Below, in pieces: positions 1-64,000 of a DNA stretch of 64,000 bases. Below the pieces are notes generated by a model that was given only the letters and a program-made list of their open reading frames with translations, was not told the origin of the DNA and did not search any database. Both the position numbers and the translations under genes were made by a program. This stretch comes from Candidatus Omnitrophota bacterium (lineage in GTDB: Bacteria; Omnitrophota; Gorgyraeia; JAUYCX01): NCBI GenBank assembly GCA_030692045.1, contig JAUYCX010000037.1, forward strand, positions 1 to 64,000, read 5' to 3'. The first letter of the stretch is position 1. The number at the start of each line of letters is the position of its first letter.

Positions 1-1
1 A

Positions 2-1792
2 CAAGAAGGCCGGCTCTTCAAGCCAATGGCGGCAACCCAAATGTTTACAATCTTTTTGGCCGCTATACTCTCAATTACCTTGGTTCCCGCATTAGTAATG
101 ATATTCTTACGTAATACCAAGCCGCGCTCCTTAGAGGACCATTTTGCCACCCGTTTCTTAAGCAAGTGGCACAGAAGGATACTTGTTTGGGTATTCATAC
201 ACCGCAAACTCACTCTGGGATTGCTGCTTTTAGCTTTGATTTTGACTATACCTATGTTTTTAAAATTAGGTTCGGAGTTTATGCCGCCCTTATATGAAGG
301 CAGCATCCTTTATATGCCTACCACTCTCCCCGGTATTTCGGTAACCGAAACTCAAAGAATCCTACAAGTACAAGATAAGATTTTAAAGAGTTTCCCGGAA
401 GTAGAAAGGGTTTTTGGTAAAGCAGGAAGAGCCGAAACTTCTACTGACCCAGCGCCTTTTTCTATGATGGAGACTACCGTAATTCTTAAGCCCCGAAGCG
501 AATGGAGAAAAGTGCCTGCTTTTGGAAAGTTTTTACCTTCTATTAAAAGGCCTATTACTTTTGATGAGCTGACCACCGAAATGGACAAGAAGATGCAATT
601 CCCGGGCGTAAGCAATGCCTGGACAATGCCGATTAAAGCCAGAATTGATATGTTAACCACAGGTGTGCGAACACCCGTAGGGATTAAAATCTTTGGTTCG
701 GACCTAAAAGAGATAGAGAAGATAGGCGAACATTTAGAGATGGTTTTAAAACAAGTTCCTGGCACACGCAGTATCTTTGCTGAAAGAACGGCTGGTGGAT
801 ATTTTGTGGATTTTGATTTAAAACGCGAACAGCTTGCGCGTTATGGTTTAAGCGTGGAAGAGGCCCAGATGGTGATTATGTCCGCAATTGGAGGCGAGAA
901 CATAAGCACTACAGTCGAGGGAAGGGAGCGTTACCCTATAAATTTACGCTATGCCAGAGAACTAAGGGATGATATTGAAAAACTAAAACGGGTATTAGTG
1001 CCAACTAAGTCGGGAGCCCAAATACCATTAGAGCAGATTGCAGATATAAAACTCGTTATGGGCCCGGCAATGATTAGAAATGAAAATGGCATGCTCTCAG
1101 GTTATGTCTATGTGGATGTGGCAGATAGAGACATCGGCGGCTATGTAAGTGATGCCAAAAAGGCAGTGCGTCAAAATGTGAAATTGCCAGCTGGCTACTC
1201 AATTACCTGGAGTGGCCAATATGAGTATATGGAGCGGGTGAAAAAACGCTTAAGTATATTTATTCCTATGTCGCTCGTCATTATCTTTCTGCTCTATTAC
1301 TTTAATTTTAAGTCTGTTGGTTCAACCCTGCTTATATTATTAGCTATGCCTTTTACGGCTATGGGCGCAATCTGGAGTGTTTTTTTCTTGAGGTTTAATA
1401 TGTCCATTGCTATTTGGGCTGGTCTCATGGAGGCTGTGGGAATAGGCGCGGCAGCTTGCGCTTTAATTACTACTTTTATAAATGAGGCCTATGAAAGAAG
1501 AAAAGGAGAAGGAGGGATAACATCCCTGGAAGATCTTTATGCTGTTGTTTCTGAAGGCGCAACTCGTGCCCTTCGCCCGATAATGATGACCTGTTCCGCG
1601 GATATTTTTGGCCTTATGCCGGCGATGTGGGCAACGGGAATAGGTGCTGAGTTTTTAAAACGTTATGCCGCCCCGATTATCTTTGGGCTTTTTAGCGCCG
1701 TGATTATGGGGTTAGTTGTCTTACCTGCATTCTATGTAATATGGAAAGGAGATTTTACCCGGTTATCATCTTCAACAAAGATTGGAACTTAA
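2..1792 (+). CDS. CusA-like heavy-metal efflux RND pump, C-terminal part
   Basis: Inner-membrane RND transporter of the CusA/CzcA heavy-metal efflux family, which drives proton-coupled metal export through a periplasmic adaptor and outer-membrane channel. The frame is already open at the window edge (QEGRLFKPMAATQMF, a typical CusA segment), so the true start lies upstream and the ATG at 26 is internal. About 597 residues are visible of a usual ~1,040. The second periplasmic porter region (GSEFMPPLYEGSILYMP, about residues 80-395) is followed by the last block of membrane helices. It heads a metal-handling run and is followed 16 bp later by a cation ATPase. Metal specificity (Cu/Ag or Zn/Co/Cd) cannot be decided from this part. 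Confidence 0.93.
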   Translation, partial: QEGRLFKPMAATQMFTIFLAAILSITLVPALVMIFLRNTKPRSLEDHFATRFLSKWHRRILVWVFIHRKLTLGLLLLALILTIPMFLKLGSEFMPPLYEGSILYMPTTLPGISVTETQRILQVQDKILKSFPEVERVFGKAGRAETSTDPAPFSMMETTVILKPRSEWRKVPAFGKFLPSIKRPITFDELTTEMDKKMQFPGVSNAWTMPIKARIDMLTTGVRTPVGIKIFGSDLKEIEKIGEHLEMVLKQVPGTRSIFAERTAGGYFVDFDLKREQLARYGLSVEEAQMVIMSAIGGENISTTVEGRERYPINLRYARELRDDIEKLKRVLVPTKSGAQIPLEQIADIKLVMGPAMIRNENGMLSGYVYVDVADRDIGGYVSDAKKAVRQNVKLPAGYSITWSGQYEYMERVKKRLSIFIPMSLVIIFLLYYFNFKSVGSTLLILLAMPFTAMGAIWSVFFLRFNMSIAIWAGLMEAVGIGAAACALITTFINEAYERRKGEGGITSLEDLYAVVSEGATRALRPIMMTCSADIFGLMPAMWATGIGAEFLKRYAAPIIFGLFSAVIMGLVVLPAFYVIWKGDFTRLSSSTKIGT

Positions 1793-1808
1793 AGAAAGGG
1801 AATAATTC

Positions 1809-4520
1809 ATGAAGCAATGGTGGCATTCGGATGTTCGGGAAATAGTCGGTTTGCTTTCAACAGACTTAAATAAGGGGCTTACTCAAGCCGAAGCTAAATC
1901 CAGATTAGATAAATTTGGCCCTAATCAGTTAAAGGAGAAAAAAGGCCACTCTGCTTTAAGTATTTTTTGGGAACAGTTTCAAGATTTTATTGTTTGGATT
2001 TTAATCGGCGCAGCGCTCGTATCGGGATTTTTGAAAGAATGGGTAGATGCCTTAGCTATAGTTGCTATAGTTATTTTAAATGCTATCTTGGGTTTTATTC
2101 AGGAATATCGCGCAGAAAAGTCCTTAGCTGCCTTAAAAAAATTATCCGCTCCAAATTCTAAAGTAATCCGAGATGGCCAGCATAATGTTATCCTTTCAAA
2201 TGAATTAGTCCCCGGCGACTTAATTGAATTAGAAGCAGGAGATAATATTCCCGCCGATGCTCGTCTTATCTGGCTTACCTCTAATTTTGGTGTTCTGGAG
2301 GCAAGCTTAACCGGAGAATCCACCCCAGTTTTAAAAACAACCCTTAGTTTAGAAGAAAAAGATATACCTTTGGCTGATAGGGCTAACATGCTCTATATGG
2401 GTACTTCAGTTGCTTCTGGCAAAGCCAGGGCATTGGTAGCTGAAACAGGAATGCAAACAGAATTAGGTAAGATTGCCGGGATGATTCAGGGGATCGAACG
2501 GGAATCAACACCTTTACAGAAAAAATTAGAACAATTTGGCAAATGGATTGTCTATTTGTGTTTTGTTTTGGTAGGTATTGTCTTCTTACTGGGCGTATTA
2601 CGGGGCGGAAAACTTTTAGATATGTTTTTGACTGCGGTCAGTTTAGCAGTCGCAGCTATACCTGAGGGGCTTCCAGCAGTAGTAACTATTGCCTTGGCTT
2701 TAGGTGTCCAGCGAATGGTGAAGCGCCATGCCCTGATTAGAAAGCTTCCCTCGGTAGAAACTTTGGGGTGTGCTACAGTTATTTGTTCGGATAAGACCGG
2801 GACTTTAACCAAAAACGAGATGACGGTTCAGGCAGTTTTTGCAGGCGACACACTTTTTAAAGTAACAGGTATTGGCTACGAACCAAAGGGAGAATTTGTT
2901 TATAATGGTAAGGTAATTAATCCTAATGATTATCAAGAGTTAAACAGAACCTTAACCTTAGGCGTTTTGTGCAATGGAGCCCAGCTGATTAAGGATAACA
3001 ACAGTTATAAAATTGTGGGAGACCCTACCGAAGGCGCTCTTTTAACTGTTGCAGTCAAGGCTAATATCTGTAAGGAGGAAAAGGAAAAAGAGTTTTCCTT
3101 TGTGGATGAAATACCTTTTGATTCTGAGCGTAAAAAGATGACTATCGTGCGCCGGTATAAGGATAAATTTATTGCTTTTGTTAAAGGTGCGCCTGATCTG
3201 CTTTTAGATGATTGTATGAATATTGAAGAAAAAGGTATAAGCCGGGAATTAACCAGGCAAGACAGGGAAAATATCCTTAAGGTAAATGGTGAATTAGCTG
3301 ATCAGGCGATGCGGGTATTGGCAGTGGCATATAGGGTTTTAGATGTAAAGCCGGATAAATACGAAGCACGCTTGATTGAAAGAGAGCTTACTTTTGCTGG
3401 TTTGATCGCTATGATTGACCCTCCGAGAGAAGAAGTTAAGAAGGCGATGGGAGAATGCGAAACCGCAGGGATTAAAACCGTGATGATTACCGGCGACCAT
3501 AAAAATACTGCTGTGGCTATCGCTAAAGAGTTGGGATTCTTCAAACAGGATTCTATAGCTTTAACTGGCGAAGAGCTAGATAGGTTAAGCGAAGAGGATT
3601 TTAAAAAAGAGGTAGAAAATATTCTTGTCTATGCCCGGGTTTCGCCAGAACATAAACTAAGGATTGTGCGTGCTTGGAAGGCGCGTAATGAGGTAGTGGC
3701 AATGACCGGTGATGGTGTCAACGATGCGCCTGCAGTCAAAGAGGCAGATATAGGCGTGGCTATGGGCATCACCGGCACTGATGTTACTAAAGAAGTCTCG
3801 GATATGGTCATTACCGATGATAATTTTGCCTCCATTGTTGCTGCTGTGGAAGAAGGCAGAGGCATATACGATAATATCAAGAAATTTATTCATTATCTCT
3901 TATCCTGCAATGCAGGAGAAATCTTAGTTATGTTTGTCTCTTCGCTTATAGGCTTACCCGTTCCCTTATTACCTATACATATCTTATGGGTAAACCTTGT
4001 CACCGATGGCTTACCTGCCTTGGCATTAGGGGTAGATCCGGTTGCCCCCAAGATAATGAAGCGTCGCCCCAGGCCCACTAATGAAGGTGTAATAACTAAA
4101 GAGAAGGCAATCCTGATGTTAGGACAAGGCGCATTTATCGCTATCTGCAGCCTTTTGGCTTTTAGTTTTGTCCTCTTTGTGGAAAGGGAAGGAATCGGGC
4201 GCGCAAGGACCGCTGCCTTTATTGTTCTTGCCTGCAGTCAATTATTCCATTCTTTTAACTGCCGGAGCATGACCGAGTCTTTATTTAAAATCGGAGTGTT
4301 TACTAATAAAAAACTGATTCTGGCTACAGGCGTGTCATTCTTATTGCAGATGGCAGTAGTCTATGTGCCATTTTTACAGAAGGTATTTAAGACTGAGCCT
4401 TTGGGTGTTTTTGACTGGTTTTTAGTAGTTACGATTTCTTCTTTTCCTCTTTGGGCAATGGAGATTACAAAGGCAATAAATAAGAAAGGGGGATTTATCC
4501 GGGATGGACACATTTCATAA
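1809..4520 (+). CDS. P2A-type cation-transporting ATPase (Ca2+ type)
   Basis: P-type ATPase of 903 residues, full length for the SERCA/PMCA-like P2A group. Visible motifs in order: N-terminal cation ATPase domain, LTGEST actuator loop, AIPEGLPAVV in helix M4, CSDKTGTLTKN with the phosphorylated Asp, a KGAPD nucleotide-binding segment, MITGDH, and GDGVNDAPAVKEADIGVAMG. M6 contains NLVTDGLPALALG, whose Asn and Asp are Ca2+ ligands in this group. A GMXCXXC metal-binding domain and the CPC motif of heavy-metal (P1B) pumps are both absent, so Ca2+ or Mn2+ is likelier than copper despite the neighbours. It overlaps the next gene by 17 bp. Confidence 0.93.
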   Translation: MKQWWHSDVREIVGLLSTDLNKGLTQAEAKSRLDKFGPNQLKEKKGHSALSIFWEQFQDFIVWILIGAALVSGFLKEWVDALAIVAIVILNAILGFIQEYRAEKSLAALKKLSAPNSKVIRDGQHNVILSNELVPGDLIELEAGDNIPADARLIWLTSNFGVLEASLTGESTPVLKTTLSLEEKDIPLADRANMLYMGTSVASGKARALVAETGMQTELGKIAGMIQGIERESTPLQKKLEQFGKWIVYLCFVLVGIVFLLGVLRGGKLLDMFLTAVSLAVAAIPEGLPAVVTIALALGVQRMVKRHALIRKLPSVETLGCATVICSDKTGTLTKNEMTVQAVFAGDTLFKVTGIGYEPKGEFVYNGKVINPNDYQELNRTLTLGVLCNGAQLIKDNNSYKIVGDPTEGALLTVAVKANICKEEKEKEFSFVDEIPFDSERKKMTIVRRYKDKFIAFVKGAPDLLLDDCMNIEEKGISRELTRQDRENILKVNGELADQAMRVLAVAYRVLDVKPDKYEARLIERELTFAGLIAMIDPPREEVKKAMGECETAGIKTVMITGDHKNTAVAIAKELGFFKQDSIALTGEELDRLSEEDFKKEVENILVYARVSPEHKLRIVRAWKARNEVVAMTGDGVNDAPAVKEADIGVAMGITGTDVTKEVSDMVITDDNFASIVAAVEEGRGIYDNIKKFIHYLLSCNAGEILVMFVSSLIGLPVPLLPIHILWVNLVTDGLPALALGVDPVAPKIMKRRPRPTNEGVITKEKAILMLGQGAFIAICSLLAFSFVLFVEREGIGRARTAAFIVLACSQLFHSFNCRSMTESLFKIGVFTNKKLILATGVSFLLQMAVVYVPFLQKVFKTEPLGVFDWFLVVTISSFPLWAMEITKAINKKGGFIRDGHIS

Positions 4521-4830
4521 CTTCATAAACGCTGTCAGTTTCTCGCTGAATATTATCGGAGCCTTAATTACCATCTGGGGAATAATTATTTCGCTATTTG
4601 AATTTATAAGAAAAGAGATAGCAAAAAAAGAAGATTGTTTGAAATGTAACGAGATTATCCGCATCAAATTAGGAAGTTACTTAGTTTTAGCTTTAGAGTT
4701 TTTTATCGCCGGAGATATTATCAAGACGATTATCACACCTTCATGGGAGGGCTTAGGAATTTTGGGCGCGATAGTGGTAATTAGAACCATATTGAGTTAT
4801 TTTTTAACCAAAGATTTAAAGAAAATCTAG
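4504..4830 (+). CDS. DUF1622 family small membrane protein
   Basis: A 108-residue integral membrane protein resembling the DUF1622 family, whose function is unknown. It has a hydrophobic helix at about 13-35, a charged stretch (FIRKEIAKKEDCLKCNEIIRIKLG) and two more helices. The pattern E-x-x-R near the charged loop and LALEFFIAGDIIKTII are typical of the family. Its start lies inside the 3' end of the ATPase gene, indicating co-transcription and probable translational coupling. A GGGGG-type Shine-Dalgarno site precedes the ATG. Confidence 0.8.
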   Translation: MDTFHNFINAVSFSLNIIGALITIWGIIISLFEFIRKEIAKKEDCLKCNEIIRIKLGSYLVLALEFFIAGDIIKTIITPSWEGLGILGAIVVIRTILSYFLTKDLKKI

Positions 4831-4844
4831 AAGGGAGGTCAAAA

Positions 4845-4925
4845 ATGGCAAACAATTCAGTTCGTTGGATGATTAGACCAATAGCCCACTGTAAGGAGGG
4901 CTGTAGTCAAGTGTCCTGGGCATGA
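4845..4925 (+). CDS. possible 26-residue peptide
   Basis: Very short ORF (MANNSVRWMIRPIAHCKEGC, then six more residues) with a well-placed GGGAGG Shine-Dalgarno site 6-7 bases before the ATG and a TGA stop. It lies 14 bp after the DUF1622 gene and has two Cys in a C-K-E-G-C arrangement. I do not recognise it. The strong ribosome site is the only evidence that it is translated; it could equally be a decayed gene start or an upstream ORF for the YHS gene. Confidence 0.35.
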   Translation: MANNSVRWMIRPIAHCKEGCSQVSWA

Positions 4926-4988
4926 CGTTAAACTACCCATCTTTTCACATACGCAGTTAATAATTTGTAACTTAGAAGGGAGATAGCA

Positions 4989-5444
4989 ATGTTTAGGAAA
5001 ATATTGTTTGGCGTGTTGGCTTGTTTATTTATTTTAGGGGCAAGCAAGGCATCTTTTGCTATGCCCTGTGGCAGTAGACATAGTGAACATGGAGACAAGA
5101 TGCAGTTGGCTCAAGCAGACATGGGTAATATGCAGATGAACAAGGAATCCGCTGTTTCTGCTACTACCGCCACAGAATCCGATAAGAAGGCAGAAGAGGT
5201 AGGCAATAAAATCTGCCCAGTAATGGGGACGAAGATAAAGAAGGGAGAAGAAGTTAAATACGAATACCAAGGTAAAATCTATAACTTCTGTTGCCCGATG
5301 TGCGTAGATGAATTTAAGAAGGATCCAGATAAATACATCAAGAAAATAGAGGAAGAGAAGCAGAAAGAGGCTGCGGCAACTACTTCCGAGAAGGTCGAGA
5401 CCGAAACAGAAACTGCTGAACATCACCACGAGCACGGTAAATAA
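4989..5444 (+). CDS. secreted YHS-domain protein
   Basis: A 151-residue exported protein. Residues 1-24 form a signal peptide ending around ASFA/MP. A linker with Met and His (MGNMQMN) follows, then a YHS domain at about 74-117 with CPVMGTKI and NFCCPMCVDEFKKDPDKYI, and a His-rich tail (EHHHEHGK). YHS domains are small Cys-containing modules common beside copper and mercury transporters and probably bind a metal. GGGAG precedes the ATG. Together with the RND pump and permeases this suggests a periplasmic metal-binding role. The ligand is unknown. Confidence 0.85.
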   Translation: MFRKILFGVLACLFILGASKASFAMPCGSRHSEHGDKMQLAQADMGNMQMNKESAVSATTATESDKKAEEVGNKICPVMGTKIKKGEEVKYEYQGKIYNFCCPMCVDEFKKDPDKYIKKIEEEKQKEAAATTSEKVETETETAEHHHEHGK

Positions 5445-5450
5445 GGTTTT

Positions 5451-5499
5451 TTTGCGCCCTTTAAGCGGCATAATTAATAGATGGCTTAAAGGGCGCAAA
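5451..5499. terminator. long perfect inverted repeat, possible terminator
   Basis: A perfect 16-bp inverted repeat (TTTGCGCCCTTTAAGC at 5451-5466 and its complement at 5484-5499) with a 17-base loop, between the YHS gene and the lipoprotein gene. It would form a strong hairpin in RNA. Only a short T run follows the stem, so it may be a pause or processing site rather than a strict Rho-independent terminator. Confidence 0.5.
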
Positions 5500-5519
5500 T
5501 TTCTAAAAGGAGATGAAAA

Positions 5520-5642
5520 GTGAAAAGGTTGTTTTTATTTATAGTTTTTTTAATAGCCCTTACAGTTTATGGTTGCGCTACGGAAAGTGGCAATAGCGGC
5601 GGATATGAAAGGCCATCCGGTCATTCCGGCCACGCCCATTAA
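5520..5642 (+). CDS. small lipoprotein
   Basis: A 40-residue ORF starting with GTG after a good AAAGGAG site. The product has a Lys/Arg start, a hydrophobic stretch (LFLFIVFLIALTVYGC) ending in a lipobox-like VYGC with the lipidated Cys at residue 19, then a Gly/Ser/His-rich tail (GYERPSGHSGHAH). The mature part would be only 22 residues, anchored to a membrane. The His pairs recall the tail of the upstream YHS protein and may bind metal; that is inference. Too short for ordinary gene callers. Confidence 0.7.
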   Translation: MKRLFLFIVFLIALTVYGCATESGNSGGYERPSGHSGHAH

Positions 5643-5689
5643 TTATAATATTTTAAAGAGGTATAATAAATCTCGAGGGGCGACAAATC

Positions 5690-6886
5690 ATGTTAAAACA
5701 TACTATAAAGATAAAGCTCATTGCGGTAGTTATAGTAATACTGAGTTTAGTTATTCTAAGGGGTAATAAAAAAGTATTTGGTAATGATGCCCAGATTGCA
5801 AAGGCTCCCCAAATGACTATTACTCCAGAGGCCTGGGATTTTGGGAAAGTAACCGAACTTAAGACACAGACACATAATTTTGAAGTTAAAAATATGGGTA
5901 ATGAGGTATTGAGTATAAAGAATGTAAGTACTACCTGTAACTGCACTAAGGCTGAGATATCCAAGAATAAATTAGAGCCAGGAGAAACGGCAGAGCTCAA
6001 GGTTTCTTTTGAACCAGACCTTACCAATGCAAAAGGTAAAATAAAGCGAAACATTTATATTGAATCCAATGATCCACAGCAAGCTACCAAAATCATCTCT
6101 ATTTTATTAGAATTGGATACCAACTTAAAACCCCGCAGCCCGGTAGCTAAATCAATGTCACCTTATAATCTCTTGGCAGCTACCCAGCCACCCAAATTAT
6201 CTTCAAAGAAGCTATATGAGCGCATTCAAAAGGGAGAAAAGGTAGTTATTTTAGATGTAAGGGAGGAAAATGAATATATCGGTAAGCATATACCGGATGC
6301 GATTTGGTTTCCCAAAAGCAAATTTGATAGACAAGACCTCGAAGTGCTTAAGAAATTGGAAAAAATTGATAGAAATACCATAGTAGTTACTTATTGCGGA
6401 GCTGGACACAGAAGTAACTATGTGGCAAAGAAGCTAATAGATATGGGTTACAATGCCTATAATTTAGATGGCATATCTTTTTGGGAAAAAGAAAACCTTC
6501 CCCTGGTGAGAGGTCCTAAAATGCCTCCCACCCAAGAGCCATCAATTATTCTTCTGGAAGAGGCGTATCAGAATTACTATTTGTTATTTAAAGATGTGGT
6601 TTGGGTTGATGTGCGAGAGAATGAAGATTACCAACGTGGCCATGTAAAAGGGGCATTAGGTATTCCGCTTCCAGAAATCGAGTCAAGACTCAAGGAAATT
6701 CCGCAGGACAAAGAGATTGTGTTTTACTGTGAGGGCACATGGGATGGCGGTAGCTGTGAGGCAAGTAGAAGCGCAGGAAGAATCTTAATTAAGAATGGTT
6801 ATAAACAAGGAAACATCAAGGTTTTTGAAGATGGTTATGGCGCGTGGGAGAATGCTGGCTATCCGGCAGAAAAAGAAAGGAGTTAG
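5690..6886 (+). CDS. DUF1573 protein with two rhodanese domains
   Basis: A 398-residue exported or membrane-anchored protein. After an N-terminal hydrophobic segment (about 8-27), residues 35-140 form a DUF1573 Ig-like domain (WDFGKV, TTCNCTKAEI). Two rhodanese domains follow: about 165-270, with VVILDVREENEY and the active-site loop TYCGAGHRS, and about 290-395, with VWVDVRENEDY and FYCEGTWDGG. Both keep the catalytic Cys, so both could carry a persulfide. Rhodaneses move sulfane sulfur. The next gene has another DUF1573 domain, pointing to an envelope sulfur or thiol function. Confidence 0.88.
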   Translation: MLKHTIKIKLIAVVIVILSLVILRGNKKVFGNDAQIAKAPQMTITPEAWDFGKVTELKTQTHNFEVKNMGNEVLSIKNVSTTCNCTKAEISKNKLEPGETAELKVSFEPDLTNAKGKIKRNIYIESNDPQQATKIISILLELDTNLKPRSPVAKSMSPYNLLAATQPPKLSSKKLYERIQKGEKVVILDVREENEYIGKHIPDAIWFPKSKFDRQDLEVLKKLEKIDRNTIVVTYCGAGHRSNYVAKKLIDMGYNAYNLDGISFWEKENLPLVRGPKMPPTQEPSIILLEEAYQNYYLLFKDVVWVDVRENEDYQRGHVKGALGIPLPEIESRLKEIPQDKEIVFYCEGTWDGGSCEASRSAGRILIKNGYKQGNIKVFEDGYGAWENAGYPAEKERS

Positions 6887-6887
6887 G

Positions 6888-7601
6888 ATGAAAATCAGAC
6901 ATAAAATATCGTCGGTTATTTTATTTGCGCTTTGTTTATTATTATCTTTTCAAATCGTCTTTGCCCAAGATATCTCTGCTTTGAAAGCTGATATTTATCC
7001 TAAAATCGGTTGTATCATTTGCAAAAATATGACTATTGATAAATGCAACTGTCCTCAATCCAGAGAGATGAAGGCATATATTGAAGCGCTTTTAGAAACC
7101 GGTGTGCCGCGGGAAGAGATTTTTTATAAGGTGGCTAAGAAGTTCTCATTGAAAGCAATAATGGATAGACAAATACAAGCTGGCATAGAAAAAAGATTAA
7201 TCAAAGAAGCCGGGGATAAGCGGCCGCAAATTTTTGTGGAGCCGTCAACTATTAACTTCGGAGAGGTCAGCAAAAAGCAAGGTGTAATTAGGGCGGCATT
7301 TAATCTGTCTAATAAAGGAAAAGCAGATTTGATTATTACCAATATCAAGACCTCTTGCGGATGTGTGGCTGTTTCTTTGCAGGTAGGTAAAGATAAAAGT
7401 CCGGTTTTTGGAACTGGCGGTGCTCCGACGGGCTGGCAAATGGTTATAAAACCAAAAACAGTCGGGCAAATAGAATTGGTTATAGATTTACTTCATCCCA
7501 CTGTTCATAAGGGGCATTTGCTTCGTGAATTTAGTATTTTTAGTAACGACCCAATTCATCCTGAAACTACAGTAATTGTCGAGGCTGAGGTGGGCGAATA
7601 A
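6888..7601 (+). CDS. CcmH-like and DUF1573 domain protein
   Basis: A 237-residue exported protein. I chose the ATG at 6888 because a signal peptide (FALCLLLSFQIVFAQ) begins there; a longer frame from 6795 would bury it. Residues 35-95 look like the CcmH/NrfF thiol domain (GCIICKNMTIDKCNCPQSRE, then a helical part), with extra Cys beyond the usual CxxC. A DUF1573 domain (INFGEV, TSCGCVAV) occupies about 112-235. CcmH proteins handle apocytochrome c thiols; no cytochrome maturation genes are visible nearby. It starts 1 bp after the rhodanese gene stop, so the two are co-expressed. Confidence 0.8.
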   Translation: MKIRHKISSVILFALCLLLSFQIVFAQDISALKADIYPKIGCIICKNMTIDKCNCPQSREMKAYIEALLETGVPREEIFYKVAKKFSLKAIMDRQIQAGIEKRLIKEAGDKRPQIFVEPSTINFGEVSKKQGVIRAAFNLSNKGKADLIITNIKTSCGCVAVSLQVGKDKSPVFGTGGAPTGWQMVIKPKTVGQIELVIDLLHPTVHKGHLLREFSIFSNDPIHPETTVIVEAEVGE

Positions 7602-7612
7602 AGGGAAGATTT

Positions 7613-8776
7613 ATGGCAAGAGACCCAATTTGCGCAATGGAAATAACTGAGGATAAGGCCATAAAATTAAAAAAGGGCACAGAGGCCTATTTTTTTTGCA
7701 GCCAGCATTGTAAAGATAAATTTGTTAAGCAATTTGGGATAGTTGAAGAAACGGCTTGCCAAGTCTCTGTAAGAGGCGGGATTTTTAGAAATAAACTATT
7801 CATAATAAGCGCTTCAACTTTTGTGATAGTTGCGGCTTCGTTTTTTATCCCCTTCTTGGAACCCTTTCGCAAAATATTTTTAGGTTACCTAAAGACAATC
7901 TGGTGGGCAGTTGGGTTAGGTTTATTTTTAGGCGGGCTAATTGACTATTATATCCCACAAGAATATATCTCTAAGATTCTTTCCCGCAAGAAGCCTTCGA
8001 CGATATTTAATGCGGTAGTCATAGGTTTTTTAATGAGTGCCTGCAGCCACGGAATACTTGCGCTCTCAATTCAATTGCATAAAAAGGGCGCTTCAAATCC
8101 CGCAGTTGTGAGCTTTTTACTGGCAAGCCCCTGGGCAAATTTTACGATAACGATAATGCTTATTAGTTTATTTGGTTTAAAAGGATTGTTTATAATTCTT
8201 TCCGCAATATTTATCGCAATAAATACTGGTTTTATATTTATGTTCTTGGAAAATAGAGGTCTGGTTGAGAAAAATAAAAATACAATAGATGTTCCTGAGC
8301 AATTTTCTATTTTAAAGGATTTTAAACTTCGAGCCAGAAATTATAAATTCAAATTAAAAACTTTGATTTCTGATTTCAAAGGAATTCTTAAAGGCGCTTT
8401 GTCATTATCTAATATGGTTTTATGGTGGATTATTTTAGGCATAATTATTGCAAGCTTTGCCGGCGCATATATTCCGACACACATTTTTCATAAATTTATG
8501 GGTCCCACAATTTTAGGTTTGATGGTTACTTTGCTTTTTGCAACAATTATTGAGATTTGTTCTGAAGGGTCTTCTCCCTTGGCCTTTGAGATATTTAGAC
8601 AGACCGGGGCTTTGGGAAATAGTTTTGTATTTTTAATGGCAGGCGTTGTAACAGATTATACAGAAATCGGACTTTTATGGAGTAATGTTGGCAGGCGCGT
8701 TGCTCTTTGGCTTGTGCTTGTAACTGTGCCGCAGGTAATCGTCATTGGATACTTAGTAAATCTTTTTATTAAATAG
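7613..8776 (+). CDS. YHS-like domain fused to DUF318-type permease
   Basis: A 387-residue membrane protein. The first ~45 residues are a YHS/TRASH-like Cys module (DPICAMEI, YFFCSQHCKDKF). The rest is a permease of the DUF318/ArsP type with about 8-10 helices in two half-repeats; SACSHGILALSIQLHKKGAS is typical of this group, whose members export arsenicals or metals. The metal-binding domain is probably cytosolic and could hand cargo to the channel. It ends 10 bp before the RnfD-like gene. Confidence 0.83.
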   Translation: MARDPICAMEITEDKAIKLKKGTEAYFFCSQHCKDKFVKQFGIVEETACQVSVRGGIFRNKLFIISASTFVIVAASFFIPFLEPFRKIFLGYLKTIWWAVGLGLFLGGLIDYYIPQEYISKILSRKKPSTIFNAVVIGFLMSACSHGILALSIQLHKKGASNPAVVSFLLASPWANFTITIMLISLFGLKGLFIILSAIFIAINTGFIFMFLENRGLVEKNKNTIDVPEQFSILKDFKLRARNYKFKLKTLISDFKGILKGALSLSNMVLWWIILGIIIASFAGAYIPTHIFHKFMGPTILGLMVTLLFATIIEICSEGSSPLAFEIFRQTGALGNSFVFLMAGVVTDYTEIGLLWSNVGRRVALWLVLVTVPQVIVIGYLVNLFIK

Positions 8777-8786
8777 GTAGGCTACA

Positions 8787-9521
8787 ATGTTTAAATTAAG
8801 TATAAAAACATATATGATGATATTTCTTTTGTTCCTGATAGTTTTAGGATTTTATGAACAAAATAATTTTATTAATTTAACCATTCAAATAATTGCCTCG
8901 GTTTTCACAGCAGTTTTACTTGATTTGGTTATAAACTATCTTAAAAACAAAAAATTTATTTTTCCTTCCAGCGCAGTTATCAGTGGTTTAATTGTGGGAA
9001 TGGTATTATCATCAGGACAAAATATTTTTTATTATGTAATTGCTTCGGCTTTGGCTATTCTTTCAAAACATATTCTCAAGTTCGAGAATAAACATATTTT
9101 TAATCCTGCTAATTTAGGTTTGCTTTTATTAAATATTTTCTTTGGCGCTTCTATAGGTTGGTGGCCAGTTAATATTTGGTTCATAATCATACCGGGATTA
9201 TTTATTGTTTTTAAAATAAGGCGTTTGCATTTGGTAATAAGTTATCTATTGGCATTTGTAATTTTATTAATGGCTTATGCTTATTTAAAGCAGGGCAGTA
9301 TTTTTGATTATTTTCCTTTAATAAATTTATATTTTGTGTTTGTAATGTTGATTGAACCAAAGACATCTGCGTTTAAACTGACAGCGGGGATTGTTTTTGG
9401 TTGCTTTGTAGCTGTTGCTGGTTTTATTTCTTATTTATTTCTGCCCAAGCTTGATTATTTACTTGTTGGCTTGGCTTTGGGAAATTTGTTTAATTCTTTG
9501 AATGAGAGGTTTAAAAAATGA
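8787..9521 (+). CDS. RnfD/NqrB-like membrane protein
   Basis: A 244-residue polytopic membrane protein of the NQR2/RnfD/RnfE type, with FNPANLGLLL and EPKTSAF corresponding to family signatures. RnfD proper is larger (~320-350 residues) and carries a covalent flavin on Thr in an SGAT motif; no such motif is visible, so this is a short relative. No other Rnf subunits lie nearby. It sits between two metal permeases and overlaps the second by 4 bp, so a role in that transport module is likely but undefined. Confidence 0.7.
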   Translation: MFKLSIKTYMMIFLLFLIVLGFYEQNNFINLTIQIIASVFTAVLLDLVINYLKNKKFIFPSSAVISGLIVGMVLSSGQNIFYYVIASALAILSKHILKFENKHIFNPANLGLLLLNIFFGASIGWWPVNIWFIIIPGLFIVFKIRRLHLVISYLLAFVILLMAYAYLKQGSIFDYFPLINLYFVFVMLIEPKTSAFKLTAGIVFGCFVAVAGFISYLFLPKLDYLLVGLALGNLFNSLNERFKK

Positions 9522-10411
9522 TTGCAAATTTTTCTAATGTTTTCTTTCATTATTTTTGGGAGATTTTGCCAGCTTTAGCAATTGGATTTTTCTTAAGCGG
9601 CCTTATTCAAGAATTTGTGCCTGAGAAAATAATTAGCAAGCATTTGGGCGGTAAAGGTATAAAGCCCATATTTTATACTACCCTTGTGGGTATGCTTCTG
9701 CCTATTTGTTGTTGGGGTTCTTTACCTATTGCCATTGGCTTGCATAAAAAAGGTGCAAGGTTAGGGCCGGTGATTTCATTTTTAGTAGCAACCCCGGCTA
9801 CATCAGTAAGCGCGCTTTTAGTTACTTGGAAGCTTTTGGGTTTAAAATTTACAATCTTTATATTTTTTGCTGTCATACTTATGGGAGTAATAATGGGTTT
9901 AATTGGAAATCTATTTAATATTAAGCCCAAAGAAATTATTGAGACAATCTGTAGCGAATGTAGCAAGGAAAAAATATGCCATATTCACAGAAAAGGATTT
10001 TTCGCGCATGTAAAATCAATACTTAAAGTAGCTTTCGTTGATATGGTCAAAGAAATTGGTCCAGAAATTTTGTTAGGAATATTTTTAGCAGCAATTGTAG
10101 ATACATTTGTGCCCATAGGAAACTTGATTAAGCAATATTTAACCGGCGCAGCCGGTTACGCCTTTAGCCTGATATTTGGCTTATTAACTTATATCTGCTC
10201 CACGGCCACAGTTCCTTTTGTAGATGCGCTTATAAATCAGGGAATGAATATAGGCGCAGGAATGGTTATGTTATTGGTAGGTCCTGTCACCAGCTACGGA
10301 ACCATACTGGTTCTAAAAAAAGAATTTGGCTTAAAACTTCTTATGGCATATCTATTTGGTTTAAGTGCGCTTTCCTTGAGCTTAGGTTATCTTTTTTACT
10401 TGATTTATTAA
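9518..10411 (+). CDS. DUF318-type metal permease (SO_0444-like)
   Basis: A 297-residue permease related to the earlier one and to the SO_0444-like Cu/Zn efflux transporters. It contains PICCWGSLPIAIGLHKKGAR in the first half, a cytosolic loop with clustered Cys and His (CSECSKEKICHIHRKG), and ICSTATVPFVDALINQGMN in the second half. The Cys pair and loop suggest soft-metal handling. It overlaps the upstream gene by 4 bp and larE by 1 bp, marking a tight operon. Confidence 0.83.
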   Translation: MIANFSNVFFHYFWEILPALAIGFFLSGLIQEFVPEKIISKHLGGKGIKPIFYTTLVGMLLPICCWGSLPIAIGLHKKGARLGPVISFLVATPATSVSALLVTWKLLGLKFTIFIFFAVILMGVIMGLIGNLFNIKPKEIIETICSECSKEKICHIHRKGFFAHVKSILKVAFVDMVKEIGPEILLGIFLAAIVDTFVPIGNLIKQYLTGAAGYAFSLIFGLLTYICSTATVPFVDALINQGMNIGAGMVMLLVGPVTSYGTILVLKKEFGLKLLMAYLFGLSALSLSLGYLFYLIY

Positions 10412-11214
10412 TGACGCTCCTTCAAAAATTAAATAATCTAAAAAATATTTTACGAAAGATGCAAAGTGTGGTTATCGCCTATTCCGGAGGTGTGGATAGC
10501 AGCTTATTGTTGAAGGTTGCCAAAGATGTCTTAAAAGAAAATGTTTTGGCAGTAATTGCCGCTTCTGAAACTTATCCTGAAACAGAAATTAAACAGGCAG
10601 AAAGGTTTGCCAAAAAATTAAAGGCAAAATATCTTATCATTAAAACAGATGAATTAAAAAATCCCAATTTTAAGCGCAATCCTTTAAATCGTTGTTTCTT
10701 TTGCAAGGAAGAATTATTTTCTAAATTGAAAAAAATTGCTCAAGAAAACAATCTAAATTTCGTAGTTGATGGCTCAAATTTTGATGATTTAAAAGATTTT
10801 CGTCCGGGTAGTGAAGCTGCTAAGAAGTTAAATGTGCGCTCACCTTTGAAAGAGGCAAGGCTAACCAAAGACGATATTAGACAGCTTTCAAAGAGATTGG
10901 GCTTATCTATTTGGAATAAGCCCAGCTTTGCTTGTTTGTCGTCAAGGTTTCCATATGGTATGAAGATTACTAAAGGGAATTTAAAAAAAATTCAAACTGC
11001 AGAAGAGTTTTTAAGAAATTTGGGTTTTAAACAGGTTAGACTCAGGCACCATAAAAATATAGCCAGAATAGAGGTTCCCAAAGTCGATCTTCCCAAGGTT
11101 TTAAAGCATAAAAAGTCAATTATTGAAAATTTAAAAATACTGGGCTATACTTATATCTGTGTTGACCTCGAAGGTTATCGCAGCGGAAGTATGAATGAAG
11201 GGCTTGCTAGATAA
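10411..11214 (+). CDS. larE: LarE-type sacrificial sulfur transferase
   Basis: A 267-residue PP-loop ATP pyrophosphatase. Features are AYSGGVDSSLLLKVA (PP-loop), NRCFFCKEELFSKL, DGSNFDDLKDFRPG and KPSFACLSSRFPYG, all characteristic of LarE. LarE adenylates a pyridine dinucleotide carboxylate and donates sulfur to it while making the nickel-pincer cofactor. In the best-studied enzyme the sulfur comes from its own Cys; Cys residues are present in the matching region. LarB, LarC and LarA are not in the window. It is the last gene of the metal/sulfur operon. Confidence 0.9.
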   Translation: MTLLQKLNNLKNILRKMQSVVIAYSGGVDSSLLLKVAKDVLKENVLAVIAASETYPETEIKQAERFAKKLKAKYLIIKTDELKNPNFKRNPLNRCFFCKEELFSKLKKIAQENNLNFVVDGSNFDDLKDFRPGSEAAKKLNVRSPLKEARLTKDDIRQLSKRLGLSIWNKPSFACLSSRFPYGMKITKGNLKKIQTAEEFLRNLGFKQVRLRHHKNIARIEVPKVDLPKVLKHKKSIIENLKILGYTYICVDLEGYRSGSMNEGLAR

Positions 11215-11215
11215 G

Positions 11216-11295
11216 GTCAAATGAAGACACAGCTTACGGAATCCGCCAAAGGCGGAGACGTAAGTTGTAGGCTGAAGGCCGTGTCTGAATTTGAC
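11216..11295. repeat. left hairpin of the GIY-YIG element
   Basis: Imperfect palindrome. Outer arms GTCAAATGAAGACAC (11216-11230) and GTGTCTGAATTTGAC (11281-11295) differ at two central positions. An inner stem is CTTAC with GTAAG around a CCGCC/GGCGG hairpin. It directly abuts the left terminal inverted repeat of the GIY-YIG unit. Confidence 0.75.
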
Positions 11296-11563
11296 CCAGC
11301 ACTAATTTTATGAACATATATTGGATTTATGTTTTGAAAGAGAGAAATACCGGTGAGCCTTATTACGGTTATACAAATAACTTAGAAAGACGTTTAAAAG
11401 AGCATGATAATGAAAATAAATGGAAATTTATCGGTTGTGAAGGATGCGGTTCAGAGTTAGATGCCAGAGAAAGGGAAAATAAATTAAAGCATTATGGACA
11501 AGCAAGAACCCATCTTAAAAATAGGCTTAAGAAATCATTTCAATTGTAAAATTAGTGCTGGGT
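11294..11563. mobile_element. GIY-YIG gene delimited by 17-bp perfect inverted repeat
   Basis: The unit is bounded by ACCCAGCACTAATTTTA (11294-11310) and its exact complement (11547-11563). The start codon of the enclosed gene begins on the last base of the left arm, and its stop codon is the first three bases of the right arm. The whole gene therefore fits inside the repeat. The same arms recur around an ORF-less spacer at 51428-51534. This looks like a small mobile unit with a non-autonomous relative; mobility itself is inferred. Confidence 0.7.
11310..11549 (+). CDS. GIY-YIG nuclease domain protein
   Basis: A 79-residue single-domain protein of the GIY-YIG endonuclease superfamily. Visible parts are YWIYVLKE (GIY-like strand), PYYGYTNNLERRLKEH (YIG plus catalytic Arg helix), and ARERENKLKHYGQARTHLK with the conserved Glu. 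It is a small YhbQ/UPF0213-like type without a DNA-binding partner domain. No Shine-Dalgarno site precedes the ATG; the upstream bases belong to the inverted repeat, so expression may be weak or need another signal. Confidence 0.85.
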   Translation: MNIYWIYVLKERNTGEPYYGYTNNLERRLKEHDNENKWKFIGCEGCGSELDARERENKLKHYGQARTHLKNRLKKSFQL

Positions 11564-11637
11564 TCAATTCGCGCAAACAACTTATCTCGTCCGCCAACGA
11601 AGCAATGGCGGACTCCATAAGTTGTGCGCTCATTGAA
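11563..11637. repeat. right hairpin of the GIY-YIG element, leader of pqqD-like gene
   Basis: Nested palindrome. Outer arms are TTCAATTCGCGC (11563-11574) and GCGCTCATTGAA (11626-11637). Inner stems are ACAACTTAT/ATAAGTTGT (11577-11585 and 11617-11625) and GTCCGCC/GGCGGAC (11589-11595 and 11607-11613). It ends in TCATTGAAGGAG, whose last bases are the ribosome site of the next gene. The same design recurs at 51534-51598. Confidence 0.75.
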
Positions 11638-11647
11638 GGAGAGCAAG

Positions 11648-11929
11648 ATGGACTTAAGTCAAAGATACGCAATAGATATGAACAAGCTAACCTTTAGAAT
11701 TATCGACGCAGAGGCAGTAATCCTTAATCTGGATAATGGGTATTATTATAGTTTAAATGAGACAGGAACTAAGATATGGAATAAGATAAATGATGGCAAG
11801 AATTTAAGCGAAATTCTATCTTCTCTTAAAGCAGAATACCGAATTCCAGAAAATAAATTTAAAAATGACCTTTTAGTTTTAGTTAAGGATTTGGAAAAAG
11901 AAAAGTTGGTTAGACAAAATTCTAAATAA
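11648..11929 (+). CDS. stand-alone PqqD-like (RRE) protein, copy 1
   Basis: A 93-residue PqqD-family domain, the fold that binds leader peptides of ribosomal natural products (RRE). I chose the ATG at 11648 because GAAGGAG lies just before it and the other copies start at the same place. Conserved parts are RIIDAEAVILNLDNGYYYSL, NETGTKIW and a helical C-terminus (LKNDL-like, DLEKEKLV). It is nearly identical to copies at 23199, 28131 and 29316. The MiaB-like radical SAM gene starts 3 bp after its stop, implying coupling. Leader binding is family knowledge, not shown here. Confidence 0.88.
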   Translation: MDLSQRYAIDMNKLTFRIIDAEAVILNLDNGYYYSLNETGTKIWNKINDGKNLSEILSSLKAEYRIPENKFKNDLLVLVKDLEKEKLVRQNSK

Positions 11930-11932
11930 ATA

Positions 11933-13072
11933 GTGCTCTACAAGAAAGCTTTTTTGATTGCTTCAAGAACAGATTGCCTTCCAATGGGAGCTGATTTTGC
12001 TTTGATCAAAGCATATTTGAGAAATAATGGCTGGGCGCTATCAAGAAAAATAAAAACCGCTGACCTCGTCATTGTAAATACATGTGCCGTTGTAAAAGAA
12101 TCTGAAGACGAATCAGTAGCACTTATTAAAAAAGTTCAGAAAAATAAAAATAGAAGCGCACAAATGTTAATAACAGGCTGCCTGCCGTCTATTAATAAAA
12201 ACAGGCTTAAGCAGGTATTTAATGGGACAGCAGTAAGCCCAAATTCCTTTCAAGAATTAGACAAGATATTAAATACAAAATCGAGTATAAGCGAAATTAA
12301 ATATACGGGCTCTTTGCGCAAACTTAAGAAGAATAAATATGCTGAGTATCGCTTGAGAATAGGCTGGGGTTGTCAGGGAAAATGCAGCTATTGTGCAGTA
12401 AGATTTGTTTTTGGCAAACCCCGCAGTAGGCCGATCTTAGACATCCTTAAGGAATACGATATTGCCTATAATAAAGGCTACAGAAGATTTATTTTGATAG
12501 CGAATGACAGCGGAACCTACGGTGAAGATTTGAATATTTCACTCGCTCATCTTCTCGACAAGCTTTGCCAAAAATATAAGGAATGCCGGTTTGCATTATC
12601 GCATTTAACTCCCAATAAACTAAAGGAAATGCTGCCATCGCTTGAGAGATTCATTCGTCAAGACAAGATATGGCGTATCTATGTACCTGTGTGTTCAGGC
12701 AGTAAAAGAATACTTAAACTAATGAATAGGTCCTATGATTTAAATGATTTTAAATATTGTGTAACAAGACTAAGAAATTGCAATCCCAATCTCGAGATAA
12801 AAACTCTATTTCTGGTCGGACTTCCTTCAGAAACAGAAAAAGATTTTTTAGATAGTCTGAAATTAGCAGAGTGGTTAATCAGTAACAATGTTGTTACTGA
12901 TTGCATTGCTTATTCCTCAAGACCCAATACAGAGGCAAGTCAAATGCCTAATCAGATAGATTCGCAAATTAAACAAGAACGCTTAAAGCGTCTGAGTATA
13001 TTATGTAGTTTTTTTAATTCACTTAACAATAATAAGGAAGAATTACTTGGAATATCCAACAAAATTTCCTGA
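11933..13072 (+). CDS. MiaB-like radical SAM protein without TRAM domain
   Basis: A 379-residue radical SAM protein starting with GTG. The N-terminal UPF0004-type domain keeps three Cys at the expected places (TDCLPMGAD, VNTCAVV, TGCLP), and the radical SAM motif is GCQGKCSYCAV (about residues 145-155). Methylthiotransferases of this family bind two 4Fe-4S clusters and insert sulfur into tRNA or ribosomal protein S12. The usual C-terminal RNA-binding TRAM domain is missing; the protein ends with a short helical tail. Placed directly after a PqqD-like gene, it may act on a peptide. That target is inference. Confidence 0.82.
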   Translation: MLYKKAFLIASRTDCLPMGADFALIKAYLRNNGWALSRKIKTADLVIVNTCAVVKESEDESVALIKKVQKNKNRSAQMLITGCLPSINKNRLKQVFNGTAVSPNSFQELDKILNTKSSISEIKYTGSLRKLKKNKYAEYRLRIGWGCQGKCSYCAVRFVFGKPRSRPILDILKEYDIAYNKGYRRFILIANDSGTYGEDLNISLAHLLDKLCQKYKECRFALSHLTPNKLKEMLPSLERFIRQDKIWRIYVPVCSGSKRILKLMNRSYDLNDFKYCVTRLRNCNPNLEIKTLFLVGLPSETEKDFLDSLKLAEWLISNNVVTDCIAYSSRPNTEASQMPNQIDSQIKQERLKRLSILCSFFNSLNNNKEELLGISNKIS

Positions 13073-13091
13073 GGAAATATCGACGGCTATT

Positions 13092-14249
13092 ATGAAACCC
13101 AAAGTAAGCGTCATAGTGCCAGTCTATAATGGAGAAAAGACATTATCCCTTTGCCTTAATTCCCTGATGAATCTTGATTTTCCTAAGCTCGATATGGAAA
13201 TAATTGTTGTAGACAATAACTCAACCGATGCCACCAAGGATATCATAATGTCTTTTCCTGTAAAATATGCATTTGAAAGCAAGAGAAGCCGCGGTGCAGC
13301 TAGAAATAGAGGTATTAAAGAATCTAGTGGTGCGTTTGTTGCTTTTATTGATGCAGATTGCATTGCAGATAAATTATGGCTTAAAAATTTAATAAACGGC
13401 TTTACCAGTGAAATTGTGGGGGGCTGCGGTGGAGAAATTCGTCCTAATAATCCTCAAGCCTGGTTTGAGAAATTTTACGATTTTAAATTTATATTTCCCC
13501 AACAAGCAGGCCTTATTAGTCAGGAGTCATTTCTACCAAATCTTACTACAGCTAATGCCGTTTATATGCGCAAGGTACTAAATGAAGTAGATTATTTTGA
13601 TGATTCTTTTGTTACATTGGAAGATATAGAATTATCATGGAGGGTTTATTTAAAAGGATATCATTTAAATTACGTCCGGGATGCCATAGTTTACTGTAAA
13701 CATTCGGATAGATTGAGCGATTTTTTAATTAAATGGTTTGAGGATGGGTACTATTATTCTTTTTTACGGCAAAAATATGTAGATTTATTTAAAAAGTCTA
13801 TTATCAGCCTGGATGATTGTCTTGAGTTATTTTTTGCACTCTTACAATCTACAAAGGCTTTTTTCATAGCGCTATTTAAGAACAAAAATACATTAGAGAC
13901 CTATTTTATTTATAAGATTATAAGAGGGATGGTCTGGTTTTTGGGAAGAATTTATGGTTTATTAAACATAAAATTAAATAGAGAAGAATTCTTTCCTCAG
14001 CTAAATCCAGATATAGTGCTTTGGCGAATGGTTAATGATGAAGTGGTTATTTCTGAACCTAAGAGAGATTTTCGTTATGTTGTAAATAAAACTGGCGCTA
14101 AAATATGGAGATTGTTAATGGAAAAAAAAGATATTTCAGAGATTATAGATTTAATTTCGGGTGAATATAAAGTTAAAAAAGAAGAAATTAGGGAGGAGGT
14201 TTTAAGCTTTTTTAATGAACTTAAAAATGAAGGATTGACTCCACCTTAG
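13092..14249 (+). CDS. GT2 glycosyltransferase fused to PqqD-like domain, copy 1
   Basis: A 385-residue protein. A GT-A fold glycosyltransferase domain fills about 1-230 (VSVIVPVYNG, DNNSTDATKDII, FIDADCIADKLW with the DxD-like site, EDIELSWRVYLKGY). A hydrophobic amphipathic region follows. The last ~75 residues are a PqqD-like domain (FRYVVNKTGAKIWRLL, then helices ending FFNELKNEG). A TTG at 13047 would add 15 residues; I prefer the ATG at 13092 because relatives start right before VSxIVPVYN. It precedes the first short peptide ORF by 18 bp. Donor and acceptor sugars are unknown. Confidence 0.85.
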   Translation: MKPKVSVIVPVYNGEKTLSLCLNSLMNLDFPKLDMEIIVVDNNSTDATKDIIMSFPVKYAFESKRSRGAARNRGIKESSGAFVAFIDADCIADKLWLKNLINGFTSEIVGGCGGEIRPNNPQAWFEKFYDFKFIFPQQAGLISQESFLPNLTTANAVYMRKVLNEVDYFDDSFVTLEDIELSWRVYLKGYHLNYVRDAIVYCKHSDRLSDFLIKWFEDGYYYSFLRQKYVDLFKKSIISLDDCLELFFALLQSTKAFFIALFKNKNTLETYFIYKIIRGMVWFLGRIYGLLNIKLNREEFFPQLNPDIVLWRMVNDEVVISEPKRDFRYVVNKTGAKIWRLLMEKKDISEIIDLISGEYKVKKEEIREEVLSFFNELKNEGLTPP

Positions 14250-14267
14250 AAAGGAGGTAGATAAAGC

Positions 14268-14387
14268 ATGAAAGAAAACAATAAAAAAGGAATGAAGCTA
14301 AAAGAAAAATCAAAAAAACCTTACCAAAAACCTACATTGGCTAAATTTAAGCAATTTAAGCAAATTATTGCAACCGGAGCTCCCTAA
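14268..14387 (+). CDS. short precursor-like peptide A (YxxPxL motif)
   Basis: A 39-residue ORF with an AAAGGAGG Shine-Dalgarno site. The N-terminal half is very Lys-rich; then comes PYQKPTLAKFKQFKQIIATG and a final AP. The pattern Y-x-x-P-x-L-x-K-F is shared with the ORFs at 24268, 34268, 34431 and 35841, and resembles the leader motif bound by PqqD-like proteins in lasso peptide systems. It lies right behind a glycosyltransferase-PqqD fusion gene. I infer a modified ribosomal peptide; the core would be the short C-terminal part. Confidence 0.68.
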   Translation: MKENNKKGMKLKEKSKKPYQKPTLAKFKQFKQIIATGAP

Positions 14388-14389
14388 TA

Positions 14390-14503
14390 ATGGAGTATAA
14401 AATAAGCATTATAGTGATAGTCTATAATGGAGAAGGGACTTTATCTGCTTGTCTTGACTCTTTGATGAACCTTGATTTTCCCAAAGAAGACATTAGAAAC
14501 TAA
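14390..14503 (+). pseudogene. truncated GT2 glycosyltransferase start
   Basis: A 37-residue ORF that matches only the first strand and helix of the neighbouring GT2-PqqD proteins (ISIIVIVYNGEGTLSACLDS, LMNLDFPKED) and then stops. It starts 2 bp after peptide A. The remainder of the gene is missing, so this is a remnant of an extra glycosyltransferase, probably left by recombination between paralogues. Confidence 0.75.
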
Positions 14504-14547
14504 AAACTCAAATTCCGCAAATTAAATCTATAGATTAACTAAGAAAA

Positions 14548-16710
14548 ATGCAGAAACGCAAATTAGGTAAAACTGGATTGCAAGTTTCCATAATTGGCTT
14601 AGGCAGTAGTGGAATGATGAAAGAGGCAATGAATTCAATCAATACAGAAAGATTGATTAATTATGCATTAGATAAGGGTATTAATTTTATTGAGACTGCT
14701 CGCGCTTATGGCAACAGCGAAGAGAAAATTGGGCAAGCAATACAGAAAAGACGCAGTAGCTGCTACCTTATTTCCAAAACGCTAAGTCGTACAAAAGAAG
14801 CTGCTTTGAAAGACATAGAAATTAGTTTGAATAGATTGAAGACAGAAAAAATCGAGATTTACCAATTACATTATATAACCAATAACTCTGAGTTAGAAAG
14901 AGTTTTGGCTCCAGATGGTGCTTTACAAGCGCTAAAAGAAGCAAAGAATAAAGGTCAAATAGATTTTGTGGGGTTTACTACACACCTAAGAGGCATAGCA
15001 ATTAAGGCTATGCAAACCAATGAGTTTGATACCATTCAAATACCTTATAATCCTATGGAGGTAGAATTCTTTAAAGAAGTAATTTCTCTGGCAAACAAGA
15101 TGGATATAGGAGTTATTGCGATGATGGCTTTAGCAGGTGGCTCGATAAAGGATGTGGATAAAGCACTTAGATTTGTTCTTGCAAAAAATATTTCTACAGT
15201 AACTATTGGCATGGGTTCGATTAAGCATATTAAGTTCAATATTAATGTTAGTAATTCGATAAGAAAATTGTTGCCTACTGATGAAAGTAGTTTCTTTGGT
15301 AGAGTTAGAAAATTTGATAAAGAATTTTGTAGAGAATGTGGCGATTGTGAATCTGTCTGCCCTGTAGATATTCCCATAGCCTATATATCTATGATGAATA
15401 GATATGCCCTGTCTTATAAAAGGCCTTATGGTGATGCGGCAAAAAATTGGTACAGGGGCTTGAAAGTAAAAGCCGAGGTCTGTACTGAATGCCGTGCCTG
15501 TGAGAAGGTATGTCCCTACGGATTAAGGATTCCTGAAATGCTAAACCTTGCTCATCAAAGATTGATGACAAAAGACAAAAGATTTTACAGAAAACTCATA
15601 AGAGCCTCTTCAAATCTTATTAAATTCTTTTTTTCCTCATTTAAATTATCGCTTCCTTTTAGACTATTTAATTCATTTAGAATATTAGGTAGAACAAAAA
15701 GCCTCAGAGAAGCCCACATAAGTATCTTTCCCGAAATAGACACAAGGCTCTCATTTATTAAATCTTTACCGAGAACGCTACAGATTGAATGTACAACAAG
15801 ATGCAATCTAAGTTGTATTATGTGTAACCATACTTATTGGCAAGGTAAACAAAAAGACTTAAGCTTTGAAAATTTTAAGAAGATAATTGACCAATTCCCT
15901 AAACTTTATAAGGTTTGGATGTTAGGTTTTGGAGAGTGCCTACTTAATAAAGATTCCTTAAAGATGTTAAGATATTTAAAGAGTAAGAATATAAAAGTAT
16001 ATTTTATTGATAACTTTACCCTGCTTACAAAAGAGATTGCTCGGGAGTTAATAGAATTAGGAGTTGAACAAATATGGTTTTCTATTGAGAGAACCACAAA
16101 AGAAGCTTATGAAAAGGTTAGGATAGGAGCTTCTTTTGATGAGGTTATGCAAAATGTCAGAAATCTAATGGAACTGAAAAGAGAATTTAAGCAAAAAAAA
16201 CCAGAGCTTAATCTTTATTGCACCGTATCTGATGAGAGTTTTTCTGAAATGCCACATTTAATTGATTTTGCAAGTAATATTGGCGCAAAAGAAGTCGTAT
16301 TTTGTCAGGAGGGTAGCCTTAGTAATCGCAAAGTTCAATTTGATAAACAGCGATTTCTAAATAAATTAGGAGAAATATCTCCAAAGGCTAAATACCAGCA
16401 TATAAAATTAAAAACTATTATCCATCCAGTGATAATCTCAGACTGTCTTCGTCCTTGGACGCCTTTTGTTAGTGTTGACGGCGCTGTAATGTCAGCTTGC
16501 TACTACTTTAGGCAAATTGAATTGGTTGAATTTGGCAACATCTTTGAGAAAAGTTTTAAAGAGATATGGGATTCTAAAGATTATAGAGACTATCGAAGGG
16601 ATGCTCGAAGAGGGAAGGCTGGTTATGTTTGTAAAGATTCAGGCTGTAGAGAAACTTCGTCTTTCTGGAAAACAGGAGTAAATAAGTTCAAAAAAGTATT
16701 GAAGATGTGA
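14548..16710 (+). CDS. aldo-keto reductase / ferredoxin / radical SAM-SPASM fusion
   Basis: A 720-residue three-part protein. Residues 1-240 are an aldo-keto reductase (RKLGKTGLQVSIIGLGSSG, TARAYGNSEEKIG, LISKTL, IYQLHYI with the usual Tyr, Lys and His). About 258-325 are two 4Fe-4S ferredoxin motifs (CRECGDCESVCP, CTECRACEKVCP). About 405-720 are a radical SAM domain (TTRCNLSCIMCNHTYW) with a SPASM-like C-terminus (ACYY, GNIFEKSFKEIW, CKDSGC). AKR-ferredoxin fusions are known; joining them to a radical SAM enzyme is unusual. The reductase half may supply electrons or reduce the product. The substrate is unknown. Confidence 0.85.
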   Translation: MQKRKLGKTGLQVSIIGLGSSGMMKEAMNSINTERLINYALDKGINFIETARAYGNSEEKIGQAIQKRRSSCYLISKTLSRTKEAALKDIEISLNRLKTEKIEIYQLHYITNNSELERVLAPDGALQALKEAKNKGQIDFVGFTTHLRGIAIKAMQTNEFDTIQIPYNPMEVEFFKEVISLANKMDIGVIAMMALAGGSIKDVDKALRFVLAKNISTVTIGMGSIKHIKFNINVSNSIRKLLPTDESSFFGRVRKFDKEFCRECGDCESVCPVDIPIAYISMMNRYALSYKRPYGDAAKNWYRGLKVKAEVCTECRACEKVCPYGLRIPEMLNLAHQRLMTKDKRFYRKLIRASSNLIKFFFSSFKLSLPFRLFNSFRILGRTKSLREAHISIFPEIDTRLSFIKSLPRTLQIECTTRCNLSCIMCNHTYWQGKQKDLSFENFKKIIDQFPKLYKVWMLGFGECLLNKDSLKMLRYLKSKNIKVYFIDNFTLLTKEIARELIELGVEQIWFSIERTTKEAYEKVRIGASFDEVMQNVRNLMELKREFKQKKPELNLYCTVSDESFSEMPHLIDFASNIGAKEVVFCQEGSLSNRKVQFDKQRFLNKLGEISPKAKYQHIKLKTIIHPVIISDCLRPWTPFVSVDGAVMSACYYFRQIELVEFGNIFEKSFKEIWDSKDYRDYRRDARRGKAGYVCKDSGCRETSSFWKTGVNKFKKVLKM

Positions 16711-16719
16711 GGGAAGAAG

Positions 16720-17937
16720 ATGCAGACTAAGAAAGTTAGTATAGTTATTCCAGTATATAACGCAGAGAAGACATTGACATTATGTCTGGATTCTTTAATG
16801 AATTTGGATTATCCCAAGCAAGACTTAGAGATAATTGTGGTTGATAATGGGTCAACCGATAATACTAAAGAATTAATTGTAAGCTACCCTGTAAATTATG
16901 TTTATGAGCCAAAGGTTAAACAGTATAGCGCTGCCCTAAATCGAGGAATACAAATCTCTCAAGGAGAGTTTATAGCCTTTACTCATGGAGATTGTGTGGT
17001 AGAAAGGTTTTGGATATCCAACCTTCTTTCTGGTTTTAAAGATGAGCAAATAGCTGGTTGTGGCGGTAAGATATTGCCTTATAGATTAGATACACCTGCT
17101 CAAAGATACATAGCCAGTAGAACACTGGATTCTCAATTGCAGAATATTTGTTCAAAGGAGAGAATTTTACCTTATATTTTAAACGCTAACGCTATATATA
17201 GACGTAGCGTCCTAGAACAAATAGGTTTTTTTGATGAGTATTTCTCAGAGGATATGGAGCTTGACCTCTGTTGGAGAATCTTTTTAGCAGGTTACATATT
17301 CAATTACACAAAAGCTGCAGTAGTATACCATAGATATAGAGAATCTATTTCTTTGCTATGGAAACAACTGTTTAACATAGCTGTTAACGATCCGCGTTTC
17401 TTTAAAAAATATGATGGTATAATAAGTCCGTTTTATTCTATGTTTTATAGAGAGCCACTTTCTCTTTTAAATAGAATATGTGTTTCTATAAAAGGTTTTT
17501 TAAAATTTCTTATAAGACCACAATCCAATAATAGTTATCCTAGTTTATATTATCTTTTGGATATAATAAGCGCCTTTGCCTTCTTTATAGGTGGACTCTA
17601 CGGCGTTTATTTAAACCAGAGATTAAGAAAATCCCCGCTTCCTTTAAGAAAGGTTAAAAAGATAGTGTATAGAGATTTTGATGATGAGATTGTAGTGATA
17701 AATACATTTACTAAATCTTATTTTTATCTTAATGATGTCTCAGCACAGATATGGCGGAAGTTAAATTCAGGGAATAGGCCAGTTGAAGTAATGGATTATC
17801 TTATCGAGGAGTATGGGATATCCAAGGAACAAGCCAGTCAGGATGTGGATGAATATTTATATGAATTAGCCCAAGCAGGATTATTAAATGAAGAGGATTC
17901 TTTAGTGGAAAATAAGAGTGCGATTGAAAGGCAATAA
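16720..17937 (+). CDS. GT2 glycosyltransferase fused to PqqD-like domain, copy 2
   Basis: A 405-residue protein of the same design as the gene at 13092. The GT-A domain has KVSIVIPVYNAEKTL, DNGSTDNTKELI, THGDCVVERFW and EDMELDLCWRIFLAGY, followed by a hydrophobic linker. The PqqD-like domain is about residues 310-390 (DDEIVVINTFTKSYFYL, SAQIWRKL, LAQAGLLNE). In the metal-site loop THGDC replaces the TDADC of the copies at 32009 and 34588, so donor use may differ. A GGGAAGAAG ribosome site precedes the ATG. It is followed by a UDP-galactopyranose mutase-like gene, which may provide its donor. Confidence 0.85.
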   Translation: MQTKKVSIVIPVYNAEKTLTLCLDSLMNLDYPKQDLEIIVVDNGSTDNTKELIVSYPVNYVYEPKVKQYSAALNRGIQISQGEFIAFTHGDCVVERFWISNLLSGFKDEQIAGCGGKILPYRLDTPAQRYIASRTLDSQLQNICSKERILPYILNANAIYRRSVLEQIGFFDEYFSEDMELDLCWRIFLAGYIFNYTKAAVVYHRYRESISLLWKQLFNIAVNDPRFFKKYDGIISPFYSMFYREPLSLLNRICVSIKGFLKFLIRPQSNNSYPSLYYLLDIISAFAFFIGGLYGVYLNQRLRKSPLPLRKVKKIVYRDFDDEIVVINTFTKSYFYLNDVSAQIWRKLNSGNRPVEVMDYLIEEYGISKEQASQDVDEYLYELAQAGLLNEEDSLVENKSAIERQ

Positions 17938-17938
17938 A

Positions 17939-19099
17939 ATGAAAGTGGTGATACTCGGTGGAGGGTTGGCTGGCTGTACTATGGGCTATTTGCTATGCCG
18001 CGAAGGATATGAAGTAATCATAGTTGAGAAGGAAATGCAGTTAGGTGGTATGTGCCGAACCTTCTATAAAGATAGCTTGGGTTATGAAATAGGACCTCAT
18101 ATTATATATACTAATAGCAAAGAAACGATAAGTTTTATAAAGAGATTCATTGATATTGTTCCTAACGCACTTTATTTAGGAACCCAAATTGATGGAGAAA
18201 TACTAAGTTATCCATTACACATTGATGATATTGCTAAACTTAAAGATTCAGATAAGGTAATAAATGAGCTTACCCATCTTAATTCAAATGAACCTAATTA
18301 TACTAATTTTGAGACATATATGACTTCAACTGTAGGAAAGACTCTCTATGAATTATTCTATTACAATTACACAAAGAAATTCTGGAATATTGAACCCCAA
18401 AGGTTATCTTCGTCTTGGGCAAAAACAAGAAAGAGCCAATTGGTCTTAAGAAAAGACAAGGATAAGAGTGCCTTTCAAGTAAAATATCAAGGCTATCCTA
18501 AAACCGATTACAATGACCTAATTACTAAATTATCTAAAAGTTGCAAGGTCGTTAGAGGAACTGTAGAGAACTTTATTGGTGAGCCCATAGTTAATGGGGA
18601 ACACATTAAGGGAGATTTTTATATTAATACATTGTCTTTGGATGATTTATTTTCTCAAAGATTTGGTCGGCTCTCTTATCGAGGAATAAAACAAGAGATT
18701 GAAATTTTAAATCAGGAACATTATTTTAAAGATTATGCTTGGGTCTATTACCCTGATAATGGTTTTGATTATACCCGTATATGCGAGTATAAACATATAA
18801 ATCTAAAATCTAATCCAAGGACTTTAATCGCTAAGGAATTACCCACAGATGCGAAACATTACCCATTTTATAGCCAAGAGACAGAAAATATTTTTAATAA
18901 GTATATTGAATATTTATCCGGGTTTAATAATTTGGTTTCTCTTGGCAGGTTAGGTCTATATATTTACACTACTATGGGAGTTACTATCAGGATGTGCTTT
19001 GAAATAAAAAATCTTATAAAAAGTTATGCAAAATTAGATAAAGAACAAAAAAATAAAGAACATATGAAGATTAGGGCAATAGCAGAAAAGGGCGAATAG
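17939..19099 (+). CDS. UDP-galactopyranose mutase-like flavoprotein
   Basis: A 386-residue FAD protein. The dinucleotide-binding start is KVVILGGGLAGCTMGYLL; other family features are EKEMQLGGMCRT, GPHIIYTNS, ILSYPLHID, YYNYTKKFWNI, TRICEYKHIN and GRLGLYIYTTMG. These match Glf-type mutases, which interconvert UDP-galactopyranose and UDP-galactofuranose. I chose the ATG at 17939 because the Rossmann motif begins there; a longer frame from 17918 adds seven unlikely residues. Sequence divergence leaves the exact sugar open. It points to furanose sugars as a donor for the nearby glycosyltransferases. Confidence 0.8.
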   Translation: MKVVILGGGLAGCTMGYLLCREGYEVIIVEKEMQLGGMCRTFYKDSLGYEIGPHIIYTNSKETISFIKRFIDIVPNALYLGTQIDGEILSYPLHIDDIAKLKDSDKVINELTHLNSNEPNYTNFETYMTSTVGKTLYELFYYNYTKKFWNIEPQRLSSSWAKTRKSQLVLRKDKDKSAFQVKYQGYPKTDYNDLITKLSKSCKVVRGTVENFIGEPIVNGEHIKGDFYINTLSLDDLFSQRFGRLSYRGIKQEIEILNQEHYFKDYAWVYYPDNGFDYTRICEYKHINLKSNPRTLIAKELPTDAKHYPFYSQETENIFNKYIEYLSGFNNLVSLGRLGLYIYTTMGVTIRMCFEIKNLIKSYAKLDKEQKNKEHMKIRAIAEKGE

Positions 19100-19111
19100 C
19101 AAAACACTCAC

Positions 19112-19204
19112 ATGATAGACATAATCATCGTTACCTATAACGCCAAAGATAAGTTAAGGCGCTGTTTTGAATCTAATTTTCTCCTGACTCTACTTAAAAT
19201 CTAA
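19112..19204 (+). pseudogene. truncated GT2 (TPR-type) start
   Basis: Thirty codons beginning MIDIIIVTYNAKDKLRR, which match the first residues of the intact glycosyltransferases at 20550 and 26996 at both base and protein level, then diverge and stop. It is a remnant of a third copy of that gene. Confidence 0.75.
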
Positions 19205-19263
19205 TGTAAAATTACCCAAGTTCCCTCCCTGTGGATTTTTTTAAATATACCTTTAAATTTTTC

Positions 19264-19291
19264 TTGACTTTTTTAAATATTTATTTAAAAT
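19264..19291 (+). promoter_or_regulatory. sigma70-type promoter giving a probable leaderless mRNA
   Basis: TTGACT (19264-19269), 16 bp, TAAAAT (19286-19291). The ATG of the ATPase begins 7 bases after the -10 box, so transcription would start at or next to the start codon. No Shine-Dalgarno site exists. Two copies of TTTTTTAAATAT flank the -35 region (near 19237 and 19269) and could be an operator. Confidence 0.55.
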
Positions 19292-19297
19292 AGTCTT

Positions 19298-20518
19298 ATG
19301 CTACAAAGATCACTTTTTGATATTGCTTTTGCTGGCGTATGGGGTAGACAGATGCGTTTTATCACTGGCCCCCGCCAGTCAGGGAAAACTACTCTTGCTA
19401 AAATGAAACTTAAAGAAGCAGGGACGCAGAAGTTATATTACCTTTGGGATCTGCGTTCTGTGCGTAATCGGTATAAAGCAAGTGAACTCTTTTTTACCTC
19501 GGATTCTCCTGCGCAAAGAGGCGCGAAACTTTGGGTATGCTTTGATGAAATCCATAAAGTTAACGGATGGAAGAATATCCTCAAAGGTATCTTTGACGCC
19601 ACACAGGAACATTACCAGTTTATTGTTACAGGCTCCTCGAAGTTAGATATTTTAAGGCAGGCAGGCGATAGCCTGTCTGGTCGCTATTTTACCTTTCAAC
19701 TTTTACCGCTCAGCCTTAGGGAAGTCATTGGCCAACCTAGGATTGAAAAGTCAGAATGTAATAATCCTTTAGATTTTATTTTAGAGCAAATGAACCGTAA
19801 GGATACGAAGGTGCAAAAGGCATTAGAGCAATTATTGGCTTACAGCGGTTTTCCAGAGCCGTTTTTGGCTGGTAGAGGCGACTTCCAGAAGAAATGGTCG
19901 CGGGATTATTTAGAAAGGGTAATTACTGAGGATATCGGGCTTTTAACCCGTATTGCTGACCGCGAGAAACTTCACGATTTATACGAGCTTTTCCCCGAGA
20001 TGATTGGAAGCCCTATCTCTGAGAATTCATTGGCATCTCATTTGGAGAGTAATCCGGTTACAATTAAGAATTACCTTAGGAAATTACAGGATTTTTACCT
20101 TGCTTTTAAGATTATGCCTTATAGTCGGAATATCAAGAGAGCTCTTTTGAAAGCATCTAAATGGTATCTTTATGACTGGACACGCATTAAAGATCCTCAT
20201 AAGCGGTTTGAGAATTATATAGCGGTTGAGTTAAATTCGCGCCTATCTGCCTGGCAGGATTTGACAGGAACAGAGTTTAGCTTGAGCTACATCCGCGACA
20301 AAAATAAGCAAGAAACAGATTTTCTTATATTAAAAGAGCGCAAGCCCTGGCTTATGGTTGAGGCAAAATACTCTGATGTGCCGATAGAAAATCACCATAT
20401 CAGAATTTCTAATATTTTAGGTGGAATTCCAATTGTGCAGGTGTGTTTTGAAGATAATGTTGCTTCGCAAGAGAAGAAAAATGCTTTTCGATTGTCCGCC
20501 TCAAGATTTCTTTTGTAA
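19298..20518 (+). CDS. AAA-type ATPase with DUF4143-like C-terminus
   Basis: A 406-residue ATPase of the widespread accessory family with an AAA_14-like N-terminus and DUF4143-like C-terminus. Visible are the P-loop TGPRQSGKTTLAK, Walker B-like WVCFDEIHK, sensor IVTGSSKLDI, and RKLQDFYLAFKIMPYSRN in the C-terminal part. The cellular role of the family is unknown; members are patchily spread and often lie in variable islands. It has its own leaderless-type promoter and interrupts the glycosyltransferase series, so it is probably an inserted cargo gene. Confidence 0.82.
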   Translation: MLQRSLFDIAFAGVWGRQMRFITGPRQSGKTTLAKMKLKEAGTQKLYYLWDLRSVRNRYKASELFFTSDSPAQRGAKLWVCFDEIHKVNGWKNILKGIFDATQEHYQFIVTGSSKLDILRQAGDSLSGRYFTFQLLPLSLREVIGQPRIEKSECNNPLDFILEQMNRKDTKVQKALEQLLAYSGFPEPFLAGRGDFQKKWSRDYLERVITEDIGLLTRIADREKLHDLYELFPEMIGSPISENSLASHLESNPVTIKNYLRKLQDFYLAFKIMPYSRNIKRALLKASKWYLYDWTRIKDPHKRFENYIAVELNSRLSAWQDLTGTEFSLSYIRDKNKQETDFLILKERKPWLMVEAKYSDVPIENHHIRISNILGGIPIVQVCFEDNVASQEKKNAFRLSASRFLL

Positions 20519-20549
20519 AAGAATCGTAGCCAATAGTGCACACCATAAT

Positions 20550-21632
20550 ATGTTTGACCTAATCATCGTAACCTATAACGCCAAAGATAAACTAAGACTT
20601 TGTCTAAGTTCTGTAGAAAGACATACAAACGGCATACAGTATATGCTCACAGTTGTTAATAACAATAGCTCTGATGGAACCTTGCAATTTCTAAAGAAGT
20701 ATCAACAACAGCATAAGATAAAAGTTATTCATACTGATAAAAATCTTGGTTTTTGTGGAGGAGCTAATCTTGCACTAAAGAATACATCTAATAAGTTTAT
20801 AGTTCTTTTAGATGATGATGTCGAGGTAACTCAAGGCTGGCTTAAGGAGCTATATAAACAAATAAAAAATAAACCTAAAATTGGTATAGTTGGTTGTAAA
20901 ATTTTCCTTCCCTCTAAAAGGATATTTTCTGCAGATTATAGGGTAAGACCAATTTACCTTGTTGGTTGTGGCGAAATAGACAAAGGCCAGCGAGATTATA
21001 TTAAAGAGTGTGATGCCCTTGTTGGTCCTTGCTGGTTAATGAGAAGAGAACTTATAAAAAAAGTAGGCTATTTTGATGAGAGGTTTTTCCCTTCCCAGCA
21101 CGAAGATATAGATTATTGCTTAAGGACAAGATTAGCCGGTTACAAGATAATTTATAATGGTAGGGTTAAGATTAGCCATCATCATCTCTTTAGGGATGGA
21201 CAACAATTCAGAGAGAATTGGCGTAAATTCTTAAAGAAATGGAAAGCTCTTCTTTCTAAATTCCCCCTCAAAGACAGCCACCCCGTGGATAGATATATAG
21301 CAAAAGGAGTAGGTTACATTAAAAAGAAAAAATTTAGACAGGCACTGGCTGAATTAAAAAATGTAGAGTCAATTGACAAGAGATTTTCCGAGCCACTTTA
21401 TAAGGGAATGACGTTAGATGGTCTGGGTAAATACCCTGAGGCAATCCAGCAATTTAAGAAGGTCTTAAATTTAAATCCTTCTAATTTCTCAATTTTTAAT
21501 TTCTCAGCTCATCATGAACTCGCACTTTTATATAAAAAGCTTGGTTTGGCCAAACAAGCCAAAAAGGAATTTATAAAAACACTTGATTTCATCCCATTTA
21601 ATAAAAACCTATTATCTCTAAATTCTTCTTAA
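20550..21632 (+). CDS. GT2 glycosyltransferase with TPR-like C-terminus, copy 1
   Basis: A 360-residue protein. The GT-A domain (about 1-230) has FDLIIVTYNAKDKL, NNNSSDGTLQFL, VLLDDDVEV (DxD motif), GPCWLMRRELIKKVGYFDE and HEDIDYCLRTRLAGY, resembling rhamnosyltransferase-type enzymes. The last ~100 residues form TPR-like helical repeats (YPEAIQQFKKVLNLNPSNFS). The ATG at 20550 fits the domain start; an upstream extension reaches into the ATPase gene in another frame. It is a near duplicate of the gene at 26996. It has no PqqD-like domain, unlike the other GT2 group here; the TPR part may bind partner proteins. Confidence 0.85.
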   Translation: MFDLIIVTYNAKDKLRLCLSSVERHTNGIQYMLTVVNNNSSDGTLQFLKKYQQQHKIKVIHTDKNLGFCGGANLALKNTSNKFIVLLDDDVEVTQGWLKELYKQIKNKPKIGIVGCKIFLPSKRIFSADYRVRPIYLVGCGEIDKGQRDYIKECDALVGPCWLMRRELIKKVGYFDERFFPSQHEDIDYCLRTRLAGYKIIYNGRVKISHHHLFRDGQQFRENWRKFLKKWKALLSKFPLKDSHPVDRYIAKGVGYIKKKKFRQALAELKNVESIDKRFSEPLYKGMTLDGLGKYPEAIQQFKKVLNLNPSNFSIFNFSAHHELALLYKKLGLAKQAKKEFIKTLDFIPFNKNLLSLNSS

Positions 21633-21667
21633 GCCAATTCAGAAATACCTCAGTAGGAAAATCTATA

Positions 21668-21696
21668 TTGACGAAACAATTTTTAGATGGTATATT
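21668..21696 (+). promoter_or_regulatory. candidate sigma70-type promoter for AbiE-like operon
   Basis: TTGACG (21668-21673), 17 bp, TATATT (21691-21696), placing transcription start near 21703 and giving a leader of about 27 bases with an AAGGA ribosome site. Confidence 0.45.
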
Positions 21697-21729
21697 TCAG
21701 GAAGTCCCTGAAGATAAGGATTAAATGAA

Positions 21730-22359
21730 ATGGATTATCTTTCACTAAGCTTGGTGTTAAGGAAGAATAAGGTTTATCTTTTTAGTTCAACAGACCTTAA
21801 GAATTTTTTTCCCAAGGAAAAGAAAAAGACAATAAGGAATAATTTAACCAGATGGCTTTTTAAAGGACATTTTATAAGGCTAAAGAGGGATTTGTATGAA
21901 TTTGTGGAGTACGGTCCAGAATTGAGAATTCCGGATTTTTATGTTGCCAATAAATTATACGAACCATCTTATGTGTCTTTGGAAACAGCGCTTTCAATTT
22001 ACAGTATTATTCCAGAGATTGCCGCAGCAGTTACTTCGGTGACCACTCGACCTACGCGCACATTTAGAAATAAATACGGCTCCTTTTTTTATAGGACTTG
22101 TAAAAGAGAGGCTTTCTCAGGATATAGTCTAATGCGATACGAAGGTTTTAAGGTGTATATTGCCGATAAAGAAAAGTCGCTGGTTGATTTCTTATATTAT
22201 CGTCTGCGTTTGGGCTCTTCTTTAGATTTTGCAGAAGAGCGTCTTAACAAAAAGATTTTAAAAAAGATAGATTGGCAAAAGGCTTTTCGTTACGCAAAAC
22301 TCTTTAATCAAAGAACAATTGAGTCAGCAAAAAAATGTAAGGAGTATGCTCAATGTTAA
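21730..22359 (+). CDS. AbiEi-like antitoxin
   Basis: A 209-residue protein resembling AbiEi antitoxins of type IV toxin-antitoxin systems. The N-terminal ~55 residues look like a winged helix (RNNLTRWLFKGHFIRLKRDLYEF). The C-terminal region has SYVSLETALSIYSIIPE, VTSVTTRPTRTFRNKYGSF and YIADKEKSLVDFLYYR, all family-like. AbiEi represses its own operon. It overlaps the next gene by 7 bp, matching the usual AbiEi-AbiEii order. Confidence 0.82.
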   Translation: MDYLSLSLVLRKNKVYLFSSTDLKNFFPKEKKKTIRNNLTRWLFKGHFIRLKRDLYEFVEYGPELRIPDFYVANKLYEPSYVSLETALSIYSIIPEIAAAVTSVTTRPTRTFRNKYGSFFYRTCKREAFSGYSLMRYEGFKVYIADKEKSLVDFLYYRLRLGSSLDFAEERLNKKILKKIDWQKAFRYAKLFNQRTIESAKKCKEYAQC

Positions 22360-23144
22360 ATTTAGAATATCTCTTGGAAGAGGCAAAGAATAATGGGCTG
22401 CCTCTTTTAAAAAGGAGAGGTATTCTAAGAGAATATCTGCAAGTAATAATTTTAAATAGTATCTTTAGACACAATTTTGGAAAATTAATGTTTTTTATGG
22501 GAGGCACAGCCTTAAGATTTTTTTATAATATGCCTCGTTTTTCAGAAGATTTAGATTTTGATACCTCTGATTTAAATTTTGAAGAATTCAAAGTGATTTT
22601 GGGCTATATAGAAAAAGGATTACTTAAAGAGGGTTTTTCTTCAAAGATTTCCTGTGAAAAAAGAGATAATCTTTATGTTGCTGAATTGTATTTTCAAGAT
22701 TTGATGAGATTATACGAGATTACTGATAAAAGAGGTTTAGACTTAATGATTAAGATTGAGGTTTATAAGCCCGCCTGGGACTTACAGACGGAAGCCGGGG
22801 TCTTGAGTTTATATGGTTATAACTTTTCTTGTGTTTTGCTGGGTAAAGGGAATCTTATCTCTGAGAAATTGTGTGCCCTTTTTAATAGAAAAAGGGGAAG
22901 GGATATTTATGATATCTTGTTTATGCTTAAAAGGCAGTTTCCTTTTAAAAGAGATGTGCTTGCAGTCAATAAAATAGAAGGTTCTCCCAAAGAGCTCATT
23001 TTAGAATATTTGAAGAATTTATCAGCTAAGGAATTAAAGTTTTTAGCCGAGCAGGTTAAGCCGTTTTTATTCAAAGAAGATGATATTGAATTGATTTTAA
23101 ATGCTCCTCTTTATGCAGAAAGATTTTTGAGAGAATACAAATGA
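22353..23144 (+). CDS. AbiEii-like nucleotidyltransferase toxin
   Basis: A 263-residue nucleotidyltransferase of the AbiEii/AbiGii type. FFMGGTALRFFYNMPRFSED and LDFDTSD form the nucleotidyltransferase signature (GG, then S-x-D-x-D), and LISEKLCALFNRKRGRDIYD is the family's second conserved block. AbiEii toxins block growth by transferring nucleotides to an RNA target, and the paired AbiEi neutralises this. It sits with its antitoxin inside the peptide/glycosyltransferase island and probably serves stabilisation or phage defence. Confidence 0.85.
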   Translation: MLNLEYLLEEAKNNGLPLLKRRGILREYLQVIILNSIFRHNFGKLMFFMGGTALRFFYNMPRFSEDLDFDTSDLNFEEFKVILGYIEKGLLKEGFSSKISCEKRDNLYVAELYFQDLMRLYEITDKRGLDLMIKIEVYKPAWDLQTEAGVLSLYGYNFSCVLLGKGNLISEKLCALFNRKRGRDIYDILFMLKRQFPFKRDVLAVNKIEGSPKELILEYLKNLSAKELKFLAEQVKPFLFKEDDIELILNAPLYAERFLREYK

Positions 23145-23198
23145 TTAAATGAAATCATTTATATGTCTTTTTGGTAATATAACTCACAGGAGGTAAAG

Positions 23199-23480
23199 AT
23201 GAGTACAGCTAAAAGATACAAAATAGATAAGGACAAGATAACCTACCGCATCATTGACGCTGAGGCGGTAATCTTAAACTTGGATAATGGCTATTATTAT
23301 AGTTTAAATGAGACAGGAACAAAGATATGGAAGCATATAAATGATGGCAAGAATTTAAGCGAAATTCTTGACTCTCTTAAAACAGAATTCCAAATTCCGG
23401 AAAATAAATTAAAAAATGACCTTTTTGGATTAATTAAAGATTTGGAAAAAGAAGAACTGGTTAAATGTAATTCTAAATAG
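23199..23480 (+). CDS. stand-alone PqqD-like (RRE) protein, copy 2
   Basis: A 93-residue PqqD-like protein nearly identical to the copy at 11648 over RIIDAEAVILNLDNGYYYSL, NETGTKIW and ENKLKNDL; the N-terminus (MSTAKRYKIDKDKITY) differs most. A CAGGAGG ribosome site lies 7 bases before the ATG. A methyltransferase gene starts 11 bp downstream and a short peptide ORF follows that, so this copy may serve peptide B at 24268. Confidence 0.88.
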   Translation: MSTAKRYKIDKDKITYRIIDAEAVILNLDNGYYYSLNETGTKIWKHINDGKNLSEILDSLKTEFQIPENKLKNDLFGLIKDLEKEELVKCNSK

Positions 23481-23491
23481 AAAGCATAGTA

Positions 23492-24271
23492 TTGACTAAA
23501 AAAGATAATATACAGATCTATCCAGAAAAAACCATAGAATTTTTTGATAGCATTAGTGAAAAATATGGAGAAAAGAATACTACCCCTGAACTCGAGCTTA
23601 AGAGCAATGATTTGATAGCAGATATTTTGTTAAATTCAAGCAACTCATTTATGATTTTAGATGCAGGATGCGGCAATGCTTCATTTATCAAAAGAATTGC
23701 AAACAATAATAAATTTCATATTATTGGAATAGATTTTTCAAGTAAGATGCTCGAAGTAGGAAAGAGGCGCCTAAATAGACACAATAATGTAAAATTCGTT
23801 CAGGCTGTTGTAGAAAATTTACCGTTTAAAAATAATATTTTTGATAGAATTTCACTCATTAATATAAGTCCTACCCTTTTAAATAAACAACAGTTTTTAG
23901 ATACATTAAAAGAAATAGCCAGAGTAAGCCTACCTTATGCTAAACTCTATTTAAATATCTGGAATTCCTGGAATCCAATTCTGGCTATAAAATGTAGACG
24001 TCATGATATGGAAAATAGACCATTAAAAACATATTCTTCTTTTAATATGAATAAATTATTTAAAAAAGCAAGTTTTAAAATTAAGAGAAAATTTTATCTC
24101 GCAGATGATAAAATAGATTATGGAAGTTTAAAAAGATATAAAAAATGGTATAAAAAACTGGGACAATTAATCTACCTTTATCTGTCTCGTTTCTTTATAT
24201 TTTCTCCTGTTATAGTTTTTGAAGCACAGGTGGATAAGAAATATTCAAATGAGAAGGAGGTGAAGAAATGA
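23492..24271 (+). CDS. class I SAM-dependent methyltransferase
   Basis: A 259-residue Rossmann-fold methyltransferase starting with TTG. Motif I is ILDAGCGNASFIKRIA (about 53-68), acidic residue in GIDFSSKMLEVGKRRL, then FVQAVVENLPFKNNIFDRIS, typical of the UbiE/MPBQ-type group. The C-terminus is basic and hydrophobic. It is wedged between a PqqD-like gene and a short peptide ORF, overlapping the peptide start by 4 bp, so translation is coupled. A peptide or sugar methylation role is inferred from position only. Confidence 0.82.
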   Translation: MTKKDNIQIYPEKTIEFFDSISEKYGEKNTTPELELKSNDLIADILLNSSNSFMILDAGCGNASFIKRIANNNKFHIIGIDFSSKMLEVGKRRLNRHNNVKFVQAVVENLPFKNNIFDRISLINISPTLLNKQQFLDTLKEIARVSLPYAKLYLNIWNSWNPILAIKCRRHDMENRPLKTYSSFNMNKLFKKASFKIKRKFYLADDKIDYGSLKRYKKWYKKLGQLIYLYLSRFFIFSPVIVFEAQVDKKYSNEKEVKK

Positions 24272-24372
24272 ATAAAAGAAATGAAATGCCAAAAAGCACA
24301 AAGGGTAAGAAAGAATACCAGAAACCTCAACTAAAAAGATTTAAAGGTTTAAGAAAAATAGTAGCAACGTAA
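24268..24372 (+). CDS. short precursor-like peptide B (YxxPxL motif)
   Basis: A 34-residue ORF, the shortest of the five, with a GAAGGAGG ribosome site. After a Lys-rich start it has EYQKPQLKRFKGLRKIVAT and ends there. The Y-x-x-P-x-L-x-R-F element and the following RKI match peptides C and D (L/V-R-K-[MI]). It overlaps the methyltransferase gene by 4 bp. With almost nothing after the conserved part, the core, if any, would lie within the conserved tail, which makes this member informative. Confidence 0.65.
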   Translation: MNKRNEMPKSTKGKKEYQKPQLKRFKGLRKIVAT

Positions 24373-24478
24373 GAAAAATAACAGCATTGTCGGCTTAAGC
24401 AGGGTAAAACCCGCATAGTTAATACTGAATATGAGCCGCCCCCTAATGATATGCTTCGGGTTCCCTTAAACCATCCTT

Positions 24479-24670
24479 TTGGGCAGTTTTGTTTTGACTT
24501 GGGCGCAGAAAGAAATAGATTTGGAGCGAAGGTACCCACAGGCACCAACTTGGGCATATGAATTTCCGATAAATAAAGTTAATGAAATATTATCAACCGC
24601 CGAAAAATATTTCACACTGACAACACGGCAACTCTTGGAATTTGCAAGAAAAGTTTTTCAAAGGAGATAG
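24479..24670 (+). pseudogene. unrecognised gene remnant
   Basis: The 306 bp between peptide B and the next glycosyltransferase contain overlapping open stretches in two frames. One frame runs from about 24421 (EYEPPPNDMLRVPLNHPFGQ and on, ending near 24560); the other is a 63-codon ORF from a TTG at 24479 (LERRYPQAPTWAYEF, TAEKYFTLTTRQLLEFARKV). Both look protein-like and could be two pieces of one frameshifted gene. I do not recognise it. An AAAGGAG site at its end serves the next gene. Confidence 0.3.
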
Positions 24671-24678
24671 CTGTATAA

Positions 24679-25848
24679 ATGTCCACAAAGGTAAGTATAA
24701 TTGTGCCAGTATATAATGGTGGGAAGGCCCTAACATTATGCCTTGATTCCTTGATGAGCTTGGATTATCCTAAGGAAGACTTGGAAATAATCGTAGTTGA
24801 TAATAATTCTACTGATACAACGAAAGATATCATCAGAAAATACAAAGTAAAATATCTATTTGAGCCAAAAAGAGGTGCTCCTCTTGCTCTAAATAGAGGT
24901 ATTCAAAATTCCCGAGGAGAAATTATTGCTTTTACCCATAGTGACTGTGTTGCTAGAAGGAACTGGATGAAGAACATGGTAACTGGATTCAATGATAATG
25001 ATATTGGGGGTTGTGGTGGGGATGCCTTAGTTCACAATCCTCAATCTTATATTGAGAAATATTGTGATTATAGACGTCTATATTTCCAGAATGGTAATGT
25101 CGCCAAACAAAAAAACTTCTTACCCTGGATTAATATTGTCAATGGAGCGTTCCGCCGGGATGTATTAGATGAGGTAGGATTGTTTGATGAATTCTTTATT
25201 CAGGAATATGAAATTGATTTATCCTGGAGGGTTTATCTAAGAGGTTATCAACTTAAGTATGTCCCAGATGCTGTAGTTTACCATAAATATAGGGATACTT
25301 TGGCCGGTCTTTGGCAACGAGATTTTTGGATAGCATACAATTCACCTAGATTTGTTAAAAAATATGGGAAAATTTATGAGTCATTATATATAGTCCCCTA
25401 TAAAGATTTTCCTTATGTTTTCTGGAATGTATTGTGTGCATTAGGAGGTCTTTTTAGAAATCTTTTTAATAAAAAGGATAGATTTGAAAAACTCTTTCCA
25501 TTATTGGATATAGTAGTATATCTGGTTTTCTTTTTGGGAAGCATATATGGATGGGTAATATTAAAATTAAAAGGAAAGAACATTAGATACCAGTCATTAG
25601 AGCCTTATAATAAGATATTTTCCTGGAATTATAACGAGGAAATTGTCATTTTAAATCCAAAGAAAGGCTCATATTATAATCTGGAGGGAATTAGTAAGAG
25701 GATATGGGAGATGCTTTCAGAAGGAAGAAACTTAGATGAAATTATTAATATCATTTCAGATGAATACGAAAAGGATAAAGAAGAGTTGAGAAAAGATTGT
25801 ATCAATTTTATTGATGAACTTAAACAGGCAAGTCTAATTGGCCTATAG
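24679..25848 (+). CDS. GT2 glycosyltransferase fused to PqqD-like domain, copy 3
   Basis: A 389-residue member of the fusion family. GT-A motifs are KVSIIVPVYNGGKALTLCLD, DNNSTDTTKDIIRK, THSDCVARRNW and QEYEIDLSWRVYLRGYQLKY; an aromatic linker with a predicted membrane-associated helix (VVYLVFFLGSIYGWVI) comes next. The PqqD-like domain is about 312-388 (EEIVILNPKKGSYYNL, SKRIWEML, FIDELKQASLIGL). CAAAGGAG lies ahead of the ATG. It precedes a GT4 gene by 9 bp, suggesting the two add successive sugars. Confidence 0.86.
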   Translation: MSTKVSIIVPVYNGGKALTLCLDSLMSLDYPKEDLEIIVVDNNSTDTTKDIIRKYKVKYLFEPKRGAPLALNRGIQNSRGEIIAFTHSDCVARRNWMKNMVTGFNDNDIGGCGGDALVHNPQSYIEKYCDYRRLYFQNGNVAKQKNFLPWINIVNGAFRRDVLDEVGLFDEFFIQEYEIDLSWRVYLRGYQLKYVPDAVVYHKYRDTLAGLWQRDFWIAYNSPRFVKKYGKIYESLYIVPYKDFPYVFWNVLCALGGLFRNLFNKKDRFEKLFPLLDIVVYLVFFLGSIYGWVILKLKGKNIRYQSLEPYNKIFSWNYNEEIVILNPKKGSYYNLEGISKRIWEMLSEGRNLDEIINIISDEYEKDKEELRKDCINFIDELKQASLIGL

Positions 25849-25857
25849 AAAATTGTA

Positions 25858-27024
25858 ATGAATATTACATTTATTTCCCATTCATATCTTCCCAATATAG
25901 GTGGCGTTGAGTTAAGTATTAAAAATTTATGCAGACAATTCCTGAATAAGGGGCATAAGATAAATATAATCACCGAATTAAACCCCAGAAATCTAAAATC
26001 TCATGAGGTAATAGATGGAATAGTCGTAGATAGATTTTTATTCCCTTCCTTTAGATTATTAAGAGACAACTTTTTTCTAATTGTTTATTTAATATTATCA
26101 GCTTCGTTCTTCATTCTAAGGCTGTGGGAAATAATGAGAAAAAATAATTCTCGTATAATTAATATACATAATGTTGGACCAAACGGTTACTATATATTGC
26201 TTTTATCCTATTTTTATAGATTTCGACTTATAGTTACTCTTCACGGTTTCAACAAACAAATTCTTCCATTTTTGCCGAAAAAGAGAAGTTGGATATTTAA
26301 TAAGATACTAAAGAGGGCCGATTACATTACTTCTTGCTCACAAAATCTATTAGATGATGCTAAGAGGTGTGTGCCAGAGATAAAAGATAAATCTACAATT
26401 ATACCAAATGGCGTTAATCCTGAAATGTTTAAATCAAAAGATAAATATCATCATCCCCGACCTTATATTTTTAGTTTGGGTCGTTTACAATCTATCCAGA
26501 AAGGTTTCGATATTTTATTGATATCATTCAGAGAAATATTAGATAGAGGATATGATATAGATTTAATAATAGCTGGCCAAGGAAATCATTTCAAGGAGTT
26601 GAAACATTTTGCAGGATTACTTAAGATGGATGAGAGAGTCTTTATAATTGAATCTAAGAATAGAAAGGAAGTTATAAACTTTTTTAACAGTTGCGAATTT
26701 TTTGTTTTGCCTTCAAGGATAGAACCGTTTGGTATAGTTAATTTAGAGGCAATGGCAGCAGGAAAGGCAATTGTAGCTACAGATGCTGGCGGGGTTCCTG
26801 AGATAGTTAAAGACGGCATAAATGGTGTTTTGGTTAAGCCCAAAGATGATAAATCCTTAGCCCAAGGAATGATGAGATTATTAGATAATGCTGAATTTAG
26901 AAATAGATTGGGTGAGAATGGCAGAAGGATGGTCAAAGATTACAGCTGGGAAAGAATAGCAGATAGGTATTTAGAAGTATATCGTAAAGTGCTTAATGAT
27001 AGACATAATCGTCGTAACCTATAA
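25858..27024 (+). CDS. GT4 family glycosyltransferase
   Basis: A 388-residue GT-B fold glycosyltransferase. It has the N-terminal acceptor half (ISHSYLPNIGGVELSIKNLC) and the C-terminal nucleotide-sugar half (SLGRLQSIQKGFDILLISF, and EPFGIVNLEAMAAGKAIVAT carrying the retaining-enzyme E(7)E motif). Usual substrates are UDP- or GDP-sugars added with retention at glycolipid or polysaccharide acceptors. It overlaps the next GT2 gene by 29 bp. It has no PqqD-like domain. Confidence 0.9.
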   Translation: MNITFISHSYLPNIGGVELSIKNLCRQFLNKGHKINIITELNPRNLKSHEVIDGIVVDRFLFPSFRLLRDNFFLIVYLILSASFFILRLWEIMRKNNSRIINIHNVGPNGYYILLLSYFYRFRLIVTLHGFNKQILPFLPKKRSWIFNKILKRADYITSCSQNLLDDAKRCVPEIKDKSTIIPNGVNPEMFKSKDKYHHPRPYIFSLGRLQSIQKGFDILLISFREILDRGYDIDLIIAGQGNHFKELKHFAGLLKMDERVFIIESKNRKEVINFFNSCEFFVLPSRIEPFGIVNLEAMAAGKAIVATDAGGVPEIVKDGINGVLVKPKDDKSLAQGMMRLLDNAEFRNRLGENGRRMVKDYSWERIADRYLEVYRKVLNDRHNRRNL

Positions 27025-28084
27025 TGCCAAAAATAAACTAAAACTTTGTCTAAGTTCTGTAGAAAGACATACAAACGGCATAAAGTATTTACTTACCGTT
27101 GTTAATAACAATAGCTCTGATGGAACTTTGCAATTTTTAAAGAAGTATCAACAACAGCATAAGCTAAAAGTTATTAATACTGATAGAAATCTGGGTTTTT
27201 GTGGTGGCGCTAATCTCGCCTTAAGAAATACTACCAATGAGTTTATTGTGTTTTTAGATGATGATGCCGAGGTAACTCAGGGTTGGCTCAAAAAGTTATA
27301 TAAACAGATAAAAGATAAATCAAAAGTTGGAATAGTAGGAGGCAAGGTTGTTCCTACTAATGGAATAATATGGTCTGCAGATTATAGGGTAAGGCCAATC
27401 GCTCTTGTTGGTTGTGGCGAAATAGACAAAGGCCAGAGAGATTACATTAAAGAGTGTGATGCCCTTATTGGTCCCTGCTGGTTAATAAGAAGACAGCTTT
27501 TAAAAAAAGTAGGCTATTTTGATGAGAGGTTTTTTCCTTCTCAACATGAAGATATAGATTATTGTCTAAGGGCAAGATTAGCTGGTTACAAAATAATCTA
27601 TAATGGCAAAGTCAAGATTATCCATCGTCATCTTCTTAGGGATGGTGGCGATAAGCAGAATAAAAGGAATTGGCAGAAGTTTTTAAAGAAGTGGAAATAT
27701 TTACTTCATAAATTTCCGTTAAAAGACAGCCACCCTGTGGATAAATACATAGCCAAAGGAGTAGATTATCTTAAAGAGAAGAAATTTAAACAGGCTCTTT
27801 CTGAATTCAAAAAGGTAGATTCAATTGACAAGAGATTTTCAGAGCCACTCTATATAGGAAAGGCCTTAGAAGGTATGCAAAGATACAATGAGGCAATCCA
27901 GCAGTTTAAGAAGGTCTTAAATTTAAATCCTTCTAATTTTTCAATTTTTAATTTCTCAGCTCATTATAAACTTGCTTTGATATACAAAAAGCTTGGGCAA
28001 ACTAAAGATGCCCGCCGAGAAGCCTTGTGCGCAATAAAATATACACATTCTTATAGAAGAATGTCCTTTACTATTATTAAATAG
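26996..28084 (+). CDS. GT2 glycosyltransferase with TPR-like C-terminus, copy 2
   Basis: A 362-residue paralogue of the gene at 20550, very close at protein and base level (IDIIVVTYNAKNKLKLCLSS, VFLDDDAEV, GPCWLIRRQLLKKVGYFDE, HEDIDYCLRARLAGYKIIYN, and the TPR-like EAIQQFKKVLNLNPSNFS). The start at 26996 lies within the GT4 gene in another frame. The last ~30 residues differ from the paralogue (AIKYTHSYRRMS). Two close copies plus a truncated third suggest recent duplication. Confidence 0.86.
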   Translation: MIDIIVVTYNAKNKLKLCLSSVERHTNGIKYLLTVVNNNSSDGTLQFLKKYQQQHKLKVINTDRNLGFCGGANLALRNTTNEFIVFLDDDAEVTQGWLKKLYKQIKDKSKVGIVGGKVVPTNGIIWSADYRVRPIALVGCGEIDKGQRDYIKECDALIGPCWLIRRQLLKKVGYFDERFFPSQHEDIDYCLRARLAGYKIIYNGKVKIIHRHLLRDGGDKQNKRNWQKFLKKWKYLLHKFPLKDSHPVDKYIAKGVDYLKEKKFKQALSEFKKVDSIDKRFSEPLYIGKALEGMQRYNEAIQQFKKVLNLNPSNFSIFNFSAHYKLALIYKKLGQTKDARREALCAIKYTHSYRRMSFTIIK

Positions 28085-28130
28085 GGCATCACAGAAGTTC
28101 CGACCTAAACATTAAGAAAAGGAGAGTAAA

Positions 28131-28406
28131 ATGGATCTAACCGCTAAATACGCAATAGATAAGGATAAGCTAACCTATAGAATCATTGACGCAGAGGCGG
28201 TAATCCTTAATCTGGATAATGGCTATTATTATAGTCTAAATGAAACAGGCACAAAGATATGGCAATATATAAATGATGGCAAGAATTTAAGCGAAATTTT
28301 AGCCTCCCTTAAAGCAGAATACCGAATTCCAGAAAATAAATTAAAAAATGACCTTTTAGGTTTGGTTAAAGATTTGGAAAGAGAGAGGCTTGTAAAGAAA
28401 AAATGA
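28131..28406 (+). CDS. stand-alone PqqD-like (RRE) protein, copy 3
   Basis: A 91-residue PqqD-like protein nearly identical to the copies at 11648, 23199 and 29316 (YAIDKDKLTYRIIDAEAVIL, GYYYSLNETGTKIW). GAAAAGGAG precedes the ATG. It is followed after 37 bp by a nucleotidyltransferase pair with a TATAAT-like box at 28426-28431 ahead of it, and then by copy 4. Two near-identical RRE genes 0.9 kb apart, on either side of a toxin-like module, suggest insertion into a duplicated pqqD-like gene. Confidence 0.88.
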   Translation: MDLTAKYAIDKDKLTYRIIDAEAVILNLDNGYYYSLNETGTKIWQYINDGKNLSEILASLKAEYRIPENKLKNDLLGLVKDLERERLVKKK

Positions 28407-28443
28407 AGTGTTTTAAAAAATATGATATAATTTTTATAAAGAT

Positions 28444-28638
28444 ATGAACAGACAAAAACCTATACAACCAGAAGGTGCTGAATTTTCAGACGAAGAGACA
28501 GAGTGGTTAACCCTGTCTCCTGGGCAGAGATTTTTAGAAACCACTAAACTATGGAAACTATATATTGCATTAGGAGGGAGTCTTGACCCCGAACCCGATC
28601 CTCAAAGTCCTTTCTACTTTCAAGAAATATCAGGTTAA
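28444..28638 (+). CDS. small partner protein of nucleotidyltransferase
   Basis: A 64-residue acidic protein (EFSDEETEWLTLSPGQRF, TTKLWKLYIALGGSLDPEPD). I recall this type of small protein encoded directly before stand-alone nucleotidyltransferases; its function is unknown and an antitoxin-like role is possible. Its last 56 bp overlap the nucleotidyltransferase gene in another frame, and the AGGAGGGAG inside its own coding sequence is that gene's ribosome site. Confidence 0.65.
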   Translation: MNRQKPIQPEGAEFSDEETEWLTLSPGQRFLETTKLWKLYIALGGSLDPEPDPQSPFYFQEISG

Positions 28639-29344
28639 AAGCCTATTAATAGGTGGGCAGGCTTGCATTGTGTATGGCGCTGCTGAATTTAGCCGAGACT
28701 CTGATTTTGCCATACTTTGTTCAGATAAAAACCTCCAACATTTACAAAAAGCATTAGACCATTTAAAAGCCGAACTTATTTATGTTCCTGCGCTTGAAAT
28801 GAAATATTTAGAGCAAGGACACGCCTGTCATTTTCGCTGCGGGGCAAGAGAAGTGAAAGGCTTACGTATAGATGTAATTTCTAAGCTAAGAGGATGTGAA
28901 TCATTTGATAAACTATGGGAACGTAGAAAAAAGGTCTCATTAAAAAGTGGCAGTACTATAGATATCATTGGACTAAAAGACCTTGTTCAGAGTAAAAAGA
29001 CTCAACGAGATAAAGATTGGCTGATGCTTAAGCGTTTGGTAGAAAATGATATCATTTTAAATAAAGATGAGCCTTCAGATGAACAAGTTAGATGGTGGCT
29101 TCAGGAGAGTAGAATTCCTGAACGTCTAATTGAATTGGCAAAAAAATATCCTAAAATTACAAAAGACTCTATTACTTACAGACCTCTTTTAAGTTATGCC
29201 CTTACTTCTGACATACAAAAGCTTAATTCCAAACTTCATAAGGAAGAGCTGATAGAACGCCAAAAAGATATTGAATATTGGGCGCCTTTAATAAAGGAAC
29301 TGGAAATATTACGTCATGAATCTCACCCACCGCTACCAAATTAA
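28583..29344 (+). CDS. nucleotidyltransferase-fold protein
   Basis: A 253-residue protein with a nucleotidyltransferase signature near the N-terminus (LLIGGQACIVYGAAEFSRDS, then DFAI), giving GG and the D-x-D-like pair after S-R-D-S. The start is a TTG, supported by AGGAGGGAG two to three bases before it and by the domain beginning soon after. With the preceding small protein it forms a toxin-antitoxin-like pair; other roles are possible. It overlaps the next PqqD-like gene by 29 bp. Confidence 0.72.
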   Translation: MTPNPILKVLSTFKKYQVKSLLIGGQACIVYGAAEFSRDSDFAILCSDKNLQHLQKALDHLKAELIYVPALEMKYLEQGHACHFRCGAREVKGLRIDVISKLRGCESFDKLWERRKKVSLKSGSTIDIIGLKDLVQSKKTQRDKDWLMLKRLVENDIILNKDEPSDEQVRWWLQESRIPERLIELAKKYPKITKDSITYRPLLSYALTSDIQKLNSKLHKEELIERQKDIEYWAPLIKELEILRHESHPPLPN

Positions 29345-29597
29345 TAAAGACAGCATAACCTATAGAATTATCGATGGGGAGGCAGTAATTCTTAATTTGG
29401 ATAATGGATATTATTATAGTTTAAATAAGACAGGAACTAAGATATGGAATAAGATAAATGATGGCAATAATTTAAACGAAATTCTATTCTCTCTTAAAAC
29501 AGAATTCCAAATTCCAGAAAATAAATTAAAAAACGACCTTTTAGGTTTAGTTAAGGATTTGGAAAAAGAAAAGTTGGTTGGACAAAATTCTAAATAA
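29316..29597 (+). CDS. stand-alone PqqD-like (RRE) protein, copy 4
   Basis: A 93-residue PqqD-like protein, again nearly identical to the others (ITYRIIDGEAVILNLDNGYY, NKTGTKIWNKIN). Differences include Gly for Ala in the first block and Lys for Glu in NKTG. Its start lies inside the nucleotidyltransferase gene. The bases after its stop repeat those after copy 1 (AAATTCTAAATAAATAG, then GCGCTCTATAAGAAA). It precedes the cobalamin radical SAM gene by 38 bp, as copy 1 precedes the MiaB-like gene, which suggests one RRE per radical SAM enzyme. Confidence 0.88.
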   Translation: MNLTHRYQINKDSITYRIIDGEAVILNLDNGYYYSLNKTGTKIWNKINDGNNLNEILFSLKTEFQIPENKLKNDLLGLVKDLEKEKLVGQNSK

Positions 29598-29635
29598 ATA
29601 GCGCTCTATAAGAAAAAGTAAGAATTAGACTGATA

Positions 29636-31981
29636 ATGAAAACAGAAGAAGAAAAAAGCTATCCTGAGATATTATTTTTATTTCCGGGGTTTAAGGAGGA
29701 GGATTTTTTGGATTTTATTCTCACTTATCATTTAGGAGTTGGTTATATTTTAGCCTATTTAAAAAATAAAGGTATTGTTGCTAAGCAATTTATTCATAAA
29801 GAACCTATTGGTTTATATGATTTGACTAAAATAATATTGAGACAGAAATCAAGAATTGTTGGTTTTACTTGTTACGACACCAATTATTACTTAGTTAAGC
29901 TTATAACTCAACTGTTAAAAAAAGAAGATCCCGGATTAAACATTTTGGTCGGAGGTCCAACAGCTACATTTTCTGACGAGTTGATTATGAGAGACAACCC
30001 AGCTATAGACATATGCGTGAGAGGAGAAGGGGAATATACAGTTTATGAATTAGTCAGACGATTAAAAACCAGCCAAGATGTAAGCGATATTTTAGGCATA
30101 ACCTATCGTTCAAATGGAAGTCTAATCCGAAATTCAGACAGACCTTTAATCAAAAGAGAGAAAAAAGGAGAAGAGTTAGATATATTGCCCTCACCATATC
30201 TAAATGGCATTTTTCCTACTGATGAGCAATTCGGGATTTTAACTTCACGGGGATGCATCTTTAAGTGTGTCTACTGTAACTTCTCAGCAATGTCCAGATG
30301 GACAATCAGATATCATTCTGTAGAAAGGGTTATCTCTGAATTAAAGGCAATAAGTAATGGTATCGGAAGTGATTATAAAGAAACAGAAGATAGATTTGTA
30401 CGAATTCACGATGATGTATTTTCTCTGAATATCGAAAGAGCAAAGAAGATTTGCCGTAGAATTATTGAGGAAAAAATCATTTTATCATTCTGGGCTGAAA
30501 CGCGTGCAGATAGGGTTGATAAAGAACTTCTGTCTCTCATGCAGAAAGCTGGCTTCCAGGAAATAAACTTCGGCCTGGAGAGCGCAACGCCCAGAGTTTT
30601 AAATATCATAAAGAAGGTGAAAGAAACCCACATTAATAAAAATAATCTGATACTAGAAAAAAGATTTATAGGAAAGGTAAGAAAAAATGTTAGATTAGCT
30701 AAAGAAATAGGAATAAATCCCACAGTAAGCGTGATAACGGGGCTGCCAGGAGCGACTATTGTAGATGAGAAAAAAACAATGGAGTTTGTTAGACAATTAA
30801 AATTACATGCCTATCATCATAATTATTTAAAAATATCGCCGGGGACAGAATTATTCGAAACACATAGGAACTATGGCCTGGCAATAAGCCACCCTTTAAC
30901 CATCTTGCCTTATCTAATCAATTATGCTTATGATATTTTTAAGATTCCAAGATTGAAAAATTCGTATAGTGAACTAAATAAAAAAAATCATTTAGAAAAA
31001 TTGATGAGAATAATAACCGGTGATTATGAAGATTCCCGAGTAATTAGTTATCCGGATTTGTTATTAAAGAATGGCTCTTTAGATAGCAAAATCATAGAAT
31101 GGATAAACAGCTCTATTTCTATTTCTTCTCTTTTGTTTTTTATTAGCAGAAATTTCGAAGATAAGCTTGCCCGACAAAATATTGAAAAACTGATTTCTTC
31201 TAATGTACCTACTGTGAATTTTTATTTCCTGACTAATATTAATAAAAAATTCATCAGCCCTGCTAATTTTGATTTTGAATCAGGCAAGTATAAAATAATT
31301 GTTGCTCCAAGGTTATTAACAGATAAAAAAGAAGGCATGTCAATTTTAGATACTTTGGAATTTATGCCGTTTGCAAATTATACCCACAATTGTTATGGCA
31401 GAAAGAATGATATTGAAAAGATGGTTTTTACCTTATTTACTCCTGAAGATATAGAGAGCTTTGTAGGATTGATACCTTATACTAACAATGGAGCCTTAGA
31501 AGTAATGGTTAAATCTGATTGCTATTTTTTAGATGAATGCAGATGGTCTGATAAAGACTGTCCAGCTGTAACATTTAGAAGGGCGATAATAGAAAATGAC
31601 GGTTCAATTATTCCTTGTTTTAATGGTAAGACAATAGCTAAAACTGACGATGTTCGAGAAGATATAATTAAGAATCTAAGGTTATTGTGGAATGATATGA
31701 AGAAGAAAAGAGGTTGCCAGAGCTGTCTGGTAAAAGAGAGTTGCTCAAAATGCCTGTTTCCTTATTCTCTGAATAGCAAAGAGTACTGCCAGATTAGACG
31801 AAATAAGTACTCAAATATAAAGGATATAAACAGAGTCCTCAGGTTGCTTAAGATTGCAAGGCAGCAAAGATTCTTTAATAGAAATATGCTACAAAAGACA
31901 AAGTTTGGTAGAGCGCTAAAAGCTTTTGATATTGAATCGGTGATAATTAATACGGCTAGAAAAAGATGCCTGTCGTCTTGA
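29636..31981 (+). CDS. cobalamin-binding radical SAM protein with SPASM-like cysteines
   Basis: A 781-residue protein. Residues 1-165 form a B12-binding-type Rossmann domain (LGVGYILAYLKNKGIVAKQF, VGGPTATFSDELI, CVRGEGEYTVYELV). The radical SAM core starts near 200 with TSRGCIFKCVYCNF. After the barrel comes a long middle region, then a Cys-rich C-terminus (about 625-720: CYFLDECRWSDKDC, IIPCFNGKT, CQSCLVKESCSKC) like a SPASM auxiliary-cluster domain. B12 radical SAM enzymes often methylate unactivated carbons; SPASM domains are common in peptide-modifying enzymes. Having both suggests a peptide substrate, which the PqqD-like neighbour supports. Confidence 0.85.
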   Translation: MKTEEEKSYPEILFLFPGFKEEDFLDFILTYHLGVGYILAYLKNKGIVAKQFIHKEPIGLYDLTKIILRQKSRIVGFTCYDTNYYLVKLITQLLKKEDPGLNILVGGPTATFSDELIMRDNPAIDICVRGEGEYTVYELVRRLKTSQDVSDILGITYRSNGSLIRNSDRPLIKREKKGEELDILPSPYLNGIFPTDEQFGILTSRGCIFKCVYCNFSAMSRWTIRYHSVERVISELKAISNGIGSDYKETEDRFVRIHDDVFSLNIERAKKICRRIIEEKIILSFWAETRADRVDKELLSLMQKAGFQEINFGLESATPRVLNIIKKVKETHINKNNLILEKRFIGKVRKNVRLAKEIGINPTVSVITGLPGATIVDEKKTMEFVRQLKLHAYHHNYLKISPGTELFETHRNYGLAISHPLTILPYLINYAYDIFKIPRLKNSYSELNKKNHLEKLMRIITGDYEDSRVISYPDLLLKNGSLDSKIIEWINSSISISSLLFFISRNFEDKLARQNIEKLISSNVPTVNFYFLTNINKKFISPANFDFESGKYKIIVAPRLLTDKKEGMSILDTLEFMPFANYTHNCYGRKNDIEKMVFTLFTPEDIESFVGLIPYTNNGALEVMVKSDCYFLDECRWSDKDCPAVTFRRAIIENDGSIIPCFNGKTIAKTDDVREDIIKNLRLLWNDMKKKRGCQSCLVKESCSKCLFPYSLNSKEYCQIRRNKYSNIKDINRVLRLLKIARQQRFFNRNMLQKTKFGRALKAFDIESVIINTARKRCLSS

Positions 31982-32008
31982 AGAATTGTCTACCCTGACT
32001 CTAAAATT

Positions 32009-33247
32009 ATGCCTCAGATATCAATTATTGTTACTGTTTATAATGGTGCAAAAACTCTCTCTAATTGCCTTGATTCTTTAATCCGACTCGATTTCCCCCA
32101 AGAAAATAGAGAAATTATCGTTGTAGATAACAATTCCACAGACAATACCAAGGAAATTATTAGTCAATATCCGGTAAAATATGTGTTTGAGCCCATAAGA
32201 GGAAGAGGTAGAGCCAGAAATGCTGGCATTAGAGTCTCTTTGGGTAAATACATTGCCTTTACTGATGCGGATTGTATTGCAGATAGGAATTGGTTAAAAG
32301 AACTCATTAAAGGTTTTGAAGTTGCAGATATTGTTGCCTGTGCTGGAAAGATAGTTGCCTATAAAACTAATAACTGTTTAGAAAGATATGCAGAGTCCCG
32401 AGAGTTGGGACAAGAGAGGGCAGTTTCTGGGGATGGGTTGGAAGGTTTACCGTATATAGTTACAGCTAATGCTATGTTTATACGGGATATTTTAGAAAAA
32501 TTAGGTTACTTTGATGAAGATTTAATTACTTCTGAAGATACAGAGATGGGTTGGCAGTTTACCTTGAGCGGTTTAAATTTGCAATATATCCCTAACGCCA
32601 TAATTTATCATCAACACAGAAATACTTTTGGGAATTTTTGCTCACAGCAATTTGAGTTTGGCAGTTCCAGTTATATGATTTTTAAAAAATATGGACTTTT
32701 AGAGAATGGATGCTTTTACAAGTTAAAATACTTTTTTTCTTTGTTTTTGACTTTAATTACCATCCCATTTAGGTTCATTACGGAGGTTATTACACTTCGG
32801 AAAGAAAAAAAATCATTTTTATTATTAGATAATCTTACAAACATTTTTTATTATTTTGGCCAAATAAAATTATTGCTTAGAGATATTTTTTTCCCGCAGT
32901 TATTATCTTTATCAAAACGGCCAAATTTAAATAAAGTTTATTATCATAATCTACAGATACATAACAATTCTTATGCTTGGCTTTCTAAAGAAAGAGTAGT
33001 TTGGTTTCTCAAAGATAGTGTTGTTAAAATATTAAATTTTAAAAACCACACTTTGTATGGACTTAATTGCACTGCCACAAGAATTTGGCAGGTACTCTTA
33101 GATGTCAAAGAGATATTATTAACTGCAGATTTAATCTCGCAACAATTTGGTATTTCCAAAGAAACTGCATTAGAAGATATTGAGGGTTTAATAAGTCAGC
33201 TGGAAAGAGAATCAATCTTAATTAGAAAGAGAAGAAAAAATAAATGA
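32009..33247 (+). CDS. GT2 glycosyltransferase fused to PqqD-like domain, copy 4
   Basis: A 412-residue fusion protein. GT-A motifs are ISIIVTVYNGAKTLSNCLDS, DNNSTDNTKEIISQYPVKYV, FTDADCIADRNW and SEDTEMGWQFTLSG. The PqqD-like domain lies at about 330-410 (SVVKILNFKNHTLYGL, TATRIWQVLL, LISQLERESIL) and is more divergent than in the other copies. Part of the N-terminal half is almost identical in DNA to the gene at 34588. It overlaps the following radical SAM gene by 4 bp, directly linking a glycosyltransferase-RRE fusion to a peptide-type radical SAM enzyme. Confidence 0.84.
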   Translation: MPQISIIVTVYNGAKTLSNCLDSLIRLDFPQENREIIVVDNNSTDNTKEIISQYPVKYVFEPIRGRGRARNAGIRVSLGKYIAFTDADCIADRNWLKELIKGFEVADIVACAGKIVAYKTNNCLERYAESRELGQERAVSGDGLEGLPYIVTANAMFIRDILEKLGYFDEDLITSEDTEMGWQFTLSGLNLQYIPNAIIYHQHRNTFGNFCSQQFEFGSSSYMIFKKYGLLENGCFYKLKYFFSLFLTLITIPFRFITEVITLRKEKKSFLLLDNLTNIFYYFGQIKLLLRDIFFPQLLSLSKRPNLNKVYYHNLQIHNNSYAWLSKERVVWFLKDSVVKILNFKNHTLYGLNCTATRIWQVLLDVKEILLTADLISQQFGISKETALEDIEGLISQLERESILIRKRRKNK

Positions 33248-34263
33248 AATTCGAGAAAAGTATTTTCGCCTTAATTAATAAGGTAGAAAAGGCAAATATG
33301 CCTTTTAATGTGGAATGGGAGTTAACCAATCGCTGTAATTTAGATTGTTTGCACTGCTTAAGAGATAGAAGAACAGATAATGAATTATCAACTGAGGAAA
33401 TAAAAGATATCTTCCTTCAGTTAAGAAAAGAGAATTGTTTTAATCTAACTTTTACCGGAGGAGAGGCTTTTTTAAGAAAAGATTTATTTGAAATCCTACA
33501 TTTTGCCAAGAAATTAGAATTTGCCATAAGTGTTTATTCAAATGGTACCTTGCTAAATGAAAAAGATATCAAGCTTCTTAAGAAGCTTAACCTTGCGGCA
33601 GTACAAATTAGCCTTTATGGAGCCACTAAAGAAGTTCATGATTCCATAACCAGAGTAAGGGGCTCTTTTGATAAGACAATGAGTGCAATTCGGCTTTTAA
33701 AAAAGCATAAGGTTCCCTTTAGTATTGTCACAATGGCATTTAATAGAAACTTTTCTGAATTAAGACAGATTAGAAAGATGGCTAAGCAAAATAAATGGGA
33801 TATCCTGTTTGATTTTGTGATTTATCCGGCTCTTCAGGGTGATAATTCTCCTCTTTGTTTAAGGACAACAAGTGAACAATTAGGCTTAGCCTTTAAATAT
33901 AAACTATCTTCTTGGCGAGAAGATAGGGTAGGAATGTTTAAGAAAGCGCCGCCCATCGGCTTTAAAAGCTTAAGTGGCCTGCATTTGTCTTCCGCTGGTA
34001 AAGTATATCCCTCGGTTTTATTGCGTATTGAAATAGGTGATTTGCGTAAGGATACATTTCATAATATCTGGCACAATTCGCCTAAGTTAAAGTGGCTGCG
34101 TAGCTTAGTCAAGGAAGATTTTGAGTGCTTTCATTGTAAATGGTATAATGATTGTTGTTGGAAGATTGAGATGGCTTATTTAGAGCAGGGCGATCTTTTC
34201 ACTGCCCCAAAAGAAATTTGCAGAATAAACCGGATATTCCATGAATATAAGCAAAGGAGGTAA
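33244..34263 (+). CDS. radical SAM/SPASM peptide-modifying enzyme candidate
   Basis: A 339-residue radical SAM protein. TNRCNLDCLHCLRDRRTDNE (about 27-46) binds the SAM cluster; NLTFTGGEAFLRKDL and ISLYGATKEVHDSITRVRGS are core motifs. The C-terminus (CFHCKWYNDCCW, then a final Cys in APKEICRINR) is SPASM-like. This is the overall design of PqqE- and sactipeptide-type enzymes. The peptide C ORF begins 4 bp after its stop and its last codons contain that peptide's AAAGGAGG site, making it the strongest enzyme-precursor link in the island. Confidence 0.87.
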   Translation: MKFEKSIFALINKVEKANMPFNVEWELTNRCNLDCLHCLRDRRTDNELSTEEIKDIFLQLRKENCFNLTFTGGEAFLRKDLFEILHFAKKLEFAISVYSNGTLLNEKDIKLLKKLNLAAVQISLYGATKEVHDSITRVRGSFDKTMSAIRLLKKHKVPFSIVTMAFNRNFSELRQIRKMAKQNKWDILFDFVIYPALQGDNSPLCLRTTSEQLGLAFKYKLSSWREDRVGMFKKAPPIGFKSLSGLHLSSAGKVYPSVLLRIEIGDLRKDTFHNIWHNSPKLKWLRSLVKEDFECFHCKWYNDCCWKIEMAYLEQGDLFTAPKEICRINRIFHEYKQRR

Positions 34264-34267
34264 CAGG

Positions 34268-34408
34268 ATGGAAAACAAAAAGCAAACAAATAAGAATTCC
34301 AAGACCAAAGAAAAGTTCGAACCTTACGAGATGCCCAGATTAACCAAGTATCCCAAGGTAAGGAAGATGTACGGTCAAAGCGGGATCCTACCAGGACCAG
34401 GGGTATAG
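34268..34408 (+). CDS. short precursor-like peptide C (YxxPxL motif)
   Basis: A 46-residue ORF with an AAAGGAGG site, the longest of the five. The Lys/Asn-rich N-terminus is followed by PYEMPRLTKYPKVRKMYG and then a distinct tail QSGILPGPGV. The tail is the most obvious candidate core: hydrophobic, Gly/Pro-rich and unlike the other members. It follows the SPASM radical SAM gene by 4 bp and shares its first residues (MENKKQ) with peptide D. Confidence 0.7.
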   Translation: MENKKQTNKNSKTKEKFEPYEMPRLTKYPKVRKMYGQSGILPGPGV

Positions 34409-34430
34409 ATTAAGCAAGAGGAGTTACAGG

Positions 34431-34562
34431 ATGGAAAACAAAAAGCAACCCTATAAGAATTCCAGAGCCAAAGAAAAGCTTGAATCTTATGAAAAGCCTA
34501 GCTTAATAAAATATACTAATTTAAGAAAGATACATACAGTTAGCGCAGTCGGCGCAGCATAA
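34431..34562 (+). CDS. short precursor-like peptide D (YxxPxL motif)
   Basis: A 43-residue ORF after an AGAGGAG site. It opens MENKKQPYKNS like peptide C, then has SYEKPSLIKYTNLRKIHTVS and ends AVGAA. The conserved element aligns with the other four and the C-terminal tail varies. C and D look like a tandem duplication with divergent ends, as expected for leader plus variable core. Confidence 0.7.
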   Translation: MENKKQPYKNSRAKEKLESYEKPSLIKYTNLRKIHTVSAVGAA

Positions 34563-34587
34563 AAAAGAATGAGTTTACTTTTAAGTA

Positions 34588-35784
34588 ATGAGACTGACAG
34601 ATTATCTAAGTTCTAATCATTCTCTCCTTGTCTCCGTAATCATCCCAGTTTATAACGGCAATAAAACCCTTTGCTCCTGCCTTGACTCTCTAATGCAACT
34701 TAACTTCCCCAAAGAAGACAGAGAGATAATTGTTGTAGATAACCACTCCACAGATAATACCAAGGAAATTATTAGTCAATATCCAGTAAAGTATGTCTTT
34801 GAACCTAAGAGAGGAAGAGGCAAAGCCAGAAACGCCGGCATTAGAGCCTCTTTGGGTAAATATATTGCCTTTACCGACGCAGATTGCGTTGTTGATAAGT
34901 TATGGCTTAAAAACCTCATAAAAGGATTTACCAGTGATACTGTGGCAGGTTGCGGTGGCGAGGTTTCTTCGTGTGAGCCAAAAACCTTAATAGAAAAATA
35001 TTATCACTATAGAAATATTTATTCTCAAAAGAATGGCCTTATTAAGCCGAGAGCAATATTGCAAAGGATTGCTACTTATAATGCAATCTATCGCAGGCAA
35101 GTTTTAGAAGAGGTAGGTTTATTTGACAGTTTATTTATTACTAATGAAGATGTAGATTTATCTTGGCGGATTTTTTTAAAGGGATATCAATTAAATTATG
35201 TTCCAGAGGCAAAGGTATACCATAAATATCGAGATAGACTATCTGATTTTTTTAAGCAATTCTTTGAGTATGGTTATACGCGTAGTTATTTATTACAAAA
35301 ACATAAATATTCAATTAAAAAGCCTGTGGTAAGTTTCAATGATGGGATTAGTTTCTTTCTTATACAATTAAAGACAATAAAATCTTTGTTTATGACTATC
35401 TTTGCAAAGAACAATATATCAGAGAAGGGTTTTTTTATTTTGGATATGGTAAGAGAAACGGCCCTCCTCTTAGGAAGAATTTATGGCTTGATAGGCTTAA
35501 GGTTGGGAATAGTAAAAATCCCCACCGCAAGCTTTAGTTTAAATAATAAACTAATTTGGGGAATAGTTAATGAGAAAGCAGTTGTTTCTAAACCAAGCAG
35601 TGATTTTTATTATACCTTAGATGAGATAGGAACTAAAATCTGGTCGTTGCTTTTAGAAGCAAAAAAGATACCTGATATCGTAGATACAATTGCCAATGAC
35701 TTTGAAGCTGATAAAGAGGAAATAAAAGCTCATCTTATGGATTTTATAGATGAGCTTAAAAAAGAGGACTTACTAAAACATTGA
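34588..35784 (+). CDS. GT2 glycosyltransferase fused to PqqD-like domain, copy 5
   Basis: A 398-residue fusion protein. GT-A motifs are VSVIIPVYNGNKTLCSCLDS, DNHSTDNTKEIISQYPVKYV, FTDADCVVDKLW and NEDVDLSWRIFLKGYQLNYV. The PqqD-like domain (about 318-398) has FYYTLDEIGTKIWSLL and LMDFIDELKKEDLLKH. Its N-terminal half shares near-identical DNA with the gene at 32009, and its later GT part resembles that at 13092, as if by gene conversion. It stands between peptides D and E. Confidence 0.86.
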   Translation: MRLTDYLSSNHSLLVSVIIPVYNGNKTLCSCLDSLMQLNFPKEDREIIVVDNHSTDNTKEIISQYPVKYVFEPKRGRGKARNAGIRASLGKYIAFTDADCVVDKLWLKNLIKGFTSDTVAGCGGEVSSCEPKTLIEKYYHYRNIYSQKNGLIKPRAILQRIATYNAIYRRQVLEEVGLFDSLFITNEDVDLSWRIFLKGYQLNYVPEAKVYHKYRDRLSDFFKQFFEYGYTRSYLLQKHKYSIKKPVVSFNDGISFFLIQLKTIKSLFMTIFAKNNISEKGFFILDMVRETALLLGRIYGLIGLRLGIVKIPTASFSLNNKLIWGIVNEKAVVSKPSSDFYYTLDEIGTKIWSLLLEAKKIPDIVDTIANDFEADKEEIKAHLMDFIDELKKEDLLKH

Positions 35785-35808
35785 AAGATTAATTCTATTT
35801 GCTATAAT
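35781..35808 (+). promoter_or_regulatory. sigma70-type promoter of peptide E
   Basis: TTGAAA (35781-35786), 16 bp, TATAAT (35803-35808). Transcription would start near 35815, about 25 bases before the ATG of peptide E. The -35 box overlaps the stop codon of the upstream glycosyltransferase gene. This is the only clear promoter directly ahead of a peptide ORF. Confidence 0.6.
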
Positions 35809-35840
35809 TAATACAGTCAATTTAGAAGGGGAGGAAATAA

Positions 35841-35954
35841 ATGGAGCAAAATAAAAAAGAAACTAAAAAAAAGCCAGAAAAAGAAAAAAAGGCTTATCAA
35901 AAGCCAACACTGAATAAGTTTAAAAAGATAGAAGTTATTGCTTTTTGTCCTTAA
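35841..35954 (+). CDS. short precursor-like peptide E (YxxPxL motif)
   Basis: A 37-residue ORF with an AAGGGGAGG ribosome site and its own promoter. The N-terminal 18 residues are almost all Lys and Glu; then comes AYQKPTLNKFKKIEVIAFCP, the end. Of the five it is the only one with a Cys, in the penultimate position. The HPr-kinase-like gene starts 12 bp downstream, followed by a methyltransferase and an ABC exporter, so this peptide heads a likely tailoring and export operon. Confidence 0.7.
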   Translation: MEQNKKETKKKPEKEKKAYQKPTLNKFKKIEVIAFCP

Positions 35955-35966
35955 TAAAGGGCTGTA

Positions 35967-36983
35967 ATGCCCCCATTAGTCATAAATATATTATTAATGC
36001 AGGATTCCAAATTCCAGACCTCATTTCAGCTTCATAATATCAAGTTTGAAATAATTTCCAATAGTAAATTCCTTTTAAAACTAATTAATGGCTCTTTCAA
36101 ATCCTTAAAATGTCTTCATAGAGAAAAAATAGATTTTACCCTAACTTATCATCTAAAAGCAGTAGAAGATTATAAACAGATTCCTGTTTTACCAGAGGAC
36201 GGTTTTATTCAATTACCTTTATTTCAACAAGAATATTTAAAAGATAATAAGTTATGTCTTATTGCTGGATTAAGAACAATAAGAATTAGCGTTACCCCTC
36301 AGAAAAATTTAATAGAAGTATATGTAGTCTCTGGGCAAAAAATAGATAATGATTTGCTTTTTGATTTAATCTTCTTTCAGCCTCTTAAGTTTTTATTAGG
36401 GTTTCATAAATTATATCTTTTGCACTCATCTTGTGTAGCTAGAGATTCTCAAGCCATTCTTTTCCCGGGGCAATCCGAGTCTGGTAAGAGTATACTTGCT
36501 TTAAGCTTAGTACGAAATGGTTTCAAATATATTTCTGATGATGATACAATTCTTAGGCAAAATGGCAATCAAATAGAGTGTCTTTCATTTCCCACAGAAA
36601 TAAAGATTAAAAATAGTCTGATTAAGTACTTCCCTGAGATAAAAAAGAAATTCTTAAGTCCCACTCATAAAACCTCAAAAAGAAAAATTGACATACAAAA
36701 GGTTTATCCGGGCAGTGTAGAAGATAATGCTATTCCAAGATTGATAATCTTTCCTAAATTTAGAGAGGCGTCAAAAACAGAAATCAAACCTGTATCCAAA
36801 AAAGAAGCCCTGCATTACCTTATAAAAGATGACTTTAAAGCATTTAGAGGTCAATACGAAGAGATTGCAAAGCAACATTTTCAGATATTATCTAATTTAG
36901 TTCAACAGGCAAAAACCTATCAACTTTTTTATAAAGATTGTGATATTAACAAAATTCCTAAAATAGTAAGTAGCCTATTATAA
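35967..36983 (+). CDS. HPr-kinase-like (HprK-fold) protein
   Basis: A 338-residue protein with a C-terminal kinase-like half: YLLHSSCVARDSQAILFPG, Walker A PGQSESGKSILALSLV (about 167-182), and acidic YISDDDTIL. HPr kinases phosphorylate a Ser of HPr; shorter relatives occur in lasso peptide clusters, where some phosphorylate the peptide, and beside PqqD-like genes. The N-terminal half is specific to this subgroup. The start could also be the ATG at 35997. Lying next to peptide E, peptide or sugar phosphorylation is a fair inference; peptide E itself has Thr but no Ser. Confidence 0.78.
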   Translation: MPPLVINILLMQDSKFQTSFQLHNIKFEIISNSKFLLKLINGSFKSLKCLHREKIDFTLTYHLKAVEDYKQIPVLPEDGFIQLPLFQQEYLKDNKLCLIAGLRTIRISVTPQKNLIEVYVVSGQKIDNDLLFDLIFFQPLKFLLGFHKLYLLHSSCVARDSQAILFPGQSESGKSILALSLVRNGFKYISDDDTILRQNGNQIECLSFPTEIKIKNSLIKYFPEIKKKFLSPTHKTSKRKIDIQKVYPGSVEDNAIPRLIIFPKFREASKTEIKPVSKKEALHYLIKDDFKAFRGQYEEIAKQHFQILSNLVQQAKTYQLFYKDCDINKIPKIVSSLL

Positions 36984-37009
36984 AAAGTTTATATTAGTTT
37001 TTAGAGAAT

Positions 37010-37957
37010 ATGTTTCAGGCTCTTGCGGACGATATTTTAAAAAATAAATTTAGCTCAAGTGAAAGTATTAGGTTTTATTCAGCGGCAGTAACCAAGGGAC
37101 TTGCTGATATAGAAAGACAGGTATTTGATAAGTATCTGAAAAAAGAGGGAAGATGTTTACTTTTAGGCTGTGGTGCAGGTAGAGAAGTTATTCCTTTGGT
37201 AGGGGCTGGTTTTGAAGTTGTGGGTTTGGATTTGGTAGAGGGCTTGATTTTTTCAGCTAATAAACTTGCAGAAAAAAAAGGAATCAAATTACAACTGCTT
37301 GTAGGTGATATGCGTTGTCTTATGTTCAAAGATAATACCTTTGATACAGTTATTTTTGCCGCGGGTATAATTCAGCTTTTATCACAGAAACAAAAGATAG
37401 AGGTTTTAACTGAGGCTAAAAATCTTTTACGAAAAAATGGTTCAATTATTTTGTGTGTTGACAATAACAATTATTATTTTGCTTTTCCCTATTCTTTTTG
37501 GCCCCTGTTTGAATTGGTTTTAAAAATGAAATGGAAAATTAGAAAAATAAATAAAGGACCAGCAAGGCAAATAAAACAGGTTTCTAAGGTTTTATTTAGA
37601 CCCTTTGTGCAGTCGTATTTTTTAATAATTTTTAATATTTTGACCATCTACTTTCCCTCATTTTTTATTGATTTAATTAGGGGTCTTAAAAAAAGAATAA
37701 TGGGAAAATTCTATAAAGGTTTTGAGCCGGGTCAGAGATTTATTAGAAAATCTTTTTTAGTTGAGTTATTAAGCGGGCTGCCTATCACTTTTTATAGATT
37801 TAAAGATGTAAAAAAGGATATAAAAGAATCGAACATGAGGCTGGTTGATTATATGACTACTTGGGGCTCTTATTGGGGAATAGACAATAATTTACCTTTA
37901 CCTAATTTCTTAAAGATAAGAAGCCCTTGGATTACATATGTATTGAAGGATTTTTAA
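37010..37957 (+). CDS. class I SAM-dependent methyltransferase
   Basis: A 315-residue methyltransferase. Motif I is CLLLGCGAGREVIPLVGAGF (about 48-67), then VGLDLVEGLIFSANKLAEKK and LLVGDMRCLMFKDNTFDTVI. A hydrophobic segment near 200-225 (FLIIFNILTIYFPSFFIDLI) is unusual for a soluble enzyme and may contact the membrane. It lies between the HprK-like protein and an ABC exporter. Substrate unknown; tailoring of the exported product is plausible. Confidence 0.8.
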   Translation: MFQALADDILKNKFSSSESIRFYSAAVTKGLADIERQVFDKYLKKEGRCLLLGCGAGREVIPLVGAGFEVVGLDLVEGLIFSANKLAEKKGIKLQLLVGDMRCLMFKDNTFDTVIFAAGIIQLLSQKQKIEVLTEAKNLLRKNGSIILCVDNNNYYFAFPYSFWPLFELVLKMKWKIRKINKGPARQIKQVSKVLFRPFVQSYFLIIFNILTIYFPSFFIDLIRGLKKRIMGKFYKGFEPGQRFIRKSFLVELLSGLPITFYRFKDVKKDIKESNMRLVDYMTTWGSYWGIDNNLPLPNFLKIRSPWITYVLKDF

Positions 37958-37969
37958 AAATTTCTAAAA

Positions 37970-38764
37970 ATGGAATACGCAATAGATATAATAGGTCTTT
38001 CTAAAGAATTTTATCCTCTGGGAAGGTACTCGATTAAAAACTTTTTTTGTTTAAAAAATAAACCAAATAAAATAGTTGCCTGTTGCGATATCAATCTTAA
38101 AATAAAAAAAGGAGAGCTTTTTGGTCTGGTTGGTCCTAACGGCGCAGGCAAGACAACATTAATCAAAGTTTTGGCAACAATTATCTTACCGGATAGCGGC
38201 AGCGTAAGTGTTAATGGTTATGATTTATTAAGAGATGCTGATTTAGTCAGGTCTTCTATTGGTTTAGTGACCAGCGAAACAAAAAGTTTTTATGGCAGGC
38301 TTACCGGAAGAGAAAATTTATATTTTTTTGCCAACCTCCACAATCTTTTTTCTAAACAGAAGAAAAAAAGGGTAGAGGAATTAGCACAGGTGTTGGGCAT
38401 AGTTGAGGAGCTGGATAAAATGTATCAACAATATTCAACTGGCATGAAACAGCGCTTAGCAATTGTGCGCGGGTTATTAAATGATGCACCAATTTTATTA
38501 ATTGATGAACCAACAAAAAGTTTAGACCCTATAAGCGCCCAGGATTTAAGAAGGTTTATCAAGGATGAATTAGTAGATAAAAGCGGCAAGACAATTATTT
38601 TTAGTAGCCACTCCTTGTCTGAGATTGAAACGCTGTCAGATAGGATAGCTATAATGAGTAAGGGTAGGATTAAAGCCGAGGGTACCTTAGCCAAGTTAAA
38701 AGAGAAAATGGGCCCTTCCTCCCATGTAATTGAAGAGGTTTTTAGCTATTACCTTCAAAGCTAA
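37970..38764 (+). CDS. ABC transporter ATP-binding protein
   Basis: A 264-residue ATPase with Walker A GPNGAGKTTLIK, signature YSTGMKQRLAIV, Walker B ILLIDEPTKSLDP and a switch His in FSSHSLSEIE. It is of the ABC-2/DrrA type and pairs with the permease gene that starts 3 bp downstream. DrrA/NatA-like pumps export drugs, lipids or peptides, and similar ABC modules export lasso and other ribosomal peptides. The likely cargo is the peptide or glycoconjugate of this island. Confidence 0.93.
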   Translation: MEYAIDIIGLSKEFYPLGRYSIKNFFCLKNKPNKIVACCDINLKIKKGELFGLVGPNGAGKTTLIKVLATIILPDSGSVSVNGYDLLRDADLVRSSIGLVTSETKSFYGRLTGRENLYFFANLHNLFSKQKKKRVEELAQVLGIVEELDKMYQQYSTGMKQRLAIVRGLLNDAPILLIDEPTKSLDPISAQDLRRFIKDELVDKSGKTIIFSSHSLSEIETLSDRIAIMSKGRIKAEGTLAKLKEKMGPSSHVIEEVFSYYLQS

Positions 38765-38767
38765 AAT

Positions 38768-39604
38768 ATGCCAAATTATTTTAAATCCTTAATAATATTT
38801 TTTAAAAAGGCATTTGCCTTTATAAGAAGAGACTTTCTTATTCAGACCAGTTACCGCCTGAATTTCTTCGTGCATTGGGCGAGTATTTTGATATCAATAC
38901 TCACGCTGTATTATCTTTCTATGCTCTTTGGTAAACAAGCCAATCCCTATTTAGTTAGTTATGGAGGGGATTATTTTTCTTTTGTTATTATAGGAGTTGC
39001 TGCGGCAAGTTATGTGGGAACATCTCTGAGTAGTTTTTCCTCAACCATTTCACACGAACAATTATGCGGCACATTAGAAATAATGCTCTCAACCCCTACG
39101 AAGATTTCCACGATAGTTTTTTCATTATCGCTTTATAATTTTATATTAGCTACAATTAATGTTCTCATTTATCTAATCATTGGGATATTTTTCTTAGGAT
39201 TAAATTTTACCCATGCCAATCATTTAGCAGTATTCATAATTTTATTCTTAACTATACTTTCCTTATCAAGTATCGGCATAATTTCTGCTGCGTTTACTAT
39301 TTTATTTAAGAAAGGAGACCCTTTGGTTAGTTTAATGTATGGCTTATCGTGGTTTTTAGGAGGTGTGTATTTTCCCGTCACGATATTTCCTAAATATCTT
39401 CAAGTTATTTCTTATTGCTTACCGATTACTTATGCCCTACGTTCTCTTAGGATGGCAATATTTAAGGGTTATTCAGTGAATCTTTTAAGGGGGGATATTA
39501 TAATTTTGCTTTGTTTCTCTGTTGTTCTTTTGCCGCTTAGTTTATTTATTTTTAAATGGTCGATTAGGCTGGCTAAGAAATCCGGTTCCTTAGCTTTCTA
39601 TTAA
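38768..39604 (+). CDS. ABC-2 type transporter permease
   Basis: A 278-residue membrane protein with about six helices, typical of ABC-2 permeases; CGTLEIMLSTPTKISTIVFS is the characteristic cytosolic helix and GGVYFPVTIFPKYLQVISYC the family-like loop near the fifth helix. It forms the transporter with the preceding ATPase. It ends in a 4-bp convergent overlap with the minus-strand gene, closing the plus-strand run of the island. Confidence 0.9.
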   Translation: MPNYFKSLIIFFKKAFAFIRRDFLIQTSYRLNFFVHWASILISILTLYYLSMLFGKQANPYLVSYGGDYFSFVIIGVAAASYVGTSLSSFSSTISHEQLCGTLEIMLSTPTKISTIVFSLSLYNFILATINVLIYLIIGIFFLGLNFTHANHLAVFIILFLTILSLSSIGIISAAFTILFKKGDPLVSLMYGLSWFLGGVYFPVTIFPKYLQVISYCLPITYALRSLRMAIFKGYSVNLLRGDIIILLCFSVVLLPLSLFIFKWSIRLAKKSGSLAFY

Positions 39605-41355
39605 AATAATCTTCCTAAAATTATCCTTCCTAACATTAATAATCTTACTAATAATTTCTTAACTCTAAAATAGTAGCTATGTTTAGGTAAGCCAGATTCT
39701 AATATTTTATAGCGGTAAGAGATGTATTCTTGAGGAGGGAAAATTTGTTTCTTCATATAAATAAGAAACCTTTTTATATCTTTCAATGTGAAAGGCAATT
39801 TACCAAAGACTACGCATAGAGCAATTAGAGGGTTGGGCCACTCAATTTCATAAGGCGTCTTAAAAAGTATACTTTCATAACTGTAAAGATGTTCAAATAG
39901 CCATTTTTTTAATAGATTTGGTTTAAGGGAGTTTAAGATTTCTTGCGCTACATTTACATCCATTTGCTCTTTCAAGATTAAAAGGCTGTAGTATAATATT
40001 GTGTCTATTCTCTTTGACTTTGCCTTAATAATTAATTTCTGCCAATCAATTTTATTTTGATAATGCTGGATAAATTCCCTTAAATCGCAAAACCAAAGTA
40101 AATTACGAAACCCAACGCTAATTAATCGGCAAGAAAGATGTAAAATTTGGTCTTCCAGCGAAAGGCCTAATGTTTCATTGCCAGCTACAACCAAGTCTAA
40201 GGCCTCGTTCCAATAATTATCTGTACTGCTAAAATCAGGAAAATCCAAAATAAAAATATTAAACTTAAACTCTAATCTCGTATCCCTTTTATTCTCATAG
40301 CAAAGCTGGAAGTCAATGGGGCCTCCCATAAGAGTTTCAAGTATCAATGGGTCAAGCCCTCTCTTTTCTTCAAAACCCAATTTTGTGAGTATCTCTTTTA
40401 TCTGCGGCCAGTCAGTTTTTTTTACTAGAATATCCACATCCTTCATTGGGCGTAAAGAGAAATCTTGGTAGATAAGTTCTCCTAATGAACATCCCTTTAG
40501 CATTATGGTTTTTAAGCCACGCGCATTAAATTCTTTAAGTAGTTTAGATATGTCGTCATAAACAGAGGCGGTCTTTAAGAAGCTTTCAGTATAGTTATTT
40601 TTAAGCCTTTCTAAAAAATCCTCTGGAATAAAGTCGGCGTTTAGACTTGAAAGGTTGATATATAAAATAGGCGCAACAGAATTATATTCTGCCAAAATAA
40701 AAAGCCAATCCCAGCTTATACCTTGATTGGCGATTGTCTTAAGAATGGCTATATCTTGATTGGTTATTTCTTTTTGAGAACAGATTTTAAGAAACTCTTT
40801 TTCCAGATGAAGCGATTCCTCTTTTTTCTTAGATAATCTTCTATATTCAGGATTAACAAATTTTGCAATGATTTTCAAAAATTGGCTTTCCAAAAGATTT
40901 ATCAACTTTATAATTATATTTTTATTCAAAGCCTTTGCTTCTTTAAGAAAAGCACGGCCAATTAAAAAATTTGTAAATCGCCAAACTTTAGTTTCAAGGT
41001 TAAGATGGATATCTTTTTTATCTATTTGGACAATTTTCCCCACTAATGAGTTTTTATTCACTGGCAGGTCAAGTTTTTGCGTGTTATCACCTTGAGTAAT
41101 AAAAAAGTTATCATCTTGTAAATATAAAAATCTGTGCGCAATTAAATGCTCATTTAGTTTATAAACTATAATATCTCCGCAGGAAAGATTGTTTAATTGC
41201 ACTTCCTTAAGCAAAATTTTATCGCTTATTTTTAGAATGGGATACATACTGTGACTTACAATTTGTAATTCAGGATGGCGTCCCTTAGCTATGCCCTCTT
41301 TTAGCAGGATAACTACTTCGTCTTTTATGAGGCGTTCTTTTTCATCAATGTTCAT
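39601..41355 (-). CDS. S26 signal-peptidase-like domain fused to nucleotidyltransferase
   Basis: A 584-residue fusion. The N-terminal ~110 residues resemble S24/S26 peptidases of the archaeal/ER signal peptidase type: QIVSHSMYPILKISDKILLK with the presumed catalytic Ser36, GDIIVYKLNEHLIAHRF giving the His, and FITQGDNT. The larger C-terminal part is a nucleotidyltransferase-like family (MLKGCSLGELIYQDFSLRPM, DVDILVKKTDW). I chose the start at 41355 because a promoter lies just ahead of it; a longer frame to 41424 would run through that promoter. Relatives of both domains occur near PqqD-like and HprK-like genes. A maturation or leader-cleaving role is inferred. Confidence 0.75.
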   Translation of the reverse strand: MNIDEKERLIKDEVVILLKEGIAKGRHPELQIVSHSMYPILKISDKILLKEVQLNNLSCGDIIVYKLNEHLIAHRFLYLQDDNFFITQGDNTQKLDLPVNKNSLVGKIVQIDKKDIHLNLETKVWRFTNFLIGRAFLKEAKALNKNIIIKLINLLESQFLKIIAKFVNPEYRRLSKKKEESLHLEKEFLKICSQKEITNQDIAILKTIANQGISWDWLFILAEYNSVAPILYINLSSLNADFIPEDFLERLKNNYTESFLKTASVYDDISKLLKEFNARGLKTIMLKGCSLGELIYQDFSLRPMKDVDILVKKTDWPQIKEILTKLGFEEKRGLDPLILETLMGGPIDFQLCYENKRDTRLEFKFNIFILDFPDFSSTDNYWNEALDLVVAGNETLGLSLEDQILHLSCRLISVGFRNLLWFCDLREFIQHYQNKIDWQKLIIKAKSKRIDTILYYSLLILKEQMDVNVAQEILNSLKPNLLKKWLFEHLYSYESILFKTPYEIEWPNPLIALCVVFGKLPFTLKDIKRFLIYMKKQIFPPQEYISYRYKILESGLPKHSYYFRVKKLLVRLLMLGRIILGRLF

Positions 41356-41361
41356 AAAGAA

Positions 41362-41390
41362 ATTATAGTATAGTTTTTTTAAAAGGTCAA
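41362..41390 (-). promoter_or_regulatory. sigma70-type promoter, probable leaderless start
   Basis: On the minus strand TTGACC (41390-41385), 17 bp, TATAAT (41367-41362), followed by six bases and the ATG at 41355. Transcription would begin at the start codon, as at 19264-19298. It is divergent from the nifS promoter about 40 bp away. Confidence 0.65.
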
Positions 41391-41429
41391 AGTAGATTAT
41401 TGGCAATTTTACCAGAGCCTTCACTTATA

Positions 41430-41457
41430 TTGACAAGATGTTTTGATAAGATATAAT
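41430..41457 (+). promoter_or_regulatory. consensus promoter of nifS-birA
   Basis: TTGACA (41430-41435), 16 bp, TATAAT (41452-41457): both hexamers match the sigma70 consensus exactly. The leader of about 17 bases contains AAAGGAG before the nifS-like ATG. Confidence 0.8.
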
Positions 41458-41480
41458 AGAAAAACAAAGGAGTGGTATAA

Positions 41481-42641
41481 ATGAACAGAATTTATTTAGA
41501 TTATGCCGCAACTACACCTTGTGATCCTGAAGTGGTTAAGGCAATGCTTCCCTTTTTTAATGAAATATTTGGAAATCCCTCCAGCATTCACTACTTTGGC
41601 CAGCAGGCAAAAAAGGCAATGGAAGATTCGCGCCAAAAAGTGGCTGATTTTTTAGGTGCAAAGCCAGAGGAGATTGTTTTTACTTCCGGTGGAACAGAAT
41701 CAAACAATTTTGCTTTGTTTGGAGTGGCTGTGAGTCTAGAAACAAAGGGAAATCACATTATTGTTTCAACTATCGAACATCACGCTATAACCGAGCCGGT
41801 AAAGGTTTTAGAAAAAAAGGGTTTTAAGATTACACATCTAAAGGTTGATAAAACTGGTTTGGTTGACCCAGAAGATGTAAGAAAGGCAATTACTGATAAG
41901 ACCATACTTATTTCTGTAATGCATGCCAATAATGAGATTGGAGTAATTGAGCCAATTAGCGAAATTGGAAAGATAGCCAAAGAAAAGGGGATTTATTTTC
42001 ACAGCGATGCAGTTCAAACCGTTGGTCATATCACCACAAATGTAAATGAATTGAATGTTGACCTTTTGTCTTTATCAGCGCATAAATTTTATGGGCCTAA
42101 AGGAGTGGGCGCATTATATATCCGTCGTGGCACTAAGATTAGCAGTTTTTTACATGGCGGAGACCAGGAGCGTTCTCGCAGAGCCTCTACCCATAACATT
42201 GCGGGAATTGTGGGTTTAGCTAAAGCAATAGAATTGTGCCAGCAAAAATTGCCACAGGAAATAAAAGAGCAATCAGAGCTACGCGATATTTTAATCAAAG
42301 AAATTCCCAAAGAAATTTCTGATTGCCGCTTAAACGGCCACCCCTTAAAACGCCTGCCTAATAATGTTAATTTTTCCTTTGCCTTTATTGAAGGAGAATC
42401 CATTCTTCTGCATTTGGATATGTTAGGAATTGCTGCTTCCACTGGTTCTGCCTGCACCTCTTCAAGCCTGGAGCCATCGCATGTGCTTTTAGCAATTGGC
42501 CTTCCCCATGAATTGGCACACGGTTCACTTCGGCTTACTTTAGGCAGATGGACTAAAAAGGAAGAAATTGATTTTCTCTTAGAAAACCTGCCTAAGGTTG
42601 TAGATAAACTGCGCCGTATGTCTCCACTTTCCAATAAGTAA
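41481..42641 (+). CDS. cysteine desulfurase, NifS/IscS type
   Basis: A 386-residue PLP enzyme that removes sulfur from cysteine to give a protein persulfide. Family features are IYLDYAATTPCDPEV, FTSGGTESNNFALFG, PLP Lys in SLSAHKFYGPKGVGA and the short active-site loop GSACTSSSLEPSHVL. It heads the biotin region: BioB needs Fe-S clusters, NadA carries one, and MnmA further down uses desulfurase-derived sulfur, so this enzyme could supply all three. It ends 3 bp before birA. Confidence 0.93.
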   Translation: MNRIYLDYAATTPCDPEVVKAMLPFFNEIFGNPSSIHYFGQQAKKAMEDSRQKVADFLGAKPEEIVFTSGGTESNNFALFGVAVSLETKGNHIIVSTIEHHAITEPVKVLEKKGFKITHLKVDKTGLVDPEDVRKAITDKTILISVMHANNEIGVIEPISEIGKIAKEKGIYFHSDAVQTVGHITTNVNELNVDLLSLSAHKFYGPKGVGALYIRRGTKISSFLHGGDQERSRRASTHNIAGIVGLAKAIELCQQKLPQEIKEQSELRDILIKEIPKEISDCRLNGHPLKRLPNNVNFSFAFIEGESILLHLDMLGIAASTGSACTSSSLEPSHVLLAIGLPHELAHGSLRLTLGRWTKKEEIDFLLENLPKVVDKLRRMSPLSNK

Positions 42642-42644
42642 TTT

Positions 42645-43601
42645 ATGAAAGAAGCAATTCTAAAATTCTTAAGAAATGCCGATGGCTATCTTTCAGGCGA
42701 GGAAATTAGTAAAAGCCTTAAGATTTCTCGTGCAGGAATTTGGAAGCACATTAATGAGCTAAGGCGAGATGGTTATGAGATTGTAGCTATTCCTCATTTA
42801 GGTTATAGCTTGGCATCAATGCCAGATAAATTATTTCCTGCCGAAATTCAAAATAACCTCAATACCAAAATTCTGGGCAAGAAAATTTATCACTATGAGA
42901 TGGTTTCATCCGCCATGGATGTTGCCTTTGATTTAGCGATTAAAGGAGCACAAGAGGGAGCTGTAATTTTAGCTGAGGGTCAGCAAAAGGGCCGTGGAAG
43001 AATGGGTAGGACTTGGGCTTCGCCTAAAGGTAAAGGCATTTATATGTCCATAATCTTAAGACCAAGACTTCTACCTAATGAGACACCAAAACTTACCCTT
43101 TTGGCAGGAGTTGCAGTTTCTCAGGCTTTAAGAAAGGTTACTGGATTAGAGCTTTTTATAAAATGGCCTAATGATATTTTAATTAAGGAAAAAAAGGTAG
43201 GCGGAATCTTAACAGAATTAAATGCCGAGTTAGATTCTGTAAAATTTGCAGTTTTAGGTATTGGCATAAATGTTAATACAAGAAAAACTTTCTTGCCCCA
43301 AAAGGCTACTTCTTTAAAAGAAGAATTAGGTAGAAATATATCACGCATAGAGTTAACTAAACAAATTCTAAGAGAATTAGATAATTTTTATCTTTTATTT
43401 GAGAGGCAGGGTTTTTCTTCTATTATTGAACTTTGGCGCCAAATTTCTAGCACATTGGGTAAAAGGATAAAGGTGGTTAGCCAAAAAAATATAATTGAGG
43501 GAGTAGCAGTTGATATTGATTCTCAAGGGGCCCTTTTAATTAGAAAGGATTCTGGTTTTGTTACAAGGGTTATTTCTGGTGATGTAGTAGGTATTCGCTA
43601 A
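42645..43601 (+). CDS. birA: bifunctional biotin ligase and repressor BirA
   Basis: A 318-residue protein. Residues 1-60 are a winged helix (YLSGEEISKSLKISRAGIWK, HINELRRDGYEI), so it is the DNA-binding class. The ligase domain has GRGRMGRTWASPKGKGIYMS with the biotinyl-AMP loop, FIKWPNDILIKEKKVGGILT, and GIGINVNTR; the C-terminal SH3-like domain follows. It activates biotin and transfers it to carboxylase carrier domains, and as biotinyl-AMP complex represses biotin genes. A matching operator-like dyad begins at its stop codon, upstream of bioB. Confidence 0.94.
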   Translation: MKEAILKFLRNADGYLSGEEISKSLKISRAGIWKHINELRRDGYEIVAIPHLGYSLASMPDKLFPAEIQNNLNTKILGKKIYHYEMVSSAMDVAFDLAIKGAQEGAVILAEGQQKGRGRMGRTWASPKGKGIYMSIILRPRLLPNETPKLTLLAGVAVSQALRKVTGLELFIKWPNDILIKEKKVGGILTELNAELDSVKFAVLGIGINVNTRKTFLPQKATSLKEELGRNISRIELTKQILRELDNFYLLFERQGFSSIIELWRQISSTLGKRIKVVSQKNIIEGVAVDIDSQGALLIRKDSGFVTRVISGDVVGIR

Positions 43602-43634
43602 TTGTAAACTAAATAAACAAAAATAGTTGACAAT
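43601..43634. promoter_or_regulatory. BirA-box-like operator
   Basis: Dyad ATTGTAAACTA (43601-43611), 12 bp, TAGTTGACAAT (43624-43634), with one mismatch over 11 bp arms. It closely resembles the bacterial biotin operator (TTGTAAAC ... GTTTACAA). The right arm contains the -35 box of the bioB promoter, so bound repressor would block polymerase. The birA gene encoding the presumed regulator ends on the first base of the left arm. Confidence 0.75.
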
Positions 43635-43654
43635 GTATTCGCCCTTAATATAAT
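43627..43654 (+). promoter_or_regulatory. consensus promoter of the bioB operon
   Basis: TTGACA (43627-43632), 16 bp, TATAAT (43649-43654); both hexamers are perfect. Start would be near 43661, about 20 bases before bioB. A second perfect dyad, CGCCCTTAA (43640-43648) and TTAAGGGCG (43660-43668), straddles the -10 box. Confidence 0.8.
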
Positions 43655-43680
43655 TGTGGTTAAGGGCGATTTATTTTAAG

Positions 43681-44664
43681 ATGGGAATGATGAGGAAACT
43701 AATTAAAGGTATTACAAAAAGAATTCTTCAGGGTCTGGAGATAAGTTTTAATGATGCCCAACCTCTGTTATCTTTAAGACCCAATGATTTGGATTTTCTT
43801 TTTGAAAATGCAAATTCAATTCGTGAGAGATTCCGGGGAAACCGTGTTGGTTTATGCTCCATTACTAATGCCAAAAGCGGCGGATGTTTAGAGGATTGCG
43901 CCTTTTGCAGCCAATCCAACTTCCATCATACAAATATAAAAACTTACCCTTTAATAACACCTAAAGGAATGTTAGGGAGGGCAAAAAAGGCTTGCGAAAC
44001 AAAAGCTCATCGGTTTTGTTTAGTTACCAGCGGTTGCTCTTTGACTGAAGATGAGCTGGATAATATTTGTTTTGGTTTAAACTTGATTAAAAATAAATTT
44101 CCTGATTTAAAATTGGATGCTTCTTTGGGTGTGATAAGTTTAGAAGATGCCAAAAAATTAAAACAGGCGGGTTTGTCGCGTTACAATCATAATCTGGAAG
44201 CCTGTGAGGAATTTTTCCCAAAGGTTTGCACAACGCATACTTTTTCTGCTCGCAAAAGAACTATTTTGAATCTTAAAAAAGCGGGATTAGAGGTTTGTTG
44301 CGGCGGAATATTTGGATTAGGTGAGAGTGAAATTGAGCGACTCAAACTCGGTTTTATTTTAAAAGAATTGGATGTAGATTGTATTCCTCTCAATTTTTTA
44401 AATCCTATTCCCGGCACTCGCCTTGAAAATAATCTTAAGCCTAAGCCATTAGAACTTTTAAAGATGGTTGCAATTTATCGCTTTATCCATCCTAAGAAAG
44501 AAATAAAGATTTGTGGCGGCAGAGAAAATAATCTTAAAAGAAGTCAGGCTATGATTTTTAAGGCTGGCGCTGATAGCATTATTATCGGCGGATATCTTAC
44601 AACGCGTGGTAATCCCGTGGAAAAAGATTTAGAAATGATTAAGTCTCTTGGTCTGGAGGTATAA
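43681..44664 (+). CDS. bioB: biotin synthase
   Basis: A 327-residue radical SAM enzyme that inserts sulfur into dethiobiotin, the last step of biotin synthesis. GGCLEDCAFCSQSNFH carries the CxxxCxxC cluster motif; YNHNLEACEEFFPKVCTTHT and the C-terminal ICGGRENNL are BioB features, including residues around the sacrificial 2Fe-2S cluster. I placed the start at the ATG at 43681; a longer frame from 43654 begins inside the promoter. Nearby ATGs at 43687 and 43690 are alternatives. First gene of the BirA-controlled unit. Confidence 0.93.
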   Translation: MGMMRKLIKGITKRILQGLEISFNDAQPLLSLRPNDLDFLFENANSIRERFRGNRVGLCSITNAKSGGCLEDCAFCSQSNFHHTNIKTYPLITPKGMLGRAKKACETKAHRFCLVTSGCSLTEDELDNICFGLNLIKNKFPDLKLDASLGVISLEDAKKLKQAGLSRYNHNLEACEEFFPKVCTTHTFSARKRTILNLKKAGLEVCCGGIFGLGESEIERLKLGFILKELDVDCIPLNFLNPIPGTRLENNLKPKPLELLKMVAIYRFIHPKKEIKICGGRENNLKRSQAMIFKAGADSIIIGGYLTTRGNPVEKDLEMIKSLGLEV

Positions 44665-45835
44665 AATCAAAATACAATTTAAAGAAGCATTGGAAAAAAG
44701 AAAACAACAAGGCCTATTAAGAAATTTAAGGCTTTTAGAAGGCGAACAAGAAGTTAGGGTTAAAATTGATGGCAGAAATGTAATTAACTTTTGTTCCAAT
44801 AACTATTTAGGCTTAGCCAATGACCCTCGTTTAAAAGATGCAGCAATTGAGGCAATTAAAAAATATGGTCTGGGTTCAGGCGCATCACGACTTGTGTGCG
44901 GGAATATGGTTTTACATAAAAAATTGGAAGAGAAAATTGCTGAGTTTAAAAATCAGGAAGCCTGCCTTGTTTTTAATAGCGGTTATACAGCTAACTTGGG
45001 AATAATTTCAGCAATTATGGATAAAGATGGGATAGTTTTTTCCGACAGGTTAAACCATGCTTCAATAATTGACGGAATTGTTTTAAGCCGCGCCAATTTT
45101 AGGCGTTTTCCCCATAATGATATGTCGGCTTTAGAAGAATTATTAAATTTAAATAACAATCCTAAAAAAAAGTTGGTAGTAACCGATACAGTTTTTAGCA
45201 TGGATGGGGATATAGCTTCATTACCTGAAATTGTAAAAATCTGCCAGAAAAATAATGCTTTATTAATGATTGACGAAGCCCATGCCACAGGAATTTTTGG
45301 AAAAATGGGAGGGGGAGTTGCCCAGCATTTTGGTTTAAAGGACGAAATTGATATTCAGATGGGAACATTAAGCAAGGCCATGGGATGTTTTGGTGCGTTT
45401 GTCTGTGGAAAAAAAGATTTAATTGATTATCTAATAAATTTCTCCCGTGCTTTTATTTATACAACTTCGCTTCCGCCCTCAATTTGTGCCTCGAGTATAA
45501 AAGCAATTGAGATAATACAACTTGAACCAGAAAGAAGGCAAAGGCTCTGGACAAATATAAAGTTCTTGAAAGAGCAATTGTGTAATTTAGGTTTTAATAC
45601 CTTAAAAAGCAACTCTGCAATTATTCCCATCTTAATAAAGAACCCCATTCTAACTATGGAATTTAGTCAGAGTTTATTTGAAGAGGGTATATTTGTTCAG
45701 GGAATTCGTCCGCCCACAGTTGCCCGTAATGAATCGCGCTTAAGAATTACTGTAACTTCGAAGCATTGCCTTGAAGATTTAGAATTCGCCTTAGAAAAAT
45801 TAAAAAAAATAGGAAGAAAACTATGCCTTATATAA
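44648..45835 (+). CDS. bioF: 8-amino-7-oxononanoate synthase
   Basis: A 395-residue PLP enzyme joining pimeloyl-ACP and alanine. Motifs are NFCSNNYLGLANDPR, GSGASRLVCGNMVLHKKLEE, VTDTVFSMDGDIA, IDEAHATGIFG and PLP Lys in GTLSKAMGCFGAF. The start is uncertain: the only standard codon is a TTG inside bioB at 44648, yet GGAGGT at 44655-44660 points to a start a few codons later, where only ATC (44666) and ATA (44672) occur in frame. A rare start codon is possible. It overlaps bioB by 17 bp as given. Confidence 0.92.
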   Translation: MVWRYKIKIQFKEALEKRKQQGLLRNLRLLEGEQEVRVKIDGRNVINFCSNNYLGLANDPRLKDAAIEAIKKYGLGSGASRLVCGNMVLHKKLEEKIAEFKNQEACLVFNSGYTANLGIISAIMDKDGIVFSDRLNHASIIDGIVLSRANFRRFPHNDMSALEELLNLNNNPKKKLVVTDTVFSMDGDIASLPEIVKICQKNNALLMIDEAHATGIFGKMGGGVAQHFGLKDEIDIQMGTLSKAMGCFGAFVCGKKDLIDYLINFSRAFIYTTSLPPSICASSIKAIEIIQLEPERRQRLWTNIKFLKEQLCNLGFNTLKSNSAIIPILIKNPILTMEFSQSLFEEGIFVQGIRPPTVARNESRLRITVTSKHCLEDLEFALEKLKKIGRKLCLI

Positions 45836-46623
45836 AAACTCGGCAAAACTTAATTTGGCATTATAAGCTCAAAGGAAAAGGAAAGGCGCTTCTTTTTATT
45901 CATGGCTGGGGGGCAGATTTAGGAGTTTGGCAGCAGCAATTAGATTTTTTTTCAAAGCATTATAAAACTGTCGCTGTGGATTTGCCCGGACACGGAATGT
46001 CTGGCTGGCGAAAGATAGCTTTAGAAGGTTTATCAAAGGACATAAATTTTATTCTCAATAAAATCGGAATTGATAGATTAACTATTATTGCAGCCTCTTT
46101 AGGCGGGTTAATCGCATTAAAATTTGCCAGTATGTTTCCTGAAAGATTAGAGCGCTTAATATTGGTTGATACAGCAGCAAGATTTCCCTGCGAGAATGAA
46201 AAAGAAGGGATTACCAAAGCAGAAATTAAAAAATTATCAAATCTTTTAGATAAAGATTTTACCAGAGCATTGCTTTATTTTGCGCGCTCTATATTTACTA
46301 ATGAAGAAAGGCGAATGTATGACTATAAAAAAGGTTGGGACATTTTAACGCGCAGGATAATTTTACCGCAAAAAAGGGCTTTAAAAGAATATTTGAGAAT
46401 ATTAGAAGTCGAAGATTTAAGCGCAATCTTGCCGCAAATTAAAGTAAATACCTTGATTATTAATGGTGAGAAAGATTATATTTGTTCTCCTCAAAAAGCT
46501 AAGATGCTTAGAAATGCTCTGCCCGCCGCGCAGTTAAAGATAGTTAAAAATTGTGGACATTTGCCTTTCTTAAGTCAACCCAAAATTTTTAATCAAATTT
46601 TGGAAGAGTTTCTTAAAACATGA
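45823..46623 (+). CDS. BioH-like alpha/beta hydrolase
   Basis: A 266-residue alpha/beta hydrolase. LLFIHGWGADLGVWQQQLDF gives the oxyanion region, IIAASLGGLIALKFA the nucleophile elbow (A-x-S-x-G in place of the usual G-x-S-x-G), and NGEKDYICSPQKA plus KNCGHLPFLSQP the Asp and His. Located between bioF and bioC, it is best read as the pimeloyl-ACP methyl ester esterase that ends the BioC-BioH route. BioH, BioG and BioV are unrelated-looking analogues; this one is nearest BioH. It overlaps bioF by 13 bp and bioC by 4 bp. Confidence 0.85.
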   Translation: MPYIKTRQNLIWHYKLKGKGKALLFIHGWGADLGVWQQQLDFFSKHYKTVAVDLPGHGMSGWRKIALEGLSKDINFILNKIGIDRLTIIAASLGGLIALKFASMFPERLERLILVDTAARFPCENEKEGITKAEIKKLSNLLDKDFTRALLYFARSIFTNEERRMYDYKKGWDILTRRIILPQKRALKEYLRILEVEDLSAILPQIKVNTLIINGEKDYICSPQKAKMLRNALPAAQLKIVKNCGHLPFLSQPKIFNQILEEFLKT

Positions 46624-47372
46624 GCACGTTAATTAAAAAAAATAGCTTAAGAGATATTTTCTCTAAGGCTGCAATTAATTATGAAATTCAAGCACGATTT
46701 CAGAAAAAGGTTTGTATAAAGTTATGGGAAAATATTATTTCTGATGATATCTATCCGAAAACTATTTTAGATATTGGTACGGGAACAGGTTTTTTTATGC
46801 AGAAGCTGAGCAAGCATTTTCATAATTCTCAAATTGTTGGCTTTGATTTTGCTTTTGGAATGACTAAATTGGCAAGAGAAAAGAAATTGGATGTTTTGCA
46901 AGCAGATGCAGAATTTTTGCCTTTTAAGGATGAGTCTTTTGATTTAATTGTGTCTAATTTGGTGTTTCACTGGGTCTATAATTTAGATAATGCACTTAAT
47001 GAAGTTTGCCGAGTTTTAAAAGAGAAGGGAAGGTTTTATTTTAATTTATCAGGAAATCAAACTTTAAAAGAAATGAGATTTTGTTTTGAAAAAAATAATA
47101 GCTTAAAAAATGAAAAGGAAATCAAAGCAGTTTTAGAGAGAAATAATTTCAAAGAAATTAAAATTAATACTTTAATCTTTAAAGAATATTTTAAAGATTT
47201 ATTTTCTTTAGTTGGTTGGTTAAAATCAATTGGCGCGAATCGTTTAACTAAGCCCATTTTTATGGGAAGGGAAACTTGGCAGAGAGCAAATGATATCTAT
47301 TTAAATAATTTCAAGGATAATGGTATGGTTTTTGCAACATTTGAGGTAATTGAGGTGAGTGCAAGAAAATGA
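46620..47372 (+). CDS. bioC: malonyl-ACP O-methyltransferase
   Basis: A 250-residue SAM-dependent methyltransferase that methylates malonyl-ACP so it can prime synthesis of pimelate. IFSKAAINYEIQARFQKKVC at the N-terminus, ILDIGTGTGFFMQKLSKHF (motif I), VGFDFAFGMTKLAREKK, and LPFKDESFDLIVSNLVFHWV are typical BioC features. Overlaps of 4 bp with both neighbours show a compact operon. Confidence 0.9.
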   Translation: MSTLIKKNSLRDIFSKAAINYEIQARFQKKVCIKLWENIISDDIYPKTILDIGTGTGFFMQKLSKHFHNSQIVGFDFAFGMTKLAREKKLDVLQADAEFLPFKDESFDLIVSNLVFHWVYNLDNALNEVCRVLKEKGRFYFNLSGNQTLKEMRFCFEKNNSLKNEKEIKAVLERNNFKEIKINTLIFKEYFKDLFSLVGWLKSIGANRLTKPIFMGRETWQRANDIYLNNFKDNGMVFATFEVIEVSARK

Positions 47373-49390
47373 GAAAAGGAATTTTTGTAAGCGCAACTGA
47401 TACAGGTGTGGGAAAAACTGTTATCTGTCTTGCAATTGCAAGTTTCCTAAAAAATCAGGGCGTTAATGTTGGTTTTATGAAACCAATTCAATGCGCAGGT
47501 GTTGATGCTAATTTTTTAAAGAGAAAATTGGAAATTAATGACCCGCTTGAGCTAATTAATCCCTACTTTGCCAAAGAGCCAATTGCTCCCAGTGTAGCTT
47601 TTAGAAGGCAGGGTATAAGGTTTGATAAACAAAAGGTTTTAACTTCTTTCAATGAGCTAAGAAAAGAGCATGATTTTTTAATTGTCGAGGGCGTGGGCGG
47701 TTTATACGTTCCTATAAAAGAAGATTATTTTGTTGCAGATTTAATTAAAGATTTGGATTTGCCGCTAATTATTGTTTCCCGTTTGGGGTTAGGCACCATT
47801 AATCATACACTTTTAACCGTAAAATTAGCAAAGGAACAGGGAATTGAAGTGTTAGGAATAATTTTTAATTGCCGCAAGAAACAAAAATTAGGAATTCCTG
47901 AAAAAACCAATCCCGAGGTGATTAAAAGATTGGGCAAAATTCCAATTCTGGGAATTTTGCCCTATTTACCCAGCATTGATGAAAAAAATATTTTAAGAGC
48001 CGGCAGAAGAATTAATCTTTCAGCAATTATACAAGAAAAAACAATTTTTAATCACTGGCAGGCTTTAGATAAAAAATATCTCTGGCATCCCTTTACGCAG
48101 ATGAAGGATTGGTTAGAAGAAGAGCAGTTGGTAATTGAAGAAGCAAGAGGCTGCTATTTAAAAGATACAAAAGGAAAATGGTATTTAGATGGAATTTCCA
48201 GTTTGTGGGTAAATATCCATGGCCATAGAAAAAAAGAGATTGATTCTGCTATAAAAAAGCAATTAAGTAAATTAGCCCATTCAACGTTGTTAGGATTAGG
48301 AAATCTTCCTTCGATTAAATTAGCAAAAGAATTAATCAAAATTGCTCCTCGAAAATTGAGCAAGGTTTTTTATTCTGATAATGGTTCAACAGCAGTAGAG
48401 GTTGCTTTAAAAATTGCTTTTCAATATTGGCAGAATACTGGTTTCAAAGAAAAGAATAAATTTATCCATCTTGAAAATTCCTATCACGGCGATACATTGG
48501 GTGCGGTTAGTGTTGGAGGCATTGATTTATTTCACAGAATTTATAAGCCTTTACTTTTTGAAACAATTAAAGTTACCGCACCATATTGTTATCGCTGTCC
48601 AGAAGATAAAAGGTATCCCTCTTGTAACTTAGCTTGTTTAAAAGAATTAGAATATATATTGAGGAAAAAAAATAAATCAATTTGCGCTTTAATTGTTGAA
48701 CCCATAGTGCAAGCAGCAGCAGGTATAATTGTCTGGCCCAAAGGAGCGCTTAAAAAAATGCGCCAGCTTGTTACAAAATATAATTGCTTTTTAATTTGCG
48801 ATGAGGTAGCAACTGGTTTTGGCAGAACCGGAAAGATGTTTGCCTGCGAGCAGGAAAATGTTAGCCCTGATATTTTATGTTTAGGAAAAGGTATTACCGC
48901 AGGTTGTTTGCCGTTAGCAGCAACTTTAACTACTCAAAAAATATTTGAAGGTTTTATAGCTGATTACAAGGAAAGAAAGACTTTTTTTCATGGACACACA
49001 TATACGGGAAACCCCTTAGCTTGTTCTGCAGCAATCGCAAATTTAGAGATTTTTAAAAGAGAAAGAACATTAGAGAAATTGGTGCCGAAAATTGCCTTTT
49101 TAAGGAATGAATTAAAGCAATTTTCGGCACTAAAACACGTTGGCGACATCCGCCAGAAAGGTTTTATGGTTGGCATTGAACTGGTAAAAAACAAAAAAAC
49201 CCAAGAACCATTTCCTTGGGAAGACAAAATCGGCATCAAAGTCTGCCAAGAAGCAATAACCCATGGTCTAATTTTACGGCCTTTAGACAATATTATCGTT
49301 CTGATGCCACCATTAGCAATTACTAAAAAAGAGCTAAACAGAATGTTACAGGTTACATTTAAGGCAATTAGAAAGGTTACAGAAATATGA
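47369..49390 (+). CDS. bifunctional BioD-BioA fusion
   Basis: A 673-residue fusion of two consecutive biotin enzymes in reverse pathway order. Residues 1-~220 are dethiobiotin synthetase (FVSATDTGVGKTVICLAIAS with the P-loop, GFMKPIQCAG, VEGVGGLYVPI). From ~230 onwards is the DAPA aminotransferase BioA (YLWHPFTQMKDWLEEEQLVI, GISSLWVNIHGHRKKEI, CDEVATGFGRTGKMFACEQ, and PLP Lys in LGKGITAGCLPLAATL). BioA makes the substrate of BioD, so channelling is possible. Plants have a similar BIO3-BIO1 fusion; in bacteria the genes are usually separate. Confidence 0.93.
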   Translation: MRKGIFVSATDTGVGKTVICLAIASFLKNQGVNVGFMKPIQCAGVDANFLKRKLEINDPLELINPYFAKEPIAPSVAFRRQGIRFDKQKVLTSFNELRKEHDFLIVEGVGGLYVPIKEDYFVADLIKDLDLPLIIVSRLGLGTINHTLLTVKLAKEQGIEVLGIIFNCRKKQKLGIPEKTNPEVIKRLGKIPILGILPYLPSIDEKNILRAGRRINLSAIIQEKTIFNHWQALDKKYLWHPFTQMKDWLEEEQLVIEEARGCYLKDTKGKWYLDGISSLWVNIHGHRKKEIDSAIKKQLSKLAHSTLLGLGNLPSIKLAKELIKIAPRKLSKVFYSDNGSTAVEVALKIAFQYWQNTGFKEKNKFIHLENSYHGDTLGAVSVGGIDLFHRIYKPLLFETIKVTAPYCYRCPEDKRYPSCNLACLKELEYILRKKNKSICALIVEPIVQAAAGIIVWPKGALKKMRQLVTKYNCFLICDEVATGFGRTGKMFACEQENVSPDILCLGKGITAGCLPLAATLTTQKIFEGFIADYKERKTFFHGHTYTGNPLACSAAIANLEIFKRERTLEKLVPKIAFLRNELKQFSALKHVGDIRQKGFMVGIELVKNKKTQEPFPWEDKIGIKVCQEAITHGLILRPLDNIIVLMPPLAITKKELNRMLQVTFKAIRKVTEI

Positions 49391-50463
49391 AATCAAAAAA
49401 GCGTGTAATTGTAGCCATGAGTGGTGGCGTTGATTCCTCAGTTACTGCGGCATTATTAAAAAAAGATGGATTTGAGGTTATTGGTGTAACGATGTGCTTC
49501 AATATTCCTCAAGGACGCAGTAAAGGCAGCTCCTGTTGCGGCATCGAGGGAATTGAGGATGCAAAAAAAGTGGCTGGAATTTTGGATATACCGCATTATG
49601 TCTTAAATTTTGGCCAGATTTTAGAAGAAAAAATCATTAAGAATTTCTGTTTGGAATATATTCACGGCAGAACACCCAATCCTTGCGTGCGCTGTAATCA
49701 ATTTTTAAAGTTCGATGGACTTTTTAAAAAAGCCAAAGAACTTAATGCCGCATATTTAGCCACAGGCCATTATGCAAAAATTATTTACAGCCGCTCAAAA
49801 AAAAGATTTATTTTGAAAAAAGGCAAGGATAAGAAAAAAGAGCAGTCATATTTTCTTTATTCCCTAAAAAAAGAAGTTTTACCTTTTATCTTAATGCCTC
49901 TGGGCAATTTTACAAAAGAAGAAGTGCGTAAAATTGCCCGTAATTTCAAACTGCAAATCGCGGATAAGCCGGCAAGTCAGGAAATTTGTTTCATCCCTGA
50001 CGATAATTACCGTTTATTCTTAAAATCGCGTTTGCCTGAAAAATATTTTAAATCTGGCCCAATCGTAGATATTAAAGGAGATGTTTTAGGCAAGCATAAA
50101 GGCATTGCTTTTTACACTATTGGCCAGCGAGAGGGCTTAGGAATTGCTTTAGGTAAACCCGCCTATATCACAAAAATTGATGCCAGAAAGAATTTAATTA
50201 TAGTTGGTTCTAAGGATGAACTTTATTCCTCGGGCCTTATAGCCAAAGATTTTAATTTTATCTCAATGGATTACCCTAAGACAAGGCTTGTGGTTAAGAC
50301 TAAAATCAGATATAATCACAAAGAAGTAAAATCTGTATTAACACCTATTAAGAGAAATTGCATTAAAGTTGAATTTGAATCACCGCAAAGGGCTGTTGCC
50401 CCAGGCCAATCAGCTGTTTTTTACGATAAGGATATTGTTTTAGGAGGAGGAGTGATTGTCTGA
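49387..50463 (+). CDS. mnmA: tRNA 2-thiouridylase MnmA
   Basis: A 358-residue enzyme that thiolates U34 of Lys, Glu and Gln tRNAs. VAMSGGVDSSVTAALLKKDG is the PP-loop; RTPNPCVRCNQFLKF and SQEICFIPD carry the two catalytic Cys; YTIGQREGLGIALGKPAY is a conserved C-terminal block. Sulfur comes from a cysteine desulfurase, possibly the NifS-like protein at 41481. It overlaps the BioD-BioA gene by 4 bp, so may be co-expressed with biotin genes. Confidence 0.93.
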   Translation: MKSKKRVIVAMSGGVDSSVTAALLKKDGFEVIGVTMCFNIPQGRSKGSSCCGIEGIEDAKKVAGILDIPHYVLNFGQILEEKIIKNFCLEYIHGRTPNPCVRCNQFLKFDGLFKKAKELNAAYLATGHYAKIIYSRSKKRFILKKGKDKKKEQSYFLYSLKKEVLPFILMPLGNFTKEEVRKIARNFKLQIADKPASQEICFIPDDNYRLFLKSRLPEKYFKSGPIVDIKGDVLGKHKGIAFYTIGQREGLGIALGKPAYITKIDARKNLIIVGSKDELYSSGLIAKDFNFISMDYPKTRLVVKTKIRYNHKEVKSVLTPIKRNCIKVEFESPQRAVAPGQSAVFYDKDIVLGGGVIV

Positions 50464-51361
50464 ATTAATTTCTAAAATACAAAAACTAAAGAATGAACGC
50501 CGTGCCATAATCTTGGCCCATAATTATCAACTGCCAGAGGTTCAAGATATTGCTGGTTATCACGGAGATTCTCTGGAGTTAAGTAGAGTTGCTTCAAGAA
50601 CTGATGCAAAGGTTATTATTTTTTGTGGAGTGCATTTTATGGCTGAGACCGCCTCAATTCTCTGCCCGGATAAAATCATTCTTATGCCGGATATAAACGC
50701 CGGTTGCCCTATGGCAAATATGATTACTGCCACTGATTTACGAGAATTAAAAGCGCGCCATCCTAAAGCAATGGTAGTTGGGTATGTCAATACCTCGGCA
50801 GATGTTAAAGCAGAATTGGATATTTGTTGCACGTCAACAAATGCCGTTGAGGTGGTAAATAGTTTAAAGAATGCTGAAGAAATAATTTTTGTGCCGGATA
50901 AATATTTGGCAGATTTTGTTTCCAAACGAACTGGCAGAAGATTAATTTCCTGGGATGGCTATTGCCCAACACATGTCAAGATTATGCCAGAAGATATTAT
51001 AAGACAAATCCGAATTCATCCTAAAGCCAAGGTAGTTGTCCACCCAGAGTGTATTCCAGAGGTGATTGCCTTAGCAGATGAAGCGCTTTCCACGGGCAAG
51101 ATGTGCAAATACGCCAAAGAATCCAATGCCAAGGAATTTATTATTGGGACAGAAGTGGGAATTATTCATCGTCTACAAAAGGATAATCCTGGGAAAAAAT
51201 TTTATCCTGCCTCAGAATTAGCCATTTGCCCGAATATGAAACGCACTAATCTTGAAAAAATTTTATGGTCATTGGAAGAGATGAAAGAAGAGGTGCGCGT
51301 GCCAGAGGATATACGCGCCAAGGCAAGGAAAGCTATTGATAGGATGCTGGCTATAAAGTAA
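50456..51361 (+). CDS. nadA: quinolinate synthase A
   Basis: A 301-residue 4Fe-4S enzyme that condenses iminoaspartate and dihydroxyacetone phosphate to quinolinate for NAD synthesis. ILAHNYQLPEVQDIAGYHGD, ILMPDINAGCPMANMI, TSTNAVEV, VVHPECIPEV and AICPNMKR include the three cluster Cys. The TTG start is supported by a long AGGAGGAGGAG purine run in the end of mnmA, which it overlaps by 8 bp. NadB and NadC are not in the window. Confidence 0.93.
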   Translation: MSELISKIQKLKNERRAIILAHNYQLPEVQDIAGYHGDSLELSRVASRTDAKVIIFCGVHFMAETASILCPDKIILMPDINAGCPMANMITATDLRELKARHPKAMVVGYVNTSADVKAELDICCTSTNAVEVVNSLKNAEEIIFVPDKYLADFVSKRTGRRLISWDGYCPTHVKIMPEDIIRQIRIHPKAKVVVHPECIPEVIALADEALSTGKMCKYAKESNAKEFIIGTEVGIIHRLQKDNPGKKFYPASELAICPNMKRTNLEKILWSLEEMKEEVRVPEDIRAKARKAIDRMLAIK

Positions 51362-51369
51362 GTGAGGAC

Positions 51370-51415
51370 ATAAGTTATGGAGCAATATTTTAAAAATGTA
51401 TGCGATATAACTTAT
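51370..51415. repeat. left hairpin of ORF-less repeat element
   Basis: ATAAGTTAT (51370-51378) and ATAACTTAT (51407-51415) form the inner stem of a hairpin between nadA and the inverted repeat at 51428. It is the counterpart of the hairpin left of the GIY-YIG unit. Confidence 0.6.
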
Positions 51416-51427
51416 AAGTCCGAACTT

Positions 51428-51534
51428 ACCCAGCACTAATTTTTGTAATAGTGCGGTGTTCAGAATTATGGGGTTATTTATTGAATTTACCATTTGTTTT
51501 TAATAAAGCGTTATTACAAAAATTAGTGCTGGGT
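51428..51534. mobile_element. ORF-less inverted-repeat element related to the GIY-YIG unit
   Basis: Perfect 23-bp terminal inverted repeat (ACCCAGCACTAATTTTTGTAATA-type arm at 51428-51450, complement at 51512-51534) around 61 bp with no gene. The outer 16 bases of each arm equal those of the GIY-YIG unit at 11294-11563. It looks like a MITE-like, non-autonomous or internally deleted relative. Together with flanking hairpins it fills the nadA-yqeY gap. Confidence 0.75.
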
Positions 51535-51598
51535 TCAATTCGCAGACGCTTCGCTATAACTTACGTCGCTTTGCTCCGTAAGTTATCTGCTCATTGAA
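51534..51598. repeat. right hairpin, leader of the YqeY gene
   Basis: Outer arms TTCAATTCGCAGA (51534-51546) and TCTGCTCATTGAA (51586-51598); inner perfect stem ATAACTTACG (51556-51565) with CGTAAGTTAT (51577-51586). It runs directly into GAAGGAGG, the ribosome site of the next gene, just as at 11563-11637. Confidence 0.75.
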
Positions 51599-51607
51599 GG
51601 AGGCAAA

Positions 51608-52063
51608 ATGCTAGAAGATAAGATTTTAGAAGATTATAAAATTGCAATGAAGCAAAAGGATACACTTAAGGCCTCTATTTTAAATTACTTGCGTTCGGAG
51701 ATGAATTACTACGCCATAGAAAAGAAAAAAGACAAGTTGGAAGACCAAGATATAATTGCCGTAATAAAAAAACAAGTTAAAAGCCATCAGGATTCAATTG
51801 AACAGTTTGAAAAAGGAAATAGAGCTGATTTAGCCGAGAAAGAAAAAAAGGAATTAGAAATTCTAAAATCATACTTGCCGCAGGAATTAAGCGAAGCTGA
51901 ATTAAAGAATATTGTTGAAGAAGTTATTAATTCCTTCCCTGATGCCACAATCAAAGATATGGGAAAGATTATGAAAGAGATTATGGTAAAAACAGCTGGG
52001 CGCGCAGACGGGAAATTAGTCAGCGAATTGGTCAGGCAGAGGATAAACAAGGATAGTGAATAA
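51608..52063 (+). CDS. GatB/YqeY domain protein
   Basis: A 151-residue YqeY-family protein, full length for the family. It shows DYKIAMKQKDTLKASILNYL, LEILKSYLPQELSEAELK and DMGKIMKEIMVKTAGRADGK, all typical. The domain is related to the tRNA-binding tail of GatB; a role in tRNA-linked processes is likely but unproven. GAAGGAGG precedes the ATG. It overlaps the following gene by 8 bp. Confidence 0.9.
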   Translation: MLEDKILEDYKIAMKQKDTLKASILNYLRSEMNYYAIEKKKDKLEDQDIIAVIKKQVKSHQDSIEQFEKGNRADLAEKEKKELEILKSYLPQELSEAELKNIVEEVINSFPDATIKDMGKIMKEIMVKTAGRADGKLVSELVRQRINKDSE

Positions 52064-53663
52064 AACTGATTTTTTAAAAACTTTTAAAAGCGAAAAATTT
52101 ATACCTTTCGCTATCTTTATTTTTGCGTTTCTTGCAAGAATCTGGTTTTTGGCCTTAATCAGAAGAGACCCCGCATTTATTATGCCTATTGTTGATAGCT
52201 TGGAATTCGATATTTGGGCATGCGATATCTTGAATGGCAATTTACTATGGACCCAGTTACAAAGTCATACCCCTCTTTACGCATATTTTGTGGCTGGTAT
52301 TTATAAGATTTTTGGTTACGGAGTTTTAAACGTTATTTTATTGCAATACCTGATTGCCTCCGCGGGTTGTGTTCTAATATATTTTATAACAAAACAACTC
52401 GTAAATAAAACTGCTGCCATTATAAGCAGTATCTTTATGGCAACATACTGGTTTTTTATTTATGTGCAATCTTTTATATTCAGCGAAAACTTATCTTTGC
52501 TGCTAAATATTGTCTTGATTTATATTCTTGATTTTATGAAAGATGATATAAAGAAATATATTTTCTCGGGTATAATTTTAGGTCTGTCAGTAATCTGCCG
52601 TCCGGATATACTTTTATTTGCTTTATTTATTTTGATATGGCTTACCTTAAGAAGGCTTACGGTTAAAAAGGTTGTATATTTCTATTCGCTATTCATCCTA
52701 AGTTTCCTCATCATAATCGGACCCGTTTTGTGGCGTAATTATTTAATCTCCGGAGAGTTCCCGCTTCTTCGCACACAAGTTGGCGCCAGTTTTTATCAGG
52801 GTAATAATCCTGATTTTAAAGGAACATCGATTAATCTGGAAATCGGAAAGGACTGGGAAGATTTTATTGCTACGCCGTACCGACAGTTAAAACACGAATT
52901 AAAGGAATCGGAATTCAATAATTTTTTCATGAAAGAAACATTCAAAATTATTAAGAAGCAACCTATTTCATGGCTTAAATTAATCGCGGGAAAGGTTTTT
53001 TCAATTCTCACCGGCCGTGATTTTTTAAGGTCTGAGGATGTTTATTTTTACGATAATTATATGGCTGAAATGCCGTTTCGCGCTGTTTCAACCAGGCTAA
53101 TATTTATTCTTGCGGTTGTTGGTATTGTCCTTTCGCTTCAAAGGCCAAAGCAATTTTTATTACTTTATACATTTCTTATCTCCGAGGCATTTATAATATT
53201 TTTCTCAATTAAAACACGTTATTTAATGCCAATCTTACCTTTTATAATTATTTTTTATTCGTATGCTATATATAGCTTGTTTGAAAGTTTCAAAAATAAG
53301 AAAACGGCTTTGTCGCTATTTATTATTCTTTCCGTATGCCTTCTCAATTTAGTCTCTTTCTTCAATCCACTAAAGGTTACTTATCCTTCTCTGGCGGAAA
53401 CATACTTTGCGATAGCTAAAAATTATCATTCTCGAGGAAATATTAATGAAGCGGTGGATTTCTATTCCCGTACAATTCATTTGAATCCCCGACATATCTC
53501 TGCCTATAATGATTTGGGAGTGCTTTTTTTGAATCTCGAAGATTATGAAAAGGCACTTAGCTGTTTTGAAAAGGCATTAAGCATCGATAAAAATACTATT
53601 AAGCCACAACTTAATTATAAGTTGTGTCAAGAATTGATGTCTGAGAAGAAAAAGGATAAGTAA
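52056..53663 (+). CDS. GT39/ArnT-like membrane glycosyltransferase with TPRs
   Basis: A 535-residue polytopic protein starting with GTG. The N-terminal ~430 residues have about ten hydrophobic helices and a first periplasmic loop with acidic residues (MPIVDSLEFDIWACDILNGN) in the position of the catalytic Asp of GT39/PMT-like enzymes, which use polyprenyl-phosphate sugars. The C-terminal ~95 residues are TPR repeats (AIAKNYHSRGNINEAVDFYS, LEDYEKALSCFEKALSIDKN). It may glycosylate lipid A, proteins or a lipid-linked glycan on the outer face of the membrane. Specific acceptor unknown. Confidence 0.82.
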   Translation: MNKTDFLKTFKSEKFIPFAIFIFAFLARIWFLALIRRDPAFIMPIVDSLEFDIWACDILNGNLLWTQLQSHTPLYAYFVAGIYKIFGYGVLNVILLQYLIASAGCVLIYFITKQLVNKTAAIISSIFMATYWFFIYVQSFIFSENLSLLLNIVLIYILDFMKDDIKKYIFSGIILGLSVICRPDILLFALFILIWLTLRRLTVKKVVYFYSLFILSFLIIIGPVLWRNYLISGEFPLLRTQVGASFYQGNNPDFKGTSINLEIGKDWEDFIATPYRQLKHELKESEFNNFFMKETFKIIKKQPISWLKLIAGKVFSILTGRDFLRSEDVYFYDNYMAEMPFRAVSTRLIFILAVVGIVLSLQRPKQFLLLYTFLISEAFIIFFSIKTRYLMPILPFIIIFYSYAIYSLFESFKNKKTALSLFIILSVCLLNLVSFFNPLKVTYPSLAETYFAIAKNYHSRGNINEAVDFYSRTIHLNPRHISAYNDLGVLFLNLEDYEKALSCFEKALSIDKNTIKPQLNYKLCQELMSEKKKDK

Positions 53664-53692
53664 TCCAACACATCTATCACTTAAATTTCCTT

Positions 53693-55081
53693 ATGGCTAA
53701 AAATTTTTTAAAATTTTTTTCCTCAAGAAATCGCGATTTAACCCAAGGTCCAATTTTAAAAAATATTGTTTATCTTGCCTTTCCCCTAATGGTTAGTTTC
53801 GCCTTAAATACAACCCAAAGTTTAATTGATATGTTTTGGGTTGGCCGATTGGGTTCAGAGGCAATTGCAGCAGTTGCTATGAGCGGCACAATTATTATGG
53901 TTGTTGTAACATTATTTTTTGGCATTTCCACAGGCACAGTTTCACTTATTTCACAGAATTTTGGGGCAGGTAATTTAAAAGAGGTGGAAAATGTGGCGAT
54001 GCAGTCTTTAATTGTTTCAATAATTGTTTCTTTAATTATTACGATTATTGGTTTTGTTCTTTCGGAAGGTTTGCTTTCGCTTATTGGCGCAAGTCAAGAA
54101 GTAATCTTAATTGGAACACCGTATCTAAAGATTATTTTCTTAGGCAGCGCAACGATGTTTTTGCTTTTTATAGGAAATGCAATACTGCAGGGCGTGGGAG
54201 ATACATTTATTCCTATGGTTTTGATAATTTTGGCAAACCTCTTGAATATCATTTTAGATCCTATTTTTATTTTTGGAATTGGGGTTCCAAGAATGAATAC
54301 AAACGGCGCTGCCTGGGCAACAGTTATCTCTCAGGCAATATCCTGTTTAATTATCTTTTATCTTTTTTTTAACGGACATTCCAAGGTTCATATTAGAATT
54401 AAGGAGTTCAAAATTGATTTTAAAATTATCTGGCAGATTTTTAAAATTGGGGTCCCTAGTTCCTTGCAGATGTTTTTTAGAAGCGTTATGGGCTTAGCTA
54501 TGGTTGGGCTTGTGGCTTCATTTGGCACATATGCTGTGGCTGCGTATGGAATTGGTATGCGGCTTCAAATGGTTACGCTTATGCCAGCATTTGCATTAGG
54601 TGCAGCTGCCGCAACACTTTTAGGGCAAAATCTGGGCGCTGGAAAGATAAGTCGAGCTAAGGACAGTGCTTTAATAGCTACATTTCTGGATTTAATTATA
54701 ATGCTTTTGGTAGGATTGCTATTTTTTATTTTCTCCCATGAAATGATTTCGTTTTTTGATAAAACTAAAACAGTAGTTGCAATTGGCTCTGAGTATCTTC
54801 GCATCACAGCCATCTTTTATAGTTTTATTGCTTTTGGTGTAGTTTTAAACCGGGCTTTGGGCGGTGCAGGAGATACATTCGTGCCAATGCTTATAACCTT
54901 TGTGAGCCTTTGGCTGATTCAGATTCCCTTAGCAATAATATTGGCAAAGAATTCTTTCTTTGGTTTAAAAGGCATTTGGTGGTCAATATCCATTGCCTCA
55001 GTAATAAATGGCGTGCTTACATTATTATGGTTTATTATCGGAAAATGGCAGAAAAGGAGCCTTACAGCAGTTGTAAGTTGA
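53693..55081 (+). CDS. MATE family efflux transporter
   Basis: A 462-residue membrane protein with twelve helices and internal two-fold similarity. YLAFPLMVSFALNTTQSLID, MFWVGRLGSEAIAAVAMSG and the second-half GAAAATLLGQNLGAGKI are MATE features of the NorM/DinF type. MATE pumps exchange Na+ or H+ for cationic drugs. It ends 1 bp before the YggU gene. No local regulator is visible. Confidence 0.92.
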   Translation: MAKNFLKFFSSRNRDLTQGPILKNIVYLAFPLMVSFALNTTQSLIDMFWVGRLGSEAIAAVAMSGTIIMVVVTLFFGISTGTVSLISQNFGAGNLKEVENVAMQSLIVSIIVSLIITIIGFVLSEGLLSLIGASQEVILIGTPYLKIIFLGSATMFLLFIGNAILQGVGDTFIPMVLIILANLLNIILDPIFIFGIGVPRMNTNGAAWATVISQAISCLIIFYLFFNGHSKVHIRIKEFKIDFKIIWQIFKIGVPSSLQMFFRSVMGLAMVGLVASFGTYAVAAYGIGMRLQMVTLMPAFALGAAAATLLGQNLGAGKISRAKDSALIATFLDLIIMLLVGLLFFIFSHEMISFFDKTKTVVAIGSEYLRITAIFYSFIAFGVVLNRALGGAGDTFVPMLITFVSLWLIQIPLAIILAKNSFFGLKGIWWSISIASVINGVLTLLWFIIGKWQKRSLTAVVS

Positions 55082-55082
55082 A

Positions 55083-55322
55083 ATGATTATAAATTTAAGA
55101 GTGATTCCTAACGCGAAGAGAAATCTCATAAAAGAAGAAGGTGCCAGATTAAAGGTTTATCTTAATGCACCTGCAAAGAAGGGTTTGGCAAATAAACAAT
55201 TGTTGGAATTGTTATCAGAGCGTTTTCAGGTTGGTAAGAATCGTATCCACATAATAAAGGGAGAAAAATCCAGAGAAAAAATAGTTGAGATATTATCTGT
55301 TGATTTTTTGAATAAATTATGA
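55083..55322 (+). CDS. DUF167/YggU family protein
   Basis: A 79-residue protein of the YggU/UPF0235 family: INLRVIPNAKRNLIKEEG, LKVYLNAPAKKGLANKQLLE and HIIKGEKSREKIVEI. Function unknown; often found beside YggT or segregation genes, which are absent here. It overlaps the next gene by 4 bp. Confidence 0.9.
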   Translation: MIINLRVIPNAKRNLIKEEGARLKVYLNAPAKKGLANKQLLELLSERFQVGKNRIHIIKGEKSREKIVEILSVDFLNKL

Positions 55323-56092
55323 AAAAGAAATTATTTTCATTCTTGGTAATTATTATTTTGCTAACTATGTGGGCTATTTTTACAAAGCCATTTTATACAG
55401 TTCCTATACTTAACTACCATAGTATCAATACCGCACAATATCGTAAAGATACTCCCAAGGTAAGCCCCGAACTTTTTGAAAGGCAGATGAATTTCATTTA
55501 TCGAAAAGGTTTAAAGGTCATTTCTCTGGATGAATATGTTGAGTTTTTGAGATCCCATAAGAAAATAAAAAATGCAATTGTAATAACCTCTGACGACGGC
55601 TATGATGATAATTATCTTTACGCCTTCCCGGTCTTAAAAAAATACGGTTTTCCTGCGACTATCTTTATTATTGAAAAGCATATCGGAGTTACTTCGGGTT
55701 TCCTTAATTATGCCCAGATTAAAGAAATGGAAAAAAATCACATTTCCTTTGGAAGCCATACTATAAATCATGTTTATTTACCTTCTGTTAAGAGCGAGGA
55801 GGGGCTAAGGAATGAAATAATCGGTTCAAAAAAAAATCTAGAAAAGAAAATAGGTCACCGCATTGATTTTATTTGTTTTCCATTAGGCGGATATAATGAA
55901 CATATTATTGAATTAGTTAAACAGGCAGGATATGTTGCAGCATTTACTACCAATAGAGGAGCTGATAAACTTAATCGAAATATTTACGCCATAAAACGGA
56001 TAAAGATTACAAATAAAGATAATCGTTTTAGCCTGTGGTTTAAGACGTCAGGATATTTTAATTTATTTAATAAATTTAAGAAGCCTAATTGA
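55319..56092 (+). CDS. polysaccharide deacetylase (NodB domain)
   Basis: A 257-residue CE4-type deacetylase with an N-terminal membrane anchor (FLVIIILLTMWAIFTK). NodB motifs are VITSDDGYDDNYLYAF (the metal-binding and catalytic Asp pair), SFGSHTINHVYL (H-x-x-x-H metal ligands) and FICFPLGGYNEHIIELV. Such enzymes remove acetyl groups from peptidoglycan or exported glycans at the cell surface. It converges on lpxB with an 8-bp overlap. Confidence 0.9.
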   Translation: MKKKLFSFLVIIILLTMWAIFTKPFYTVPILNYHSINTAQYRKDTPKVSPELFERQMNFIYRKGLKVISLDEYVEFLRSHKKIKNAIVITSDDGYDDNYLYAFPVLKKYGFPATIFIIEKHIGVTSGFLNYAQIKEMEKNHISFGSHTINHVYLPSVKSEEGLRNEIIGSKKNLEKKIGHRIDFICFPLGGYNEHIIELVKQAGYVAAFTTNRGADKLNRNIYAIKRIKITNKDNRFSLWFKTSGYFNLFNKFKKPN

Positions 56093-57224
56093 TAAGTTTT
56101 ACTATTTCATTTGCCGCCCGCAGACTTGCCCCTTCTTTTCCCAAGCATTCCTTAATCTGAGCCAGATCTTTTTTTATCTGATTTATTCTCTCGGGAGAGG
56201 TGATAATTTCCAATGATTTGCCGGAAATCATTTTTGGTGTTGCTTCAAACTGCAGGCATTCCGGCACAATTTTATCTTGCGCCACAACATTTACTAATCC
56301 CACATAAGGAATTTTTAACATAAATTTAAGGAAAGCCCAGGTAAAAAAGGATACCTTGTAGATTATTACCATTGGTTTTTGTAAGATAGCTACTTCCAAT
56401 GTTGCTGAGCCAGAGGCGACAATTACAAAATCACAAGCATTAATACAGTCGTAAGTTTTATTTTCTATGACTTTAACTGAAAGGTTTGTTTTATTTAAGA
56501 GCCTTTCAAAGATAGCTAATGGTATTGTGGGTGATTTTATAATTATAAATTGTACGCTTAAGTCTTTCTGGATTAGGTTTGCACTTTTAAGCATTATCAA
56601 AAGTAAAGTCTCTACTTCTCTGGTGCGAGAGCCGGGCATTAAGGCAATAGTTAACTTATTTTTTGAAAGGTCATTTGCTTCTAAAAATTCTTCTTGTGTA
56701 GTTGAAGGCTTAACAATATCCAAAAATGGATGGCCTACAAACAAAACATCTATTCCATGCCTTTTATAAAGCTCTTCTTCAAATTTGAAGAGCACGAGCA
56801 TTTTATCCACAACTTTTTTAATTAGCTTAACTCGATTTAGACCCCAAGCCCAAATCTGGGGTGAGATATAGTAAATCACTTTAATGTTTATTTTTTTTAA
56901 TTCTTTAGCCAACCTTAAATTAAAACCGGGATAATCAACTAAAATTGCAGCATCAGGTTTTATCTCTTTTGCCTTTTCTAATATTAAACAAAATGCATAT
57001 TTAATTTTTCCTATGTTCTTTAGGACTTCCACAAAGCCTACAACAGCCAAGTCTACAAGATTATAGAGAAGTTTAACGCCCGCCTGTTCCATTCCTTTAC
57101 CGCCCAGACCAAAAAATTCAGTATTCGGATTAATATCCTTGATAGCCTTGACAAGATTTGCCGCATGCATATCAGAAGACGCTTCGCCAGCAACAATAAT
57201 AATTTTTTTAGGGGTCATTTCCAT
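56085..57224 (-). CDS. lpxB: lipid-A-disaccharide synthase
   Basis: A 379-residue GT19 enzyme that joins lipid X and UDP-2,3-diacylglucosamine at the inner membrane. IIIVAGEASSDMHAANLVKA, FFGLGGKGMEQAGVKLLYNL, VDYPGFNLRLAKELKK, YYISPQIWAWGLNRVK, MPGSRTREVETLL and VASGSATLEVAI are all LpxB signatures. Its presence shows a lipid A outer membrane. It overlaps the upstream oxidoreductase gene by 10 bp, so the two are coupled. Confidence 0.95.
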   Translation of the reverse strand: MEMTPKKIIIVAGEASSDMHAANLVKAIKDINPNTEFFGLGGKGMEQAGVKLLYNLVDLAVVGFVEVLKNIGKIKYAFCLILEKAKEIKPDAAILVDYPGFNLRLAKELKKINIKVIYYISPQIWAWGLNRVKLIKKVVDKMLVLFKFEEELYKRHGIDVLFVGHPFLDIVKPSTTQEEFLEANDLSKNKLTIALMPGSRTREVETLLLIMLKSANLIQKDLSVQFIIIKSPTIPLAIFERLLNKTNLSVKVIENKTYDCINACDFVIVASGSATLEVAILQKPMVIIYKVSFFTWAFLKFMLKIPYVGLVNVVAQDKIVPECLQFEATPKMISGKSLEIITSPERINQIKKDLAQIKECLGKEGASLRAANEIVKLIN

Positions 57225-58132
57225 ATCTTTTGGATGATTTTTAAGGCAAGCTCCAAAGCAGCGCGGCCTTCAATTCCAGAAACAAGGGGTTTTTGATGGC
57301 TTGAAACACAATCCACAAATGATTCCAATTCTTTCTTTAGAGGTTCTTCTTTTTCAATTGGCAAGGAATGCTTAGAAATGAGTTTCCCAAGTTTTTTATA
57401 GATAAATGCCTCTTGCAAACAATAGTCCAGGGAGATATAAGTTTCCTTTAAAAATAGGCGGATTTTACGCATTGTTTCGTTAGAGACCCTGCTGGCAGTT
57501 AAATTAGAGACACAGCCGTTTTTAAAGGTTATTCTGGCATTGGCAATATCTTCATAGTCAGTTAAAACCTTAACACCTACTGCTTGAATATCGCTAATCT
57601 TTGACTCCACCAAACCTAAAATTATATCAATATCGTGAATCATTAAATCCAAAACCACTCCTATATCTAAGGAGCGATTGGGAAAAGGGCTTAAGCGGTG
57701 GCATTCTACGAACTTAGGGTTTTTCGCCAAAACTTTTATGGCTTGATAGGCGCTGTTAAATCTTTCCACATGGCCAACTTGCAAAATAAGATTCTTTTTT
57801 TTAGCCAGCGAAATCAATTCATCTGCTTCTTGAAGGGTAGGGGTTATGGGTTTTTCCACAAGTACACAACATTCATTTGAGAGAAAATCCTTGGCTATAG
57901 AAGCATGTAAGTTTGTGGGAACGCAGATACTGACTGCCTCTACCTTGTCTAAGAGCTTAAGGTGGTTGTTAAACTGCCCAACTGCAAATTGAGTTCCTAC
58001 TTCTTTTAGGCGCTGTTCATTTATGTCGCAGATACCAACGAGGTTAACCTTTGAGAGAAGCTTTGAATAAATTCTGGCGTGTTTTTCCCCCAGGTGTCCA
58101 ACGCCAATTACTCCTACCTTAAGATTTTGCAT
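57215..58132 (-). CDS. Gfo/Idh/MocA oxidoreductase, GnnA-like candidate
   Basis: A 305-residue NAD(P)-dependent sugar oxidoreductase: KVGVIGVGHLGEKHARIYSK (Rossmann), VEAVSICVPTNLHASIAKDF, VLVEKPITPTLQEADELI (the EKP motif) and LQVGHVERFNSAYQAI. Family members next to lpxB are known to include GnnA, which oxidises UDP-GlcNAc at C3 so that an aminotransferase can make the diamino sugar of some lipid A. The GnnB partner is not seen here, so this specific role is tentative. First gene of the minus-strand lipid A unit. Confidence 0.85.
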   Translation of the reverse strand: MQNLKVGVIGVGHLGEKHARIYSKLLSKVNLVGICDINEQRLKEVGTQFAVGQFNNHLKLLDKVEAVSICVPTNLHASIAKDFLSNECCVLVEKPITPTLQEADELISLAKKKNLILQVGHVERFNSAYQAIKVLAKNPKFVECHRLSPFPNRSLDIGVVLDLMIHDIDIILGLVESKISDIQAVGVKVLTDYEDIANARITFKNGCVSNLTASRVSNETMRKIRLFLKETYISLDYCLQEAFIYKKLGKLISKHSLPIEKEEPLKKELESFVDCVSSHQKPLVSGIEGRAALELALKIIQKIWK

Positions 58133-58151
58133 GGAAGTTACCTCTTAAAAT

Positions 58152-58265
58152 TACACCGCTAAACCGCAAAATACCGCAAAAACGCAAAGAAAAAAGAAAA
58201 TAAAACAAAATTTTCTTATTGCCATAATTTTGCGCCTTTGCGGATTTTTGCGCCTTTGCGGTGTA
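58152..58265. repeat. 37-bp imperfect inverted repeat with internal direct repeats
   Basis: Left arm 58152-58188 (TACACCGCTAAACCGC ...) and right arm 58229-58265 (... GCGCCTTTGCGGTGTA) are near-complementary over 37 bp around a 40-bp AT-rich loop. The right arm consists of tandem TTTGCGCCTTTGCGG-type units. It fills the divergent gap between the oxidoreductase gene and msbA and leaves little room for ordinary promoters outside it. Confidence 0.7.
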
Positions 58266-58281
58266 GGTGTTACTATAACAA

Positions 58282-60117
58282 ATGCCTCGACAAAAGTCAA
58301 ATGCTATGGTATTATCAGCTTCTATGAAAGAATACTTTAAGCTCGTCAGATTCTTAAAGCCCCATATCTCTGTTTTAGTTTTAGCCTCAATCTGCATGTT
58401 TTTTACGACAATTTTCGATGGTGTTTCGCTTACGATGATTGTTCCTCTGGCAGACAAGGTTTTAACCAACAAACAGATTGTTTTGAATAACAAGGTTCCT
58501 GCTTTTTTGACCAATTTCATTGCAAAAATCAATACCATTCCTTCCTTGGAATTACTTAAAATGATGTCAGTTATTGTCTTGGTACTTTTTCTGGTCAAAG
58601 GTTTTTTTGCTTTCTGGCAAGGGTATTTAATGTCAGATATTGGCCAGAGGGTTATCCGCGATATAAGGTTTCTTTTATACCAGAAACTGCAGGTTCTATC
58701 CTTAGATTATTATAGTCAGAAGCGCAGCGGCGAGCTTATCTCGCGCATTACCAATGATGTAAGGGTTATCGAGAATGCTGTTTCCTACGGCTTCACAGAT
58801 TTAGTCTATCAAAGTTTACAGGTTGCGCTTTTTACCTTTTTAGTATTTTTTATCTATTTCAGGCTGGCAATTGTGGCAATAGCTCTTTTTATTGTGCTGG
58901 CAATTCCTATGATTTTTATAGGCAGTGTTCTAAGGAAACTCTCTAAAAGTTCGCAAGAGAAGATGGCAGATATTAACAGCCTGCTTTTGGAGACAATTAC
59001 TGGAGTGCGCATTGTAAAAGCCTTTTGCATGGAAGAGTATGAGACAAAGAGATTTGGGTTACAAAACCGCGATTTTTATAAACTGACCATGAAATCCATA
59101 AAGCGTTCCCTTGCATTAAATCCCTTAACAGAATTTATTGGTGTTGTAGCAGCGATTTTTGTCTTCTTCTGGGTAGGTCGTGATGTAATTGCGGGAAAAA
59201 TTTCTTTCGGAGTCTTTGGTTTGTTTTTAGGGTCTTTGATGTCATTAATTCGTCCGGTTAAAAAATTAATTCAGGTTAATGCCCTGAATCAGCAAGCACT
59301 GGCTGCCAGTGCAAGAATTTACGAGGTATTAGATGCGCGGCCTTCGATTGTGGAAAAGCCACAGGTAAAAGTGTTAGAGACAATAAAGGATGTAATTGTT
59401 TTTGAAGATGTTTGGTTTAAATACGAACCAGAGGCAGGTTTTGTTTTAAAGGATATAAATCTGAAAATAAATGTAGGAGAGGTAGTGGCAATTGTAGGCC
59501 CCACAGGCGCTGGAAAGACTACCATTGTAAATCTCCTCCCGAGATTTTATGATCCCCAACAAGGCAGAATTACTATTGATGATATAGATTTAAAGGATAT
59601 GGTTTTAAAATCATTGCGCAGCCAAATTGGTATTGTCACACAAGAAACCATTCTTTTTAATGATACTGTAAGAGCCAATATTGCCTACGGACATTTGGAA
59701 GCAGGAGAGTCTCAAATAATTGATACCGCTAAAAAAGCCTTTGCTCATAATTTTATTATGAATTTACCAAATGGTTACAATACAATAATCGGCGATAGGG
59801 GTTTCAAGCTTTCAGGCGGAGAAAAGCAGAGGCTGGCAATTGCTAGGGCAATTCTAAAAAATCCACCCATACTTATACTTGATGAGGCAACTTCCCAGCT
59901 GGACTCAGAATCCGAACGTTTAGTGCAAGAGGCACTCGATGAATTAATGAGGCATAGAACTGTTTTGTGTATTGCTCATAGACTCTCGACAATAAAAAAG
60001 GCAACTAATATAGTTGTGGTAAATGAAGCCAGAATCGTTGGTTTAGGCAGCCACGATGATTTGATGATTAATTGCCCGCTTTATAAAAAACTCTATGAGA
60101 CTCAGTTTCAGATGTAG
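58282..60117 (+). CDS. msbA: MsbA-type lipid A ABC exporter
   Basis: A 611-residue half-transporter with an N-terminal six-helix domain (residues ~30-330) and a C-terminal ATPase: Walker A GPTGAGKTTIVNLLPRFYD, signature KLSGGEKQRLAIARAIL, Walker B LILDEATSQLD and switch His in IAHRLSTIK. In this position beside lpxB it is best read as the lipid A flippase. The start could also be the ATG at 58324 (MKEYFKLVRFLKPH), which matches typical MsbA N-termini; neither has a clear ribosome site. Other type IV ABC exporters look similar. Confidence 0.85.
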   Translation: MPRQKSNAMVLSASMKEYFKLVRFLKPHISVLVLASICMFFTTIFDGVSLTMIVPLADKVLTNKQIVLNNKVPAFLTNFIAKINTIPSLELLKMMSVIVLVLFLVKGFFAFWQGYLMSDIGQRVIRDIRFLLYQKLQVLSLDYYSQKRSGELISRITNDVRVIENAVSYGFTDLVYQSLQVALFTFLVFFIYFRLAIVAIALFIVLAIPMIFIGSVLRKLSKSSQEKMADINSLLLETITGVRIVKAFCMEEYETKRFGLQNRDFYKLTMKSIKRSLALNPLTEFIGVVAAIFVFFWVGRDVIAGKISFGVFGLFLGSLMSLIRPVKKLIQVNALNQQALAASARIYEVLDARPSIVEKPQVKVLETIKDVIVFEDVWFKYEPEAGFVLKDINLKINVGEVVAIVGPTGAGKTTIVNLLPRFYDPQQGRITIDDIDLKDMVLKSLRSQIGIVTQETILFNDTVRANIAYGHLEAGESQIIDTAKKAFAHNFIMNLPNGYNTIIGDRGFKLSGGEKQRLAIARAILKNPPILILDEATSQLDSESERLVQEALDELMRHRTVLCIAHRLSTIKKATNIVVVNEARIVGLGSHDDLMINCPLYKKLYETQFQM

Positions 60118-60137
60118 CCTGCCTTTAAAATAAAATA

Positions 60138-60166
60138 TTGCCAATTAAAGCTTTTTTAAGTATACT
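60138..60166 (+). promoter_or_regulatory. promoter of the rpsB operon
   Basis: TTGCCA (60138-60143), 17 bp, TATACT (60161-60166), about 100 bases before rpsB. The ~95-base leader ends in ATTGGAGG, the ribosome site. Confidence 0.55.
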
Positions 60167-60266
60167 ATGAATTTAAATCAGTTACATCAATATAAAATTA
60201 AAAAGGGTTACGATATACGAATAACGAAAACCAACAAGTTAAGAAAAACTAATTATTGGAGGCAAG

Positions 60267-61154
60267 ATGACTGACGAATTGATGAAGCAACTTTTAGAGG
60301 CAGGAGTGCATTTTGGACACCAGACTAAACGTTGGAATCCCAAAATGGAAAAGTATATCTTTGGAGAGAGAAGCGGCATCTATATTATTGACTTAGAGAA
60401 GACTGTAGATAGCCTTAACCAGGCAAGGAGTTTCTTAAAAGACTTGACTTCCAAGGGCGGGATTGTGCTTTTTGTAGGCACAAAAAAGCAGGCGCAGGAT
60501 GTGATTGAGGCAGAGGCAAGGCGTGCGGAAATGTTTTTTGTCAATAAAAGGTGGCTGGGCGGACTTATGACAAATTTTCAAACGGTAAGAAAATCCATTA
60601 ATCGATTAAAAGAGATAGAAAAGATGAAGCAAGACGGTATATTTAATAATTTAACCAAGAAGGAAGTGATACGCCTTACCAAAGAGGCGCAGAAGCTGGA
60701 AAGAAATCTCTCTGGCATAAAAGAAATGACGCATCTGCCGCAAGCCATATTTGTAGTTGATTCTAAAAAGGAAGAAATTGCTGTGAGTGAAGCTAACAGG
60801 CTTTCCATTCCCATTGTGGGATTAATTGATACTAACTGCAACCCAGAAAAAATTGATTTTGTTATTCCCGGCAATGACGATGCTATGAAATCCATTAAGC
60901 TTATTACCTCATTAATTGCCGAGAGCATAATCGAGGGAAGGCAGAAATTCAAAGAGGGTAAACTAGCCCAAGTGCCAACTGTAAAAGAAGAGGCTCTAAC
61001 AGTTACGCAAGATTTGCCCTTACAAGATTTGCCCTTAGAGGAAGTGGAATTGTTGGAAAGCGTGGAAACCGAAGATGAGAAGGGAAAAAAGCCACCTATC
61101 ATTCCAAAGGCAAAACCTAAAAAGGCAAAGGTAGAGACTAAGGAGGAAGAGTAA
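60267..61154 (+). CDS. rpsB: 30S ribosomal protein S2
   Basis: A 295-residue S2 protein. [68 protein letters not shown] and [18 protein letters not shown] are universal S2 features. About 60 residues after the usual end form a charged extension with a Glu-rich part followed by [16 protein letters not shown]. It leads the conserved rpsB-tsf-pyrH-frr order. Confidence 0.97.
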
Positions 61155-61158
61155 ATAA

Positions 61159-61683
61159 ATGGCAATTTCAGTTGAACTCATCAAAAAACTGCGCGAATTA
61201 ACTGGTTGCAGCGTGGCTGATTGCAAAAAAGCATTAGAAGAATCTGGCGGAGATTTGGAAAAGGCGATAAAGAGTCTGCAGAAGAAAGGCCTAGAAATTG
61301 CCAAGAAGAAATCAGATAGAGTTGTTAGTCAAGGCAGAATTGAATCTTATGTACACTTAGGCGACAAATTAGGAGTCCTATTAGAGGTTAATTGCGAGTC
61401 AGATTTTGTAGCCAGAAATGAAGATTTCAAACGTTTTACTAAGGATGTAGCTATGCAGATTGCGGCAGCTAATCCTACATATTTAAGCCAAGAAGATGTG
61501 CCTAAAGAAGAAATAGACAAGTCAATAGATAGAGAAGTTTTTGTAAAGGAGCACTGCCTTTTGGAACAACCCTTTATCAAAGACCCAAACCTTACAATAA
61601 AAGATTATTTGCATTCTATGATAGCCAAGATAGGAGAGAATATTGTGATTAGGCGTTTTACAAGATACCAGGTAGGAGAATGA
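61159..61683 (+). CDS. tsf: elongation factor Ts, short form
   Basis: A 174-residue EF-Ts, the nucleotide exchange factor of EF-Tu. The UBA-like N-terminus ([20 protein letters not shown]) and the exchange region ([17 protein letters not shown]) are intact. It is much shorter than the ~280 residue E. coli form, like the compact forms of Thermus and some others, so lacks one core subdomain. It overlaps pyrH by 4 bp. Confidence 0.96.
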
Positions 61684-62402
61684 CGATAAAAAAAGCAATT
61701 TATAAACGCATTGTTCTAAAACTTAGCGGTGAGGCGCTGTTAGGCAGAGAGAAACATGGCATTGATCTAGAGTTTTGCGTCTCTTTAGCCAGACAAATAA
61801 AAGAAATACATTCTCTTGGCGTTGAGGTAGCAATTGTTGTGGGTGCGGGAAATATCTTTAGAGGCAAGTTAGAATCAGGAAATTTCGGGATGGATAGATC
61901 TGTTGCTGATTATATGGGAATGTTAGCCACAGTCATAAATGGTTTGGCACTTCAGGATGTTCTGGAAAGAATTGGAATAGACACTCGTGTTCAGACAGCA
62001 ATTGAGATGCATGCAATTGCCGAGCCCTATATTCGAAGGCGCGCAATGCGCCATCTTGAAAAAAGGCGGGTTGTGATTTTTGTGGCGGGAACCGGTAATC
62101 CTTATTTCACAACAGATACCGCGGCAGCACTTAGAGCTATGGAAATAGGCGCAGATGTAATACTTAAAGCCACAAAAGTGGATGGTGTTTATTCTGCTGA
62201 CCCTAAAAAAGATAAGTCGGCGAAAAAGTTTTCAAAGCTTAAATATTTAGATGTATTAAAAAAGGGCTTAAAGGTTATGGATGCGACTGCTGTTAGTCTT
62301 TGTATGGATAATAATTTGCCGATTGTTGTTTTTAATCTGATGAAGAAAGGTAACATTAAGAGAGTGGTTTTGGGAGAAAAGATTGGCACAATTGTAAAAT
62401 AA
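61680..62402 (+). CDS. pyrH: UMP kinase
   Basis: A 240-residue hexameric amino-acid-kinase-fold enzyme that converts UMP to [73 protein letters not shown] and [16 protein letters not shown] are signatures. It overlaps tsf by 4 bp and is followed by frr after 13 bp. Confidence 0.97.
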
Positions 62403-62415
62403 CCAGGCGACTAAA

Positions 62416-62976
62416 ATGACCACAAAAGATATTTTGCACGATACCGAAGATAAAATGAAGAAAACGCTTGATGCGGTCTCTCGTGAATTTTTGGAGGTTA
62501 GAACCGGCAGGGCAAATCCAGCCTTGGTTGAGGGCTTGCATATTGATTATTATGGCGCACCTACAATGCTTAAACAAATTGCCTCAATTTCTATTCCAGA
62601 TGCCAGATTGATAGTCATTCAGCCCTGGGATAAGACAGCATTACCAGAGATTGAGAAGGCAATTATGCGCTCTAACTTGGGAATTACTCCCTCGAGTAGC
62701 GGAACATTAATTAGATTGGAGATTCCTCAGTTGTCTAAGGAGAGGCGAGAGGAGTTAGCAAAACTGGTTAAGAAAATGGCTGAGGATGGAAGGGTATCGC
62801 TACGTACAATTCGCCGCGATGCCAATGAGGCTATAAAGAAATTACAGGATGATAAAGTAATTCCTGAAGATGAACGTTTTAAAGCTCAGGATGCCATTCA
62901 GAAGCTCACCGATAAGTATATTGCCAGAATCGAAGAAATAGTAAAGGAAAAAGAAAAAGAGCTTGTAGAGTTTTAG
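62416..62976 (+). CDS. frr: ribosome recycling factor
   Basis: A 186-residue protein that splits post-termination ribosomes with EF-G. FLEVRTGRANPALVEGLHID, YYGAPTMLKQIASISIPDAR, IQPWDKTALPEIEKAI and GRVSLRTIRRDANEAIKKL are typical. Length is normal for the family. Eight bases separate its stop from a tRNA gene. Confidence 0.97.
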   Translation: MTTKDILHDTEDKMKKTLDAVSREFLEVRTGRANPALVEGLHIDYYGAPTMLKQIASISIPDARLIVIQPWDKTALPEIEKAIMRSNLGITPSSSGTLIRLEIPQLSKERREELAKLVKKMAEDGRVSLRTIRRDANEAIKKLQDDKVIPEDERFKAQDAIQKLTDKYIARIEEIVKEKEKELVEF

Positions 62977-62983
62977 ATTTTAG

Positions 62984-63056
62984 GGGCCACTAGCTCATCA
63001 GGTAGAGCACCAGCTTTTTAAGCTGGGTGTGCAGGGTTCGAGTCCCTGGTGGCTCA
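62984..63056 (+). tRNA. tRNA-Lys (TTT)
   Basis: Cloverleaf read by eye: acceptor GGGCCAC pairs with GTGGCTC; D arm GCTC/GAGC; anticodon arm CCAGC-TTTTTAA-GCTGG with anticodon TTT at 63017-63019; T arm CAGGG-TTCGAGT-CCCTG. The 3' CCA is not encoded. Lys TTT tRNA is a substrate of MnmA, encoded in this window. Confidence 0.95.
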
Positions 63057-63123
63057 CGAAATTTTTATCAGAAAACGCCTCAATATTTATCGCAACGATG
63101 AGATGTTAGCCAAGAAGTTAAGA

Positions 63124-63205
63124 GGGCGGATGGTGCAACTGGAAGACACGCGAGGCTTAGGACCTCGTGGCGCAAGCCTTGGAGGTTCAAATCCTCTTCC
63201 GCCCA
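63124..63205 (+). tRNA. tRNA-Leu (TAG)
   Basis: Class II tRNA with a long variable arm. Acceptor GGGCGGA pairs with TCCGCCC; anticodon arm CGAGG-CTTAGGA-CCTCG with anticodon TAG; variable arm near TGGCGCAAGCCTTG; T arm GAGG-TTCAAAT-CCTC. The CCA end is not encoded. Confidence 0.94.
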
Positions 63206-63570
63206 TTTTAAAAATGCAAAAGTCGAAATGCAAAATCACCAATGCCCAATTTACCAATAACCAAACATAGCAATTGGTTGGCAAGCAAGGGGTTTGATTA
63301 TTGGTTATTTAATATTGGAAATTGTTTGCCTCGCACCGAGTGCCTTTATTATCTGTGCTCGGCACGAGGTGGTGATTGTTTCTTGGTTATTGGTGTTTTC
63401 ATCTTATTAACTAAATCTGTTATTGTAATTGTGGAACATTACAATTACGCGGGTGTTCTGCTTCGCCGTGCTGCTTTCGCGCACGGCTTCGCAGAAACTT
63501 TAAAGATTACAAGGCTTCGTGGGTTAGCTCCTACGAAGCTCAAAGCGAAAGCATTTGAGCGAAGTAGAGC
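63206..63570. other. 365-bp tRNA spacer with several inverted repeats, no gene
   Basis: No convincing gene. It holds palindromic segments: CCAATAACCAA (about 63251) with TTGGTTATTGG (about 63382), and GGCTTCGT with ACGAAGCTC near 63511-63541. An open frame that crosses the spacer shows no family features. The sequence resembles other repeat-rich spacers in this window. Confidence 0.6.
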
Positions 63571-63646
63571 GCGGGTGTAGCTCAGTTGGTAGAGCGCTAC
63601 CTTGCCAAGGTAGTTGTCGTGGGTTCGAAACCCATCACCCGCTCCA
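63571..63646 (+). tRNA. tRNA-Gly (GCC)
   Basis: Acceptor GCGGGTG pairs with CACCCGC; D arm GCTC/GAGC; anticodon arm CTACC-TTGCCAA-GGTAG with anticodon GCC; T arm GTGGG-TTCGAAA-CCCAT (with a G-T pair). Discriminator T and the CCA end (63644-63646) are encoded, unlike the other two tRNAs here. Confidence 0.95.
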
Positions 63647-63647
63647 A

Positions 63648-63765
63648 ATGAATTGGGTTACGTTTTAAAAGGTTGCGGTTGAGTAGCTCGAAACGTCTTA
63701 CGTTAAACGTTCAACGAAACGAGCAGCGCAACCGACAGACGAAAGACGATAGACTCGCAATTCAT
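63648..63765. repeat. nested palindrome ahead of the ptsN-like gene
   Basis: Outer arms ATGAATTG (63648-63655) and CAATTCAT (63758-63765); inner arms GGTTGCG (63671-63677) and CGCAACC (63727-63733), with further ACGTT/AACGT repeats inside. It ends shortly before CATTGAAGGAGG, the ribosome site, as in the leaders at 11563 and 51534. Confidence 0.65.
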
Positions 63766-63789
63766 ATAAATAACATTGAAGGAGGTTTT

Positions 63790-64000
63790 ATGAAAATTGA
63801 AGATTTTCTTTGTAAGAAGGCTGTAACAGCAAATTTAGAAGCTACAACCAAAGAGGAAGTGATTAAGGAATTAATCGATTTATTAGTCAATGCAGGAGAA
63901 GTAGAAAAACGAGAAAAGAATAAACTAATTGAGATATTAATGGCGCGAGAGGCCTTGGGCTCAACTGCAATTGGTCAGGGCGTGGGTATTCCTCATGGAA
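63790..64000 (+). CDS. PTS EIIA (PtsN-like) protein, 5' part
   Basis: The first 70 codons of a gene cut by the window end. MKIEDFLCKKAVTANLEATT, EILMAREALGSTAIGQG and VGIPHG with the phosphorylated His match the EIIA-fructose/nitrogen (PtsN) family, which passes phosphate and often regulates nitrogen or potassium metabolism. A TGAAGGAGG site precedes the ATG. Whether it is regulatory PtsN or part of a sugar permease cannot be told from this portion. Confidence 0.88.
   Translation, partial: MKIEDFLCKKAVTANLEATTKEEVIKELIDLLVNAGEVEKREKNKLIEILMAREALGSTAIGQGVGIPHG

Follow-up and report, generated by a model that had tools for sequence, protein, structure and literature searches.

The question raised by this locus is whether glycosyltransferases that carry their own leader-binding domain act on ribosomally made peptides, and whether such a system is as new as the original prediction held. 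In this uncultured bacterium the products of the cluster seem to be short peptides of ribosomal origin that are decorated with sugar. It is a real RiPP-type locus, similar to those of the linear polyphosphorylated peptides (LPP) but outside Bacillota and with duplicated leader-reading glycosyltransferases, and it apparently forms a new branch of this recently described phosphorylated peptide family.

Gene content of the cluster

In the window, i.e. the whole 64-kb stretch that was analysed, the PqqD family PF05402 exceeds its cut-off at nine places, five of which are fused to the C-terminus of GT2 enzymes (GT2-RRE fusions) and four of which are free proteins. The Pfam/NCBIfam scans also recovered the four radical SAM proteins (11933–13072, 14548–16710, 29636–31981 and 33244–34263), the two methyltransferases, the HprK-like protein and the ABC exporter, and the inventory given in the original prediction is thereby confirmed. 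Two loci from other genomes that serve for comparison, L118 and L123, each hold a single GT2-RRE. The features are as follows.

11624–11929 (+): free RRE (PqqD) 1, PF05402 61.3 bits; opens a module shared with 11933–13072
11933–13072 (+): MiaB/RimO-like radical SAM protein, PF04055 and PF00919, no TRAM domain listed; TIGR00089 236 bits, below the cut-off of 251
13047–14249 (+): GT2-RRE fusion 1, PF00535 102.7 bits, PF05402 49.6 bits
14268–14387 (+): precursor peptide A, YxxPxL, ATG and Shine-Dalgarno sequence; putative core ATGAP
14548–16710 (+): aldo-keto reductase/ferredoxin/radical SAM-SPASM fusion, by domain scans
16720–17937 (+): GT2-RRE fusion 2, HxD, altered catalytic base
17918–19099 (+): UDP-galactopyranose mutase-like protein, PF03275 116 bits
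23199–23480 (+): free RRE 2, PF05402 59.3 bits
23492–24271 (+): SAM methyltransferase 1, PF13649 64.7 bits
24268–24372 (+): precursor peptide B, putative core AT; the 3' end of the methyltransferase 1 gene overlaps its start
24679–25848 (+): GT2-RRE fusion 3, PF05402 62.5 bits; HxD, altered catalytic base
28131–28406 (+): free RRE 3, PF05402 64.7 bits
29316–29597 (+): free RRE 4, PF05402 53.9 bits
29636–31981 (+): B12-binding radical SAM protein, best NCBIfam model ApyD (126.9 bits, cut-off 750)
32009–33247 (+): GT2-RRE fusion 4, the copy that corresponds best to the single fusion of genomes G187 and G262
33244–34263 (+): radical SAM/SPASM protein, conserved member of the cassette
34268–34408 (+): precursor peptide C, putative core GQSGILPGPGV; Ser at Y+18
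34431–34562 (+): precursor peptide D, putative core TVSAVGAA; Ser at Y+18
34588–35784 (+): GT2-RRE fusion 5, top MftF score of the five fusions (173.8 bits)
35841–35954 (+): precursor peptide E, YxxPxL; putative core FCP
35967–36983 (+): HprK-like kinase, TIGR04352 88 bits (below the cut-off of 200), PF07475 22.1 bits (cut-off 33.3); conserved in L118 and L123
37010–37957 (+): SAM methyltransferase 2, PF13649 58.1 bits
37970–38764 (+): ABC exporter ATPase, PF00005 109 bits
38768–39604 (+): ABC-2 exporter permease, PF01061 65 bits
39601–41424 (−): fusion of an archaeal-type S26 signal peptidase and an NTP_transf_5 nucleotidyltransferase, TIGR02228 58.3 bits (cut-off 51.85), PF14907 160.9 bits

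The last entry, a putative leader peptidase plus tailoring enzyme, is a key part of the system that was overlooked in the first reading, at the edge of whose range it lies. Supply of a sugar donor by the UDP-galactopyranose mutase-like protein is possible. A GT4 gene and two TPR-GT2 genes also lie inside the cluster, an AbiE pair and an AAA_14/DUF4143 gene are inserted within it, and GT2 remnants scoring below the Pfam cut-off are found at 14390–14503 and 19112–19204. The neighbours at 44.6–51.4 kb comprise aminotransferases, tRNA thiolation and NadA; from 52 kb on the window holds a PMT_2 glycosyltransferase, a MatE protein and a polysaccharide deacetylase.

An equivalent cassette is present in two related Omnitrophota genomes, G187 and G262, where it lies at the same site of the chromosome, between the flanking genes that are seen in the window. 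Shared are an RRE, a GT2-RRE, the radical SAM/SPASM protein, a peptide array, the HprK-like kinase, the ABC-2 exporter and the S26/NTP-transferase fusion. The cassette of G187 measures 8 kb, the window cluster 30 kb.

Precursor peptides

The five short YxxPxL peptides of the prediction are 34–46 residues long, and each possesses an ATG and a Shine-Dalgarno sequence. Searching the 64 kb for peptides of 28–70 residues with ATG, Shine-Dalgarno sequence and YxxPxL returned exactly these five; among 60 first-order Markov sequences of equal length no sequence had more than 1 such peptide (mean 0.05), and 77 GT2 loci from other genomes (1.22 Mb) gave a single peptide by the same criterion.

Across the three loci in which a fusion was found, 15 peptides carry the strict motif, including one in L118 that lacks an in-frame start codon and one there with TTG only. 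Left out of this set were four degenerate or partial copies spotted by eye (three in L118, one in L123) and two motif matches without a start codon in other loci, L121 and L124. The leaders are conserved as protein, with pN of 0.20–0.33 versus pS of 0.71–0.85, a conservation which is partly built in because the peptides were picked by their motif; the cores vary, and in the tails of the G187 peptides pN is below pS as well (0.36, 0.56). Serine occupies Y+18 in 9 of the 15 peptides, a count that 20,000 shuffles of the tails never reached, and this is the register of the LPP phosphoserine motif. YxxPx[V/L] and the hydrophobic residue at Y+11 also agree with the LPP leader motif YxxPxVLxHQxIxFETxxS (PMC13381572), from which the peptides deviate at HQ and FET. 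Precursors A, B and E are devoid of Ser at Y+18 and have putative cores of five, two and three residues, respectively, core limits that rest on a cut site assumed from LPP spacing. From the motif Tyr on, 14 of the 15 peptides contain no Cys. Judged by these sequence features, the peptides look like genuine leader/core precursors.

The fused domain and its leader pocket

In the AF2 model of fusion 3 (pLDDT 87) the fused domain adopts a βββ-ααα fold, for which Foldseek returned lasso RRE-leader complexes as the six top matches (TMq 0.76–0.81). The RRE profile matches TbiB1 best (E 2e-20), followed by PbaB1, TfuB1 and LppB (E 1.4e-8 for LppB), all four of which have been crystallised with leaders. 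The LPP paper (PMC13381572) names 13 positions of the pocket; at seven of these (32, 39, 56, 60, 74, 78 and 83) each of the five fusions has a hydrophobic or aromatic residue. Position 63 holds a polar or charged residue, a trait shared with three lasso RREs, and position 33 is variable. The Tyr-binding Asp70 is kept in three of the five window fusions and in those of L118 and L123; it is replaced by Glu in fusion 1 and by His in fusion 5. The original prediction had hinged on a peptide-binding groove in the C-terminal domain, and the modelled domain is indeed a canonical RRE with most of the leader pocket kept. On the level of sequence, the groove between the third strand and the third helix is mostly preserved in the fused RREs, and the GT2-RREs are predicted to bind leaders.

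The glycosyltransferase part

Each of the five fusions has an uninterrupted reading frame (389–412 codons), and the DxD and ED motifs are intact in fusion 1. Among the NCBIfam models, MftF scores highest on every one of the six GT2-RREs tested, with 126–174 bits at an equivalog cut-off of 280; the GT2 parts also match enzymes of the EpsD and PgaC/IcaA types. In structural comparison the full-length fusion 3 model matches polysaccharide synthases (hyaluronan synthase) and TarS best, with the peptide glycosyltransferase GalNAc-T2 ranking lower among the first 50. A moderately hydrophobic stretch suggests membrane association. The sugar would be placed on the peptide.

Distribution of the fusion

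In a search of the class, in which at most eight candidates were scored per genome, the GT2-RRE fusion was carried by three loci only, two of them in one genus. YxxPxL peptides are present in all three, in agreement with the predicted co-occurrence, three loci being few. Among plasmids, five of 623 records (40 of the 623 listed) cover at least 80% of the query, all ending at residue 355; as the RRE part of the query spans residues 339–397, these matches stop before most of it. The viral contigs yielded one relative, which covers residues 4–219 only. Among 80 of the 425 relatives on genome contigs, residue 387 was reached by L040 only. This candidate was rejected as a fusion, since its RRE part is a free RRE next to a GT2 gene that runs off the contig; L040 also belongs to genome G262 and thus is no independent case.

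A survey of 20 loci, hand-picked by PqqD score and length of the contig among the matches listed, gave 15 candidate precursors in 11 loci, of which 13 were counted, L169 (minus) and L181 at 13586 being omitted as chance-like open reading frames. The controls, GT2 loci of 15 kb or more of which the first 40 were taken, stem mostly from other phyla and are therefore unmatched for phylum. A twice-iterated profile run, which may drift and whose loci are mostly 3 kb long, was not relied on.

Comparison with known systems

The closest comparison, missed in the first reading, is LPP. The sections of Popov et al. 2026 (PMC13381572) that describe its core list a peptidase, a kinase, an NTP-transferase, a discrete RRE and an exporter, and call the family restricted to Bacillota. 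The cluster shares the SpI-type leader peptidase (archaeal type, TIGR02228 over cut-off), the discrete RRE (four free PF05402 proteins), the NTP-transferase (by its PF14907 match), an exporter, a YxxPx[V/L] leader and, in 9 of 15 peptides, the Y+18 Ser, and likewise has no macrolactam cyclase. The HprK-like protein, which scores below the cut-offs of TIGR04352 and PF07475, is a candidate counterpart of the LPP kinase. It differs in its Omnitrophota host, in the fusion of peptidase and NTP-transferase, and in its pump, an ABC-2 type pair being found in the cluster instead of the MsbA-like exporter of LPP. Radical SAM enzymes, the RRE-fused GT2, short cores and another leader consensus set it further apart.

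RRE-glycosyltransferase fusions, with an RRE joined to a glycosyltransferase as here, are named in the relevant passages of RRE-Finder 2020 (PMC7470986) and, with PF00535, of its 2025 update (PMC12710340), without a mechanism in either. Given these reports and an enzyme set close to LPP, the claim that no family of this design has been described is not supported. The RiPP reading itself is borne out by the RRE fold, most of the leader pocket and plausible leader/core precursors.

A glycosyltransferase of the same GT2 class acting on a RiPP is MftF of mycofactocin, described as genetically proven in the part of PMC7491314 concerned. However, the cluster GT2 parts stay below its equivalog cut-off (at most 173.8 of 280 bits), as does MftC (117.6 of 265 bits), and the cluster is not a mycofactocin locus by these models. 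MftF was not counted as a second RRE-glycosyltransferase fusion: Pfam scans of two MftF proteins listed no PqqD, and its N-terminus, RRE-like by eye, reached a probability of 1.8% in a profile comparison of three sequences. In the lasso peptides paeninodin and pseudomycoidin a kinase and a nucleotidyltransferase phosphorylate Ser and add hexose, according to PMC9266682, and [Y/W]xxP leaders are ascribed to them in PMC13381572; a putative kinase with a nucleotidyltransferase, and the leader type, recur here. As predicted, lasso and PQQ core genes are absent among the cluster proteins scanned: no Pfam domain of a lasso macrolactam synthetase (Asn synthase-like) or B2 peptidase was found, and assignment to PQQ was discarded. 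Glycocin models likewise fail (SunS at most 34.9 bits, cut-off 350), and the peptides are not Cys-rich.

Proposed mechanism and alternative explanations

We consider it probable that the cluster makes ribosomal peptides in the manner of LPP, to which glycosyltransferases bearing their own leader-binding RRE have been added. The YxKPxL leader of each precursor would be gripped in the groove of a free or fused RRE. The free RREs would work with the neighbouring radical SAM, methylthiotransferase-like or methyltransferase enzyme, while the GT2, probably membrane-associated, would glycosylate the peptide held by its fused RRE. Where Ser is present at the third core position, the HprK-like kinase would phosphorylate it; the S26 domain would remove the leader by a cut some 15 residues past the motif Tyr, further modification of the phosphate may fall to the linked NTP-transferase, and the ABC-2 pump would export the product. 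A cassette of 8 kb, similar to the one in G187, may have expanded to 30 kb in the window lineage as modules were added, until it held five GT-RREs and five precursors. The gene content, the RRE fold with most of its pocket, the conserved leaders with their variable cores, and the conservation of cassette and site are observed; that leaders are bound, that sugar is transferred, where phosphate is placed and the leader cut, how the steps follow each other and in which direction the cluster grew are inferred.

Alternatively, the RRE may only dock the GT2 on the maturation complex, with a lipid carrier or polysaccharide being glycosylated and the peptides merely phosphorylated and modified by radical SAM enzymes. 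The EpsD and PgaC/IcaA matches, the hyaluronan synthases and TarS heading the structural matches, and the possible membrane association all point this way, as do the embedding of Bacilli LPP loci in capsule loci, stated in PMC13381572, the GT4, UDP-galactopyranose mutase-like and two TPR-GT2 genes inside the cluster, and the polysaccharide-type genes from 52 kb on. However, the scanned neighbours at 44.6–51.4 kb are not a capsule locus, MftF is the best model in every case tested, and L118 and L123 show no further GT2 or GT4 match in the stretch fetched, which makes mere docking rather unlikely. That the locus is decaying and shuffled, with several non-functional fused copies and only a core like that of L118 active, would account for the GT2 remnants, the inserted genes, the altered catalytic motifs of fusions 2 and 3 and the very short putative cores of A, B and E; against it stand five open fusion frames with mostly kept pockets and five peptides that retain start codon, ribosome-binding site and leader, and we regard decay as unlikely.

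The same short cores (2–5 residues), the proximity of the GT2 part to MftF and the additional radical SAM, B12-radical SAM and methyltransferase genes would also suit precursors A, B and E that yield tiny, heavily modified, glycosylated cofactor- or signal-like molecules, as in mycofactocin, instead of export peptides. This is very unlikely, given the low MftC score, the assumed cut site and the presence of an exporter; creatininase and FMN-dehydrogenase domains are not listed for the proteins scanned. Multiplication of the GT-RRE to five beside five precursors could mean that each peptide has its own sugar enzyme, and together with cores of 2–5 residues this could lead to small glycosylated, sulfur- or methyl-modified molecules, a mycofactocin-like outcome on LPP parts; we regard this reading as unlikely.

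Implications

The locus extends LPP-like gene sets past Bacillota to a hard-to-cultivate phylum, where the set is joined to radical SAM enzymes, and with the compact 8-kb cassette it becomes possible to test what the final LPP product is. Should the GT2-RREs indeed glycosylate peptides bound by their leader, they would offer a direct and portable means of targeting a sugar to a peptide of choice: where the leader is attached, the enzyme would follow.

Results and Discussion

Sequence profiles and structure prediction indicate that the C-terminal domain of the five GT2 glycosyltransferases (fusions 1 to 5, at 13047-14249, 16720-17937, 24679-25848, 32009-33247 and 34588-35784, plus strand) is an RRE. 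In the PDB, a profile built from both the free and the fused domains matched TbiB1 first (E 2e-20), then PbaB1, TfuB1 and LppB, the RRE of the linear polyphosphorylated peptides (LPP). In the AlphaFold2 model of full-length fusion 3 (20 sequences, mean pLDDT 87) the C-terminal end is arranged strand-strand-strand-helix-helix-helix. Modelled alone (pLDDT 83), the domain matches TbiB1-leader complexes with TMq 0.79-0.81 and r.m.s.d. 1.0-1.4, and the TfuB1-leader complex with TMq 0.76. The leader-binding domain of the original prediction thus has an RRE fold, finds its best matches among leader complexes and mostly retains the pocket. When thirteen pocket positions reported for LppB (PMC13381572) are transferred onto the fused domains, every one of the five has a hydrophobic or aromatic residue at positions 32, 39, 56, 60, 74, 78 and 83; position 63 is occupied by a polar or charged residue, likewise in TbiB1, PbaB1 and TfuB1, and position 33 varies. 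Position 70, reported as the Asp of LppB that holds the leader Tyr (PMC13381572), carries Asp in three of the fusions and Glu or His, once each, in the other two; both fused domains of the related Omnitrophota genomes G187 and G262 carry Asp as well.

For the glycosyltransferase half, the best NCBIfam model in all six GT2-RREs searched (five in the window, one at locus L118 of G187) is that of the mycofactocin glycosyltransferase MftF, with scores of 126-174 bits versus a cut-off of 280; for MftF, glucan attachment to a RiPP is described as demonstrated genetically (PMC7491314). The closest structures to the full-length model are hyaluronan synthases and TarS; the peptide-modifying GalNAc-T2 ranks lower among the first 50 matches, and the sequence profile retrieves chondroitin synthase and other GT2 enzymes first among PDB entries, so that the fold alone does not decide between a peptide and a glycan acceptor. 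Fusions 1, 4 and 5 and the L118 enzyme have intact DxD and ED motifs; those of fusions 2 and 3 are altered. Between GT2 and RRE, each fusion contains a moderately hydrophobic stretch (best 19-residue mean 1.6-2.1), and the enzymes may be membrane-associated.

The five predicted YxxPxL peptides (precursors A to E) were found, each of 34-46 residues with an ATG and a Shine-Dalgarno sequence, and are the only such ORFs in the whole window. The same criterion gave a mean of 0.05 and a maximum of 1 in 60 Markov sequences, and one match in the 1.22 Mb covered by 77 loci from other genomes. Together with 10 peptides from the two related genomes they share approximately YxKPxLxK[FY]xKxKRI and then end in a short tail that varies. 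Among paralogues within one locus, codons Y-1 to Y+14, counted from the motif Tyr, show pN 0.20-0.33 and pS 0.71-0.85, and tail codons pN 0.36-0.74 and pS 0.56-0.73; in the G187 tails pN is still below pS. This is the codon pattern of a leader retained for recognition and a freer core, to be read with caution for the leader, since the peptides were chosen by the Tyr, Pro and Leu of the motif.

Ser occupies Y+18 in 9 of the 15 peptides, 14 of which are long enough to reach it; this is the register of the phosphoserine in the reported LPP motif, 18 residues past the Tyr (PMC13381572). None of 20,000 tail shuffles reached this count, nor did any of 20,000 when only distinct cores were considered (8 of 14), though paralogous peptides are counted here as separate without being independent. 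Among the window's five, this Ser is present in precursors C and D alone; the putative cores of A, B and E are ATGAP, AT and FCP. In pseudomycoidin, hexose addition to phosphoserine is credited to a nucleotidyltransferase homologue, with an alternative left open (PMC9266682). The LPP study reports no detectable change upon loss of the NTP-transferase, and its authors describe LPP as restricted to Bacillota (PMC13381572).

The predicted nine PqqD-type RRE domains were recovered within 24 kb, five on GT2 enzymes and four free, and account for 9 of the 13 PqqD places in the genome (95.7% completeness, 7.5% contamination; like all genomes compared, a metagenome assembly). Four radical SAM proteins, two methyltransferases, an HprK-like protein and an ABC exporter, of ABC-2 type, are present as claimed; a UDP-galactopyranose mutase-like gene, one GT4 and two TPR-GT2 genes also lie among the RRE domains. 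As the original prediction held for the lasso core, no macrolactam synthetase or B2 peptidase domain occurs among the scanned proteins. The cluster further encodes:

39601-41424, minus strand: S26 signal peptidase (archaeal type, TIGR02228 over cut-off) and NTP_transf_5 nucleotidyltransferase in one protein

This single-protein fusion, its S26 part resembling a leader peptidase, recurs at L118:2881-4635 and, in G262, at L123:3562-5304, and in the PqqD loci L164, L168 and L175. For the locus proteins we infer leader binding, sugar transfer, phosphorylation and leader cleavage.

Several further features were observed. A MiaB/RimO-like radical SAM protein without a TRAM match (11933-13072) immediately follows a free RRE and may be a peptide-modifying enzyme that forms methylthio or thioamide groups. 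One unusual protein (14548-16710) combines aldo-keto reductase, ferredoxin and radical SAM/SPASM parts. An AAA_14/DUF4143 gene and an AbiEi/AbiEii toxin-antitoxin pair lie inside the cluster (19298-23144). Short N-terminal GT2 remnants at 14390-14503 and 19112-19204, scoring below the Pfam cut-off, are signs of earlier GT2 gene copies.

The original prediction called for fusions and YxxPxL peptides to co-occur elsewhere, and the fusion loci of G187 and G262 both carry peptide arrays. Their cassette (L118; L123, with its other end at L160/L040) comprises RRE, GT2-RRE, rSAM/SPASM, a five-peptide array, HprK-like, ABC and ABC-2 permease genes and a convergent S26/NTP-transferase gene. The same gene pair, a PP-loop gene which we take to be LarE-like and a presumably BirA-like gene, bounds the cassette in all three genomes (flanks 59-60% identical); the window's cassette measures 29.8 kb, that of G187 8.0 kb. 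A nine-sequence tree groups fusion 4 with the L118 enzyme (support 0.997), which would fit a later gain of the other fusions, the grouping being no proof of direction. Across the class, with up to 8 candidates per genome scored, the fusion is rare, occurring in 3 of 384 genomes, two of which share one genus.

Within the phylum, 101 of 285 genomes have a PqqD match. Twenty loci chosen among the matches listed, with up to 10 kb fetched on each side, contain radical SAM (19), NTP-transferase (18), HprK-like (14), ABC (13) and S26 (12) genes; RRE, HprK-like, S26 and NTP-transferase are all present in six, and a GT2-RRE fusion in none of the 20. In 40 control GT2 loci, mostly from other phyla, ABC genes occur in 15, radical SAM, RRE, HprK-like and NTP-transferase genes in one each, and S26 in none. 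The 20 loci contain 13 candidate precursors with [YW]xxPx[LVIF], 12 with at least two Cys and eight with a C-terminal Ser, a residue reportedly modified by kinases in some lasso peptides (PMC9266682). At L165, from another lineage, a 31-residue candidate precursor ending in VKGY (near 11286) shares 20 kb with two GT2 genes. In the genome that contains the window, a second RiPP-like cluster (contig C91, L120:5746-13272) comprises S26, two rSAM/SPASM proteins, two RREs, HprK-like, MsbA-like ABC and NTP-transferase genes, and a Cys-rich candidate precursor (11307-11684, minus strand). By gene content, a putative RRE/rSAM/HprK/S26/NTP-transferase system with mostly Cys-rich candidate precursors is common in the phylum. 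Given these fusion-free loci and the second cluster, the window locus looks like a derived branch of that system.

The original prediction knew of no described family of this design; this is not supported, RRE-glycosyltransferase fusions having been named in 2020 (RRE-Finder, PMC7470986) and in its 2025 update (PMC12710340). Beyond these two papers, the literature matches listed include no described GT2-RRE system and, as far as their accessible text goes, no study of such RiPPs in Omnitrophota. What we call new in this locus is the apparent joining of an LPP-like core by radical SAM tailoring and by multiplied, putatively leader-reading glycosyltransferases.
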